From the NCBI RefSeq assembly GCF_019649055.1, contig NW_026570391.1, positions 1 to 64,000 of the forward strand: a stretch of DNA of 64,000 bases, written 5' to 3'. Both the position numbers and the translations under genes were made by a program. A model generated the notes under the pieces. The model was not told the origin of the DNA and did no database searches. It saw nothing but the letters and a program-made list of their open reading frames with translations. Positions within the stretch are counted from its first letter, which is position 1. Each line of letters begins with the position of its first letter. Source of the stretch: Paramacrobiotus metropolitanus (taxonomy: Eukaryota; Tardigrada; Eutardigrada; Parachela; Macrobiotidae). Shown in pieces: positions 1 to 64,000 of this stretch.

Positions 1-75
1 CTGGTGGTGCCCTTCAAATCAGTTCCTTTAAGTTTCAGCTTATTCAACGTTACGGCAGAGCGGTAGCTTTTGATT

Positions 76-868
76 ATGGCAGACCTGTTTGGATATATGG
101 ATATTTTTCAAGAAATGCAGCAGACTGCCGAGACCGGACTGATTTCTCGTTGCCCAACCTTCTGCGATCTATATGTCCAGACAGGTTTGAGGTTGGAAGT
201 ATTTCTGAAGAAGGAGCGTAAAAGTATTAATGTGAGTGTAGGATTGGACAGTCATGGCGAATACAGTGGGGTCGTCAGCTCTAGCAGTTCGTCAGATATT
301 TGTTTGGACCCGCTTAATCGAGCTTCATCGCCGAGCCTGTTCAGTCCCGTTGATTCGCTTGATGGTGGATTTTCTGGTGCTACGTCTCGAAGACACGGGA
401 ATCCCAAACGGAAGCTCATGCATCAGTTCAGTCGCAACTCAAGCGCTAGTGGCATTTCGCCGCCGTATTCTCGTCACCAAAGCGAGTCTTCCTCTTTGAA
501 CAATAGACCGCTTTCTCCTGGATCGTCCAGTCGTGCGCGATCGAGCAGTCCAGAAATCGGGACACGCCGACGCACCGTTGCCGATTTCACGGTGCAGCAA
601 GACGTATACCAAGAGTAGCCATTTGAAAGCGCACAATCGCACTCACACTGGTCAATCGGCGCAACTAGGTAAAAAACCGTACAAATGCTCATGGAACGGC
701 TGTGATTGGAGATTCGGACGATCGGATGAGCTGACGCGACATTACCGCAAGCACACCGGCACAAGACCATTTAAATGCAATCATTGCGATCGGTGTTTTT
801 CTCGTTCGGATCATTTGGCGCAACATATGAAAAGATATCATCCACCATTGCCTTCTGTCAAATTCTGA
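76..868 (+). pseudogene. KLF6/7-type (Luna-like) zinc finger gene, intronless and frameshifted
   Basis: The reading frame from the ATG at 76 opens with an N-terminus resembling KLF6/KLF7 (MADLFGYMDIFQEMQQ, then a TG-x-S motif and a CDLYVQTGLRLEVFL block). A Ser-rich middle follows, then three C2H2 fingers typical of KLF factors ([39 protein letters not shown]). KLF6/7 proteins bind GC/CACCC boxes in the nucleus. An in-frame TAG at 64-66 supports the start at 76. The first finger is spread over three frames: RRRT in one, HRCRFHG in the next, CSKTYTKSS in the third. This needs two single-base losses, near 570 and 593. The linker between fingers 1 and 2 carries 18 extra bases. The lack of introns plus the lesions suggest a retrocopy; assembly error is the alternative. 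Confidence 0.75.
651..668 (+). other. 18-nt GT...AG insertion in the KLF inter-finger linker
   Basis: The conserved linker TGEKPYKC reads TG, then QSAQLG, then KKPYKC. The extra 18 bases begin with GT and end with AG. Removing them exactly gives TGKKPYKC. It may be an in-frame insertion or a relic of an intron; 18 nt is far below the usual animal intron size. Confidence 0.6.
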
Positions 869-2257
869 TAGGGCCAACCAGATATTCGAGTAATATCAGA
901 AGTGATACCTGTCAAAAGGAGAATGCGACACTGTTGATGGCGTATTTTGCTGGACTAGAGCGGTGTCAGTTCTACCAATCCCAAAATAAAAATATATGCA
1001 GAATACGGTACGTGGGGCTTGCGGTGCCGGTGTGTTGTTCGCCGTCGTGTTTTGCTTCTGGTCCGCGCTGGACTGTTCGGAGTGCTCGTGGTGAGTATAG
1101 TCCAAGATAGCAAACAAATTATACTACCTAACAAAAGTATAATTTCGTGCCCATCACACCTTATACAGCCAAAGTTTAGAAAACCAAAATCTAAAGACAC
1201 ACCCGAAAGATTTGCCGTTGCAAAGGTTATTTGTGAATTGAATTGTTGGTAACTGTACGTTGATGAATTTTGTCTTCCTCTTTGTAACGGTATTGTTTGG
1301 TTTTCATTCCTCTCATCTGACCTATTGGCCTTTGAATATTTATTTTCGTTTGTTGTGGTATGGCGGCGGATTTGATTTTTTTATGACTTCTTAATTTATC
1401 ATGGATGGGTCGTGCGTGCATTTGTTGTGATGTGATGTAATGTCTTCGTGAGATTGTTGATTATGTATTGGTTACGCTTAAATTCTAGACCACGACTGAC
1501 CTTCCCACAGCATTAGGTACCTCTCGACTTTAATAATATTCTTCAAAATATTCTTTTTAATCTGGCCCTGGCCTTTCTGGTCTTCATAATAATCCTCAGA
1601 TTGACCTTTCATAGGTATTGGCAATGAAAAATAGCACTGATAGCACAAACGATGACCTTTTTCAGGCCCACACTGAACATCCAAATGCTGTGGCTCGGGT
1701 CACACAAGTTCTGACAATCATCTTCACGCCACCTGTTACGAGGGGAAAAGAGCTCTTGCAGCGGGTACTGCGATGGACTTTATTGGTGACTTTAGCGACT
1801 CAAAACTCAACTGAAAAGCAGCTCCTACTAAACAGCAGCTCCTAAAACTTGCAATGCAGCCTGTGCTTATATTGGCGGCAAATGCTAAACAGCAAAGGCT
1901 TTAAAAAAGATAGCTAAACATAAACAACGAGTTCTGCAATCAAAGCTCGTGGGAAGAACACGTCTACGGGCGTGAACATTCCCGATGACATTATACAAAA
2001 TGACATGATAATAACTCTCTCCTTAGAAGAATCGCGTCTCGCGATTAAAATTGAACGGACTATTACGGAAGCATTGGTACACCAATTTTATTAGCCGATA
2101 ATTACAAAAAAGCAAATTTAAGGTTTTATCGTCCATCAGTTTCTCTCCGTTTTCTTCGATTTCAACTTTCATCGTGCGTTCGATTTGTAGTCTCTTTTAC
2201 TTCTCAAAAATTCTTCTGATCCTGTGATCACAACGTGATTACATCATGTTTCTCATA

Positions 2258-2450
2258 TGTGTCGTTTTAGAGTAGATTTTCTTCAGGTGTAAAAGGTGGC
2301 AATGGCATCTGCCAGTGGCAGTTGCCACCGGTAATGGCATGTGCCATTTTGCGACTGGCAAGCGGCAAAAGATGGCAACATTCAGGAATGCTGAAACAAA
2401 GTTACTAGAAATAATTCTGCCACAAAGAAAATCTACTCTAAAACGACACA
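2258..2450. mobile_element. Foldback / MITE-like element with 26-bp perfect inverted termini
   Basis: The 26 bases at 2258-2283 are the exact reverse complement of 2425-2450, around a core rich in TGGCA/TGCCA repeats. It has no coding capacity. I see no clear target duplication, so it may be a MITE or a foldback repeat. Confidence 0.6.
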
Positions 2451-2456
2451 GATCGC

Positions 2457-2513
2457 AATGCCAGTGATCCCACTTATCTTTGGAATCCAAAGATAAGTGG
2501 TATCACTGGCATT
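2457..2513. repeat. Near-perfect 28-bp hairpin
   Basis: Two 28-base arms centred on position 2485 pair with a single mismatch and a one-base centre. It lies six bases from the foldback element at 2258-2450. It could be a separate palindrome or a hairpin precursor. Confidence 0.6.
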
Positions 2514-3174
2514 ATCCGAAGTTTGGATACATACCTTAGACTAAGATCTGTACCGAGCGTATCAGAGCAACGAGCGCTGCAAATCCGGTCAGCAGTCTTA
2601 AACGTAACAAAAAGTAGTAACAGAAAGTATGATTTGTGTCTACAGTTCACGTGGAACATTGCAGCCATTCCTTACCCTTTTCTCAAGTTTTTGTTTTGCT
2701 GTGTGGCCACCGCCTTCAAGCCGGCAGAGAGGTTTACGGGTTAATCACCGTTAATGGGTTACTAACAAAGAAGCCACGTAAACCTGTCTCCCGGATTCCG
2801 GCAGGAAGGTTTATGCTGCGTTAACCTTCTTGCATCCGTAAGGCGTAAACCTGTCTATTGAGGAAAGCCTTTGAAGCTTAAACCATCCGACAGAAAGGCT
2901 TCTTGATTAAACTATTTAATCAGAATATTTTACTGTAACTACAATGACACGGTGAAATAATTATAAAAAGCAAGCATGGAAATACCAGCAGGATACAAGC
3001 ATTTCTGTACAAAGCCATCTGCAGGCGGTAAAACAAAATAAGAACGGACTCCCTTACGGAGCGACCACTATATCCTACTGGGCTATTCAATCCTGCACTA
3101 AAACAAGTTAAAAGGGGTGCAACCTTTTAGCATACACGCATACGCGGCTGTGCGAAAGTCGTGGCAGTGAACGG

Positions 3175-4129
3175 CTACGGCAGCGGCTGCGCGAATTCAA
3201 CGTATGCTTCCTGCATAAACCACTTGCGGTGGCGGACGTCAGTGCGCAGCCAGCAGTCGACCCTTGCCCTCCGGGATGCGGCCTCCTCGCGCATGCTGAT
3301 GGTCAGCGTGCTGGCGCAGAAGGGATCGACAGCGCCGGGCGCCGACACGTTGAAGGTGACGGAGCCGTTGCGGAGACCAGGGATGTCCCAATCGAGCAGC
3401 AGCGAATAGGGCGCCGCCACGAAGTAGTCGTCGTACTTCCAGATGAAGTGCGACACGGCCGCTGACTGAGTGCAGTTGAAGCGGCCGCTGCACGTCATGG
3501 AGAAGCTCCCGTTCAGCGCGGACACGCTGCGCATCGGCGGGACGAAGACGTCCTGAGCGCGCACCTTGGGCGGTTGTAGCTGCAGGTGGTAGGTACGCAG
3601 GAGGCAAAGGTCGGGTCCGTAGGGGCGGAAACACTCCACCGGCCCGACGGAGTCCGGCTGGACGTTGTGGATGTGGAGGTGGCTGCTGTTGAAGACGGTG
3701 ACCTGCCCGTAGTAGTGACCTATGGGGGAATGCGGCAGGACCTTGCCGTGGATGGTGGCGCTGTGGTGACGCCAGACGATCTGCTTCGCGGCTGCCGACG
3801 AGGCCGCCTCGCAGAAAAACGTCTCCCAGCCTCCCAACGGGACACTGATGGTGTCGGGCACCGGCGGAGGCGTCGGCACGGCGTCCTCCAGGGCCGACAG
3901 ATTGATGACGCGGTCAGTCCGGTGGCTTTCGGCTTTCTGCGCCGCTTTTACTGCTCGCCAACGCAGTACTGCAACGCGGAGACGCCAATACTGTACAGTG
4001 CGTGGTAATCAGTATCGGCAAGGGCTTACCCGGGTTCGGACCGCCGAAAGGACAAGCGTCCACGCCGCATCCCGCTACACTGACCAGCACTGCCAGCAGG
4101 AGAAGGCTGTGGCGCAGGCGGTGCGTCAT
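3175..4129 (-). CDS. Secreted two-immunoglobulin-domain protein (paralog 1)
   Basis: Two exons, 4030-4129 and 3175-3968, join across a 61-nt GT/AG intron into 297 aa. Exon 1 encodes a signal peptide (MTHRLRHSLLLLAVLVSVAG) followed by a CPFGGPNP motif shared with the paralog ending at 44692. Exon 2 has two Ig-like domains. The first runs from VPLGGWETFFC through IVWRHH to the D-S-V-G-P-V-E-C end. The second runs from SFSMTC through FIWKYDDYFV to RVDCW. There is no transmembrane segment, so secretion is expected. Related genes lie at 38561-39518 and 43756-44692 on the same strand. Partner and function are unknown; the call rests on Ig-like Cys/Trp spacing and paralog alignment. Confidence 0.8.
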
Positions 4130-6056
4130 CGTTCGGCCGGATGGTTTCCCGTTGCTCTCTTCGCGCTGGAACAGCAACAGCGCCATCCTTATGGTTAGAG
4201 TCGTTAGACCGGACAAGCCGGACAGGATTGCGTCCTGCAAGGATAATTAATTCAATGCAGTGCGGAAAGTTCAATTCTGTCGATTAGCATGGGGAAAACA
4301 TTAGAGAGAATCCATATATGAGGTAATTGACGGCAGCGCACCGAGCTCTTCAAACAATCGAAACGCAGAAAAACAATATCTGTCTGTTTCGCTTAGTAAC
4401 TATTAAGGAAAGACTTAAACACGTGGGCAATCCGATGGCACAACTAATGTCTGCAGATTTATGTTTTTCTAGGTATTGACGTATGCAGTACGCATGCGGC
4501 TGTTTCTCCTGAATTAAAGAATGATACTTCGTAGTTTGTTGTGCAGGAATCGAAGCGATGTCAGCCAGCCAAACTGACACAGCTGCTGGCTGTTTGATGT
4601 TGAGCTTTGGTGATCCGCAAACGAAATTTCCGACAGCATTCGTCGACACCCACTTGGAATGTCGCTTGCTGTGTCAGCAGCAGCGGATTAATTCAACAGA
4701 AACATTCGCATATCAGTACATAGTACATACCAATAATGTCCTCATGAATACTGTGTTTTCCAAACACTTGATAAAAATCCAAACAAACGCAGTCCAAACG
4801 TAAGTGTAGCAGGAATCAGGATCCTGTAGATGGATAATGTATCATAAAACCTATAAATTACAAAGATCCACGAGTGAGTTCCTGCAGAAGCAGTCAGCAG
4901 ACATGACCTACATACTGTTGTCGCAATTTAATCACAATTTCTTTCTCAATTTGACAACAAGAGACGGCACCATCCGATCTGCATCCGAGGCGGTTGGCAT
5001 TGCGATCTTTTGGATTGCTGTCACCTGTGGTGATTTCTCGTCAATATATTTTTCTACTTTCTCTCTCTCTCCCCGTTCGAACTTTGCTAATAACAACGAG
5101 TAACAGTAATCTTTAATACCAATCCCAATAAGTTAAAAATAGGGTAGGATAAACGGCTGTTAGCACATTTGCAGAAATGTAAGGGTTAAGTAATACAACA
5201 AACAGAATACAGAATAGAATACTGTAGGTAGAATAGTACCTACAAGATCAAACTACCGGTAAAACGAACTGTTTTCTAACCAGTGAAAGGGCTGGGCTAG
5301 GCTCGAACAGACACTCGCAAAAAATCTGCCGATTGAGGGAATGAAACCCACAACCTCCATACTCTAAGGCCGAGAGAGGCACCACTAGGCTAACGGGAAA
5401 GCATACAAATTGTATTGAAATATTCTATCGAACCATCTTATAGAGAACGGATGCCGCTCTGACAACCGGTAGCGTTTAAACACTACTAGAACGCAGTTGA
5501 TGGAACTGGAGTATGGGTCTTCGTCGACACGACAAAATAAGATCATAGTCCAAAGTCACTCCGAACAGAGTGCGAATAAGCTGGCAACAAGCGGATGAAC
5601 AGGCAGTAAGAGCAATGAGTAAAGCATCGATCACTGTTATACAGATAACTTATAACCCAACTGCCTGAGCATCGATGTCTGTTATAGAAGCTTGCACTGC
5701 CTGCTCCAACCAGCTGCACACCCAGAGTATGACCGAGCGGAAGCTTTCGGCCGAAATAAGAGCCTTCCCCGGTTTTTTCCCGTATCTTCCGGCCAGGAAA
5801 ACAGATCAATTCAGCAAAAGCCGTACCAAAAGTTCTGAACGCCTGGACTGCCAGTGGATAGAGAGTAAATACCTTAAATTTTCAACGAAATCATACTTTC
5901 GGCGCTTGCTGTCTTCAGCCAGCTGTGCAACGCTACCGGCTTTCTTCGAAGTGGTTCGCACATGAGATACAGCCACAGTATCCCAGCATGTAGCATCCCT
6001 GGTCCTGGCTGTAGCATCCCTCGCAGGAGTCGCGTTGTAGAGCAGCTAATAACACC
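4130..6056. other. Intergenic region without a supportable gene
   Basis: Several short open frames show no recognisable family or splice partner. The only structured item is a tRNA-like relic at 5325-5398. The right edge abuts the target duplication of the large transposon. Confidence 0.45.
5325..5398 (-). repeat. tRNA-like relic, possibly tRNA-derived SINE head
   Basis: Read on the minus strand, the stretch has an A-box-like TAGCCTAGTGGT and a degenerate B-box-like GGTTTCATTCC about 35 bases later, then a T-run. Acceptor-stem pairing is poor, so it is not an intact tRNA gene. A SINE fragment or decayed tRNA is likely. Confidence 0.3.
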
Positions 6057-6064
6057 GCTTTATC
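6057..6064. repeat. Left 8-bp target site duplication (GCTTTATC)
   Basis: This octamer is identical to 30417-30424 and directly abuts the left terminal repeat of the transposon. Confidence 0.85.
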
Positions 6065-6089
6065 TAGGACTGGCTCAATCCGTACCAAG
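6065..6089 (+). repeat. Transposon left terminal inverted repeat
   Basis: It starts TAGGACTGGCTCAATC and ends GTACCAAG. It matches the reverse complement of 30392-30416 at 21 of 25 positions and recurs exactly at 12777-12801. Confidence 0.85.
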
Positions 6090-6185
6090 ATCTTGCGTAG
6101 CGCAACAGTTTTGGCGTAGCTACCATTCTAAACAGCAACACGCCGCAACAATGCTACCCTTGGTATCGGGCTATGCAAACGCAAG

Positions 6186-8665
6186 GTCGCGACTCGCCGC
6201 AACGGGCCGCGACCAGGGCTAGCGTGTGTGCCAGCACTGACTGCCGCGACGCCGCAACAGCCGCGACACGGCTTATAAGCCGCGACAGGCCGCAACGGGC
6301 CGCAACCAGTGCTGGCGTGTGTGCCAGTACTGACTGCCGCGACGTCGCAACAGCCGCGACACGGCTTATAAGCCGCGACAGGCCGCAACGGGCCGCAACC
6401 AGTGCTGGCGTGTGTGCCAGTACTGACTGCCGCGACGCCGCAACAGCCGCGACACGGCTTATAAGCCGCGACAGGCCGCAACGGGCCGCAACCAGTGCTG
6501 GCGTGTGTGCCAGTACTGACTGCCGCGACGCCGCAACAGCCGCGACACGGCTTATAAGCCGCGACAGGCCGCAACGGGCCGCGACCAGGGCCAGCGTGTG
6601 TGCCAGCACTGGCTGCCGCGACGCCGCAACAGCCGCGACACGGCTTATAAGCTGCGACAGGCCGCAACGGGCCGCAACCAGTGCTGGCGTGTGTGCCAGT
6701 ACTGACTGCCGCGACGCCGCAACAGCCGCGACACGGCTTATAAGCCGCGACCGGCCGCAACGGGCCGCGACCAGGGCCAGCGTGTGTGCCAGCACTGGCT
6801 GCCGCGACGCCGCAACAGCCGCGACACGGCTTATAAGCCGCGACAGGCCGCAACGGGCCGCAACCAGTGCTGGCGTGTGTGCCAGTACTGACTGCCGCGA
6901 CGCCGCAACAGCCGCGACACGGCTTATAAGCCGCGACAGGCCGCAACGGGCCGCGACCAGGGCTAGCGTGTGTGCCAGCACTGGCCTGAGGCGACGCCGC
7001 AACAGCCGCGACAGGCCGCAACGGGCCGCGACCAGGGCTAGCGTGCGTGCCAGCACTGGCTGCCGCGACGCCGCAACAGCCGCGACACGGCTTATAAGCC
7101 GCGACAGGCCGCAACGGGCCGCAACCAGTGCTGGCGTGTGTGCCAGTACTGACTGCCGCGACGCCGCAACAGCCGCGACACGGCTTATAAGCTGCGACAG
7201 GCCGCAACGGGCCGCAACCAGGGCTAGCGTGCGTGCCAGCACTGGCTGCCGCGACGCCGCAACAGCCGCGACACGGCTTATAAGCCGCGACAGGCCGCAA
7301 CGGGCCGCGACCAGGGCTAGCGTGCGTGCCAGCACTGGCTGCCGCGACGCCGCAACAGCCGCGACACGGCTTATAAGCCGCGACAGGCCGCAACGGGCCG
7401 CAACCAGTGCTGGCGTGTGCCAGTACTGACTGCCGCGACGCCGCAACAGCCGCGACACGGCTTATAAGCTGCGACAGGCCGCAACGGGCCGCAACCAGTG
7501 CTGGCGTGTGTGCCAGTACTGACTGCCGCGACGCCGCAACAGCCGCGACACGGCTTATAAGCTGCGACAGGCCGCAACGGGCCGCAACCAGTGCTGGCGT
7601 GTGTGCCAGTACTGACTGCCGCGACGTCGCAACAGCCGCGACACGGCTTATAAGCTGCGACAGGCCGCAACGGGCCGCAACCAGTGCTGGCGTGTGTGCC
7701 AGTACTGACTGCCGCGACGTCGCAACAGCCGCGACACGGCTTATAAGCCGCGACAGGCCGCAACGGGCCGCAACCAGTGCTGGCGTGTGTGCCAGTACTG
7801 ACTGCCGCGACGCCGCAACAGCCGCGACACGGCTTATAAGCTGCGACAGGCCGCAACGGGCCGCAACCAGTGCTGGCGTGTGTGCCAGTACTGACTGCCG
7901 CGACGTCGCAACAGCCGCGACACGGCTTATAAGCCGCGACAGGCCGCAACGGGCCGCAACCAGTGCTGGCGTGTGTGCCAGTACTGACTGCCGCGACGCC
8001 GCAACAGCCGCGACACGGCTTATAAGCCGCGACAGGCCGCAACGGGCCGCGACCAGGGCCAGCGTGTGTGCCAGCACTGGCTGCCGCGACGCCGCAACAG
8101 CCGCGACACGGCTTATAAGCTGCGACAGGCCGCAACGGGCCGCAACCAGTGCTGGCGTGTGTGCCAGTACTGACTGCCGCGACGTCGCAACAGCCGCGAC
8201 ACGGCTTATAAGCCGCGACAGGCCGCAACGGGCCGCAACCAGTGCTGGCGTGTGTGCCAGTACTGACTGCCGCGACGCCGCAACAGCCGCGACACGGCTT
8301 ATAAGCCGCGACAGGCCGCAACGGGCCGCGACCAGGGCTAGCGTGTGTGCCAGCACTGGCCTGAGGCGACGCCGCAACAGCCGCGACAGGCCGCAACGGG
8401 CCGCGACCAGGGCTAGCGTGCGTGCCAGCACTGGCTGCCGCGACGCCGCAACAGCCGCGACACGGCTTATAAGCCGCGACAGGCCGCAACGGGCCGCAAC
8501 CAGTGCTGGCGTGTGTGCCAGTACTGACTGCCGCGACGCCGCAACAGCCGCGACACGGCTTATAAGCCGCGACAGGCCGCAACCAGTGCTAGCGCGTGTG
8601 CCAGCACTTACTGCCGCGACGCAGCAACACGGCCTTTAAGTCGCGACAAGGCGCGACAGTGCAAC
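6186..8665 (+). repeat. 93-bp satellite array A (about 26 units)
   Basis: The unit is very rich in CG, contains the palindrome CGGCTTATAAGCCG and a second inverted pair around GTGCTGGC...GCCAGTAC. Unit variants alternate (GCCGCGACC versus GCCGCAACC, GACGTCG versus GACGCCG). Two short units near 6985 and 8360 lack the palindrome. The last eight units are the same variants, in the same order, as the whole of array B. Because 93 is a multiple of three and stops are rare in the unit, long open frames appear on both strands; they are not genes. Confidence 0.95.
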
Positions 8666-9018
8666 CAGAGATGCCACGATGCCCTTCCGGGACGGAGGAG
8701 TAGCGATGCAAGATTTTGGCTTGAAGGAGAATTACAGTGGTGGTAATTCCTTAATACTGCGCTAGAATGAACGTCAAGGCGCTGCTTCGTTTCTTATTTA
8801 TTGTGTCTAACTGTAAGTATACCATCTTGTATATTCGGCAATTAAAATTTACACACGTTCTCGTGATAATATTTATTTGGAAGAAAAACTAGAATTAAAA
8901 ACTGCAAACAAAATTGATAACCATAACATGGTTAAAGCACATTTTTATCTTAAAATCTGTTTCCACGTATTTGTCGTTCTTCTTAAAAATCGGTTCCTTT
9001 CAGACTTCATGCGGCGTG

Positions 9019-11628
9019 TCAATCGTCTGCACACGCGAGACACTTGAATGCCTTCTCCTTAGCGCTGGTCAACCTTCCCGTAATGCCTCCGCATTTCTTA
9101 TGAAACACAAGACGGCAGGTTGTACACGCAATTCCACGTTCCTTCTGACTTGTTTCCTTAGCACACTTGGCACACTGCAAAATACGGTATTATAAAATTT
9201 ACATCCAGAAATGCTATTAGGAAGGGTTTGGGTATTGACCTTCACTTCATCATCGCGCGAAATAACTTCAACAAGTTTTGGTTTTCGCGTTTGAGGCCCA
9301 GAACCTAAAAACGACTGGTCAATTCAAACAGAGAGATGTGGGAAATGCTAAACGAAGAATGTGTTGCGCATCATCTTCTTAATTAATACGACTGAAAAGC
9401 TTTGGTGTCATTCAGCGAGAAAAAAACTTGGATTTATGTAGTTGTAATTACTGGTAAATACTGTATGTTAACTCATTTTCACTAGATCAAACGGGAAAAA
9501 CTAATAAACAAGGTTTTGGGCGTCTGTAATGGTAAAATATGTTCCTATAGTTTACATGAGGTAAGTATTTCCTTTCGGCTGTTTCAATAAAATGATGGGT
9601 TTGGATGACGGCACTTTTACAGTATCAAAGCATTATGCTGCGAGCTGCATGCGTTAACGTAATTTTACCGATGGATTTTGCCGAAGTGTTCTGGTTCCTA
9701 ACATGATAAAGATATCGCAAAAGTTCGCAGAAAGTAAAATTATTCAGGAGCTAAAAATTACCATGTTTTTTACGACAGTAATTTAAATCAAAACAAACAT
9801 CACTAAAATCTGGTGTCTGGATTACGAAGAAACGTCGTAAAGGTGTCCTTTCATGTCTAACGCCTATACCTCCATGGCCTATGCAACATGACCTATTATG
9901 CAAAGCGTCATACCAAGTACTGTGCATCTTCACATTATTTGTTCAGCGTCCTGATTGAAAAACCTGAGAATCTACATTCAGTTCTGATAAAGCGCAGCGC
10001 TGCTAGGTACCGTATATGGCCTTTTCATACCTGTATCCACAAGCTTTTCATACCTGTATCCTTCCGCGGCTGAATGTTAAGCCAAATTTGCAGACACACG
10101 AGTGTTGCTTGTTCTCTTCTTGTAAAAATTGTGGCGAACGTGGTGATGGAAACATTTCGAATCTGTTCTCAAACTGCCAACAATGCGCTTGTAACCGACA
10201 GAACCATCCGTCGGTTCAGAAAAAAATCTGTTGTACGTAAATTTTGCTCTTCCAGGATTTTATAATAACATTAATATGTTTACTGTCCTGTCAACGTTGC
10301 CCCCGCAAGGCTGCAGACAGAGTTTGACCTTTTGGCAAAACAAAAAGTTACCGGCAAAGCCACTGGACCCGCCCTCTCCTCCCGGGGCTCGTATGATCTG
10401 AACTGCATTATTCCTAAGGAACCGGACCAGCAAAACACCCGGCAAACATTTTTGCTGTCTCCACCTTTATACGATCGCTAGAATGGCAACCCTTGGCCAG
10501 TATGGTAAAATTACAAAGATGGCTGCCCCACAGAAAAGGATGATTGGTGACCTTTTTGACCCTTCCACGAGCGCTGTTACAGTCTTACAAATTGATAACA
10601 TTGCAGAATTATTCAAGACTGCTTGTGACCGACGAACGGACATCGCCAGTTACTTGGGGATGAGTATATACGGCCACCGCGCACCGGAGCATGTCCCTCC
10701 CAATGCTTCCGTGCATATGTGCATTCGGTGGCGGTGACCGACGAACGGACATCACGCTTCCCTTTAATTCTGAACATAAAGGACCTTCGCTACGCTTCGG
10801 TCGACTACAATTATGTCTTGAACATTGGTTATGTTTGTACATATATATCATCAGAAATTACACCTTTGCCGTAGTTCTTACCTAACTGACGCATTAACTC
10901 CACAGCCTTTTTTGAAACGAGTTGCAGCGGAACGGCCGAAGCCTTGACCGGCCGACCGTCCAAACGTACATCCCGAGAAATTTCAGCGCTGGGAATAAGA
11001 CGTAATGTCGGCAAATAACTGCTCATAAAGCGCGCATCAATTCCTCTGGTCTTGAGGTTTGCCACAAAAGCGTCCTGCTTAAAGGCAAGGAAGGACACCG
11101 CTTCTCCGCTTTTTGCCATTCCATTTACAACTCTGACGCTACTCAATACCTAGCAACGCATTAGTGTTTCGTGAGTGGGTTGTTCCATTTATCTAACTAA
11201 CATTCAGGTCAAACATATTATTTTCTGCATCGCCTTTCCCGGGTATCACCAACACTGATAATTTTAAAAAATGTCTTACCGTGCTTGGATCCGCTTTCTG
11301 GACAGCTTCTTCGATAATCAAGCTCAACTTAGTGGGAGCCGACGCGATCTGCTCTTCTTTGACATTAGGCGAAAGCGGCGTCTGAGGTGGTGCGTGCTTG
11401 GGTTTAGGGTCGGGATTCTTCTGCCACTGAGCCGCTTCTCTGCACATATCCTTCAGAACAAAGTGACGTAGGGCTTCCAGACTTACGCATTTTTTTATAT
11501 CCACCATCTCCAGTACCTAAAGAAAAGCAACGAAGCCTTGTGACAGCCGTATACTGCTGTTGATCGACCACAGGCAACAACATGGCTCGTTTGTTCAGGC
11601 AAGGTTTCAATCGTTTAATGTTGTGCAT
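9019..11628 (-). CDS. PHD-finger protein carried by the transposon (copy A)
   Basis: Five exons join in phase into 260 aa: 11572-11628, 11280-11516, 10882-11149, 9240-9304 and 9019-9174. Introns 1, 2 and 4 are 55, 130 and 65 nt; intron 3 is 1577 nt. The N-terminal and middle parts are not recognised (KPKHAPPQTPLSPNVKEEQ linker, then an alpha/beta-looking block with IDARFMSSYLPTLRLIP). The last exon encodes a compact zinc finger with the PHD spacing C-x2-C, C-x2-C, H-x2-C, C-x2-C (CAKCAKET, CTTCRLVFHKKC, FKCLACADD), then the stop. PHD fingers usually read histone tails, so a chromatin-targeting role for the element is an inference. Exon 4 could be preceded by an undetected exon, but the 3-to-4 phase fits directly. 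Confidence 0.65.
10483..10737 (+). CDS. Hypothetical short ORF inside PHD-gene intron 3 (copy A)
   Basis: It starts MATLGQYGKITKMAAPQKRM and lies antisense in the large intron of the PHD gene. Copy B keeps a longer version (15488-15880); here one G is missing from the G-run near 10660 and the frame changes after SYLG. A direct repeat (GACCGACGAACGGACATC) occurs inside it at about 10628 and 10737. No family is recognised and it may be non-coding. Confidence 0.2.
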   Translation: MATLGQYGKITKMAAPQKRMIGDLFDPSTSAVTVLQIDNIAELFKTACDRRTDIASYLGMSIYGHRAPEHVPPNASVHMCIRWR

Positions 11629-12776
11629 CGTAGCTTATCAACGGAGCCTTATCAACGGACATCATTACTGCACTAGCCGTAACGCAAAAGCACATTATAA
11701 TAATCATGCATGCACACCCCTTCGGAGCTGTTCGCCCACGACGGCACAGTAGAGGTGAGTTACGGTTATCGGACAGTGTACAGATTACTTTAAGATGTAA
11801 GCTGGAATATTTACAAGTTGAAGCACAAAATTCGCTTGCTTGACAAAATTTCTTGAAAGCTGGTCTCCACAGCTTAAAGATCAGAATTCTCCACAAGTTA
11901 AAATTAATCAGTTTATGTTTTCATAGTAAATAGTTTCAACCGAGTCCTAGACAAGTGCACTTCTGCAGTTTTTTTATACCTTTGGCATAAGATATTGACA
12001 CTTCGATGATGTAAGTTGTGTAGTGCACGTAAGTACACGTTTTTGCTACACAAAGGCGATTGCTGTTATTTTGAGATTACTGCTGACGCAAAAAAGGAAT
12101 CCTTTTTACGGTTAATAGCGGTTGAGCAGTTTAGTAAGAATGAGTTAAATTTAGATGTCTCAAGTCTGGAACGCAACTTTAGTGTTAAAAGCTGCTCTAA
12201 GTAGCTGCTTAAGTTGCTACTGCACAAAGTAAATGGGCGCTAACCGGTGCTTACTTTTGAAACGCTTGGATTACGCTTTCTGAGAAGACTACGGCTGCCA
12301 ATATGGTTCCACGATGCATATATACGGTAGTATGACTTTTGGTTTGTTTTAAATGCATCGTCACACGCATCACTAGCAATTTTTGTTTTTACTGTAAGGA
12401 AACGCAATATTCTACCAACCGAAAATACTCAAACCAAATAAAAAACCGGCGTTTTTTGGCAAAGTCGCAATGTGCCATGACAGCGCAACCTGTTCAGCGT
12501 ATGCACCCTGTCTATAACTTTTTAGCTGAGATAAGATGTGTTTTGCAAAATGAAAAAGTTCAAAATATTTAAAAGGCCGTACGGGGAAAAATGGCACGTG
12601 GAAAAAAGGGCCGCGAGAAACAACCCAAAAAAGGAGACGGCCATTTTCTTTAGGCACTCGGTACTTCAAGCCAGACCGAAACTCGGGTTGTTTTTGTGCC
12701 TCTCTGTCTTTTAGCAGGATTTCAGATGATCTCAAGGACCGATTCCTTTTAAACATTTCAAATTGACTTTCATAAC
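11629..12776. other. Transposon spacer, copy A
   Basis: This is AT-rich sequence between the PHD gene and the second left terminus. Short frames such as 12016-12204 are preserved only because the two copies are nearly identical. I see no gene. Confidence 0.4.
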
Positions 12777-12801
12777 TAGGACTGGCTCAATCCGTACCAA
12801 G
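12777..12801 (+). repeat. Internal second copy of the left terminal repeat
   Basis: It is identical to 6065-6089, preceded by TTCATAAC rather than by GCTTTATC. It marks the exact start of copy B. Confidence 0.9.
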
Positions 12802-12896
12802 ATCTTGCGTAGCGCAACAGTTTTGGCGTAGCTACCATTCTAAACAGCAACACGCCGCAACAATGCTACCCTTGGTATCGGGCTATGCAAACGCAA

Positions 12897-13665
12897 GGTC
12901 GCGACGTCGCAACAGCCGCGACACGGCTTATAAGCCGCGACAGGCCGCAACGGGCCGCAACCAGTGCTGGCGTGTGTGCCAGTACTGACTGCCGCGACGC
13001 CGCAACAGCCGCGACACGGCTTATAAGCCGCGACAGGCCGCAACGGGCCGCGACCAGGGCCAGCGTGTGTGCCAGCACTGGCTGCCGCGACGCCGCAACA
13101 GCCGCGACACGGCTTATAAGCTGCGACAGGCCGCAACGGGCCGCAACCAGTGCTGGCGTGTGTGCCAGTACTGACTGCCGCGACGTCGCAACAGCCGCGA
13201 CACGGCTTATAAGCCGCGACAGGCCGCAACGGGCCGCAACCAGTGCTGGCGTGTGTGCCAGTACTGACTGCCGCGACGCCGCAACAGCCGCGACACGGCT
13301 TATAAGCCGCGACAGGCCGCAACGGGCCGCGACCAGGGCTAGCGTGTGTGCCAGCACTGGCCTGAGGCGACGCCGCAACAGCCGCGACAGGCCGCAACGG
13401 GCCGCGACCAGGGCTAGCGTGCGTGCTAGCACTGGCTGCCGCGACGCCGCAACAGCCGCGACACGGCTTATAAGCCGCGACAGGCCGCAACGGGCCGCAA
13501 CCAGTGCTGGCGTGTGTGCTAGTACTGACTGCCGCGACGCCGCAACAGCCGCGACACGGCTTATAAGCCGCGACAGGCCGCAACCAGTGCTAGCGCGTGT
13601 GCCAGCACTTACTGCCGCGACGCAGCAACACGAAGCCTTTAAGTCGCGACAAGGCGCGACAGTGC
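12897..13665 (+). repeat. 93-bp satellite array B (8 units)
   Basis: The eight units, including one short unit near 13360, match the final eight units of array A in order and variant type. So either A expanded or B lost 18 units after duplication. Confidence 0.95.
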
Positions 13666-14019
13666 AACCAGAGATGCCACGATGCCCTTCCGGGACGGAG
13701 GAGTAGCGATGCAAGATTTTGGCTTGAAGGAGAATTACAGTGGTGGTAATTCCTTAATACTGCGCTAGAATGAACGTCAAGGCGCTGCTTCGTTTCTTAT
13801 TTATTGTGTCTAACTGTAAGTATACCATCTTGTATATTCGGCAATTAAAATTTACACACGTTCTCGTGATAATATTTATTTGGAAGAAAACTAGAATTAA
13901 AACTGCAAACAAAATTGATAACCATAACATGGTTAAAGCACATTTTTATCTTAAAATCTGTTTCCACGTATTTGTCGTTCTTCTTAAAAATCGGTTCCTT
14001 TCAGACTTCATGCGGCGTG

Positions 14020-16632
14020 TCAATCGTCTGCACACGCGAGACACTTGAATGCCTTCTCCTTAGCGCTGGTCAACCTTCCCGTAATGCCTCCGCATTTCTT
14101 ATGAAACACAAGACGGCAGGTTGTACACGCAATTCCACGTTCCTTCTGACTTGTTTCCTTAGCACACTTGGCACACTGCAAAATACGGTATTATAAAATT
14201 TACATCCAGAAATGCTATTAGGAAGGGTTTGGGTATTGACCTTCACTTCATCATCGCGCGAAATAACTTCAACAAGTTTTGGTTTTCGCGTTTGAGGCCC
14301 AGAACCTAAAAAACGACTGGTCAATTCAAACAGAGAGATGTGGGAAATGCTAAACGAAGAATGTGTTGCGCATCATCTTCTTAATTAATACGACTGAAAA
14401 GCTTTGGTGTCATTCAGCGAGAAAAAAACTTGGATTTATGTAGTTGTAATTACTGGTAAATACTGTATGTTAACTCATTTTCACTAGATCAAACGGGAAA
14501 AACTAATAAACAAGGTTTTGGGCGTCTGTAATGGTAAAATATGTTCCTATAGTTTACATGAGGTAAGTATTTCCTTTCGGCTGTTTCAATAAAATGATGG
14601 GTTTGGATGACGGCACTTTTACAGTATCAAAGCATTATGCTGCGAGCTGCATGCGTTAACGTAATTTTACCGATGGATTTTGCCGAAGTGTTCTGGTTCC
14701 TAACATGATAAAGATATCGCAAAAGTTCGCAGAAAGTAAAATTATTCAGGAGCTAAAAATTACCATGTTTTTTACGACAGTAATTTAAATCAAAACAAAC
14801 ATCACTAAAATCTGGTGTCTGGATTACGAAGAAACGTCGTAAAGGTGTCCTTTCATGTCTAACGCCTATACCTCCATGGCCTATGCAACATGACCTATTA
14901 TGCAAAGCGTCATACCAAGTACTGTGCATCTTCACATTATTTGTTCAGCGTCCTGATTGAAAAACCTGAGAATCTACATTCAGTTCTGATAAAGCGCAGC
15001 GCTGCTAGGTACCGTATATGGCCTTTTCATACCTGTATCCACAAGCTTTTCATACCTGTATCCTTCCGCGGCTGAATGTTAAGCCAAATTTGCAGACACA
15101 CGAGTGTTGCTTGTTCTCTTCTTGTAAAAATTGTGGCGAACGTGGTGATGGAAACATTTCGAATCTGTTCTCAAACTGCCAACAATGCGCTTGTAACCGA
15201 CAGAACCATCCGTCGGTTCAGAAAAAAATCTGTTGTACGTAAATTTTGCTCTTCCAGGATTTTATAATAACATTAATATGTTTACTGTCCTGTCAACGTT
15301 GCCCCCGCAAGGCTGCAGACAGAGTTTGACCTTTTGGCAAAACAAAAAGTTACCGGCAAAGCCACTGGACCCGCCCTCTCCCCTCCCGGGGCTCGTATGA
15401 TCTGAACTGCATTATTCCTAAGGAACCGGACCAGCAAAAACACCCGGCAAACATTTTTGCTGTCTCCACCTTTATACGATCGCTAGAATGGCAACCCTTG
15501 GCCAGTATGGTAAAATTACAAAGATGGCTGCCCCACAGAAAAGGATGATTGGTGACCTTTTTGACCCTTCCACGAGCGCTGTTACAGTCTTACAAATTGA
15601 TAACATTGCAGAATTATTCAAGACTGCTTGTGACCGACGAACGGACATCGCCAGTTACTTGGGGGATGAGTATATACGGCCACCGCGCACCGGAGCATGT
15701 CCCTCCCAATGCTTCCGTGCATATGTGCATTCGGTGGCGGTGACCGACGAACGGACATCACGCTTCCCTTTAATTCTGAACATAAAGGACCTTCGCTACG
15801 CTTCGGTCGACTACAATTATGTCTTGAACATTGGTTATGTTTGTACATATATATCATCAGAAATTACACCTTTGCCGTAGTTCTTACCTAACTGACGCAT
15901 TAACTCCACAGCCTTTTTTGAAACGAGTTGCAGCGGAACGGCCGAAGCCTTGACCGGCCGACCGTCCAAACGTACATCCCGAGAAATTTCAGCGCTGGGA
16001 ATAAGACGTAAAGTCGGCAAATAACTGCTCATAAAGCGCGCATCAATTCCTCTGGTCTTGAGGTTTGCCACAAAAGCGTCCTGCTTAAAGGCAAGGAAGG
16101 ACACCGCTTCTCCGCTTTTTGCCATTCCATTTACAACTCTGACGCTACTCAATACCTAGCAACGCATTAGTATTTCGTGAGTGGGTTGTACCATAGATCT
16201 AACTAACATTCAGGTCAAACATATTATTTTTTGCATCGCTTTTCCCGGGTATCACCTACACTGATAATTTTAAAAATTTCTTACCGTGCTTGGATCCGCT
16301 TTCTGGACAGCTTCTTCGATAATCAAGCTCAACTTAGTGGGAGCCGACGCGATCTGCTCTTCTTTGACATTAGGCGAAAGCGGCGTCTGAGGTGGTGCGT
16401 GCTTGGGTTTAAGGTCGGGATTCTTCTGCCACTGAGCCGCTTCTCTGCACATATCCTTCAGAACAAAGTGACGTAGGGCTTCCAGACTTACGCATTTTTT
16501 ATATCCACCATCTCCAGTACCTAAAGAAAAGCAACGAAGCCTTGTGACAGCCGTATACTGCTGTTGATCGACCACAGGCAACAACATGGCTCGTTTGTTC
16601 AGGCAAGGTTTCAATCGTTTAATGTTGTGCAT
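14020..16632 (-). pseudogene. PHD-finger gene, copy B, with 1-nt deletion in exon 2
   Basis: The exons are those of copy A (16576-16632, 16285-16520, 15888-16155, 14241-14305, 14020-14175). Exon 2 has 236 rather than 237 nt because an A-run is one base shorter just after the acceptor, near 16497. The spliced frame then hits a stop within a few codons. If the first 55-nt intron is retained, the frame is restored and stays open from the ATG at 16632 into the conserved block. So this copy could be dead, alternatively expressed, or an assembly artefact. Confidence 0.55.
15488..15880 (+). CDS. Hypothetical 130-aa ORF antisense in PHD-gene intron 3 (copy B)
   Basis: It opens MATLGQYGKITKMAAPQKRM and runs to ...SSEITPLP. 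It is open through two copies of the direct repeat GACCGACGAACGGACATC. No homology is recognised. A Cys-rich stretch upstream at 15076-15242 (CKNCGERGDGN, CQQCACNRQNH) may be a further exon of the same transcript, but I could not find a consistent splice. Low certainty. Confidence 0.25.
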   Translation: MATLGQYGKITKMAAPQKRMIGDLFDPSTSAVTVLQIDNIAELFKTACDRRTDIASYLGDEYIRPPRTGACPSQCFRAYVHSVAVTDERTSRFPLILNIKDLRYASVDYNYVLNIGYVCTYISSEITPLP

Positions 16633-17933
16633 CGTAGCTTATCAACGGAGCCTTATCAACGGACATCATTACTGCACTAGCCGTAACGCAAAAGCACATT
16701 ATAATAATCATGCATGCACACCCCTTCGGAGCTGTTCGCCCACGACGGCACAGTAGAGGTGAGTTACGGTTATCGGACAGTGTACAGATTACTTTAAGAT
16801 GTAAGCTGGAATATTTACAAGTTGAAGCACAAAATTCGCTTGCTTGACAAAATTTCTTGAAAGCTGGTCTCCACAGCTTAAAGATCAGAATTCTCCACAA
16901 GTTAAAATTAATCAGTTTATGTTTTCATAGTAAATAGTTTCAACCGAGTCCTAGACAAGTGCACTTCTGCAGTTTTTTTATACCTTTGGCATAAGATATT
17001 GACACTTCGATGATGTAAGTTGTGTAGTGCACGTAAGTACACGTTTTTGCTACACAAAGGCGATTGCTGTTATTTTGAGATTACTGCTGACGCAAAAAAG
17101 GAATCCTTTTTACGGTTAATAGCGGTTGAGCAGTTTAGTAAGAATGAGTTAAATTTAGATGTCTCAAGTCTGGAACGCAACTTTAGTGTTAAAAGCTGCT
17201 CTAAGTAGCTGCTTAAGTTGCTACTGCACAAAGTAAATGGGCGCTAACCGGTGCTTACTTTTGAAACGCTTGGATTACGCTTTCTGAGAAGACTACGGCT
17301 GCCAATATGGTTCCACGATGCATATATACGGTAGTATGACTTTTGGTTTGTTTTAAATGCATCGTCACACGCATCACTAGCAATTTTTGTTTTTACTGTA
17401 AGGAAACGCAATATTCTACCAACCGAAAATACTCAAACCAAATAAAAAACCGGCGTTTTTTGGCAAAGTCGCAATGTGCCATGACAGCGCAACCTGTTCA
17501 GCGTATGCACCCTGTCTATAACTTTTTTAGCTGAGATAAGATGTGTTTTGCAAAATGAAAAAGTTCAAAATATTTAAAAGGCCGTACGGGGAAAAATGGC
17601 ACGTGGAAAAAAGGGCCGCGAGAAACAACCCAAAAAAGGAGACGGCCATTTTCTTTAGGCACTCGGTACTTCAAGCCAGACCGAAACTCGGGTTGTTTTT
17701 GTGCCTCTCTGTCTTTTAGCAGGATTTCAGATGATCTCAAGGACCGATTCCTTTTAAACATTTCAAATTGACTTTCATAACAGCTTGGTTAAGCTAGATA
17801 AAACCCAGGGAGCTCTGTTTATAATCCCGTACTCCTCATTTTATTTACCAGGTACAATAGCATTAGCACCAACGCTGCCTGCGCTTTTTCTACGGTCAAC
17901 TCTTTAATACTGCTACTGTGCCGTGACTTGCCC
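16633..17933. other. Transposon spacer between PHD gene copy B and helicase gene
   Basis: It is a near-identical counterpart of 11629-12776 up to 17781, then unique sequence. No supportable gene. Confidence 0.4.
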
Positions 17934-20900
17934 TCACCAAGCACTAATCGGAATATTTCGATAAGACTCGGCACAGCCTCGAACTAGATCACTTACCACG
18001 CGAGTAAACCCATATATCAGAGAGATATTAGATCCAATTCGTTGTGTGGATTGACCCATTCCGTACTTCGTCAGCGTTGCGATCACTTCATCAAAGATCG
18101 AATCATGATATCGAGCAACAGCGGCTATCTCAACGTCCCGGCAAACGAATAACTTCAGAGCGTGCTGACAAAGAAGCCCAAAAAAAGTCTTGTCGCGAAT
18201 GCGCAAAATTGCGCTGCGCTCCGCAATTTGCACGGAGAACGGCACAAGAACCCCTCGAGAAATGGTGCGCATGCTGAAAATTACACTTTTAGGTTTTTGC
18301 AGCTAAAAATATGAGAAACTAAGTTACGCACAGGCCGCTGTTGCGAACGTCGGCCAAGGCGTCGGAATTCAGTGTGATGATTACTGAAGTCTGTGGATAT
18401 CGTCGTTCGTTATAATTCACCAAAGCCTTCTTTTGGTATGTGTCTTCAATTGCCACCTTCGTAATTTCTGGCCCAACAGGATCATGTATGACGACCGGGA
18501 GATTCTGTGTAGTAATCAGATCTCTGATTGCCGCTGGTGTGACTGTTTTCATGTCGGAAAGCTGAGAAGCACCATGTGCAAACATTTCCAACACCATGCT
18601 ACCCGCGAATGATTTCCCACAATTAGTGTCTCCGTGCAGCAGTGGGGTAGGCATTCGAAGAAAGTTTTCAATGGTGACGTCGTAATGAACTCCTGCATAA
18701 GCTCCACCTAAAGTTGAACGTTAATAATAAATGCATGTTCTTTTAAATTTCTTCCGTAAGATTACATTTTTTGAACCAGTTTTCTTAAATGATGGCCAAA
18801 TACATTGAAAGTAAAAGCCGGTTGCTGTACTGGGAAACAATTCCGCGTCTGATCATTTCGGCAGCACAAAATCACTGCGGCCAACGCTCAACTTGGCCGA
18901 GACTCGCTTCGTCCAGCACTTAATTTGGTCGGCGCTCCTTTTGGCAACTGGACATTTCCTTTCAGCCCTCCTAATTTTTCCAAGCTGTCCTATATGTCTC
19001 GGTTTTCGACGTTTTCGTATGTCTTCCTTAATTTTTTATATCTCCTCGTGTTTTTCTGATGCTTCCCTTATGTTTGCTGCTTTCGCTAATTTTGTTTACT
19101 CTAGCGGCTCGTTCAAGTGACACCACATAGTGTGATGTACGTAGCGGCGGTGAGTGTAGTGTATGACTGTACGTACTGGTACAGTGACGTACGAGTGCAA
19201 AGTATCTCGTACGTCACTGTACCAGTACGTACAGTCATACACTACACATAGTGTGTGTACGGACAATCATCACCTGTAGAGTGTACGCTGCTCCTGTTTG
19301 ACAGCGCTGGGCATGCAGACGCTGCATGCATGCTGTTTTCCGTACATAGTACGAACAGTTTTTTTTTACTCGGTGGTGCCACTTGATCGAGACGCTACAG
19401 TGATTTTTGAAGTTTTTTTTAAATTTTTAATGTTTACTAATTTAAATTTTTAATGTTTAATTTTTAATTTGAATGTTTCCTTGTTTGTACATCTTCATGG
19501 GTACATGATACGGTATGCACAAAACATGATGACGTTTATATAAGCGGCCATTACTCGATTGTTCGGAGTTTCGCTTAGGTTATAAAGACTTCGATTTGAA
19601 CATGATGGTGGCCTTAAGAGATTACGCTCACCGTTAACGAAGTCCATTGGCTCATAAAGAAACGGCCGCAATATGCGAAAGCCTAAATGAGCGTCGCCCG
19701 AAGTGATTCTGAAACTTTGGCGGCTGAAGTGATCGGTAGCCATCTTATAATGACTCAAATTCAACTCACAGTGCATTCTGACCAACAAATTTCACAGATC
19801 AAGTTTAGTAACAAGCCTTTCCAACATCTATTCGTTACTGCCTTTGAGTCTTTACGTTACTTGCCTAACCACGGTAATTATAGCATAAAAAGTTCTTGTT
19901 TGTTTACCTAGTGCAAGACTCAGCCCCAGCATCGTCTTCTCTGGCACCAACGACGACAGAAACTTCATAGCATCGAAATCCGGTGGAAAAGTTCTTGGAA
20001 CCGACAGCTCAGGCAACGCGCCAGGGATCCAAATGTATTCGGAAGAGAGAAGATTAACGTCTTCAAAAGAGCCAAGTTGGGTTCGGCGGAAGGCTGTTTC
20101 AGAACCGAAAACTATCGTAGAACCATCTCCCTGTCTGCCATGACGGATAACTCTTTTTCGTACGATAGGTTGTCCGCTTTCTTTGGCTTTCCTGCTCGAA
20201 AAAATGGGAATAATGCAACTACCTCAAGATAGGCTGTATTGCAGCAGCTTAATTGCCACCGATGGGCTTTAGCAGCACTATTGCTGTAAAACCGTCAAAG
20301 TTCACAGACTTTCAAGATTTTCTGCTTTAGTGCACTATTACAGTATTTATTCATATATCTTCGTTTGGCATCAGGTAGCACACATATCCCTACGGCAACG
20401 CAACTTTACAGAAACTAAGATAAAATGTTTTCTTAAAATGCAGCTTACGTGACCGTTCAAGTGAACTGAACAGAAACTGTACAAAGTTAATTTGCAATTT
20501 CCGAATTGTTGTAACCACGCCAGAATGCCAACTATCATGCCTTCCTAATGCGGATAACACGAAAAACGTTAAAATACTAATTAATGTTGCAGGTAACACG
20601 AGAAACTGGTTACACAAGAAACAAAACTGAATACGTTAACTTACTGAACAAAATTATTGGTCAAGAATTTTCCGTATTCTTGGAGGTCATTCTGGCTCAT
20701 TTTGCAAAATACAGCAGGTAAGCCTTTACAACCTTTTTTCAAGGCGGTTTTGAGGCATTCAGCGGAGTTCCAAGCAGTGTTGGAAAGAAAACCTTTGCTG
20801 AAACGTAATAATTTTATTAGTGGCTTGGTATTTTAAGGAAGTTTGTTAGTCATGCTGCAAGTTGGCGTTCAATTTCGCCGCTACGAGTACATGTATCTAT

Positions 20901-21435
20901 ACATCGAAATAGTAAGACAAAAGAAGTAATTTTTCAAATTAAAGAAGCGCGGCATAACTAACTGTTTTTGAAGAAAGCAGTATCATGCGGTCTAGGTAAA
21001 TTATCTGAGTAACATTTAAGAAACTACAAAACGAAAGCAATGACAGACAGCAAGTTGTAAATATGGCATTTCACCACATTTATTTGAACGCCTAAATGTA
21101 GTGCACTGCTTGCTTTTTAGTTTTTACAGTGCTGGTTCTAAAGTAATTCTAATTGTCAAGACTCATTACACTCACAATGTTCCAAAAACATCGCAATCAA
21201 CCTCCACTAAATATCCGCCATCCGTATCGTTTTCATCACCGCAGACAATGGCAATGATTTCAATTGCGCAGCTTAAAACTTCCCGTCGACCGTCATCTTC
21301 TTCCTTCAATGCCGCGACCTTAAAGGTCTTCGCGTTTTCCACGCCAAACGTGTAACAGGTGGTAGCCTGATTAAAAAGTTTTTGAGCAAAGCGTTACGGA
21401 CTATATTCGCACATTAACATTACCGATGAATCCAT
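17934..21435 (-). CDS. SF3/AAA+-like helicase (P-loop ATPase) carried by the transposon
   Basis: Five exons join in phase into 400 aa: 21424-21435, 21176-21366, 19908-20191, 18332-18707 and 17934-18273. Introns are 57, 984, 1200 and 58 nt. The C-terminal half is a P-loop NTPase. Walker A is GDTNCGKS (188-195), a hydrophobic strand ends in IHDP (Asp 238, Walker B-like), VIITLN gives a sensor Asn (276), and R290/R294 precede VLVPF, as in SF3 helicases. The segment LGLSLALGGAYAG before the P-loop resembles the helical lead-in seen in DUF927-type helicases, and the N-terminus may be a divergent DUF927-like domain. A role in replicating or mobilising the element is inferred. It is transcribed away from the transposase gene across a 467-bp gap. 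The 12-nt first exon (MDSS) is the weakest part. Confidence 0.68.
19102..19397. mobile_element. 296-bp foldback / MITE inside helicase intron
   Basis: Its 25-bp termini (TAGCG-x-CTCG-x-TCAAGTG-x-CACCAC, 19102-19126 versus the reverse complement of 19373-19397) match at 22 of 25. The core contains a perfect 42-bp hairpin. No coding capacity; the target duplication is unclear. Confidence 0.6.
19154..19247. repeat. Perfect 42-bp stem hairpin with 10-nt loop
   Basis: Positions 19154-19195 and 19206-19247 are exact reverse complements, built from TACGTAC/GTACTGGTAC words. If transcribed with the helicase pre-mRNA it would form a long perfect duplex. Confidence 0.9.
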
Positions 21436-21902
21436 GCGTCCGGTCAAGGATTATTCTGTAGGTGAGATGTCAACATAAGCACAATGCAGGTTTCATGGAA
21501 GATGAAATTTTACTGCATATCACCAAAACTACATTGAGAACATTAAATCTACCAGTTCTCTGCAATCCGAAGACGTGTTTTCGCTTTAATGAATTTTATT
21601 CGTGCGTCATCTGTGCAGTTACGTGGACAAGAAAAACGTGACTAACGCCACACCTTATGTGCTCTGTTTATGTGAACTGGGCCGGCACACTACCGCTTGC
21701 GGTGTATGTAATTGTGCGCGGCACATGAGAAGAGCGGCGCCTTTGGTCTTTGGCAACTGTGTGGTCTGCCTTTGCCGAACTTATAGATCTTTATGTGATG
21801 CATGCGTGTAGTCAGAGGCGGTTTTAACAAAACCATACAGAGTCACTTAAAGAAGATTGAACCCGTTTATATCTCAATGATCTAGTGATTAATGTTAGCG
21901 CC
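21436..21902. promoter_or_regulatory. Divergent intergenic region between helicase and transposase genes
   Basis: This 467-bp gap separates two divergent start codons and presumably holds both promoters. A Cys-rich open frame at 21602-21811 on the plus strand (CGVCNCARHMRR, CVVCLCRTYRSLCDACV) lies inside. It might be a tiny zinc-binding peptide or chance. Confidence 0.3.
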
Positions 21903-24900
21903 ATGGCGAAAAGAATCAAGCTGGAGGCGAATTCTCGTGAAGCGTCCTCATTTATGGCTGAAAAATATGGTTTTCAAAATTTGGAGCGCCTGAAAATTTG
22001 TTGCGCAGCTGTACCGAAAAGTTTGCCGTTTCCTCGTCGACTGAAGGTGAGATGTCCTCGCTTTGAATGAAGCTCTTTCGCTAAATAAATTTAAGTGACT
22101 ACACCGTTAAAAGTTTCCTTATATTTGTAATGCGGGCAAAGCAGATAACATGCATTTTTTGAAGATCAAATTACTACCCAGGACACATTTTTAGTGCTCA
22201 GATTTGAAAAAATGTCTTCCGTAAGCATGCTACCTATATGCATTTCTTAAACGAAACATGCTTGTTACTGCGTAGTTAGTGTTAAGCACAGTTTGATAGA
22301 GGTTTTGCGCGCCACTTTCTCTTTACAATTAGTGCAGCAGCAGATGTACCTGTAATTTGTCAAGTAAGGACTGAACAAAAACCCTGGGTTGACTCTTGAC
22401 ACCGTTGTCCAACCCTTAACTTTGCTTTGGGTATTTTCGTGCAATGACAAACAAAATATTTTGTAGTAAGAAGCCAATAGTCAACCATTTGGAAGCAACG
22501 AAATAATCCACTGCAGGCGGCTTGAATTGGTTATACGAGTATAACGCAAACTGTCCTTTTCACTTTACTGGTTAAGTTACAGTACCTCGAATTTGACTGA
22601 AACGGAATATCGGATTTGTGCTCCCCTTTCTTGTAATGGACACCAGCCCAGATCCTGTTTGAAAAACGAGGCAGCCCCACCCCTCTCTAAAATTACCTTA
22701 CACCTCACAATTAAGGCGACCGCTAGTGAATAGTAAGCGCTGCAAAATAATAGGTTGCCGAAAATTTCCTCCTGAAAACTGTGAGTTATGGTTAAACGGA
22801 CATCAGAAGGATGTTGTGTTGGCATAACGTTGCTTAGGTAGGTGTATGCTCTATAAAACTCGCAAAGTCGTGCAATTCCATATGCCGATAAGCCGGTAAC
22901 TACTGCGTTCGATTCGACTTAAACTGGATGGGTTCATTTTTGAATATACTGCCCCCTTCCAAAATTTTTTTCTTGACAAAAATTCCACCCCCTAAAAAAT
23001 TGCGCCCCCATTCAGAAATAATGCCCCATTGGCCATGGCCTTAGACTATTTGCATCCGGGGCCACAGATTCGATAGATACGGTGTAAAATGCAGCAACTG
23101 CATTACTAGTGCAACAGGAGCACTGATTCTCCCAATGACCCTAGTACGTGCAGTTGCAGACATTTCAGGTTGGGCCAGTGATCGACGACTGTTATAGGCC
23201 ATGTCTACCAAAGTGCCCGTTAACCTAAAATTATTACTGCCGCTCTCACAGAGCGCATACGGCAATATGTACATATTACAAAATATGAATCCCTGTGTGT
23301 ATACTCATTTCGTATACTCGAACACACATGCTCTGAGAGGATCATAAGATAAAGCAATAAGGACTTCGACCGAGCATTTTTTAAACGTTTCAAATTATCT
23401 TAATTTCAGGTATTATCGGAAATGCTGGGGATGTCTAAGTTGTTAACAGACACCTTTTTGAAAGACTTTGAATCGTTTTCTCCCGCATTTCTGGAAACTG
23501 GTCCTTTTGTTGCCCCATTCCAAGTACTGTGTCCACCAGTTATCCATTGTCTGAAAGGCTGCGTGTGGAAAAAGGGTGCTAATAAAGGAATGCCCAGAGT
23601 CTTGCAATGGCACCGTGATCCAACCAATGTACGACCGTAATTGTATTGTATTGTTAGAAAATTTGAACCTTTAAATAGTCTAGTTCGATTTATTTTGACG
23701 ATGCTTATTTTAGTGTGTGTTCGACTAAAGCGACTAATATTCGACTAAAGCGAATCGAATGTACTAGGTATAGGATCATGGAAGTAGAACTTTCCTCTGT
23801 CACGCACTAATTCGAAATAGACCTTCCCACTACTACGAGAAGTACCTCAGTCCCTTGCTTACTGCTCAATTTAAATACCCGGTGGTTAGATACCCGGCTT
23901 AGGTTGCAATTCCATGTGACTGACACGGTACCGCTTATTCCACTAAAATATTTCGGTTTCATCCTAACGAAGCGGCAATCGTGTAGCAACGCGATGATAA
24001 CAAACGTTTGCAGGCGTTCCCACAGGTAACGTCATGCAGCGAACGATTTGCCACCACAATATGCATGAGTTTCGCTTTCTTTTCTGAATTTGCTTACGAC
24101 ACCACACGACCTAGCACTCAGATCACCTCGTGATTAATATCATTATAATCCTAAGAATTTCTATCTTTTTTGAAGATCAAATCATTTTCAAGTAGCAGGT
24201 GGAGATTTTATAGATGCCCGCGCGGATACAATGACTGACTTAGATCAAAACGACAAAAGCCGCTATACCGAGCTGAGTGTCGTAATATGCATACTCGCTG
24301 CAACCTTTCGAATCTGTATTGTTTTTTCTCGATAGCTGCCTCACCTTTTCTGACCTGTCGCGCGCGTCAGTGCTGATGTTGCATGACTCCGATGCAGTGG
24401 GTGCTAGTGCGCGCCATGGGACAAAATGTGCGTTAGCATTCGAGGCAATACTGCTTTGAGTTCTTGATGAAAGCCGGCTGCGTAAGCACGCAACCGTCAC
24501 TGGCGCCGTATGGAGTACTGCTGCCAGGATGCCTGAACAGCGTCTGATAAAGTTTTGATCGAAATCAGCTATCATATCCGCGGTGGCTTCCTCGAGAATT
24601 CAAAATTTTACTTTCCTACACGGGTATGATTTTGATTTTCAAAGAACATTATAGAGTTTCTGAGGGTTCTAAAGATAATAATCACGAGTTGATCCGGATT
24701 CCAGGTGGTGGAGTATGCCCCTCGTTAGCTACTACTGTCTCCAAAATTACCTACCGATCATCAGATTTATCTTCCCCCACGATCAGTTAGCTAACCTATA
24801 GACTTAAAATTTTACACTACATGTAGGCACTAAGTTTACGCTTTGCTTCAGGTTACAATGTTTTGTGGCGCCGGAAAAATTGTTCAAGGATTAGCAGTCA

Positions 24901-27900
24901 CTTTAAGGTGCCGGGGTTGTGGTTCTCGTTATTCCCCTTGTACGTGGACGAATCGGGCTACGTCCACATATTCTTTTTACGATTCAGAGCAGCCGTTCCT
25001 TGATATTTCCCAGGAAATATACGTTTGCCGAAAATTTGCACTGGAAATCGTGAATAACATGTATGCTAGGGCTTCAGCGTTTGCAATGTTGCCGTTAAAA
25101 TACTTCTACTGTCATTTTTTTTTACTTTTAGATTCTTCAATCATGCAACTTACGACGGTATTGCGGAAACCATGAGACATACGTACGGTTGGAAAAAATG
25201 TAAAGTCACATGGTTTTGCTAAGAATTAGTGAAAACGAGAATAAATCTGACATCTCTGAATCTTCTAGTGTTCTCACGAAAAACTGTAGCCATCATCTTC
25301 ATACGGCATGAGATCGAATGTGACATTAGAGAGCGAAAGATCACGTACCAGTTCCAGGAAAAAAGAAGTGTGCTGCAATACCTGGACACGCGCATGGATG
25401 AAATTTTTACCAGCACCTACAAACACCGGTGTTCTAAAGCCTGCATAGCGAAGCAGTGCGGAAGGATCTTCATTATGGACGGAATCTGGAAAGTCGTTTT
25501 TCGACATTGTATAGCAGAAGTAGAAGTACGTAACTGCCAGAACGGCGTGCTGATGCAGAAAGTGAATAGTTTGTCTTTTCCCGTGAAAATGACTTTTAAC
25601 ACCCGGGTGTTACTGTGCTACGGGATTTTTTGCCCTGGGGTTACATTTTTTACGATTTACGTACCTAGTGGTTCGCAAATTAGGGGCTACGACCATCAGG
25701 AATTATAACTGGGTATTTCCCTATCTTATATCACTGTTGTACCAGTATTCTCTTGAAGTGTACGTACGTTACGTGCGTACACGATATGTCGAGACTAATT
25801 GCAGTTGTCTTCATAGCAACGCTCTAATTTACCTTTATATAACGGTAGCCGCTATTTGTGATAAGTTGCAGGTTGGCGAGTTCCAGTAAAGATACGTACT
25901 CCTACAAACGCATACAGTACTACCTTTACGTACATTAAACCCCGCATCGGTCCCTTCTTTTGGATTTTTTACAATTTGTGTAATGCAGTGGTGAGACGGA
26001 AGATCCGTCATGCTGTATTAAAGTCTTTCACGTATTTTAGTGTCCTTTTCCGTTCCTTGTCTTATAAGCATTGCTTGAATTAACCATTATACCAAATAGC
26101 ATAATTGGTGTGAGAACGGGAGTCGCTTTATTGCTTTTTAGTATAGCGGTAATAATAATTAATTCGTGATTGCAAAACGATGTGATGATTTTTTCAGAAT
26201 TTTGTGAAAGGGATTCCACTCGTAAACTTTCCATGTGTATGCACGCACTCGCCATCCGGAAAATCACTGTACTGCAAGAAACACACCCACCTGGACCGCC
26301 ATACCGAGAAGGAAACCGATAACATTACAATACACATGGCAGGTTGGTTTTTGGTGGCACATGTAATAAGGGAAACAAACTCCTCATTAAGTCATCCGGT
26401 GTCGTTCTCCTGTTATCTTGCAACTACGAGAAACTATTTCACCTTCATGGTTTGCTACACCAAAGGGAAGCCTGCCAAACAAAACTTTATACGGGATCTT
26501 TCACTAGTGCGATGAAATTTGGCATACGGATTTTAAGCCTTGTCTACAATTCGAAGCGAATTCAGCTTTGGTGTGGTTGTTAAACTGCACAAGATAGCTG
26601 TATTCAGGGGCCACGCCTACAGACACGGTACGCGAAGCCACCTTGCGAGGTGGCAACAAGAAGCGTTTCGAACTTGGAACAAGGCCTTAGTGCATGTAAT
26701 TGGTATCTTGCATAAGGTAACTGAATTCCGTTGCTCATACAGATGTACTGTTAAAGTTGTGAACGCGTTTGGTGAATTAGATCTTATTGCTGGTGTCAGA
26801 GCGCTGTGGTTTTCCAGGAGTGTCCAGAGCTATGCAGGCAAAAGCAACGAGTGACATCAACTCAATTCTGAGCGGTGAAATGGATACTGAGACACCGGAC
26901 AGCGATTGTCGAAAGTTTGATCCGAATGCCGGATGCAAGAAAAACAAAGGAGAAAACCAGCGCGGGCACCTGTACAGCCGAGGATATCTTTTCCTTGTGG
27001 GTCCAACAGGCCACATTTTTAGCTTTGCCCCAATCTACAGGTAAACTTGATAATGTGTTTACAGTCACGTCAGACTGCATCGTCGCCTAAGCATTGCCAG
27101 TCGAGTTTAAAGCGTGGCGTTGTAGTAACTTGAGGTTGGAACCGACTTTAACACTACAAAATACAAGTATCTGCCTAGTGCCTTCTCCGCACATTACAAC
27201 TTCTCAGTCTCTAGCTAACCTTGCAGGAGGCTGAAAAATTTGTTCCGCATCACCTTTCGCAATCAGCTTTCCCCTCAGCATTCTTCTCAGAAAATCTGAC
27301 GGACAGAACCAGAGTTTCACGAACAATACCTTGGCAAAACTAATTCACGGAAAGTTTCTACGTGCAAACGCGCAAAAAATTGTCAATGTGTTTCTACTGC
27401 ACCCGCCACACTTGCAAGACAGATCAGTTTGCGGGATGCGACGATCTTACGACCGATTGAAATAGATTGATTTCATCCTGTCTCCGGCATAGTGCTTGGG
27501 CAACTTGAACTAATCATATCGTTCGCGGACTCTGCAATTAATTGAAAACAGCCAGTTAAATTTGAGAGGTACAGCAGAAGTTTCTGTTTAATTCAAGCTC
27601 GGTGTCGAATTGCCCGTCGACCCCGTGGGCCCTTAAAAATAATGAAGCTTAAAAGAGGAACAACGACGCGTCATCGTCTACGAAACCAAAAATACTCCAT
27701 AAATAGAGCAATCTACAATTAATGAACGGTTCGGGGGCTGCCAACTTGGTTAAGTCGACTGACTGATAAAAAGCTGCAAAACGTCTACGGCGCATCTAAA
27801 TTTGCGGTACATCTCACCCATCTGCGTCACAGGGGCGGGCATCACGCCACCGGGAAATCAATCTACTGGGCTTTTGGTCTACTACGCCATTATGTTGATT

Positions 27901-29023
27901 TGTATAGTTCTGTTACCAAAGACAGAATTCCGTTTATGAACTAAATGGACAGACAAGCTATGCATTATTTCATGAAAGTTTTAAATCTAAGAGTCCTCAG
28001 AGTGAATTTCTCAGTAGTTTTAAATATGGAATGCTGACACTGAGCAAAAGCTTACGCCCCAACCGGATACACTCGAACCGGAAGGTAGCGCAAAAAGTAC
28101 CTCGCGGCTTTGTCACCATAATGTTATGTGTTCGGACCACTGACAAAGAAATTCTTCAAAGAGCTGTCGAGAAAGATCATCGACAGTACAGGCAACCCCC
28201 GCTCAGGAGAGTTTTTACGCCAAAAAATCAGTATTGAGAATCAGCTAGGAAATGCAGTTTCTATTCTCGGTACATTCAGCGACACGGTAGAGAAGGAAGA
28301 TATGTACTTTGCCTTTCATTTAGCGGATCGGAAATGATGTTATGGTTTTTGTTATCTGATATTCTTGTAATGCATTCTCCAGTACGAACCTCAAATGCAA
28401 TAAAGTACTTCACATGTTATGTGACACACAGTAAAATACTTTGCAGTGACAAATGGCTATGTTCGAGGGATAAAAACTTTTTTGTCTGTATGCAATAGGA
28501 TGGTGCAAAGGATCACGAACGGTTTTTTTTCAGGGCTGAAAGCCTTGGACAAGTTTACTTATTCGTCGTCAGCGCGCTTTACGATTTGCTGCAAAATGTT
28601 GCGCCGGAAGAATGGGAGAACATTTTTGTGTGCTACGATAACATCTGTCAGCTCAACAGACTTAAAGCCGCAAGCGCTCCTCTTCCTTTTCCGGAACCAT
28701 TTGACCAAATCTGGAACCGTGTGTCGAAAATTGTGGACGGGCTTCATATTCAAAACCACAAGGATCCCAGATGCAAAGAGAAGTACCATCCTGATAAGTA
28801 TTTGAAGAGTCATCCTACCGCCACTGAACGAAACACCATGGCAGCAGAACAGACATTTTCCTGGATCGCCAAGTTCAAGAAGCAATTAAATGCAATGAAC
28901 AAGGCAAGGCAGTTTTTCTTTATCCACCGAATGATAGTGCGAAGAAACGACTACATGTCTCACTGTGTGGCGAAAAATAGCCGACCTGTAGGTGGTACGA
29001 TGCGCACGTTTAAAGAAAAATGA
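21903..29023 (+). CDS. KDZ-type transposase with CxC5/CxC6-like cysteine clusters
   Basis: Eight exons join in consistent phase into 580 aa: 21903-22046, 23410-23628, 24852-25060, 25132-25187, 25269-25525, 26198-26342, 26818-27040 and 28534-29023. Features in order: a C-x2-C cluster near 141-144 (LRCRGCGSRY); a Cys/His cluster at 262-290 enclosing IMDGIWKVVF with Asp 280; C-x-C-T-H...YCKKH near 308-324; the IYRAES motif formed across the exon 7/8 junction; CYDNICQL with Asp 453; and a C-terminal block with HIQNHKD and AAEQTFSW with Glu 523. D280, D453 and E523 are good candidates for the RNase H-fold catalytic triad of KDZ transposases. This should be the enzyme that mobilises the 24-kb element. 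Exon 4's donor (ACG/GTTGGA) is the least certain junction. No lesion is seen in the joined frame. Confidence 0.78.
26353..26493 (+). pseudogene. Extra exon-like copy of the transposase GTCxK...E motif
   Basis: Within intron 6, a frame reads GTCNKGNKLLIKSSGVV and LFHLHGLLHQREACQ. It aligns with the exon 7 segment AGCKKNKGENQRGHLYSRGY and IFSFAPIYRAESLGQ. It is not in phase with exon 6 without a 1-nt change and lacks a good acceptor. It is probably an old duplicated exon or a captured fragment of a related element. Confidence 0.45.
27325..27465 (+). other. Coding-like fragment in transposase intron 7
   Basis: The frame reads NTLAKLIHGKFLRANAQKIV and continues NVFLLHPPHLQ to a stop. It resembles N-terminal exons of transposon genes, where a helix with GKxLR..A..IV..V recurs. 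No partner exon was found. Confidence 0.25.
28128..28337 (+). other. Coding-like fragment in transposase intron 7
   Basis: The frame contains TKKFFKELSRKIIDSTGNPR, then FLRQKISIENQLGNAVSILG, and ends ADRK. The FLxQ-IS..-Q-GNA-S-LGT pattern resembles the C-terminus of another transposon protein. It lacks a start or an acceptor and is probably a relic. Confidence 0.3.
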
Positions 29024-29714
29024 GCGGTAATATTGGTGCGCAAGGGTTACTTAGGTTAACATCTTTTTCAAGCGGCTTCATTTAACTGGAAGAGTCTACG
29101 CCTTTCCATCTGGGTGTCCTCGACTTTAGCCAGCGATGTGTCAGCAACAGTGTGCAATTTGCCTGCTCCGTTGGCAGGCGGCAATGTAGTCTGTACAATT
29201 TATTGTCCTGTCGCGGTAGTTCGGGCATTTGCGTTAATCAAATTAAAAATATTACTGTACTTAGTTGTATATTATTTCTCGCAGTTTTCCAGTATAACTT
29301 TTCACTGCGGATCCGAATATGCTAAAGTCTAGTTTAGTGAGACAATAATCGGCCAACCAGTTGTAGCGGGAATCAAGTAGTGGTAACTTTCAAAGGGCTT
29401 ATAGCTGACCTTCCAGACTGTTATCTTCTAGCAATAAATTCCACGAAAATTTTTATAAAAAACTTGAATTTCACGTGATAGGTGCTAGATGTGATGACTC
29501 CAAATGAAGGTGCACTTCCATAAACTTCTTGTATGTTAAAATATTCAGGAAGATTGTGGATAGTTATCGTGCAAAGCTAGCTAACTTGGAGATAATGTAC
29601 CCCAAGGATGAGACATCCGATAAAGTACAAGTTTTGTGTTGTGCCTGATATCTAAAAAGCAGGCGGAAAGATAGAGCTGGAACAATCGAAGAAAAAAAGC
29701 AGTGTCTAATATTC
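29024..29714. other. Transposon right spacer
   Basis: AT-rich sequence after the transposase stop codon and before the right satellite array. No gene seen. Confidence 0.4.
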
Positions 29715-30352
29715 ACACACGCTAGCACTGGTTGCGGCCCGTTGCGGCCTGTCGCGGCAAATAAGCCGTGTCGCGGCTGTTGCGGCATCGCGGCAGGCCA
29801 GTGCTGGCACACACGCTAGCACTGGTCGCGGCCCGTTGCGGCCTGTCGCAGCTTATAAGCCGTGTCGCGGCTGTTGCGGCGTCGCGGCAGGCCAGTGCTG
29901 GCACACACGCTAGCACTGGTCGCGGCCCGTTGCGGCCTGTCGCGGCTTATAGGCCGTGTCGCGGCTGTTGCGGCGTCGCGGCAGGCCAGTGCTGGCACAC
30001 ACGCTAGCACTAGTCGCGGCCCGTTGCGGGCTGTCGCAGCTTATAAGCCGTGTCGCGGCTGTTGCGGCGTCGCGGCAGGCCAGTGCTGGCACACACGCTA
30101 GCACTGGTCGCGGCCCGTTGCGGCCTGTCGCGGCTTATAGGCCGTGTCGCGGCTGTTGCGGCGTCGCGGCAGGCCAGTGCTGGCACACACGCTAGCACTA
30201 GTCGCGGCCCGTTGCGGGCTGTCGCAGCTTATAAGCCGTGTCGCGGCTGTTGCGGCGTCGCGGCAGGCCAGTGCTGGCACACTCGCTAGCACTGGTCGCG
30301 GCCCGTTGCTGCCTGTCGCGGCTTATAAGCCGTCTTATAAGCCGTGTCGCGA
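29715..30352 (-). repeat. 94-bp satellite array C (about 7 units), inverted relative to A and B
   Basis: The unit is the reverse complement of the left-array unit with one extra base (CTGGCCTGCC versus CTGACTGCC), giving a 94-bp period. Units alternate in type (CTTATAAG versus CTTATAGG, GCACTGG versus GCACTAG), so a 188-bp dimer is repeated twice within the array. It lies 40 bp inside the right terminal repeat. Confidence 0.95.
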
Positions 30353-30391
30353 ATTCTGGTCCGCAACGAGACAGTGACAGTTAAAGCCGAA

Positions 30392-30416
30392 CTTGGTACA
30401 GATTGAGCCACTTCTG
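30392..30416 (-). repeat. Transposon right terminal inverted repeat
   Basis: Its reverse complement starts CAGAAGTGGCTCAATC and ends GTACCAAG, matching the left terminus at 21 of 25. Confidence 0.85.
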
Positions 30417-30424
30417 GCTTTATC
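30417..30424. repeat. Right 8-bp target site duplication (GCTTTATC)
   Basis: Identical to 6057-6064, directly outside the right terminal repeat. Confidence 0.85.
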
Positions 30425-31689
30425 AGTTTCCTTCGTGGCGGCCAACTTCAATGTAGATACGACAAAATCGATTGACGGTCCCAGTTGCTCTGAAACCTTC
30501 TGCAATGGGATCCAGGAGCTGGTTGGTAAATCTGCGAAACTAGCGAAACCACTGAATGAACGCCGATGCCAGAAAGGCAGGAAAAACTAGCCATTTCGTG
30601 GTCCGCAGTCCCAACCCACCATCCCTAACCGGCAGTGTCATCTGGCTGCACTGAGCATCGTTCACTCCAACGTTGAAAACTATTGAAAATAAACTATTGA
30701 AAATATTTAAAAGGTCCATAAGGGAAAGACGTTCCAGAAGAAACAAGGTTTTGCGAGCTGGGTCAAAAAAATTACCTTTGGCCTTCAATAATTGGCTTCA
30801 TTGCTAACAATTGCAGCCAAAATTTTTCAAAAACGCCTTACTAATTGTTTTAGCAAATATAGTAAAATATTCTCTCTATCGTACTAATCAGAACAATGCG
30901 GCAAGAAGCCCACGATAAACACCAACACAGGAAACCGCAATTTTTTTCAGGCATATTTAGCGGTTCCCGGTTTAATATATTACAACTGCCAGTTTCGAAT
31001 TACCAGTGTAGTTCACAGTATATTCAAACCAAACAGTCATCTGGTTGGAACATTTAATTTAAACTGAATGAACAGACAAGGGTGCGGCCTCATGGGAACC
31101 GCATTGGGAAGGCGAAATTGTTAGCGAAGAATAACTATCCACGAACACACATCATGCACTTTTTAATACTTACGTAACTGTATTGTACACTGTATAATGT
31201 AAAGAAAACCGTCAACAACGGGGCTCTTGAATTAAAGCTACAACTGGATTGGGTGGCATTTGTTCCGAGGATACTGCGTGTTTCCAGTCCTTGATACTCT
31301 TTAGCACGATCCGTGGATTAACCATGTTTATCGCTTGACTGTCTTCGTCCAGCGCAGCATCACAGACCGGCGACACCCGATATTTTGCGGATGTTGTTGG
31401 CTTTTTTAGCTGGTGGTTTCTGCGGCTTCCCGCTTTTCTCCGCTTAACCGAGCCGTGTCAGTGTGTCACGCACGCCACATCCTCCGAAGACGAATTCTTC
31501 TCGCGTACAATGTGTCACGCATCCACTGCATCCAGAATATATATGGGCGCATCAAAAACAAAGGTCACTTTCTCTGTAATATACTAACACACGTCTTGCT
31601 CAAGCGACTCTACCCAAATGCACTGATATTGATCAGGGCCTAATTGAAGAACAATCGACCGGCAACCGCCGTGCGCCGGCTCCATTAAC
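30425..31689. other. Intergenic region without a supportable gene
   Basis: Short frames only. Nothing with a motif, signal peptide or consistent splicing. Confidence 0.5.
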
Positions 31690-33016
31690 CTAATCCGAGC
31701 CGCGCGTCAATTGCACCGAGTAGGCCGCGGCATTCGTCTTGCCGCCGGTGGCCATGAACGTCCCGGTGGCTTCCGGCTGGATACGAGAGCGTTTCAGGAC
31801 CGGGAATACTTTAACGATTAACTGCCGCAAACGGCGCCGGTAATCTTTGTTCAACACCAAACAAATAATCTGCAGAAAACTACTTCTGTAAAATGCATCC
31901 ACATTTTAAAACAAATTGCAATAAATTAAACTTAAATTAAAAATACTCGTACATTACATATAAATTTAAATTTAAACATTATTCAGTCAAAAAATTAATT
32001 GCATTGAATTAGAAAATTTAATTAAAAATATAATGCGTTTAATTACTCTACCCATAATTTAAATAAATCTACAAAAAAATAGGTTAAAATTAATTTAAAT
32101 TAATTGAATATTTAGAAAAAAACAAACATACCGGCACACTAGCGTAGCCTAATAACGCCACCGCCCGCAACGTCAGCTGCAGCACCGGGTCGGTTTGGAA
32201 CGCCTTCCCGAACAGCGTGGAGGCCATCTGCATCGGCACCATACACGACGTATAGCAGACATAACAAACGAACAACATCCGAACACTCCGGGCGCGCCGA
32301 CGCTGCAGCTGATCCCCCGGTCCGGCGGCCTTAGTGGTCGTCGTGCTGCGCCGGGCCATCCACCAGCGCACCAGCAACACCGCGAAGATCACCGTAAACA
32401 CCACGGTCAACACGCCCACCGGGAAAAAGACCCCCAGGAATACGGACAGGAAGGAGGAGTACGTGTCGGTGTACTGCGCCACGCAGGCGCCCCACGGGAG
32501 GGCGCTTTTCAACTCCCCGCCCACGCGGTACAGCAGCAACACCGCCATGATGACCGGGAGCAACCAGGGTAAGAAGACCATGACGGTCAGCGGGAGGGGC
32601 CGGATCCATTGGGGATAGCTGTGCGGGAAGCAGATGGCCACGAAGCGGTTGATCCCGATCATCATGTCGGTCAGGGTCACGCTTTTGATACAGATGTAGA
32701 AGGCAAACATGGCGACGCGGCAGTAGGCGTTGGTGGATTGGTTGCCCAGCGGGATGCCGGTCGCGGAGGCCGTGACCATGGGCATCCCGACGCTGCACTG
32801 GAGGAGGATGCTGAAGAGGAAGTTGAGGAGGAGGACGCCGGAGCCGGCACGCAGGCGTTTGGAGGAGAGGATGATGGTGATGACGGCCACGCTGAAGACG
32901 GTGCCGATCAGGCTCAGGCACACCACCAGCCAGAACCACAGGAGCAGTGCTGGTCGGTGGACGATCCAGGCCGGGAGTGGCGTTAGGGTGGCGTTGTTGG
33001 TCAAGTTGGACAACAT
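31690..33016 (-). CDS. Rhodopsin-like (class A) G-protein-coupled receptor
   Basis: Two exons, 32132-33016 and 31690-31869, join in phase across an AT-rich 262-nt intron into 354 aa. An N-glycosylated N-terminus (NLTNNAT) precedes seven hydrophobic segments. TM1 is about residues 24-50, TM2 about 58-80, TM3 about 97-120, TM4 about 140-162, TM5 about 185-213, and TM6 begins near 245. TM7 ends at the exon boundary with SVPIICLVLNKDYRRRLRQL, which stands where class A receptors have NPxxY and helix 8. The DRY motif is replaced by NRF (GINRFVAICF). The TM3 and extracellular-loop-2 cysteines are present (AYCRVAMF, WGACVAQY). The ligand is unknown; likely a lineage-specific orphan receptor. Confidence 0.85.
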
Positions 33017-33018
33017 TC

Positions 33019-33097
33019 TATCAATCTTTTGACCTCAGCGCAGACGAGATTGACCGTATTACCAAGCGAAAAGCGTGGGAAGAATTTCGCGTAGTCT
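33019..33097 (+). repeat. Direct repeat, first copy
   Basis: Begins TATCAATCTTTTGACCTCAG and is repeated at 33156-33235 with an offset of 137 bases. Both copies also share GTGGGAAGAATTTC. It lies just upstream of the GPCR start codon. Confidence 0.7.
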
Positions 33098-33155
33098 TAA
33101 AAAAAAGGAAGTTATGCAGATGATATATGGATACTGCTCGGGTCAGACAACAGGG

Positions 33156-33235
33156 TATCAATCTTTTGACCTCAGCACAGACAAGATTCCCCGCTGAACT
33201 CAGGGAAATAACGTGGGAAGAATTTCCCGTTGTGT
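33156..33235 (+). repeat. Direct repeat, second copy
   Basis: Diverged copy of 33019-33097; the best conserved parts are the first 20 bases and the GTGGGAAGAATTTC segment. Confidence 0.7.
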
Positions 33236-34795
33236 GGACAAACCGGGAGTTATATAGACGCGCGGTTCGAGCGGGTCATGCGCAGGTGTGTTGTTGGTCG
33301 ATGCGCACCGCAGCTAATCCGGCACGCTTCTCGGAATCATTCAGCCAGAATCAGGCTTGACGTTCCTTCCGCAACAGTGGCATTGTTATCGACAGTACGC
33401 CGGAAAAAAGCCGCGTTGATCATCCGACGCTATTTCCGTCGGCTTGGCGTGAGTAATGCTCGACGCATTCAATTATCCAAAACAAACTAGCAACGATATT
33501 CGATTAAATCGATGCTGCTTTTTAGGGAATTGTAGAAATTACCTAACGCACAAATATGCAAGACAGCGGCAACGTTGATTTATATAGCCGCTGGACGGAG
33601 TTACTGGAACTGTGCTTTCCAGGAGCTAAATTCCCGACTGGAGTCAATTTCCGGATGCGGGCGATTTCTTCCCAGTTAACGCTTTTTATAATGCAAGGAT
33701 TGTTTCTAATCTGGTGCAGGTTAAAAGCTTCCGCCACCGGGAAGCCTGTTTAATGATGCGGCACATAATTCGATCAGCTCCTGGTTAAAACAAGTCGCCT
33801 GACAAAATTAATTCCTTGCGTGCCTGCACAATCTGACTGACGGTTAATGCCGGTCAAATTTACAGTTCAACGGCAATGGACGCGCTGACTCGGCATTTAC
33901 TAAATAAATGCCCGGCTAAACAAGCGCCGGATATTTAATTCGACCTGGCGTTTACGCCATTCTATGCCCGTTTTTCAGGTGGTTTTTAACAAAGTCCAGA
34001 TTGCTCTCCAGGCCAGCAGCACTCAAGTGTCACTTTGATACCAGCACAACGGTGGATCACGGGTTATTGTTGTGTATCTTTTTGTGCTGTATCTGTTGTA
34101 TAAATTCAATTAAGTAATGCGCGAGTACCACTACCGGTGTGCGCTTGATTGTGACTGCTCAACAATTGACGGTGCATGCCGGCATCCGGCATTAACTAAT
34201 CGAAATGAATCTCTCATGTCCGCGATTTTCCCCCATGGAATTTTACCCTTCTCTCATGTCCATAAAATGCAGAACCATTACGGTCGTTTTACAGAAATAT
34301 AAAGCAAAATATAGCTGTACAAGCTTGTCCCGTAATTTCTATCGTATAGGTACAGAGAGCACGTATTTAGCGCGTAGCATGCGCTATGAACGACTGCCAC
34401 TGCACTATGTCTACCACAATGACAAATTTGTTCCTATTAAAATTTAGGATACTGTGGAAATGAAGAGAGGGGTCAATATTTTATGATTTACATCGATAGT
34501 TTTTTTATATTAGATTGATATGCATGCATCAAATATGCTCAATGTATGTACACGTAAAGAGTGTGGGTGTAGCGGGCCGTAGTATGGAGTTTGGCGTACC
34601 CTTTGTATTTGTAGTGATCGCTGCGTTAATGCGGTTGAAATTACCGGGCAATCTCAAATACAATACTGTTAGAAGGATAATTATCAGTGTGATGTGCACA
34701 CTCAGCGTGATATCGGTACTGAGGAGTCGCGTAACACCAAAACACTCGTATAGTTATCCACGCCCTCCCGGAAAAAGTGAGATCGTAGCGTGTTG

Positions 34796-34821
34796 CGTTG
34801 ATATGACTCCACATATCAACG
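34796..34821. repeat. Small hairpin, 10-bp stem
   Basis: CGTTGATATG pairs with CATATCAACG around a 6-base loop. It lies in intergenic DNA and its role is unknown. Confidence 0.4.
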
Positions 34822-36218
34822 GAGCACGTTAGTATGTCCGCTCTCGCATTGGCTCGTCGAGCATCTATCCGCTCTGTGAGTGGCCAGGTTTCACCCAACC
34901 GTATTTGCGCAAAACCACTAGGCGTGATCATAACAAAGACGCTAATTGGCTCAATACTATCCAATGGGGAAATTAATAGCCAAATGGCACGGCATTTTAA
35001 AAGCACCAAATGCCAAACATTTCTTTCAAAATTGTTTATTAATAAAAACAATTAAATTTTGTTGGAGTTTTTGTTGCGACCCAGTTTTCTTTTTTAACTT
35101 AATTGTCCAGTTCGTGTTGGTGGTTTATGTGGACTGTTTTTTTCATTTTTTAATCCGTAATGCAGATCGAAAAAGCCTGTGCGGAGCTCCGCTGACAGAA
35201 TAGCACCTAAAACCAGCATCGACACTTGAACAATCCACAGTGTGGTTGACTCTAAAACAAAGAAGTCAAAATTACAGCGAAAAATGCAGTAAACTTACCT
35301 TTGAGGCGCTGTTTGAAGAAATCAGCTACAAGGAGCTCCTTTATGTTGAGTTCTTGTAGTCCCAGTTACCTGTCCATGCAGACATTTAGAAGACGCTATC
35401 GCACAGTTCTTACTACAGTGTACGTAAAGCTTGAAATTTACCTTTCATAATAATGAAATCATCATGAATAAAAGGAGCTCCTACGTTGAATCCCAAGCGT
35501 TGAATCCCACAAGGTCCTTCACTTGTGCAGTGTTTGCAGAGAGATTACTGTAGTAAGTTTTATCGCTCCTACTCGGAACATCAGCTGTACTGGTGCAGAC
35601 GTTGGAACTTCGACGTGTCTTTACGTGTTAGACTGCGTGTGAGCTCAGCGCTGCGCTACACGTCACTTAGTGTGTGAGTGCAGTGGCCCGAACTTGTACG
35701 AGCAGGCGCTGTACGAATTATTCCCCTAGTGCGACCCTAACGAGCTGTGCATAACGATGTTCTTGGGACTCACTAGCGGAACTTCTTCGTTTTAACGGAA
35801 GATTTTATTTCCGGGAGGGACGTTCCATAAATACGGTACATACAGTACAGACTTATTCACGATGCCATATGGTGATTGTCTTTGCTTTCTAAACAAACAA
35901 TCTTGTCGTCGTCTTTGCCCAGAGATAAGACGCCCTTATCTGCTGCTATCGGCAGTCTCCATAAACCATGACCATGAGCTTTCAGAGAAAGCCCTTACGC
36001 AACGCTGCCTTATATTCTCTTTGCACTCACAACCGGCATTTTGCTCGATTAAATAGCAACCTTATCAAATCGCTCCGTCTAATTGAGTGTAACCGGCAGC
36101 GAGAACACCGCAATTTCTTCTGCCAACGCGTGCCTTTTTGCCATCCTGCATCCTTCCCGCACAAATTGCCTTCATTCCTCCGCAACCGTGTCTAACGGAT
36201 CATTAACTATTTACGAGA

Positions 36219-38118
36219 ATGTCGCAACCACGCAAGCACGTCGCGCTACTACCGTACCCGCTGTTCGGGCACATCACGCCGTTATTACAGCTAGCGCGGA
36301 AGATCAGCGCGCACCACGACGTCACCTTCATGACCTCGGCGCTGCGCGTCCAGCAGCTGCGGCACCGCGGCATCTTCACCGCCGCCGACGAACAACACAT
36401 CCGGTTGGTCTCGCTGCAGGACGGCGTCCAGGAGAGCGACGACAGCGAGGGCACCCTCGGCCAGATGATGGAGCTGGGCGAGAAGACCATGACCTTTACC
36501 ACCTCACTCTTCGCCACTATGCCGGCGGCCGTCGACCCCCATCCGGACGTCGACTACCGGCATTTAGTGGACCAACCGCTCCATCGTCCCGTCGACGTCA
36601 TCATCGGCGACCTGGTGGCTTTCTTCCAGGTGGAGCTGCTGACCGCCCGCGGGATCCGATGTTTCTGCTTCCTCTCGTGTTCCGGCCTGATGCTAGCGAA
36701 TAAACTGGACATCGGGTCGGACACCCCGGTGATCCCGGACGCGGCCTTCTTTTCTGATTGGGAGGCGCACGAGGACCTCAATGTGACCGGCATCCCGAAG
36801 GCGTACAAGGATATGGCGGATAAGTACGGGGGCAACTTTCTGAAGGGGTTCCACCATGTCGCCGGATATATTGTCAATTCGGTGGAGGGGTTGGAGGAGA
36901 AGGTCGCAAAGAGATTTGCGGAGCATTCGTTGACGGCCAATCGGCCGGTGCGTTTCGTGGCGCCGCTGTTTGCCGAAGCGGAGGGCGGGGCGAAGAATGC
37001 AGCGGAGACGGCGGCGAATAGTCTGGTGGATCAGTGGCTGGATAAGCAAAAGGAACGGGATGTTGTCTATGTCAGTTTCGGCTCGTATGCCGTCTCGCAA
37101 AAGGACCAAACACTTGGTACGGATCTATATTTTTTTCATTATTTCCCTTATTAATTTCTGTTTTTTTATTATTTTCTTTACTAGTTTCACGTTTTTTTTT
37201 ATTATTTCCCTTGATATTTTTTATTATTTCCCTTATAATACTACTTGTTTATTTGATTTTTTATTTTAATTGTTTATTTTATTTATTTTTTCTTATTTCC
37301 CTTTTTATTGCCTTTTAATGGGACGTATTTAAAAGCATTTACTCATCGTATTATTTTCCGTTTATTTTGATTTTGTTGTTTGAGTACTTGTTTATGCGTT
37401 TGTTCACAGCATTATAAAAATTTAGTTAGTTTTTGTTTTTGTATGATTATTATTTATTAACGTCCATTAATATTTTCCGATTTATTATTTATTTTTTTAA
37501 AAGTCGATTAATGTTTTCCGTTATATAAAAAAATTGTTTTATTTTTCATTTGTTGTAGTTTATTTTCTTGGTATTATTCATTTCTCCGTTGCAGAAATTG
37601 CTAAAGCGTTAATGTCCTTGGATAAACCGTTCATCTGGTCGCTAAAAGCCAACCAACAAAAACTACTTTCGGACGACATGAAAGCCTTAATCGAGCAGCA
37701 GTCGGCGTCCAGTAAATATCTGGTGTTGGCGTGGACGCCGCAGCGGCGCATCCTCAACCACCCGGCGACGCGGCTCTTCGTCAGTCACGTGGGATACAAC
37801 AGTCTCCTGGAGGCCTTCGACGCCGGCGTGCCGCTGGTGAGCTGGCCCATGTTCGGCGACCAGTTCGCCAACGCCAACATGGCGCAGCGCCTGGGCAACG
37901 GGCTCAGTCTGCCCGCGACGGGGATGTTGTTCGCCCGCGTCGTCCCGGCGGCGGAAGTGGTCGAGGCGGTCCAGAAGGTCGGGCAGTGGGATAAGCCGTA
38001 CGCGGAGGGCGACTACACGCAGAAGGCGCTGGAGATCAGCCGGGTGGTCAAGGCGGCCGCCCGGCCAGGAGGCAGCTCGTATGAGGCCTTTTCCCAGCTT
38101 GTTTCTTGTGACATTTAA
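36219..38118 (+). CDS. Soluble UDP-glycosyltransferase with plant-type PSPG box
   Basis: Two exons, 36219-37116 and 37595-38118, join in phase across a 478-nt T-rich intron into 473 aa. The N-terminal acceptor domain opens HVALLPYPLFGHITPLLQLA with the catalytic His of GT1 enzymes. The C-terminal half has the UDP-sugar signature WTPQRRILNHPATRLFVSH, then VGYNSLLEA, GVPLVSWPMFGDQ. The closing DQ suggests UDP-glucose or a similar donor. There is neither a signal peptide nor a C-terminal transmembrane anchor, unlike typical animal ER UGTs; layout and signature are closer to plant and microbial soluble UGTs. It probably conjugates small lipophilic molecules in the cytosol. Exons are GC-rich against a T-rich intron. 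Horizontal origin is possible but needs a tree. Confidence 0.88.
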
Positions 38119-38560
38119 ATAATAATCGGCTACAGTTAGTACTACCTATATACAGTAAATACAAGTAGAATTAATTTCCCTTTTAATACTCGGGGCGGTG
38201 GGTTGTTTTATGACTACTTCGAATTAAAATTGTGAAAATATTTCGCGGGATAAACCTTGGCCAGCACCGTTTCTGTTCGCATGTGCTAACACAAGCATAA
38301 TTACAACTTCCAGGTGAACCATATGGGGTTCAATCGGTCGTATCCTGTACAATTCAGATAGGCGCAGATGCTATTGACACCACTGCAGAATTAGTAGCTA
38401 TTGCACGCATTTCCGTAAGAAACCACCTTTGGGCGGTAACCAATAGGCTCAACAGTGCCTTAAGGCAACCGCCCATCGCGCTGCTAGCACGTGCGTGATA
38501 ATTCTGTGTAGCGCACCGCTGTCATGTGCAGAAAAAAATGCGATTATTAACAGTCAACGG
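38119..38560. other. Intergenic region between convergent UGT and Ig genes
   Basis: No gene seen. Confidence 0.45.
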
Positions 38561-39518
38561 CTACTGCAGCGGCTGCGCGAAATAAACGTATGCTTTTTGG
38601 GCCAACCACTCGGAGCGGCGGAGATCGGGCCGGAACCAGCACTCGACACGTGCCAACAGTGGACAGGCCTCCGCGCGCATAGCGATGGTCAGCGTGCTGG
38701 CGCAGAAGGGATCGGCTGCTCCTTGTGCCGACACGTTGAAGGTGACGGAGCCGTTGAGCAGACCGGGGATGTCCTCGCCCAGCAGAGAAGGATAGGGCGC
38801 CGCCACGAAGTAGTCGTCGAATTTCCAGATGAAGTGCAACATGGCCTGCGTCCGGCTGCAGTCGACGTTCCCGCTGCAGGTCATGGAGAAGCTGCACAGC
38901 GCCGTGGACACGTCGCGCATCGGCGGGACGAAGACGTTACGGGCCGGAAGCTGCGGCTGCAGGTAGAACCCGCGGAGGCGGCACAGGGAGCCGTTGCAGG
39001 GATCAAGGCACTCCACCGTTCCGCCGGAGTCGCGGCCGACGTTGTGGATGAACAGGTAGCTGGTGGCGCGGATGGTCATCTGCTGGTTAAAGTGACCTTT
39101 GGGGGAGTCCGGCACGTCTTCGTCGTGGATGGTGGCGTTGTGGTGGCGCCACACGATCCGCTGCGCCGACGCTCCTGTTTCAGCGTCGCACTCGAACGTC
39201 GCCGCGTCTCCCACCGGAACACGGACTGTACCGGGCGGGGACGGTTCTGGCTGGGCCAAGGCGGGGTCCTCCAGGGCGGACAGGTTGATGACGCCGTCAG
39301 ACTTGATGGTTTCGGCCAGGGTCAGCTCCAATGCGGCACGCCAGGGCTGTACTGCAATGCAGCGGAGGTCAGTGGAGCAACTTATACACTAATGTCATCG
39401 CCGGGCCAAATGTTCAATGCCCGAACGTACCAGAGTTCGAACCACTCAAAGGACAGCCGTTGACGGCACATCCCGGCATACTAACCATCATTCCTAGTTA
39501 GAGAACACTGTAGCCCAT
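38561..39518 (-). pseudogene. Secreted two-Ig-domain gene (paralog 2) with stop in signal exon
   Basis: The exons aligned to the paralogs are 39431-39518 and 38561-39351, with a 79-nt intron. Exon 2 is open and carries both Ig-like domains (FECDAETG, IVWRHHNATIH, SGGTVEC; FSMTCSG, FIWKFDDYFVAAP, ARVECWF). In exon 1 the codon equivalent to Leu 7 of paralog 3 (TTG) is TAA at 39498-39500, six codons after the ATG. Downstream ATGs in frame (39490, 39487, 39478) would give a product without a signal peptide. The CPLSG-SNS motif replaces CPFGG-RNP. Either a recent pseudogene, a non-secreted form, or a gene using another first exon. Confidence 0.65.
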
Positions 39519-40081
39519 ACTGTTGTAGAATTCAATACAATAACAACATCGAACGATGATTCGCTGCTCTGCCAACGTTCTCAGTTCCAAATATGTTGCT
39601 TTCTATGTTGCTTTCACTTAGTATAGTATCCATTGCTGTAAAGCCCTTGTTTTACGTTGTTCATACGGCACCACCAGTGCTGCGCCCCTGCTGAAAAAAA
39701 TCCCGGGAAATAAAGTTGTTTTGTCTGCAGAGTACAACATACAATTGCCTTGTGTCAATGTGTATCTGTACAGTCGGTATTTTCAGTTGAAGTGGACTCT
39801 GCACAGCAATCTTGTTATGAGATCTACAATTTCTTCTATCTCGATATGTATCGGCAACATGAGCTGCTCACGATCAATATCGAAGTGCAGATAGCGCCAG
39901 TATAAGGTACAAGTTAAGCTGTAAGTCAAAACGGGAAGGCAGTCCCATGTTGCCGACACAGGCCAGCAACTGCTGCTTCCAAATCACGCTGCTGTTGCAC
40001 CTGCACGACAACACAGTTGCAGTTCTTTTAAAAAACCTACCTTGTACGTATGTGTGTTAATAGCGTTATTCAGCAGCTCTG
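39519..40081. other. Divergent intergenic region
   Basis: Separates the minus-strand Ig gene from the plus-strand LRR gene. No gene seen; presumably promoters. Confidence 0.4.
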
Positions 40082-42483
40082 ATGCAGGTGGCAGGTGCCA
40101 TGGCGTCGTTACGGCCAAAGCAGCATCTTATCGCAATGTTGCTGCCAGTTATTATGTTTACGGTAGTCGGCATTGTCGGTGCCCTTCCTTATCCTGGGTG
40201 CGGGTATGATTATCAGTTGCGCAGTTTGGGGTGTACGAAGAATAATTTAACACTATCCAGAGCATCTCCTGTTGACTCCACTCCGCTTGACGTCCAGTTT
40301 ATTTACCTCGGTTGTCCGGCTGTAAATAATTTTCCCCAACGTCGACCGTTCGATTACTGCAACGTAGTACACGATGATATATCATCGCTGCCATTCCGAA
40401 AATCTATATTGACCCTAACACTGCAAGGATTCACTGCAGCAAACGGCGGAAGGTTTCTCCTTGATAAACTCCTGCATCATAATAAAAATAATACTCAAAG
40501 ACTGAACATTCATTACTGCAGAATCGGCTATATTGATCGCGGATATTTTGCCGGCTTCCAGAAATTGTCGCGACTCCAGCTGGAACACAATGACATTAGC
40601 AGTATCAGCGTGGACGCTTTCGACAGCTTGTCCGGGATATCAGCGAAACCGTCGCTGACGAATTTGTATTTGGACGACAACGCATTGGAAACACTGGACT
40701 GGAGTACTCTGTATCCATTGAGAGACACGTTGGTAGGAAGGAAGTTGTAGTACGAGTACAAGAAACACATAGAAGTACATAATTATGATCATTCTGAATT
40801 TGCTATACAGGCTAAACTACATCTTGACGACCAAAAGCCAAAGCTGCATTCCCTAACACTCAGTGGTGGCGCGTTTCTCACCTCAATCGTGCGCTTACAT
40901 CTTGCAGTAAATTCACTGAGGTACATTCCCAACGAAATATTGGACAGCATCGGTTGGAACTCCTCGGTTCCAACTACCTTAAGCCTCGGTGGCAATGCTT
41001 TCTGCGAAGGATACACCAATTGTGACTGCTGCGAAATGGGCTACTTTATGTCCTGGACTAAAAAATTCATTGCGGTAAAAGGAAGACCCTGGAACGGGCA
41101 TAACTATGTCACACTTTCTTGTGGATCGCAGTCAGGTCTGACATTCGGGAGTAACCACCCAGGATCTGCACAGAGGCTTGCAGAGCTAGAGAAGTCTAAC
41201 CATTGTAAGCATTATTAGCCCTGACACTAATTAAAAAAGTTTAAAATCTTACAGATTCAAAGATCGTCTTTAAGTCTTAGACAGCTACAGATATAACTGT
41301 TTCAAGAACCGGGATGTTGGCAGTTCCTTCATTTAAGGCGGTGCAAGGAAGTAGAGACCACATTCGTGCATATCTAAGGGAACTTTCACTATTGCGCATT
41401 CCCAGAGAAAGTTTTCAATTGCTTATGTTATTTTGTAGCCGAAGGGTTTGTATACACAGACGTAAAATCCGTTTGCGCACGCTTTAAAAAGTTTAGATGC
41501 ATTCAGGTGTACCAAAGGTCTCATGATAAACCGATATTCTTCGAATAGAAGTACAGCATTTAGGTTTTTACGTCGCAAGTTGTGATTTGTAAATTGTAGG
41601 TAATGCCACGTCGACAACCGTAACTAGCACTGCTATCCCGACCACGACAGCCAACGTAACGACCAACACTAGGAAACCAGACGTAAATAATTCGAGTTCG
41701 CTGTGTCCTGAAACAAAACCCATTGAAATTAATTGTACTTTCGGTCGTTTGTCCCTGTCCCAGCCTGATCTGCAGCGGGCTGAGGGCACGCTTCTGGTCT
41801 TCCGCACCGATCGCTCGTTCGCCTGCCAGATGAAACTATACAATCTCCATACAATGTCAATGGACCTCTTCAACTTCTCCGAGCAGACCGACCACCAGCC
41901 AGGTCAACAGGAAGTTATACGCGTCGAATGCGCCAACGGAGTGTCCACTCTCAGCTCGACCGACCCGGAGAATTCGCATGCGCACCAGTTGAACTTTCGC
42001 TCCGATCTGACCAGCCAGTGCTTCGCCAAATTCACGGAATTTCTCCAATACATTGACACTAACCTTGTCACCGAACACGTGACGGTGACCAGCGAGGAGA
42101 GCCGCCTCGCGGACGAAATGTGGAGAACCTGTGGCGACATCACAAACGCTACCTGCACCGATGGAACCTTCGTCTTTTCGCACACTAAGGATGCCGCATT
42201 GAAAGCGGAGGGCGTGGTTATCAGGGTGGACCAGTCGTTCGACTGTCGGAGCACCTTGGTGGCCATTCACGAGCACCTTTTGGCACAGGAAAGCACAACC
42301 GTGCAAGCTCCCGCAACGCCGCTATCCAGTTCGGTCGCGGCGGTGTGCAGTCAAGATCGCTTGTTCGTCTCCGAAGGTCATCCACGACGATCGAAGAAAA
42401 CGACGATAGAGTACTCGGCACGGCCCAGCAAGTTCTGCCGCGGTGCTTTCCATAAGTTTGTGGAGTATTTGTTTGGGCTGTAG
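40082..42483 (+). CDS. Secreted leucine-rich-repeat protein with duplicated C-terminal Cys domain
   Basis: Three exons, 40082-40732, 40811-41204 and 41600-42483, join in phase into 642 aa (introns 78 and 395 nt). A signal peptide ends near AMLLPVIMFTVVGIVGA. Then come LRR units (RLNIHYCRIGYIDRGYFAGF, LSRLQLEHNDISSISVDAF, LTNLYLDDNALETLDW, VRLHLAVNSLRYIPNEIL) and a Cys-rich LRR C-cap (FCEGYTNCDCC). Exon 3 begins with a Thr-rich, N-glycosylated linker. It continues into two related modules of roughly 115 aa, sharing C-x8..-L/V...F.C and a final FCxxAFHKFxEYL / CFAKFTEFLQYI. There is no transmembrane segment. The exon 2/3 join rests on a GTAAGC donor and matching phase; if it is wrong, exon 2 ends at 41218 and exon 3 belongs to another gene. 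Confidence 0.65.
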
Positions 42484-43755
42484 CGACATCGGCATTGCGT
42501 TGGGTTTGTCCAAAAAGCTTTAGCTTCTTTGGTTTGTCTAGCTTTGTGTTGCGCCGGGATCATTAGCAAGCTGATCACTGGCAAGCTGCCAACTTAAAGC
42601 GCGATTATGATAATTCAGTGAAAAGCACTTACTGGGCGGTAGAAAAGCGTCCCAGAAAACCACAGAGCGGTATATAAAAAAATTCAATAAAAGCATTTCG
42701 TTTTACTGAGCTGCTAATATGCCAGCTCCCAGAAAGTGTTACAGACATGTCCATCAAACGTTTTTCTGGCGCGTATACAATACGTAGTAATTTTTTAAAT
42801 ATTGGAAATTCAAGAAAGTATAGCAAACTAAATGTTACAAAGGATGAAAGTACAACGACGAATTGACGAAAGAAACAATGTCCACGATAGATAAAGGCCA
42901 GACTCGTACTCAACGCGTTTGTTTACTGATCGGTAGTAGATTGAGTTTTCCATTAATTGCAATACTCGTAAAACTCCAGTGATCAGAATACGCTATTGTT
43001 ATTGTTATTATTCAACTTTACGGCTAGTACAGCGCTATGGAAATGCTGTATGTCGTCTGTGTGTAATTGCACTGACAGTTTTACAATAAGTAATATTATT
43101 ATGTAACTACTGAAGACCAGTTAGTTGTAAGTACTGTGTGATTGTTGCTTACAGTACGTACTTCCGATAAATCGAAACATCAACCCATACATTATTACTA
43201 CTATAAAAATACAAGTACTAGTATTGTAGCTTTTTTTTCCTTTATTAGCTCAAGCCAGTCATGTCACAAGTTTGTAATAAAAACAGGATTAATTGTAGCT
43301 TAGTATTAAATAGTCGTATAAGCCGATATTCACTCGTGCTCAGCTTGTACGTACTACGAGTACGTATAACAGACCTTCATTAATGCTATGACTTTACTCA
43401 CGACATCCGCTATTATTTATAATATATTAGTCACAAAGTGTGATTGCGCATTGTAAGGAACAGCTTCGGCGTCGTCTCTGGGTTTCTTGACAGCGGCTTG
43501 AACAGCTTGACCTCAGCGTCAACGACTTCAGCAAGTGCTAGCTTTTAACTTAGGAAATCAATACATAAATTAATAATTTTCTCGTATTCTCATCGGTGGG
43601 CTGGCAATATAATTTATTCTAATACGGTCATGCAACATGTATTCATGCTTAAATACCCGTATACGGGTATTTGCTGTACGTACAGCAAAGTTTTTAACTG
43701 TAAAGCTGTAGTTGTAACGGAGTGCTACCGTCTCAGTCTACGTCTCATGCAACGG
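42484..43755. other. Intergenic region with receptor-gene relic
   Basis: Around 42874-42925 a short stretch (ACAATGTCCACGATAGATAA and on) matches the first exon of the gustatory-receptor-like genes at 46290 and 55010, in the same orientation, but is surrounded by stops. The rest is AT-rich. A 22-base perfect palindrome lies at 43651-43672. Confidence 0.4.
43651..43672. repeat. 22-bp perfect palindrome
   Basis: The sequence AAATACCCGTA and its exact complement abut with no loop. It lies 84 bases beyond the 3' end of the Ig gene. Confidence 0.8.
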
Positions 43756-44692
43756 CTACGTGAAATGAACGTATGCTTTTTGGGTAAACCAGTCGCGACG
43801 GCGGACATCGGTGCGGAACCAGCAGTCCACCTGCGCCGACCGGGGCTCGGCCTCCTCTCTCATGCTGATGGCCAGTGTACTGGAGCAGACGGGATCGATA
43901 GCTCCGGGCGCCGACACGTTGAAGGTGACGGAGGCGTTGAGCAAACCCGGGACTTGAAAGCCGAGCAGATCGGGATAAGGCGCCGCTACAAAGTAGTCCT
44001 CGTACTTCCAGATAAAGTGCGCCACGGGCGGAGTCTGGCTGCAGTCGACGCTCCCGCTGCACGCCATAGAGAAGCTCCACCGCGACGTAGACACGTCACG
44101 CATGGGCGGCACGAAGACGTCACGGGCCCGCAGCTCCGGCTGCAGGTAGAATTCGCGGAGGCGGCACAGGGAGCCGTTGCAGGGATCGAAACACTCCACC
44201 GTTCCACCGGAGTCACGACCGACGTTGTGGATGAACAGGTTGCTGGTGGCGCGGATGGGCATCTGCCGGTAAAAGTGACCTTTGGGGGAATCCGGCACGT
44301 CGTCGCCGTGGATGGTGGCGTTGTGGTGGCGCCAGACGATGCGCTGCGCCGATGCTGGCGTGTCAGCATCGCACTGGAACGTCGCCCTCTCTCCCACCGG
44401 GACCCTAACTGTCCCGGGCGGGGGCTGTACCGGCTGGACCTGGGCGGGGTCCTCGAGGGCGGACAGATTGAGGACGTTGTCAAACATCATAATTTCGGCC
44501 ATGCTCGCCTCCAATTCGGCACGCAAACGCTGTACTGCAATGCAGAGGATTTCAGTAGAAGAGCATACGCGCTAATGCTATCCCCGGGCGAAAGATCAAC
44601 GCACCAGGGTTTCGACCGCCGAAAGGACAGCCGTTGAAGACGCATCCTGGCCGACTGGCCAACATTCCCAGCAAGAGAAGAATGTAGCTCAT
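43756..44692 (-). CDS. Secreted two-immunoglobulin-domain protein (paralog 3)
   Basis: Two exons, 44605-44692 and 43756-44534, join in phase across a 70-nt intron into 288 aa. The signal peptide MSYILLLLGMLASRPG leads to the NGCPFGGRNP motif. The first Ig-like domain contains ATFQCDADTP, IVWRHHNATIH and DSGGTVECF. The second contains WSFSMACSG, FIWKYEDYFVAAP and AQVDCWF. Several N-x-T/S glycosylation sites are present and there is no membrane anchor. Closest to paralog 2. The family is arrayed on the minus strand with other genes and the transposon in between. Confidence 0.82.
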
Positions 44693-45479
44693 ATTGTTCG
44701 TTCGGAAGCGCTGCCCGATTATCTGCTTGCACTGCGATGCAGCTACCGAGTCCACCGTATGTGGCGTATTCGCTGTACACTTACAGACACCTCAGCGGCA
44801 TGCATGCGGCGGTTTTCGAATTATTCCGTTGCCATGCAATCGAAGCCACTTTGGCAACCGTCTTGACCCGGTTCAACTCTGCTGTTGACTGTTCGCCAGC
44901 GGTAGTCTTTTTAATAACACAGTAGAAAACTGGCACGTGAAGAGTCTTTGACACGAATTCCTTGGGTAATTTAATTTAATCGTTTCTGCTGGTATGCATT
45001 GGCTTTCCACAAGACTTTGATGTATACTTGATGGCGATATTTTTTATGTAAACATGGGAATCGCTTACGATGTGCTACGAGTAGTGCTACGTTGGAAGAC
45101 AGTGCTACCCGGTGTATACGCCTATACATCTTAGTTCGCAATAGACGTATAGGCGCATTTTTTGAGCGGGAAAAACGTTACAGAGAGTTAAAAGTAAAAC
45201 GCCCACATGTGCAGACAGTACGTGGAATCGAGCAAGGAATCCAGCACGCATATAACATATCACAAAGGGTACAAATATAGTGAAGATTTGATGAAAGAAG
45301 GCCGAGATGCATTGCGGCAACCCACATACGACAATGGTGCTTCCTTAACGTCGCCGTGAGAGTTGACCAGATCGCGTAGGTCAGACACGTGAAAAACGTA
45401 GGTCAGACAGATCCTCAATCTCTGCAGCAAACGTCATCGCGGTAATTTAGATTACTGCTATGATTTTCCAGTCGGCCGA
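44693..45479. other. Start of the tandem 8-kb repeat array; no gene
   Basis: From about 44900 the sequence is a diverged copy of 52820-53150 and 61330-61560 (for example ACAGTAGAAAACTGG, GGTACAAATATAGTGAAGA). No gene is supported here. Confidence 0.4.
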
Positions 45480-46388
45480 ATTGTTAGCTATACCGGCAGC
45501 TTACCGATAACGCCAGATTCCGATCGACACAGCAGAACTTGCCGGCCGTAATGGCCAAAGGTTGCTGGCGCAGCAGCAGCGCCCCCTCGTCCAATTGGTT
45601 TCTTGTAGTGGAACTGAAAAGGTCACGGGCATATAGCCGCTTTTCCACCACACGCAGAAGCTGCTTAGCCTAATCGTATAACCCACACATTATGCACACA
45701 GTATTGTGAGCAGCATTAGTTTAAACTGGTTGTACATGGTTCTTACCGCAGATGCAAAGCGGATGCAGATGAAAATGGAAAGAAGGATAAGAATGAAGGC
45801 GCGCCACAGGATGAGCAGGACGAGGCACCCCAGGAATCCCAGCACTAAGGTTACTGCTTTCTGACGCGCTGCTAACCGGCGCATCCGTATTAAGAAGGGC
45901 TCGGCGCTCGTTAGGCTGGCGATGATCCGCTGGAACTGTTGTACGTCAGAGAAAAAGTTGTGCAGTGCAGTATATGTAATACAAGCCCTCTTTAACACTC
46001 TAACATAAAAATATCAGCAGTGTACGCTCTGCTACATTTCTAAAAATTTATTCGGTTAGGTGTATTGTACACACATGCCTGATGTCGGTAAAAGTGGAGA
46101 AGGATGAGCGCGCACAGGCACATGGCCGGACAATGCGGTGGCCTGGATGGAGACCACAAGCTGGCGCAGGATAGCCGCGCCGTTAAACAGCAGGTACACC
46201 ACTTTGACCACAAACACCGCCCATCGCCGGACATTTTCCGCACGAGAGGCAAAAGGTTCTGCGGGGAAGCGAAGTGCCAACCAGCGCAACAATGTCCACG
46301 ATAAACAAAGGTCAGGCTCATATTCAACGCGTTAGTGTGGTGATTGCATTTCCTCCTTGCCAAAATTGAGCAACGTTTGCTGGACACT
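45480..46388 (-). pseudogene. Gustatory-receptor-like 7TM pseudogene (unit 1)
   Basis: Recognisable exons run from about 46380 down to 45480. The first encodes LSWTLLRWLALRFPAEPF and hydrophobic FVVKVVYLLFNGAAIL. The middle one has VQQFQRIIASLTSAEPF. The last carries LLRQQPLAITAGKFCCVDRN, which resembles the conserved C-terminal region of arthropod gustatory receptors (agkFxxxxR). Lesions: a stop near the N-terminus, a deletion with frameshift after ATALSG, and loss of most of the middle exon compared with unit 3. The family assignment is moderate; the decay is clear from alignment between copies. Confidence 0.45.
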
Positions 46389-46821
46389 ACAGACTATTTA
46401 GTATAACACCGATTGTCCGTTTGACACCGAGCGCGAGCGAATTCGGCTGGTCTTCGTTTTCAGTGTGGAAAATGCGTTAAGTGTGGATCTAAATGCCCTG
46501 CTATCCAGTGATACTGCCGTCTGCTAGCGAAGCTTTTTCGGCAAAACCACCACTATTACTCGTAATAGAGATTTATGTATACACCACGTATTTTAAAACT
46601 ATATACTGTTTCACAGGCGGACATGCTACAAGGCATAAAATAAACAAAAATAGTCATATTTGATCTGCACCACGCAAAAACATTTGCAAAATTATTGGTA
46701 CAGCAGCGGTGTTATAAAGAAAGAAATTTTAACGATTAAAGATACACAGATCGAAAGTCGCTTCGAAAAAGGTCCCACACAGCATCGAGTTCAGGGTTCT
46801 GACCCAATGGGTTGAGCGCAA

Positions 46822-47237
46822 TCAGTTGCACTGCTTATTCGCCTCTTTAGCAAACCTCGAGACAGTGTCTTTGCTAACGTGAAACATTTCAGCGACTTCC
46901 GCTCTGCTTTTCCCTTCCGTACATTGCTGAACGATTTTCGCTTTCATTGTAGCATCATGGTTTTTCGGGTCCTGTAAAGTGCAAACAAAACAAGCTTCAC
47001 AGTTGACAGCAGGCTACGATAGTGAAAATCATGGTCCTCACGGTGTTTTTGCCGGTATCTTTATGTTTGGTCGATTCCACCAGTGCAATCTAAACAGTCA
47101 AAAGTGTTAAAATAATTATTATAAAGTCAGACAATTCAAATTTCATCACCGTACAAGCACAGTTCAGCAGCTCTCTAAGAGCTTACCATGGGCAAAACGA
47201 CAATCAGGATGGCAAATGTCAAGTTTAACAAGTTCAT
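46822..47237 (-). CDS. Tiny gene: signal peptide plus helix-turn-helix (unit 1)
   Basis: Three phase-0 exons, 47187-47237, 47042-47089 and 46822-46971, give 82 aa. Exon 1 is a hydrophobic leader (MNLLNLTFAILIVVLPM). Exon 2 is basic (ESTKHKDTGKNT). Exon 3 carries a helix-turn-helix with Pipsqueak/CENP-B-like spacing (MKAKIVQQCTEGKSRAEVA, then EMFHVSKDTVSRFAKEAN). The same structure with coding changes recurs at 55546-55971, which supports a real gene. The combination is odd: a secretion signal on a DNA-binding-type fold. It may be a secreted cationic peptide that borrowed the fold, or the leader exon may be misassigned. Confidence 0.55.
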
Positions 47238-48898
47238 CTCGACGAAAGCTGTACTCAGTTGACGGGACCTTCAGAATTCTGCACAAAAATGATTTTAAAA
47301 CTTAAGACAGCAGTGTTTGACTGCTCAGTGCTCTAATCGAATGGTTTTCTTATAAATTTTTTTGTCGACTTCCTAGTACATCCAATTATTTGTGATACTG
47401 CAGCATTGTTCCGTACTGTATAGCTTTCATCACACGTGCTTGTTACAGTACATGTGTTGTTTTCCAACCAAAACGGTAGCCAGCGGCATTATTTCTGCTC
47501 GCTGGGGATAGTGCAGTAAACAAGTTACACATGCACATTATGGCATGTTTGTAAGTTGTAAGTTGTGACAATTAATAATGCTGTTTATCAAATAAAATAT
47601 TTGGAAGAAGTTAGGAACAAGTTACTTACTCCAACGATGCGCACAAAAAATCTTCAAGGTAAAACATATCTATACAAGTTTCCGCAACAGATACTAGAAA
47701 CCAACACTATTCCGTACTCATAATTATCAAAACAAAACCATGTTGTTAAATGTATTGCTTGTACATGAGCCGAGCAGAAAACCCCAAAAGCCCAAAAGGA
47801 AAACAAGAGAGAAAAAATAAGAAAGACAAACAACAACGGAAGCTAAGAGGAGCTGCGCCGGTGGCCCGGAAACTGGGACAACGGTAACTGTTTGGAATTC
47901 TCCATTCGGCAACGTCCACAGTGGCATCCTCGCAGAAGGCTGTCCGCCGTAGAACTTTCTGGCTGGTACGCAGGCGGAGGATGGTAATATGGTGACTGGT
48001 GTAGCAGTAAACCCGATAAATTTAAAACATGAACGATAATATTGCCATTACGGCTATAAGTGACGAAGGCGCGTGCCCTTTGTCCAGCGTGGTAATAATA
48101 TCCTAATGCGCTCCGTCAACATGGTGCGGTGCGTTTAAAAACAGCATCTGTCGAAATGACACATTTAGCGGCAAACGTAATTTCGGCAATTTGAAAATTC
48201 GCCAAAACCATAAAAAATCTACCAAAGGGAACTGAATTTCACCCTTGTCAACATTTTGATTTTTGACTGGATTAAAATCTTAAATTAAAATCAGGTTAAA
48301 ATCCCGTCAGCAAAGACTGTTTGTGTTTTGAACTAACTTGGTTGGACTACATATAGATGGACATTGTGATGGGCAATGTCCAAGAGTAAGTGCGGGCGCA
48401 GTCTTTAAATTTGGCTGCGTGAAGGCCATTACAAAGACATTAAACAGAATAAGCACATTCGATGAAACGGTATGGGTTTCCCTTTTGCGTTCACGCAGCG
48501 CGTGTAAAATGCGAAATTCATGGCTGATGTCTTTAGAAATTGGGACGAAGCCCCTATCTGGTGAATTAAGACCTTTGAAAAAAAAACATTGGAACGACGC
48601 TACTTTATTTCGCGTGTTAAATTTGTGTACTAAGTATGTAATACAAAGTAAGTGTGAAATCTACCACAAACGCAACGAAATGTACATGCTCCTGTCAAAT
48701 AAGGAGTAATTCAGTCAAAATGTCACAGATAAAACTATTTGGGAAACAGTTTCCCCTAATTCGGTTAAGAGCGATGCGTCTTTTTCCAGGAACATGATAG
48801 TTATTCAAGGAAACTCCAGTAATACAGGAAGTCACTTAAAGCAGAAGGCGAAGAAGCGATTTTTTAAAGAAATAGTTTCTAGATTTGCCAGCGCCTAA
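47238..48898. other. Spacer in repeat unit 1
   Basis: Mostly alignable with 55972-57384, apart from about 300 bp around 47850-48130 that is absent from unit 2. Short frames here have no support beyond sequence duplication. Confidence 0.4.
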
Positions 48899-51800
48899 TT
48901 AGTGGGACTGACTGCCGTTGATATCCACTCTGACGACATAAGAAACATTAAAGCTTGGATCTATATCAATATCATCCATGTCTGGCAGCGAAAAGGTGGA
49001 CCACTGACACGTCTTCGCATCGTACACCTCCATTATTTGCGCAAGGCCTTCCTTACCATCCACGTGTCCGCCGAAAACGTACACTTGTTTTTGATAAACG
49101 AACGCGCAGTGGTTGGCTCTGGCGTGCAAAAGGTCACCCACCTGTACCCATTGGCTGGTTTTACGGTCCAGTCGGACGCATGATTTTAGCAAGTCGTGTG
49201 AAGAAACGGGGTTAGTTTGACCGCCTAGCAAATACAGCTCTTTATTGAGAACAACGGCGGCGAAGCCGACACGGTCATCCGGCAGGGGTGCAACTGAACC
49301 GGGTGGTCCCCACTGCTTTGTTGTCGTATTGAAGCGTTCCACCAATCGAACCCTCTCGTCGGTAGATGTCCCAAATACAAACAGTTTGCACTTGCTGCCA
49401 ACTATCCGGTCAACCCTTCTGATCCTGAATAAGAACAGAACAGGTTAGCCTGTATATTCAATAGTAGTGAGTAAAAGGGTCAAAAGAACATAGTCTGATG
49501 GTGCACGTCGGTCGAGTCATTTCCACAAACAGAATACAGTGAACATTCTTACCAATGAGGCATGGGAAGCGGAGATACCGAGAAATTTCTGCCGTCCAGC
49601 TTTTTGAACGGTGCTTGAACATCCTCTTCATTCCAAAAGTAGATCTGATCGTTAACGTTAACCGCAAATTTTCCAGAAATCCCTAATCCTGCCCTGTCGG
49701 TTGTCGTTGTGCGCCAGCTCTCTTGGACAATGTCCAGTTCGATTGTATGCTTTTCACTGTTCGTTTTATCTTGTGCTCGGCAGACAATAGCATTGCCCAA
49801 TGTGAATATACCGTGACGAAAATGCATGTTCTTCAAACTCTCGTGAAACAACAACGGCCGAAGTGTGCCGGTTAGCGGTTCAAACGAATTCATAAACATT
49901 GGTGAGTACTGAATTGCCCGTTGACCGTGAAAAAAGACAAACAGCTCCTTCGGCACCTTCTTATCAGCTTCCTTCAACAGTTTCAGGAGCTGTTCGGCCG
50001 ACGGTCGTTCTTCGCTTGCTGAACGTAAACACTGGCGAATGCAGCTGGAAAAATAGTCTGGAATGAAATCCGGCACGAACGGGACGAAACCATTCACCAG
50101 CTTCTCTTCGAAAACATGGTCCGCAATGCCCTTCCCGGCCATAATTTTTTCCGATTGCTCACACTCCTTTTTCTCCAACCATTTCTCGTCGTTTTTCGCG
50201 ATGCAGTCTGCCAAATCCAGCATTATGCAACCCAGACTCCAGATATCCATTTTGCGTCCTGTGTTTATGTTTCTTTCTTCAACGATTTCTTGTGATGTTG
50301 TTCTGAATCTTTTGAACATTTCTGGAGGTAAATAACGGATTGTTCCATGAAAATGCGGAACGTCGTTTAAGCGGGTTACCCGTTCCAGTCATCTGCCAAT
50401 GCTCGTCCAAATCGCCAATCAGGAGCCGCTTGTGACGGCTTGATGTTTCCTTGACAAGAATGTTTTTTGGTTTCAGATCGCCATGAATGATTTTATTTTG
50501 GTGCAGAAAATTTATGCCGTTTGTGATATCCAGTGCGTAACGAATAGCCGTGGTGAACTGAAGGGACTCTTCCGGAGGCACAATGCCGGTTCTCAGTCGA
50601 TTGAGCAACTTCTCAAGATCACCTAGAAAATATTGCGATGATCAGAAAGAAAAAGTGCAAGGCAGATTAGTCAGCTAAATCGTAACTGCATAACACACTG
50701 TTAAAATGAATAAGGTTCAACAACACTAACGAGCTACCTTCGCAGTAATCCATCATCAGTTCGAAGTAAGGTATTCCTGATGTCGCTTTGAAAACGCTAA
50801 ATTTATGGTAGGCAAGCAAGCTTTTATTGCGAAAGTTGACTATCGTCACCAGTCGATTGCGAAGTTTCGGCCAATTTTGGTTCGATTGCAGATAACGGTT
50901 TCGATTATCCAGGTGAACGACTTTGACAGCCACCATATTTTTCCCGGAAAAGTTTCCTGGTACTGTAATTGTTGCTTTGTATACTTGACCGATTGCTCCG
51001 TATCCGATGCAGTCACTCATTAAGTAGCGATATTCACAATTACTGCCAAAGGACTCCTCGTTAATGACTAACTCCGGTTCATGATCGCCAAGCTGTGCAT
51101 TTGTGATGGTTTCCGGAAATCGGGTGGTTACACTTAACGAACTGGCCTGGCTGTATCTTATCAAATCCAGAAGCTGACTTGCACTGATTCTCTCATTGCT
51201 ATTGATGCGTAAACATTGCCTAACCCATGCAGCCACTTCCGGTGGGATACTCTCATCAACAACGGGGACATAGCCCTCAATGACACACAACGAGGGACTT
51301 TTTGGATCAGTTCTTTGCAGTACGTGTCCGTCTATTTCAAGGGACCAGTGGGTACTCGTTGACACAGTCACAGTTAGCTGTGCAAGCTGAAGAAGAATGC
51401 AGCCCAAACTCCAAATGTCCGTTTTTCTTCCAACGGGTCCCTCTGATGATTCAAGCACTCCGCATACAAGCATTTCTGGTGACATGTAGCGAGCGGTTCC
51501 CATCATGTGAGTTATGTCGCCTCGAAGTTGAGCAAAGTCCTCGTAATCGCAAATCAGAAGTCGTTCACTACTGTCCACTAGGATACTTTCAGGCTTTAAA
51601 TGACAATGTATAATTTTTCGCTCGTGCAAATATTTCAGACCCTCCGTAATGTCCACTGCATACGAGATGGCTTTTACCGGGTGAAGTGGACGGCCTTTCT
51701 TTTGGATTCGACGAAGTAATTCGTCCAAGTTACCGTCTGCGGACGAAAAATATGCATAACATAAGTATGTAATTAGATAGCAAACAGCTTTAACAGCAAT

Positions 51801-52159
51801 TGAAACAAATAGCTTATGATGTCTTCGTCAGTTATGTCGCAAATACCCGGAAAGTAATCCATGAGCAGTTCGATGTTCCAGTAACGCCTCGCCCGAAACA
51901 CCGTTATCTTGTGATACTTCACTAGATTGGGATGATCCAGTTCTAGGATTTTTTTCATTTTCGACGCGAATCTTTGTTCACGGAAGCCCGGATGCTCGCG
52001 TTTATAATATATAACCTTCACCGCTACCTCCCTGCTTCCAGTGAAATCACCTTGCTCCGTAATGGCCGCTTTGTAAACAACTCCATTTTCTCCTCTTCCT
52101 ATAAATGATCCCGGTTCGTACTCGTAGCTACAAGATCTTCCGAATACTACAGCTGTCAT
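48899..52159 (-). pseudogene. Tandem-kinase/kelch gene, unit 1, with 1-nt insertion
   Basis: Four exons, 51847-52159, 50738-51736, 49553-50622 and 48899-49424, correspond exactly to the unit 2 gene. Kinase domain 1 has a good glycine loop (GRGENGVVYKA) and VAVKV lysine, but the catalytic HRD is HCH (IIHCHLKPES) and DFG is DYE. Kinase domain 2 has IIHGDLKPKN with DLD for DFG. Three kelch-like units end the protein (AVVLNKELYLLGG, QKQVYVFGG). One extra G:C pair at about 50380 (GGGTTACCCG versus GGGTTACCG in unit 2) shifts the frame inside kinase domain 2. Corrected, the product would be 968 aa. A single indel in an otherwise open 3-kb gene could be assembly error. Confidence 0.7.
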
Positions 52160-53399
52160 TTTCAGCACAGTTCAAAATTCAAATGTGTAGCAAGTGCGGA
52201 AAATATCAAACTCTTCCCATATAAAACTTGCTGAATCTCTCAACCTCATTAAGCAAAAGAATTATTAAAAGGCGCAGTGACTGTGCTACAGGGACCACGA
52301 ACGTGTAATTATTAGACGACAATTTTCGAGGTTAATCATTAAACGCTCTGCTGTGTTTGATGCAATTATTTTCGGCAGTATTATAGCACACAAGCACTTG
52401 TCCAAGTTGACTCAGCGTGAGCGAGGTCAAGATTGCCCTAGAGATAAACTGATTCTGTCATTCGCCATAACTCACGCTGGGCACAATATGATATTTATTT
52501 TGTGTTATCTTTGCTGTACTGTACTTACTGTAGTTTCTGTACCAGTAGCGATACTTATCTCGGGTGTTACGAGTGCATTAGCGTTGCTGCGGCCACATGC
52601 AATGCGACTAATAATTTAAGGAAGCGACGGGTTTAGGATACGCGTTTGGCGAAAACAGCGAAAACCGGTCTCATACCGAAAAACGGTCTGGGACAGCTAG
52701 TTAGCGCAAAGACAGCCACACTCATACGTGTGTGAAGTGAATGCGAGCGGAGTAACCCACTCATACACACATGTGCCGATCGAGCGATACAGCAAGGCAG
52801 CATTCCGCTTGTGCTTTCTGGCAGCTTTAATAATACAGCAGAAAACCGGTAGTCTAATGGTAAGAATTCCCTTCTTGCGTGATTTGATATAATCTTTTCT
52901 TTTGTTAGGCAATGGTTTTCCACACACCACTTTGATGTTTATTTGATGACGATATTATTTATGCAAATTTGAGAGTCGCACACAATGTACCACGAGTAGT
53001 TCGCATTAGAAGTACAGGCGTGACTTTCGAGTAGGAAAAAAAGTTTTACCGAGTAAGAACGCCAAAATGTGGGGACAGTGCGTGGGATAGAGACGGAACC
53101 TGACAAGAGCATAACAAAATCTCACAAAAGGTACAAATATAGTGAAGAATTTATTATTTCATTCGACATCAGTCAGTTCAGAGATCAGATGGGCTAGCAC
53201 AGGTTATACACTACTTATACTGAACAAATTTATTGAAGAACCGATGAAGGAAGGCCGAGATGCATTGCGGCAGCCAACAAAAAGCAGGGATAATTCCTTA
53301 ACACCTCCGTGTGAGTTGTGTGATGCAAAGGTAGGTAAGACAGATTCTCAGCATCTACGACAACATCATCGCGTTAGTTTCGGATATTATTATGGTTGT
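52160..53399. other. Spacer between repeat units 1 and 2
   Basis: Nearly identical to 60657-61559 plus flanks. A hydrophobic open frame at 52353-52619 is shared by both copies but has no other support. Around 53050 lies the empty site of the MITE present in the next unit (ACCGAGTAAGAACGCC). Confidence 0.45.
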
Positions 53400-55108
53400 C
53401 CACTCGGTCAAATTGTTAGCTTTACCGGGAACCTACCGAAAAGCCAAATTGCGATCGACACAGCAGAACTTGCCGGCCTTAATGGCCAAGGGTTGCTGGC
53501 GCATCGTTGCAGTCGCAGCAGCAGCGTCACCTCGTCCAATCTGTTACTTGGAGTGGGACTGAAAAGGTCACGGACATACAGACGCTTTTCCATCGCACGC
53601 AGAAGCTGCTCAGCCTAATCGTACAAATATCACAATATTGTAATCAATGTAGTGTATTTCGTTGTACAGCGTTCTGACCGCAGATGCAAAGCGGATGCAA
53701 ATGGAAATGGGTAGCATTAATTTAATTTAATTTAATCGCAATCAGAGCAGGTAGCCCATATCCGGCTAGGTTGACAGTCTAGCATGGGATTTTAAACCTG
53801 GCTGAACATCAAGAAACGCAATCAGAAGATCAGAATCAAATATACAAGGATTTATAGGAAGCTAGCACAGAACAAAGCGGCCTTAAAACAAGTTAGAGAA
53901 CGTAAGTTCAACAAATCACTACTACAGCAGTAAATTTTATTCGGCAGCTTATTTAGCCTCCATGCGAGCGTCGCTTCTCCAATTTTCGTCACCGCATGTG
54001 TTTTGATGGTTGGGCGGCTAACGTGTCGCAAGCTGTACGGCTTCTTTTGCTCGTCCAACACAATCATTTCCGTGATGTACGTCGGGACATGGAATGTCGT
54101 AGGGTGCCAGATTTTATATAGCCATGTGGCTTCCTGGTGCTTCCATCTGGTGAAAAGCGGGAGGATTCCGAACTGATTCATTAGCGTTTTGACTGGTGTT
54201 CTCGGGTAATTCGCGATCGCCCGAACAGCATTTTGGTGTGCAGCAGCTGATTTTTCACGCATGGACACAGACGCGCCGTTCCACGTTCCAGGATGAGGAT
54301 GAGGGCGTGCCACAGGATGAGCAGGGCGGGGAAGACGGGCGCACCACGCCCGGCCTTGCTCCGTTGTCCAGGCGTGATCGCCGAGGTAGGAGGAGGCGGC
54401 GAGAGCGCTGAGCAGTCGGGTGGTTAAGAGTACCACGACAGCGATCATGGCGAGGATGAGGTGCTCTACCATGATGACCCCGACCCCGTGAGGAACAGCG
54501 AAACGGTGTCCGCGTAGAAGAACACGTGTCCGCGGAACGGCCAGTACTCGGCGCCGGCTAACACTTGCGGGTGGAGATACGCGTACTGCGCTTCGCGGAT
54601 GATACAGACGAGCAGGCACGCCAGGAATCCCAGCACCAAGGTCACTGCTTCCTCACGCGCATGAGGTGTAGTGGTATACACTCTGTTACACAGCAGAAAA
54701 TTGCCAGTGTTAGTAATATGCATGCCAGATTACTTTCCCAAAATACATAGTGCATACTCGCGTGATGGCGGTAAAAGTGCCAGATGATGAGCGCGCATAG
54801 ACACCATTTCCCAGTCCAGGCAAAGTGGGCCAACAGCGTACGAACGGTCTGGCTGGACAATGCGGTGACCTGGATGGACACCACAAGTTGAAGCAGAATA
54901 GCTGCACCGTTAATCAGTACCAGTTTGACCACAAACACCGCCCATCGTCGGACATTTTCCGCACGAGAGGCAAAAGGTTCTGCGGGGAAGCGAAGTGCCA
55001 GCCAGCGCAACAATGTCCACGATAGACAAAGGTCAAGCTCGAGCTCAACGAGCTTGTCTGCTGATTGCACTTCGTCCTTGCTAAAATTGAGCAACGTTTG
55101 CTGGACAC
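53400..55108 (-). pseudogene. Gustatory-receptor-like 7TM pseudogene (unit 2), interrupted by a LINE
   Basis: The first exon is open (LSWTLLRWLALRFPAEPF ... FAWTGKWCLCALIIWHFYRH, donor GTATGC). The middle exon (LVLGFLACLLVCIIREAQYA, FRGHVFFYADTVSLFLTG) loses one base near 54490 relative to unit 3 and is then cut by a non-LTR retrotransposon fragment. The last exon contains AGKFCCVDRN in a shifted frame, because 14 extra bases sit upstream of it compared with unit 1. With three independent lesions, a dead gene is likely. Confidence 0.5.
53715..54285 (-). mobile_element. 5'-truncated CR1/Jockey-like LINE fragment
   Basis: The segment is absent from the homologous exon in unit 3. On the minus strand it encodes a C-terminal reverse-transcriptase-like tail (AAAHQNAVRAIANYPRTPVK, FGILPLFTRWKHQEATWLYK) and then a stop. 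It ends in a short (ATTAA)n-type tail at 53716-53736. This is the usual look of a truncated non-LTR insertion in the same direction as the host gene. Confidence 0.55.
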
Positions 55109-55545
55109 TACAGACTACTTAGTATAACACCGATTGTCCGCTTGACACTGAGCGCGAGCGAATTCTGCTAGTCCTCGTATTCGGTGTTGGAAAATGCGCT
55201 AGGTGTGGATCCAGATGCCCTGCTATCCAGTGATACTGCCGTCTGCTAGCGAAGCTTTTTCGGCAAAACCACCACTATTACTCGTAATACTGATTTATAT
55301 ATACACCACGTATTTAAAAACTATATACTGTTTCACAGGCGGACATGCACCGTGGCATGAAACAAAACAATAATGGTCATATTAAATAAACACAGCGCAA
55401 AAACACTTGCAAATTTTTTGGGAACAGCAGCGATGTCATAAAGAAAGAAATTATAACGACTAATGTAATACAGATCGAAAGTCGCTTCCGAAAATGCCCC
55501 ACACAGCACCGAGTTCCGGGTTCTGACCCACCGGGTTAAGTGCAG

Positions 55546-55971
55546 TCAGTTGCATTGCTTATTCGCCTCCTTTGCAAACCTCGAGACAGTATCTTTGCTA
55601 ACGTGAAACATTTCAGCCACTTCCGCTCGGCTTTTCCCTTCCGCGCGTTGCTGAACGATTTTCGCTTTCATTGTCGCATCATGGTTTCTCGGGTCCTGCA
55701 AACAAAACAAACTTTACAGTTGACAGCAGGCTACGGTAGTGAAAATCCTGGTCCTCACGGTCTTTTTGCCGGTATCTTTGTTTTTTGTCGATTCCACCAG
55801 TACAATCTAAACAGTCGAAAGTGTTAAATATTATAAAGTCAGATGACTAAAATTTCATCACCGTACAGGTACAGTGCAACTGTGCAACACAGTCGGTCCA
55901 ACAGTTCTCTAAGAGCTTACCATGGGCAAAACGACAATCAGGAGGACAAAGGTTAAGTTTAACAATTTCAT
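55546..55971 (-). CDS. Tiny gene: signal peptide plus helix-turn-helix (unit 2)
   Basis: Three phase-0 exons, 55921-55971, 55759-55806 and 55546-55695, give 82 aa. The leader is MKLLNLTFVLLIVVLPM. The basic second exon reads ESTKNKDTGKKT. The HTH exon reads DPRNHDATMKAKIVQQRAEG and EMFHVSKDTVSRFAKEAN. Compared with unit 1, splice sites, exon lengths and frame are all kept, while residues differ conservatively (N/K, A/V, H/N, C/R). That favours purifying selection on a real peptide. It lies just outside the receptor pseudogene of the same unit. Function unknown. Confidence 0.55.
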
Positions 55972-57384
55972 CTCGACGACAGCTGCACTCAGTTGACGGC
56001 ACAGTACCTTCAGAATTCTGCACAAAATTGATTTTAAAGCGCAAAACAGCAGTGTTTGACTGCTCAGTGCTCTAATCGAATGGGTTCCTTATAATTCTTC
56101 TTTGTCAACTTTCTAGTACATCCAATTATTTGTGCTACTGCAGCATTGTTCCGTACTTTATAGCTTTCATCACACATGCTTATTACAGTACATGTGTTGT
56201 TTTCCTACCAAAACGGTAGCCGGAGGCATTATTTCTGCTCGCTAGGGATAACGAAATAAACAACGTACACATGCACATTGTGGCATGCTTGCACGTTCTG
56301 ACAATTATTAATGCTGTTTATCAAATAAAATATTTGGCAAGAAAACTTAGGAATCGATTACTTACTTCGTCGATGCGCACAAACTTCTGCAAGCTACTCT
56401 AGAAAACACAAGTTTCCGCAACAGAGACCAGCAACCAACACTATTCCGTACTCATAATTATCAAAACAAAACCATGTTGCTAAATTTATTGCTTGTACAT
56501 GAGCCGAGCAGACAAACCAAAAAGCCCAAAGGGAAAAAAAGAGAGAAAAAAGAAAACAACAAAAAGACCAACAACATAAACAACATCTATCTTAATGACA
56601 CATTTAGCGGCAAAAGTAATTTCGGCAGTTTGAAAATTCACGAAAACCATAAAAAAAAATTACCAAAGGAAACTGAATTTCACACTTGTCAGCATTTTGT
56701 TTTTTAACTGGATTCAGGTTAAAATCCTGTCAGCAAAGACTGTTTGTGTTTTAAACTCGTTTTACTGGACTATAAATGGACATGGTGATGAGCAATGTCC
56801 AAGTGTATTGTAAGTGCGGGCGCAGTCTTTTGGATGCGTGAAAAGCCATTACAAAGACATTAAACAGAACAAACACATACGATGAAACGGTATGGGTTTC
56901 CCTTTTGCGGTCACGCAGCGCGCGTAAAATGCGAAATTCATGGCTGGTGTCTTTTGAAATAGGGACGAAGCCCCTATTTGGTGAATTAAGACCTTTGACA
57001 AAAAAACAATGGAACGACGCTAATTTATTTCGAATGTTAAGTTTGTGTACGAAAGCAACGTGGTCGTTTGTATGCTGCTGTAGCCACTTTTCTACGATAA
57101 CTCAGTATGTAACACAAATTACAAAGTAAGTGTGAAATCTACCACAAACGCAACGAAATTTAGACGCTCGTGTCAAGTAGGGAGTACTTCAATCAAAATG
57201 CAGTCACATATCTGTATAAAACTAATTGTGAAACAGTTTCTCCTATTCGGTTAAGAGCGATGCGTCTTTTTCCAGGAACATGATAGCTGTTCAAGGAAAC
57301 TCCAGTAATACAGGAAGTCACTTAAAGCAGAAGCCCAAGAACCGATTTTATAAAGAAATAGTTTCTAGATTTGCCAGCGCCGAG
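55972..57384. other. Spacer in repeat unit 2
   Basis: Counterpart of 47238-48898. Lys-rich and AT-rich frames (for example 56474-56707) look like translated A-rich sequence. No gene. Confidence 0.4.
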
Positions 57385-60300
57385 TTAGTGGCACTGACTG
57401 CCGTTGATATCCACTCTGACGACATAAGAAACATTAAGGCTTGGATCCATATCAACATCATCCAAGTCGGGCAGCGGAAAGGTGGACCACTGCCACGTCT
57501 TCGCATCGCACACCTGCATTGTTTGCGCTAGCCCGTCCGTGCCATCAATGCGTCCGCCGAAAACGTACACTTGTTCTTGATAAACGAACGCGCAGTGGTT
57601 GGTTCTGGCGTGCAAAAGGTCACTGACCTGCACCCATTGGCTGGTTTTGCGGTCCAATCGGACGCATGATTTTAGCAGTTGGGGTGCAGTCTCGGAGGTG
57701 GTTTGACCGCCTAGCAAATAAAGCTCTTTATTGAAAACAACGGCGGCGAAGCCGACACGGTCATCTGGCAGCGATGCAACTGATCCGGGTGGTCCCCACT
57801 GCTTTGTTGTCGTATCGAATCGTTCCACCAATCGAACACTCTCGCTGGATGATGCCCCAATTACAAAGATTTTGTTCTTGCTGCGAACTATCCGGTCAAC
57901 TCTTCTGATCCTGAATAAGAACAGAACAGGTTAGCCTTTATATTCAATAGTAGTGAGTAAAAGGGTCAAAAGAACATAGTCTGATGGTGCCCGTCGATCG
58001 AGTCATTTCCAAAAACAGAATACAGTGAACATTCTCACCAATGAGGCATGGGAAGCGGAGATACCGAGAAATTTCTGCCGTCCAGCTTTTTGAACGGTGC
58101 TTGAACATCCTCTTCATCCCAAAAGTAGATATGATCGTCAACGTTAACAGCAAATTTTGCAGGTATCCCCAATCCTGCAGTGTCAGCTGTCGTTGTACGC
58201 CAGCTCTTTTGGGCGATGTCCAGTTCGATTGTATGCTTATCACTGTTCGTTTTATCTTGTGCTCGGCAGACAATATCATTGCCCAATGTAAATATACCAT
58301 GGCGAAATTGCATGTTCTTCAAGCTGTTGCCAAACATCAACGGCCGCAGTGTGCCGGTTAGCGGCTCAAACGATTGCATAAGCACTGATGAAAACTGGTT
58401 TTCCTGATGGCCGTGGAAGAAGACAAAGAGTTCCTTTGGCACCTTTTTATCAGCTTCCTCCAACAGCGTCAGGAGCTGTTCCGCCGAAGGTCGTTCTTCG
58501 CTTGCTGAACGTAAACACTGGCGAATGCAGCTGGAGTAATAGTTTGGAATGGAATCCGGCACGAACGGGACGAATCCGTTCACCAGCTTCTCTTCGAAAA
58601 CATGGTCCGCAATGCTCTTCCCGGCCATAATTTTTTCCGATTGCTCACACTCCTTTTTCTCCAACCATTTCTCGTCGTTTTTCGCGATGCAGTCTGCCAA
58701 ATCCAGCATTATGCAACCCAGACTCCAGATATCCATTTTGCGTTCTGTGTTTATGTTTCTTTCTTCAACGATTTCTTGTGATGTTGTTCTGAATCTTTTG
58801 AACATTTCTGGAGGTAAATAACGGATTGTTCCATGAAAATGCGGAACGTCGTTTAAGCGGGTTACCGTTCCAGTCATCTGCCAATGCTCGTCCAAATCGC
58901 CAATCAGGAGCCGCTTGTGACGGCTTGATGTTTCCTTGACAAGAATGTTTTTTGGTTTCAGATCGCCATGAATGATTTTATTTTGGTGCAGAAAATTTAT
59001 GCCGTTTGTGATATCCAGTGCGTAACGAATAGCCGTGGTGAACTGAAGGGACTCTTCCGGAGGCACAATGCCGGTTCTCAGTCGATTGAGCAACTTCTCA
59101 AGATCACCTAGAAAATATTGCGATGATCAGAAAGAAAAAGTGCAAGGCAGATTACTCAGCTAAATCGTAAATGCATAACAGACTGTTAAAATTAATAAGG
59201 TTTAACAACACTAACGAGCTACCTTCGCAGTAATCCATCATCAGTTCGATGTAAGGTATTCCCGATGTCGTTTTGAGAACGCTGAATTTATGGTAGTCAA
59301 GTAAGCTTTTGTTGCGAATATTGACTATCGTCACCAGTCGATTGCGAAGTTTCGGCCAGTTTCGATTCGATTGCAGATAACGGTTTTTATTATCCAGGTG
59401 AACGACTTTGACAGCCACCGTATTTTTCCCGGAAAAGTTTCCTGGTACTGTAATTGTTGCTTTGTATACTTGACCGATTGCTCCGTATCCGATGCAGTCA
59501 CGCATTGAATAGCTGCATTCACAATTACTGCCAAAGGACTCCTCGTTAATGACTAACTCAGGTTCACGTTCGCTAAGCTTTGCGTTTGTCATGGTTTCCG
59601 GAAATCCGGTGGTTACACTTAACGAACTGTCCTGGCTGTGTCTTATCAAATCCAGAAGCTGACTTGCACTGATTCTCTCATTGCTGTCGATGCGTAAACA
59701 CTGTCTAACCCATGCAGCCACTTCCGGTGCGATACTCTCATCGACAATGGGGACATAACCATCTACCATGCTACGAATCAGTGCAATTACTTTCGGTTTA
59801 AAGATTTCCATTACATGTCCGCCTTTTTCAATTGACCAATGGGTTTTCGTTGACACAGTTAACTTGGCAAGCTGAAGAAGAATGCAGCCCAAACTCCAAA
59901 TGTCCGTTTTTTTTCCAACTGGTCCCTTCCGAGAGATCATTTTACGTGCAATCATTTCTGGTGACATGTAGCGAAGGGATTCCATTAGATGAGTCAAGTC
60001 GCGGGCAGGCATAACGTCGCCTCGAACACAGTCTTCGTAGTTGCAAATCAGAAGTCGTTCACCACTGTCGACTAGGATATTTTTAGGCTGTAAATTACAG
60101 AGCATAATTTCCCGCTCGTGCAAATATTTCAGACCTTCCGCAATGTCCACTGCATACGAAATGGCTTTTACCGGGTGAAGTGGGCGGCGTTTCCTTTTGA
60201 TTCGACGAAGTAATTCGTCCAAGTTACCGTCTGCGGACGAAAAATACGCATAATATAAGAATGTACTTAGACAGCAAACAGCTTTAACAGCAATTTAAAC

Positions 60301-60656
60301 AAACAGCTTATGGTGTCTTTATCAGTTGTGTCGCACCTACCCGGAAAGTAATCCATGAGCAGTTCGATGCTCCAGTCACGCCTCTCCCGAAACACCGTTA
60401 TCTTGTGATACTTCACTAGATGGGGATGCTCCAGTTCTAATATTTTTTTCATTTTTGACGCGTTTGTTTGTTCACGGTAGTCCGGATGCTCCCAATCTGG
60501 ATTAAACAAAACCTTCACCGCTACCTCCCTGCTTCCAGCAAAATTACCATGCTCCGTAATCGCCGCTTTGTATACAATTCCATTACATCCTCTTTTTATA
60601 AATGATCCCGGTCCGTACTCGTAGCTACAAGTTCTTCCGAATACTAGAGCTGTCAT
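57385..60656 (-). CDS. Tandem kinase / kelch fusion protein (unit 2)
   Basis: Four exons, 60341-60656, 59223-60230, 58039-59107 and 57385-57910, join in consistent phase into 972 aa; the first in-frame ATG is at 60656. Kinase domain 1 (about 1-300) has a weak glycine loop (IKRGCNGIVYKA) and VAVKV, but LCN (149-151) where HRD should be and NYE for DFG, so it is a predicted pseudokinase. Kinase domain 2 (about 330-600) has GYGAIGQVYKA, VAVKVV, HGD (488-490, Asp kept), DLD (512-514) and DIWSLGCIM, and might retain activity. Kelch-like units follow (AVVFNKELYLLGG, QEQVYVFGG). No signal peptide or membrane segment: a cytosolic protein, perhaps a signalling adaptor. The role is unknown. Confidence 0.8.
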
Positions 60657-61559
60657 TTTCAGCACAGTTCAAAATTCAAATGCATAGCAAGTGCGGAAAA
60701 TATCAAACTCTTCCCATAAATAACTTGCCGATTCTCTCAACCTCATTAAGCAAAAAAATTATTACAAGGCGCAGTGACTGTGCTACAGGGACCACGAAAC
60801 TGTAGTTATTAGACGACAATTTTCGAGGTTAATCATTAAACGCTCTGCTGTTGATCGATGCAATTATTTTCGGCAGTAATATAGCACACAAGCACTTGTC
60901 CAAGTTGACTCAGCGTGAGCGAGGTCAAGATTGCCCTAGAGATAAACTGATTCTGTCATTCGCCATAACTCACGCTGGGCACAATATGATATTTATTTTG
61001 TGTTATCTTTGCTGTACTGTACTTACTGTAGTTTCTGTACCAGTAGCGATACTTATCTCGGGTGTTACGAGTGCATTAGCGTTGCTGCGGCCACATGCAA
61101 TGCGACTAATAATTAAGGAAGCGACGGGTTTAGGGTACGCGTTTGGCGAAGACAGCGAAAACCGGTCTCATACCGAAAAACGGTCTGGGACAGCTAGCCC
61201 GCGCAAAGACAGCCACACTCATACAATGTAGTACGTGTGTAAAGTGAATGCGAGCGGATTGACTCACTCATACACACATGTGCCGATCGAGCGATACAGC
61301 AAGGCAGCATTCCGCTTGTGCTTTCTGGCAGCTTTAATAATACAACAGAAAACTGGTAGTCTATTGGTAAGAATTCCCTTCTTGCGTGATTTGATATAAT
61401 CTTTTCCTTTGTTAGGCAATGGTTTTCCACACACCAATTTGATGTTTATTCGATGACGATATTATTTATGCAAATTTGAGAATCGCACACAATGTACCAC
61501 GAGTTCGCATTAGAAGTGCAGGCGTGATTTTCGAGCAGGAAAAAAGTTTTACCGAGTAA
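60657..61559. other. Spacer between repeat units 2 and 3
   Basis: Near-identical to 52160-53056. The hydrophobic frame at 60851-61231 is open in both units but differs by an indel at its end and has no recognised family. Confidence 0.45.
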
Positions 61560-62362
61560 AGGCCTATTTATACTCGGCTTTAAGACCGTCACATCTCACG
61601 GAACTGATAAAATTTCGCAACTATAAACACTTCCCCATCTCCGTCACATTGCACGTGGCTGACTTTTGGAGTATAACCACATACCCGGACATCGTCCGAA
61701 AGTTAGGTCCGTCAAGTTGATGGCCGTCAAAATTTGGCTTCGTCCGTCAAAATTTTGAAATAGAACTGGTTCTATTTTTTCAAAGTTGACCGACATCAAG
61801 TTCTGTGCTTTTCGCGCAAGTCTGCTTATTTCAGTAGCCGTTCTTTATGAACTTTCCCCAAACTTGCACGTGGTTTTCACTTAACTTTCTACTACGTTTT
61901 GTTCCCTTTAACGTTTTCAAAATTTTTGCATTAGAAACTTTTAGCATGTGTGTGCCACTTTTCATGCGCGATACGTATTTCAGTCTTTAACCCGACCGCG
62001 GGTTCACACGTAGTATAGCAACAGAAGCGCAGTTTCTGATGTTTTCAAATCTAAACAAAATTTAAAGTGTTAGATAATTACTGGCACCAGATGTATGTAC
62101 TAGGTTCCGCTTGCCATACATTCAGCACAGATTGTAAAACAATTATTTCGGGTTGTTTTGGGCTCGAAATTTGGTTTTTGACGGACATGCTGTCCTAGTA
62201 TAAATAGGAGCCGCTTTGTACACGACCGTGATCTAAGCTGGATGTTAGGGCCGTTTTTTGTCACGGCCACCTTTTTTCTTGTACATTCTGGTGGACGTCC
62301 ATAAAACACAATTTTGACGGACGTAGAAAAAAACGTGACTGAAGTGAAGTATAAATAGGCCT
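61560..62362. mobile_element. 803-bp MITE with TAA target duplication (Harbinger-like)
   Basis: The termini AGGCCTATTTATACT and its inverse bound the element, flanked by TAA at 61557-61559 and 62363-62365. Unit 1 keeps the uninterrupted site near 53050 (GAGTAAGAACG). Internal CCGTCAAAATT motifs occur in both orientations. It has no coding capacity. A 3-bp TWA duplication is typical of PIF/Harbinger-derived MITEs. Confidence 0.75.
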
Positions 62363-62365
62363 TAA

Positions 62366-62789
62366 GAACGCCAAAATGTGCGGACAGTGGGTGGGATAGA
62401 GACGGAACCTGACAAGAGCATAACAAAATCTCACAAAAGGTACAAATATAGTGAAGAATTTATCATTTCATTCGACATCGGTCAGTTCAGAGATCAGATG
62501 GGCTAGCACAGGTTTACACTACTTATACTGAACAAATTTATTGAAGAACCGATGAAGGAAGGCCGAGATGCATTGCGGCAGCCAACAAAAAGCAGGGATA
62601 ATTCCTTAACACCTCCGTGTGAGTTGTGTGATGCAAAGGTAGGTAAGACAGATTCTCAGCATCTACGACAACATCATCGCGTTAGTTTCGGATATTATTA
62701 TGGTTGTCCACTCGGTCAAATTGTTAGCTTTACCAGGAACCTACCGAAAAGCCAAACTGCGATCGACACAGCAGAACTTGCCGGCCGTA
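62366..62789. other. Repeat unit 3 spacer
   Basis: Counterpart of 53060-53470. No gene. Confidence 0.4.
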
Positions 62790-64000
62790 ATGGCCAAAGG
62801 TAGTTAACCCATCGTCTGCAGTCGCATCAGCAGCGTCCCCCCTCCAGTCGATCACTTGCAGTGGGACTGCAAAGGTTACGGGCATACAGACGCTTTTCCG
62901 TCACACGCAAAAGCTGCTTAGCCTAATCGTACAAATAACACAATGTTGTAATCAATGTTAGTGTAATTCGTTGGCAGCGTTCTTACCGCAGATGCAAAGC
63001 GGATGCAGATGGAAAGGGGAAGGAGGATGAGGACAAGGGCGTGCCACAGGATGAGCACGACGGGGAAGACGGGCGCCCACGTCCGGCCTTGCTCCGTCGT
63101 CCAGGCCTGATCACCGAGGTAGCGAGGTAGGAGGAGAAGGCCAGCACGGTCAGCAGCATGGTGACTAAGTGCAGGCACAGAACGGTGGAGCCACTGTCTT
63201 CCAGGGAATTAACGGTGCTCTCCAGCTGCGTCAACAACGCGTGACACGTCGTGTACGGTACATAGGTCCCCTGCCGCAGGGAGGCGGCGAGAGCGCTGAG
63301 AAGTCGGGTGATTAAGAGCAGCACGACAGCGATCACGGCGAGGATGAGGTGCTCCACCATGATGACCACGCCCCCCGTGAGGAACAGCGAAACGGTGTCT
63401 GCGTAGAAGGACACGTGTCCGCGGAACGGCCAGTACTGCGCGCCGGCTAACACTCCCGGGTGGAGATACGCGTACTGCGCTTCGCGGACGGTGAAGACGA
63501 GCCATGCATGCCAGGAATCCCAGCACCAAGGTCATGGCTTCATCACGCGCTACCAACCGCCGGATCCGCATTGATGGCTCGGCGCCGGTTAGGCTGGCGA
63601 TAATCCGCTGGAACTGTTGTACGTTAGAGAATAAGCCGTCGGATGCTATACGAAAAAAGGAGTGAAATATTCATCACCACCTACTACACTATGAAACATA
63701 CAGCTGAAGTATTAGCAATACACGCTCTGCTGCATTTTGAAAAATATTGTCATGGTGTACACACTACTCACACGCTCGGTGCCGGTAGAAGTGTCCGATG
63801 ATGAACGCGCCCAGGCACAATTTGCCAGTCCAGGCAAAGTGGGCGAAAAACGTAGGGACGGTCTGGCCGGATAATGCGGTGGCCTGGATGGAGACCACGA
63901 GCTGGCGCAGGATAGCCGCGGCGTTGATCAATAGGTACACCAGTTTGACTAAAAACACCGCCCATCGCCGGGCATTTTTTGCACGAGATGGACACGGTTT
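62790..64000 (-). pseudogene. Gustatory-receptor-like 7TM pseudogene (unit 3), cut by window edge
   Basis: The first exon (from beyond 64000 to about 63772) encodes FLVKLVYLLINAAAILRQLV and FAWTGKLCLGAFIIGHFYRH. The middle exon is the most complete of the family (VQQFQRIIASLTGAEPS, TVREAQYAYLHPGVLAGAQ, IMVEHLILAVIAVVLLLITR, LCLHLVTMLLTVLAFSSYL). It has one extra base near 63510 and an 8-base duplication near 63120 (GAGGTAGC repeated) that shift the frame. The last exon carries a stop where units 1 and 2 encode the AGKFCCVDRN region. Predicted non-functional as assembled. Confidence 0.5.

Follow-up and report, generated by a model that had tools for sequence, protein, structure and literature searches.

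Ends and satellite arms of the 24-kb unit

The window, a stretch of 64,000 nucleotides from the tardigrade Paramacrobiotus metropolitanus, contains a 24-kb giant DNA transposon that is a real element. Its terminal nucleotides are 6065 and 30416, and exact 8-bp target-site duplications, GCTTTATC, flank it at 6057–6064 and 30417–30424. The left terminus (6065–6089) is TAGGACTGGCTCAATCCGTACCAAG and the reverse complement of the right terminus (30392–30416) is CAGAAGTGGCTCAATCTGTACCAAG, matching at 21 of 25 positions. Two subterminal satellite arrays follow inward, with about 24 copies of a 93-bp unit on the left (6188–8583, plus strand) and 6.6 copies of a 94-bp unit on the right (29714–30333, minus strand), mutually inverted. 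The inverted termini, identical flanks and inverted arrays given in the initial annotation were all confirmed. The two predicted genes of the element, a plus-strand transposase gene and a minus-strand NTPase-PHD gene, stand head-to-head, 468 bp apart.

The left part of the element occurs twice on the plus strand, as an extra tandem copy at 6065–12776 and its partner at 12777–17781, which, leaving the arrays aside, agree at 99.5% across 4151 bp. By its sequence, about 6.7 kb of the element is a recent internal duplication; since 6065–12776 is a tandem copy, the element minus the duplication measures about 17.6 kb. The second copy starts exactly at the terminal nucleotides TAGGACTGG, with no GCTTTATC before them, and supplies an internal second left terminus with a shorter satellite array (12777–13630, plus strand). 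It also holds a second copy of NTPase-PHD exons 7–10 (14023–16638, minus strand), in which exon 7 is a base short and does not keep the frame. Such a near-identical tandem block with satellite is where assemblies fail, and the 24-kb unit might be read as an assembly error, or as a mosaic of unrelated repeats between chance inverted repeats. This reading is highly improbable given the exact duplications at 14 of 27 terminal pairs, the long copies at other loci that share the gene order of the window, and the empty-site paralogs described below.

The left-type terminus (TAGGACTGGCTC...) with its terminal unique region spans 6065–6187 on the plus strand, and the right-type terminus (CAGAAGTGGCTC... 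reading inward) spans 30341–30416 on the minus strand. The first 121 nt of the left terminus matched 12 places in the genome, two of them in the window, and 76 nt of the right terminus matched 35, the window counted. Two 24-bp terminal patterns, searched with up to three mismatches, gave 78 and 52 matches, and merging these overlapping lists yielded 93 distinct ends; reversed control versions of both patterns gave no genome matches. The 93 ends form 27 facing pairs, 26 of which join a left-type to a right-type end, and 39 ends are unpaired. Exact 8-bp target duplications were found at 14 of the 27 pairs, duplications displaced by 1 or 3 nt at two, and none at 11. Among 812 mismatched left/right flank combinations, none agreed at one mismatch or fewer. 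The reversed-pattern controls and this cross-pair null rule out chance termini. We showed that the left-type and right-type termini, unlike in sequence, work as a pair. The site without the insertion is also present in related genomic sequence, as a paralog of the window locus with a single GCCTTATC; paralogous empty sites were found for two elements, with alignments gap-free over the junction.

Across subfamilies the satellite unit varies from 49 to 94 bp. In all five elements for which both arms were compared, the two arms of one element were more alike than either was to any other element's arm. The satellite DNA just inside both ends is fast-changing. Elements differ, too, in which way the gene module points: the transposase faces the right-type end in 6 of 13 elements and the left-type end in 7, the module being flipped in the latter. 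Inverted arrays may recombine inside an element, and such recombination would both make the arms alike and invert the gene module with respect to the termini. The near-even split would then be an unusual and countable sign of recombination between transposon arms.

Two predicted genes, for a transposase and an NTPase-PHD protein

The transposase gene has eight exons and a predicted product of 584 aa. Exon 1 (21903–22046) carries the ATG; exon 2 (23410–23628) begins, and exon 3 (24852–25060) holds, a CxC5 cysteine cluster; exons 4 (25132–25199), 5 (25269–25525), 6 (26198–26342) and 7 (26818–27040) follow; and exon 8 (28534–29023) ends at the stop codon. In both genes the exons join in phase with GT-AG introns, in agreement with what was first noticed. 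Exon 5 contains IMDGIWK, and exon 8 contains YDNIC and AAEQTFSW; the D, D and E of these motifs are candidates for the first, second and third catalytic acidic residues. The candidate residues are kept, and the motifs DG/E-x-W-K, YD-N/D and EQ are present, in the transposase loci read.

Ten single exons searched against Pfam gave nothing for KDZ (Kyakuja-Dileera-Zisupton), and the joined protein was required for the CxC5 match. With it, PF18718 (CxC5) matched residues 84–208 at E 7.9e-11 and 42.6 bits (Pfam cut-off 26.9), placing a CxC-type cysteine cluster ahead of the putative catalytic domain; genome-wide, 27 of 32 CxC5 places exceed the cut-off, the window among them. PF18758, the KDZ model, did not match the window transposase at E up to 5. 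In the genome search PF18758 listed seven places, three of them over the cut-off and none of the seven in the window. The divergence of the window transposase likely accounts for the missing match. Three relatives in the same genome (C65, C129 and C515) match PF18758 above the cut-off, and exon 8 of the window is 36, 43 and 41% identical to them (E 1.9e-20, 3.3e-40 and 2.0e-27). As there is no direct match, the KDZ domain homology of the window transposase rests on these relatives. Together, CxC5 on the window protein, PF18758 in the relatives of exon 8, the 8-bp duplications and the empty sites support the KDZ type proposed in the initial annotation. In identity and anatomy, the 24-kb unit is very probably a giant DNA transposon of the cut-and-paste type that belongs to the KDZ superfamily.

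The NTPase-PHD gene has ten exons, and its predicted 672-aa product combines a P-loop NTPase with a C-terminal PHD-type finger. On the minus strand, exon 1 (21424–21435), an ATG and four codons in all, is the weakest exon of the model. It is followed by exons 2 (21176–21366), 3 (20645–20797), 4 (19908–20191), 5 (18332–18707), 6 (17997–18273), 7 (11280–11516), 8 (10882–11149), 9 (9240–9304, matched in the copy C7a) and 10 (9019–9174, with the finger and the stop codon). Three gene types had been counted originally, with a helicase and a PHD-finger protein kept apart; we recognize two. Exons 9 and 10 continue the predicted reading frame of exon 8, and a separate PHD gene was therefore set aside; it is preferable to assign the exons called "helicase" and "PHD" to a single predicted fused gene. 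The finger has the C4HC3 zinc pattern in the window protein (C-AK-C, C-TT-C, H-KK-C, C-LA-C), and the spacing is also kept in C56. PF00628 matched it over positions 1–47 of 47 at E 7.1e-5, and its 23.2 bits fall just below the Pfam cut-off of 24.0.

The P-loop core lies in exon 5 (GDTNCGKS, LPVVIHD, IITLN), in the order P-loop, hPhhhHD, sensor-1-like asparagine and then serine. This order would suit an SF3/AAA+-type DNA helicase unwinding or replicating the element DNA, transposition being partly replicative. An alignment of eight cores, searched as a profile or as members against Pfam, PHROGs and the PDB, yielded no family above chance. The best Pfam stray was Cas_CXXC_CXXC (E 0.0098, one member). 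The chance-level hits in line with a helicase, one member each, were Pfam AAA (E 0.034) and, in PHROGs, a DNA primase family (E 0.087) and a DNA helicase family (E 0.2). Three hits came from the PDB, one to the AAA+ ATPase p97 (E 1.9, P-loop only) and the others to two proteins of no relation (E 0.013 and 0.033). Modelled by AlphaFold as a single sequence, the NTPase exon reached a mean pLDDT of 38, too poor for a fold search and useless as support for a helicase. The 8-bp duplications and clean insertion, moreover, fit plain cut-and-paste. A helicase is thus a possible but doubtful reading, and the label of SF3-like helicase given at first was not upheld. A scan of ten exon frames and of both joined proteins showed no polymerase, capsid or rolling-circle domain that would point to an origin from a Polinton, a Helitron or a virus.

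Pairing of the two genes and the role of the NTPase

Of the 37 NTPase loci in the genome, 24 have a transposase locus no more than 20 kb away, against about 0.013 expected per locus, and 21 of the 24 are divergent pairs. The divergent arrangement is unchanged from near-identical copies to those 23–25% identical, the NTPase identity to the window falling as low as 23%. The identities of transposase and NTPase to the window drop together (Spearman 0.82, 18 of 20 divergent pairs, a sample that includes several near-identical copies). Compared with C7a, a copy at dS of about 0.25 (none of the copies compared was near-identical to the window), dN/dS was 0.14 for the transposase (583 codons) and 0.16 for the NTPase-PHD gene (504 codons). 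These values show purifying selection on both predicted genes.

Alternatively, the NTPase-PHD gene might be a passenger from a host or virus, dispensable for transposition. An NTPase was found within 20 kb of 21 of 54 transposase loci and at none of the other 33, and in the close copy C60, which retains the two ends as well as transposase exons, there is no NTPase match. Two close copies lack parts of the protein, C1a residues 27–431 and C7a residues 437–599. KDZ elements elsewhere also bear varied extra genes, according to the accessible parts of PMC12477816 and PMC12730594. Against a passenger stand the arrangement kept in such divergent copies and a purifying selection similar to that of the transposase. 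A viral source was likewise not seen: exact peptide patterns of one exon, which reach close relatives only, found nothing in IMG/VR, and tblastn of phage records found no phage relatives. We consider a passenger unlikely. Since it accompanies the transposase gene in divergent orientation at 21 loci, the NTPase-PHD gene looks like a component of the element and not the cargo it was first taken for, although some copies are without it. The initial annotation had also proposed a new autonomous lineage; the data bear out a lineage of its own whose predicted reading frames are intact, and which may be autonomous.

MuB, TnsC, IstB and TniB are target-selection ATPases of prokaryotic transposons, and the NTPase could be a protein of this kind, with its PHD-type finger targeting chromatin. 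The divergent ATPase gene beside the transposase gene and the C-terminal finger are consistent with such a role. TniB was, moreover, the Pfam model hit by most core members, two of eight, with a best match (E 0.09, 12.6 bits against a cut-off of 22.4) that is at chance level and establishes no sequence homology. We also know of no eukaryotic target-selection ATPase of this kind, which counts against the reading, and we regard it as tentative. Taking the helicase and target-selection mechanisms together, the NTPase probably takes part in transposition.

The following course of events may be proposed. The transposase, with a putative RNase H fold and three acidic residues, would cut at the termini and insert the element with an 8-bp stagger. 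The arrays would supply many binding sites, probably for the cysteine cluster of the transposase or for the NTPase. As a regular partner in transposition, the NTPase would spend ATP to remodel the DNA at the ends, or to choose and activate target DNA, and the PHD-type finger may dock on histone H3 tails. In its most complete form, which we offer as a long shot, this would be a two-protein eukaryotic machine in which a KDZ transposase acts with an ATPase that chooses chromatin targets via its PHD-type finger, a role like that of MuB or TnsC of independent origin. Fast-evolving, satellite-like arrays of binding sites would lie at both ends, the inverted arrays recombining, the module flipping and subfamilies replacing the array sequence.

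The element is unusual in that its transposase usually lies beside an ATP-binding protein with a PHD-type end, and in having satellites inside both ends. Through it the giant KDZ transposons gain a lineage in animals in which a second protein recurs, so that an accessory-protein role in KDZ transposition becomes testable. Its ends bring their own fast-turning satellites, alike at both ends of each copy, which are a possible source of satellite DNA in the host genome. The arms also offer a natural test of coevolution between transposase binding sites and the protein.

Comparison with known transposons

In the available text of PMC12730594, Zisupton elements have 8-bp duplications and terminal inverted repeats, and Zisupton-1_PGr, placed in Dileera, also gives 8-bp duplications; Kyakuja elements have 7-bp duplications and CA..TG ends and lack inverted repeats. 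The present element, with 8-bp duplications and inverted termini, has the Zisupton/Dileera features and not those of Kyakuja. KDZ transposase genes are multi-exon (PMC9297572, in part) and their proteins reach about 1300–1400 aa (PMC9297572 and PMC12477816, in part). With Zisupton of fish, Pristionchus nematodes, fungi and algae, as far as those sources describe it, our element shares 8-bp duplications, inverted termini and a multi-exon KDZ transposase; the 584-aa transposase with a separate NTPase-PHD gene, the unlike ends and the satellite arms set it apart. Among tardigrades, Zisupton is named as a superfamily in curated repeat libraries of Hypsibius and Ramazzottius; the portion of PMC11071193 at hand gives a list entry, without structure, genes or size.

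Ectocarpus and Chlamydomonas have giant elements (up to 30.3 kb and 31.7 kb, respectively) that share the KDZ transposase and the great size, and many giant families have additional genes, said to be mostly of unknown function (PMC12477816, partial text). That partial text mentions no subterminal satellite arms, which the window element has; in the paper "PHD" does not occur, and "helicase" occurs twice, the passage shown lying in the reference list. Fungal Kyakuja and Dileera elements likewise combine a KDZ transposase with a co-mobilized second gene, which is a dioxygenase of the TET/JBP type there (PMC12730594, in the part available) and NTPase-PHD in the tardigrade. In the accessible open-licence literature of PubMed Central, we found no KDZ element with a gene for an NTPase, a helicase or a PHD protein. 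Extra genes in giant KDZ elements are already on record for fungi and algae, and on these partial sources the NTPase-PHD lineage appears new. To our knowledge, it is also absent from Boehne et al. 2012 and Iyer 2014. With the MuB, TnsC, IstB and TniB systems, the element has in common an ATPase partner encoded by the side of a DDE-type transposase; it has no significant sequence relation to them and differs in being eukaryotic and in bearing a PHD-type finger.

Termini, target duplications and empty sites

The element occupies 6065–30416, and both termini agree with the initial annotation, as do their inverted match of 21/25 bases, the identical GCTTTATC adjoining the two ends, and the mutually inverted subterminal arrays, one with a 93-bp unit (6188–8583) and the other with a 94-bp unit (29714–30333). 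A search of the genome G000 (533 contigs totalling 169,799,020 bases; C171 is the window), from which all counts are lower bounds, returned at least 78 and at least 52 matches to the two end patterns at up to three mismatches, in overlapping lists, and none to the reversed control patterns of both ends at the same threshold. At least 93 distinct family ends are present, 52 left-type and 41 right-type, the terms denoting the element's two unlike terminal sequences. Facing neighbouring ends up to 90 kb apart form 27 pairs, with 39 ends left without a partner; 26 of these pairs combine a left-type with a right-type end, and the paired ends delimit elements of 301 bp to 32 kb.

An exact 8-bp duplication flanks 14 of the 27 pairs (C171, with its left end taken as 6065, C7a, C1a, C22, C247, C35a, C35b, C38, C44, C58n, C63, C7b, C92 and C98, where C-numbers denote contigs and letters separate copies). 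It is displaced by one extra base at C60 and, as read by eye, by three at C9, and there is none at 11 pairs (C134, C142, C150n, C245, C69, C90, C1b, C335, C52, C56 and C59). Among 812 mismatched flank combinations, drawn from 29 rows that include C53 and one C121 row, both outside the 27 pairs, none agreed at one mismatch or fewer. The empty-site comparison proposed in the initial annotation bore out the insertion: the joined flanks of the window's element match C58 (88%), gap-free over the junction and with a single GCCTTATC, and those of the C1a copy match C118 (78%), likewise continuous through the junction. The best junction-crossing match for the C7a flanks (C13, 97%) extends 8 bases past the junction and was not counted as an empty site. 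The sites on C58 and C118 are paralogous, not alleles. The window's element and its relatives are a mobile family.

A minus-strand reading frame of 97 aa spans the joined flanks of 6057 and 30424, and the element may therefore have inserted into an exon. Three similar long minus-strand frames sharing a Cys/Trp pattern by eye lie around the transposon, one upstream (3175–4008) and two downstream (38561–39388 and 43756–44571). Two similar reading-frame blocks, tandem copies at 48899–52171 and 57385–60668, resemble protein-kinase and Kelch genes by eye.

The predicted transposase and the divergent NTPase-PHD gene

Exon borders were taken from comparison with 11 other loci, at most five or six per exon. 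The transposase gene is predicted on the plus strand (21903–29023; eight exons, 584 aa), and a gene for a P-loop NTPase with a C-terminal PHD-type finger (NTPase-PHD) is predicted on the minus strand (21435 to 9019; ten exons in phase, 672 aa), its weakest part being exon 1, of four codons. Both models have GT-AG introns throughout and no stop, and they stand head to head with 468 bp between the predicted start codons. About 1.2 kb of the last transposase intron (27229–28410), missing from the C7a and C1a copies, is possibly a nested insertion.

The predicted transposase carries Pfam CxC5 (E 7.9e-11, 42.6 bits, cut-off 26.9), a cysteine cluster linked to KDZ transposases. The KDZ domain model PF18758 gave no direct match on the window transposase; three places in G000 that exceed its cut-off are relatives of the last transposase exon, as is C53, which scores 23.5 bits, under the cut-off. 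The loci read retain the aspartates of IMDGIWK and YDNIC and the glutamate of AAEQTFSW, which, from the KDZ literature, we take to be candidate catalytic residues.

The NTPase-PHD protein has a P-loop (GDTNCGKS), a conserved hPhhhHD motif and a conserved asparagine. Eight aligned members, with identities down to 21–31%, share without exception the G and K of the P-loop, the asparagine, and P, H and D in the second motif; W replaces the second P-loop G in the C58 member. The C-terminal C4HC3 finger scores 23.2 bits with PF00628 (E 7.1e-5), against a cut-off of 24.0. Since the NTPase domain matched no named family above chance level across the Pfam, PHROGs and PDB searches, its initial designation as an SF3-like helicase was a guess.

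With the window NTPase exon as query, 23 of 27 matches in G000 had a transposase match no more than 20 kb away, and 20 of these pairs were divergent. The addition of two distant queries yielded 37 NTPase loci; 24 of the 37 were within 20 kb of one of 54 transposase loci, 21 divergent, against an expectation of about 0.013 per locus. The three non-divergent near cases (C7b, C56 and C92) are second NTPase matches on the transposase strand, beyond the transposase 3' end. The one in C7b belongs to a diverged gene that is matched over three stretches; C56:367947 and C92:18402 are short matches in the same relative place. For both genes, protein identity to the window copy declines in parallel (Spearman 0.82 over 18 pairs, taken from the 20 divergent ones of the window-exon query by omitting the window and the C9:891265 fragment, and with several pairs being near-identical copies). 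The dN/dS ratios against C7a are 0.14 for the transposase (583 codons, with one stop in the aligned C7a stretch) and 0.16 for NTPase-PHD (504 codons); against C1a they are 0.13 (584 codons) and 0.29 (265 codons). The ratios for C38, C60, C56 and C7b were set aside because synonymous changes were near or past saturation. On the above comparisons, the NTPase looks like a component of the element. Against this reading, an NTPase was located near only 21 of the 54 transposase loci, and among close copies C60 is without it, C1a is without residues 27–431 and C7a without 437–599; deletion, loss or undetected homology may account for these absences.

Satellite arms and rearrangement

Arrays also lie just inside the located ends of other subfamilies, with units of 92 bp (C38), 82 bp (C56), 81 bp (C7b) and 49 bp (C53); C50 and C58 have 84-bp arrays near the genes, at places where ends were not located. 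The C53 element (6392 bp), of a distant subfamily, has an array at both ends, terminates in TAGATATGGC and CAGAAGTGGC, is flanked by the duplication TCAGATTG and has matches to the two genes that are confined to their 3' parts; having been found by a duplication scan, it is not independent evidence for duplication length. In all five elements compared, 13-mer sharing is higher between the two arms of one element than between either arm and any arm of another element (0.26 in C171, 0.42 in C1a, 0.20 in C60, 0.17 in C53 and, by a small margin over a next best of 0.20, 0.23 in C7a). A gene match was present in 13 of 20 elements examined, with the transposase directed toward the right-type end in six and the left-type end in seven, two of the 13 orientations being judged from the NTPase. 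Exchange between inverted arms within an element would make the arms alike and flip the gene module and, to judge from copies at different loci, would explain both the arm likeness and the mixed orientation.

The window's element also contains a tandem duplication (6065–12776 against 12777–17781; 99.5% identity over 4151 bp outside the arrays), and hence two sets of NTPase-PHD exons 7–10; in the gene-proximal set, exon 7 is one base shorter and out of frame. The second duplicate begins exactly at the element's terminal bases, with no GCTTTATC ahead, and at the join (12777 and 17781) the exact terminal base meets an internal position without target duplication. This fits a break made by the transposase at the left end, the cut end then being ligated to an internal site.

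Among the smaller copies, C22 (481 bp) and C247 (1594 bp) have both family ends and perfect 8-bp duplications, and are presumably non-autonomous. A 24.8-kb element (G000:C35:433659-458463) has both ends and a perfect duplication, and gave no transposase or NTPase match with the window and distant queries. The short C90 and C245 copies have identical outer flanks, one of which, TTTTGAATGAAT, also adjoins, inverted, both ends of C1b, a copy with two left-type ends; the pattern is that of a rearranged, copied derivative.

Comparison with known KDZ elements

The available portions of the KDZ literature describe elements that reach 30.3 kb in Ectocarpus and 31.7 kb in Chlamydomonas, as well as KDZ elements with accessory genes (PMC12477816); TET/JBP genes carried by fungal elements, and target duplications of 8 bp for Zisupton and 7 bp for Kyakuja (PMC12730594); and Zisupton-like elements in nematodes (PMC9297572) and listed for two tardigrades (PMC11071193). 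Neither an NTPase-PHD partner nor subterminal satellite arms are described in those portions of the four sources, and by that measure the element is a new variation on the KDZ kind.
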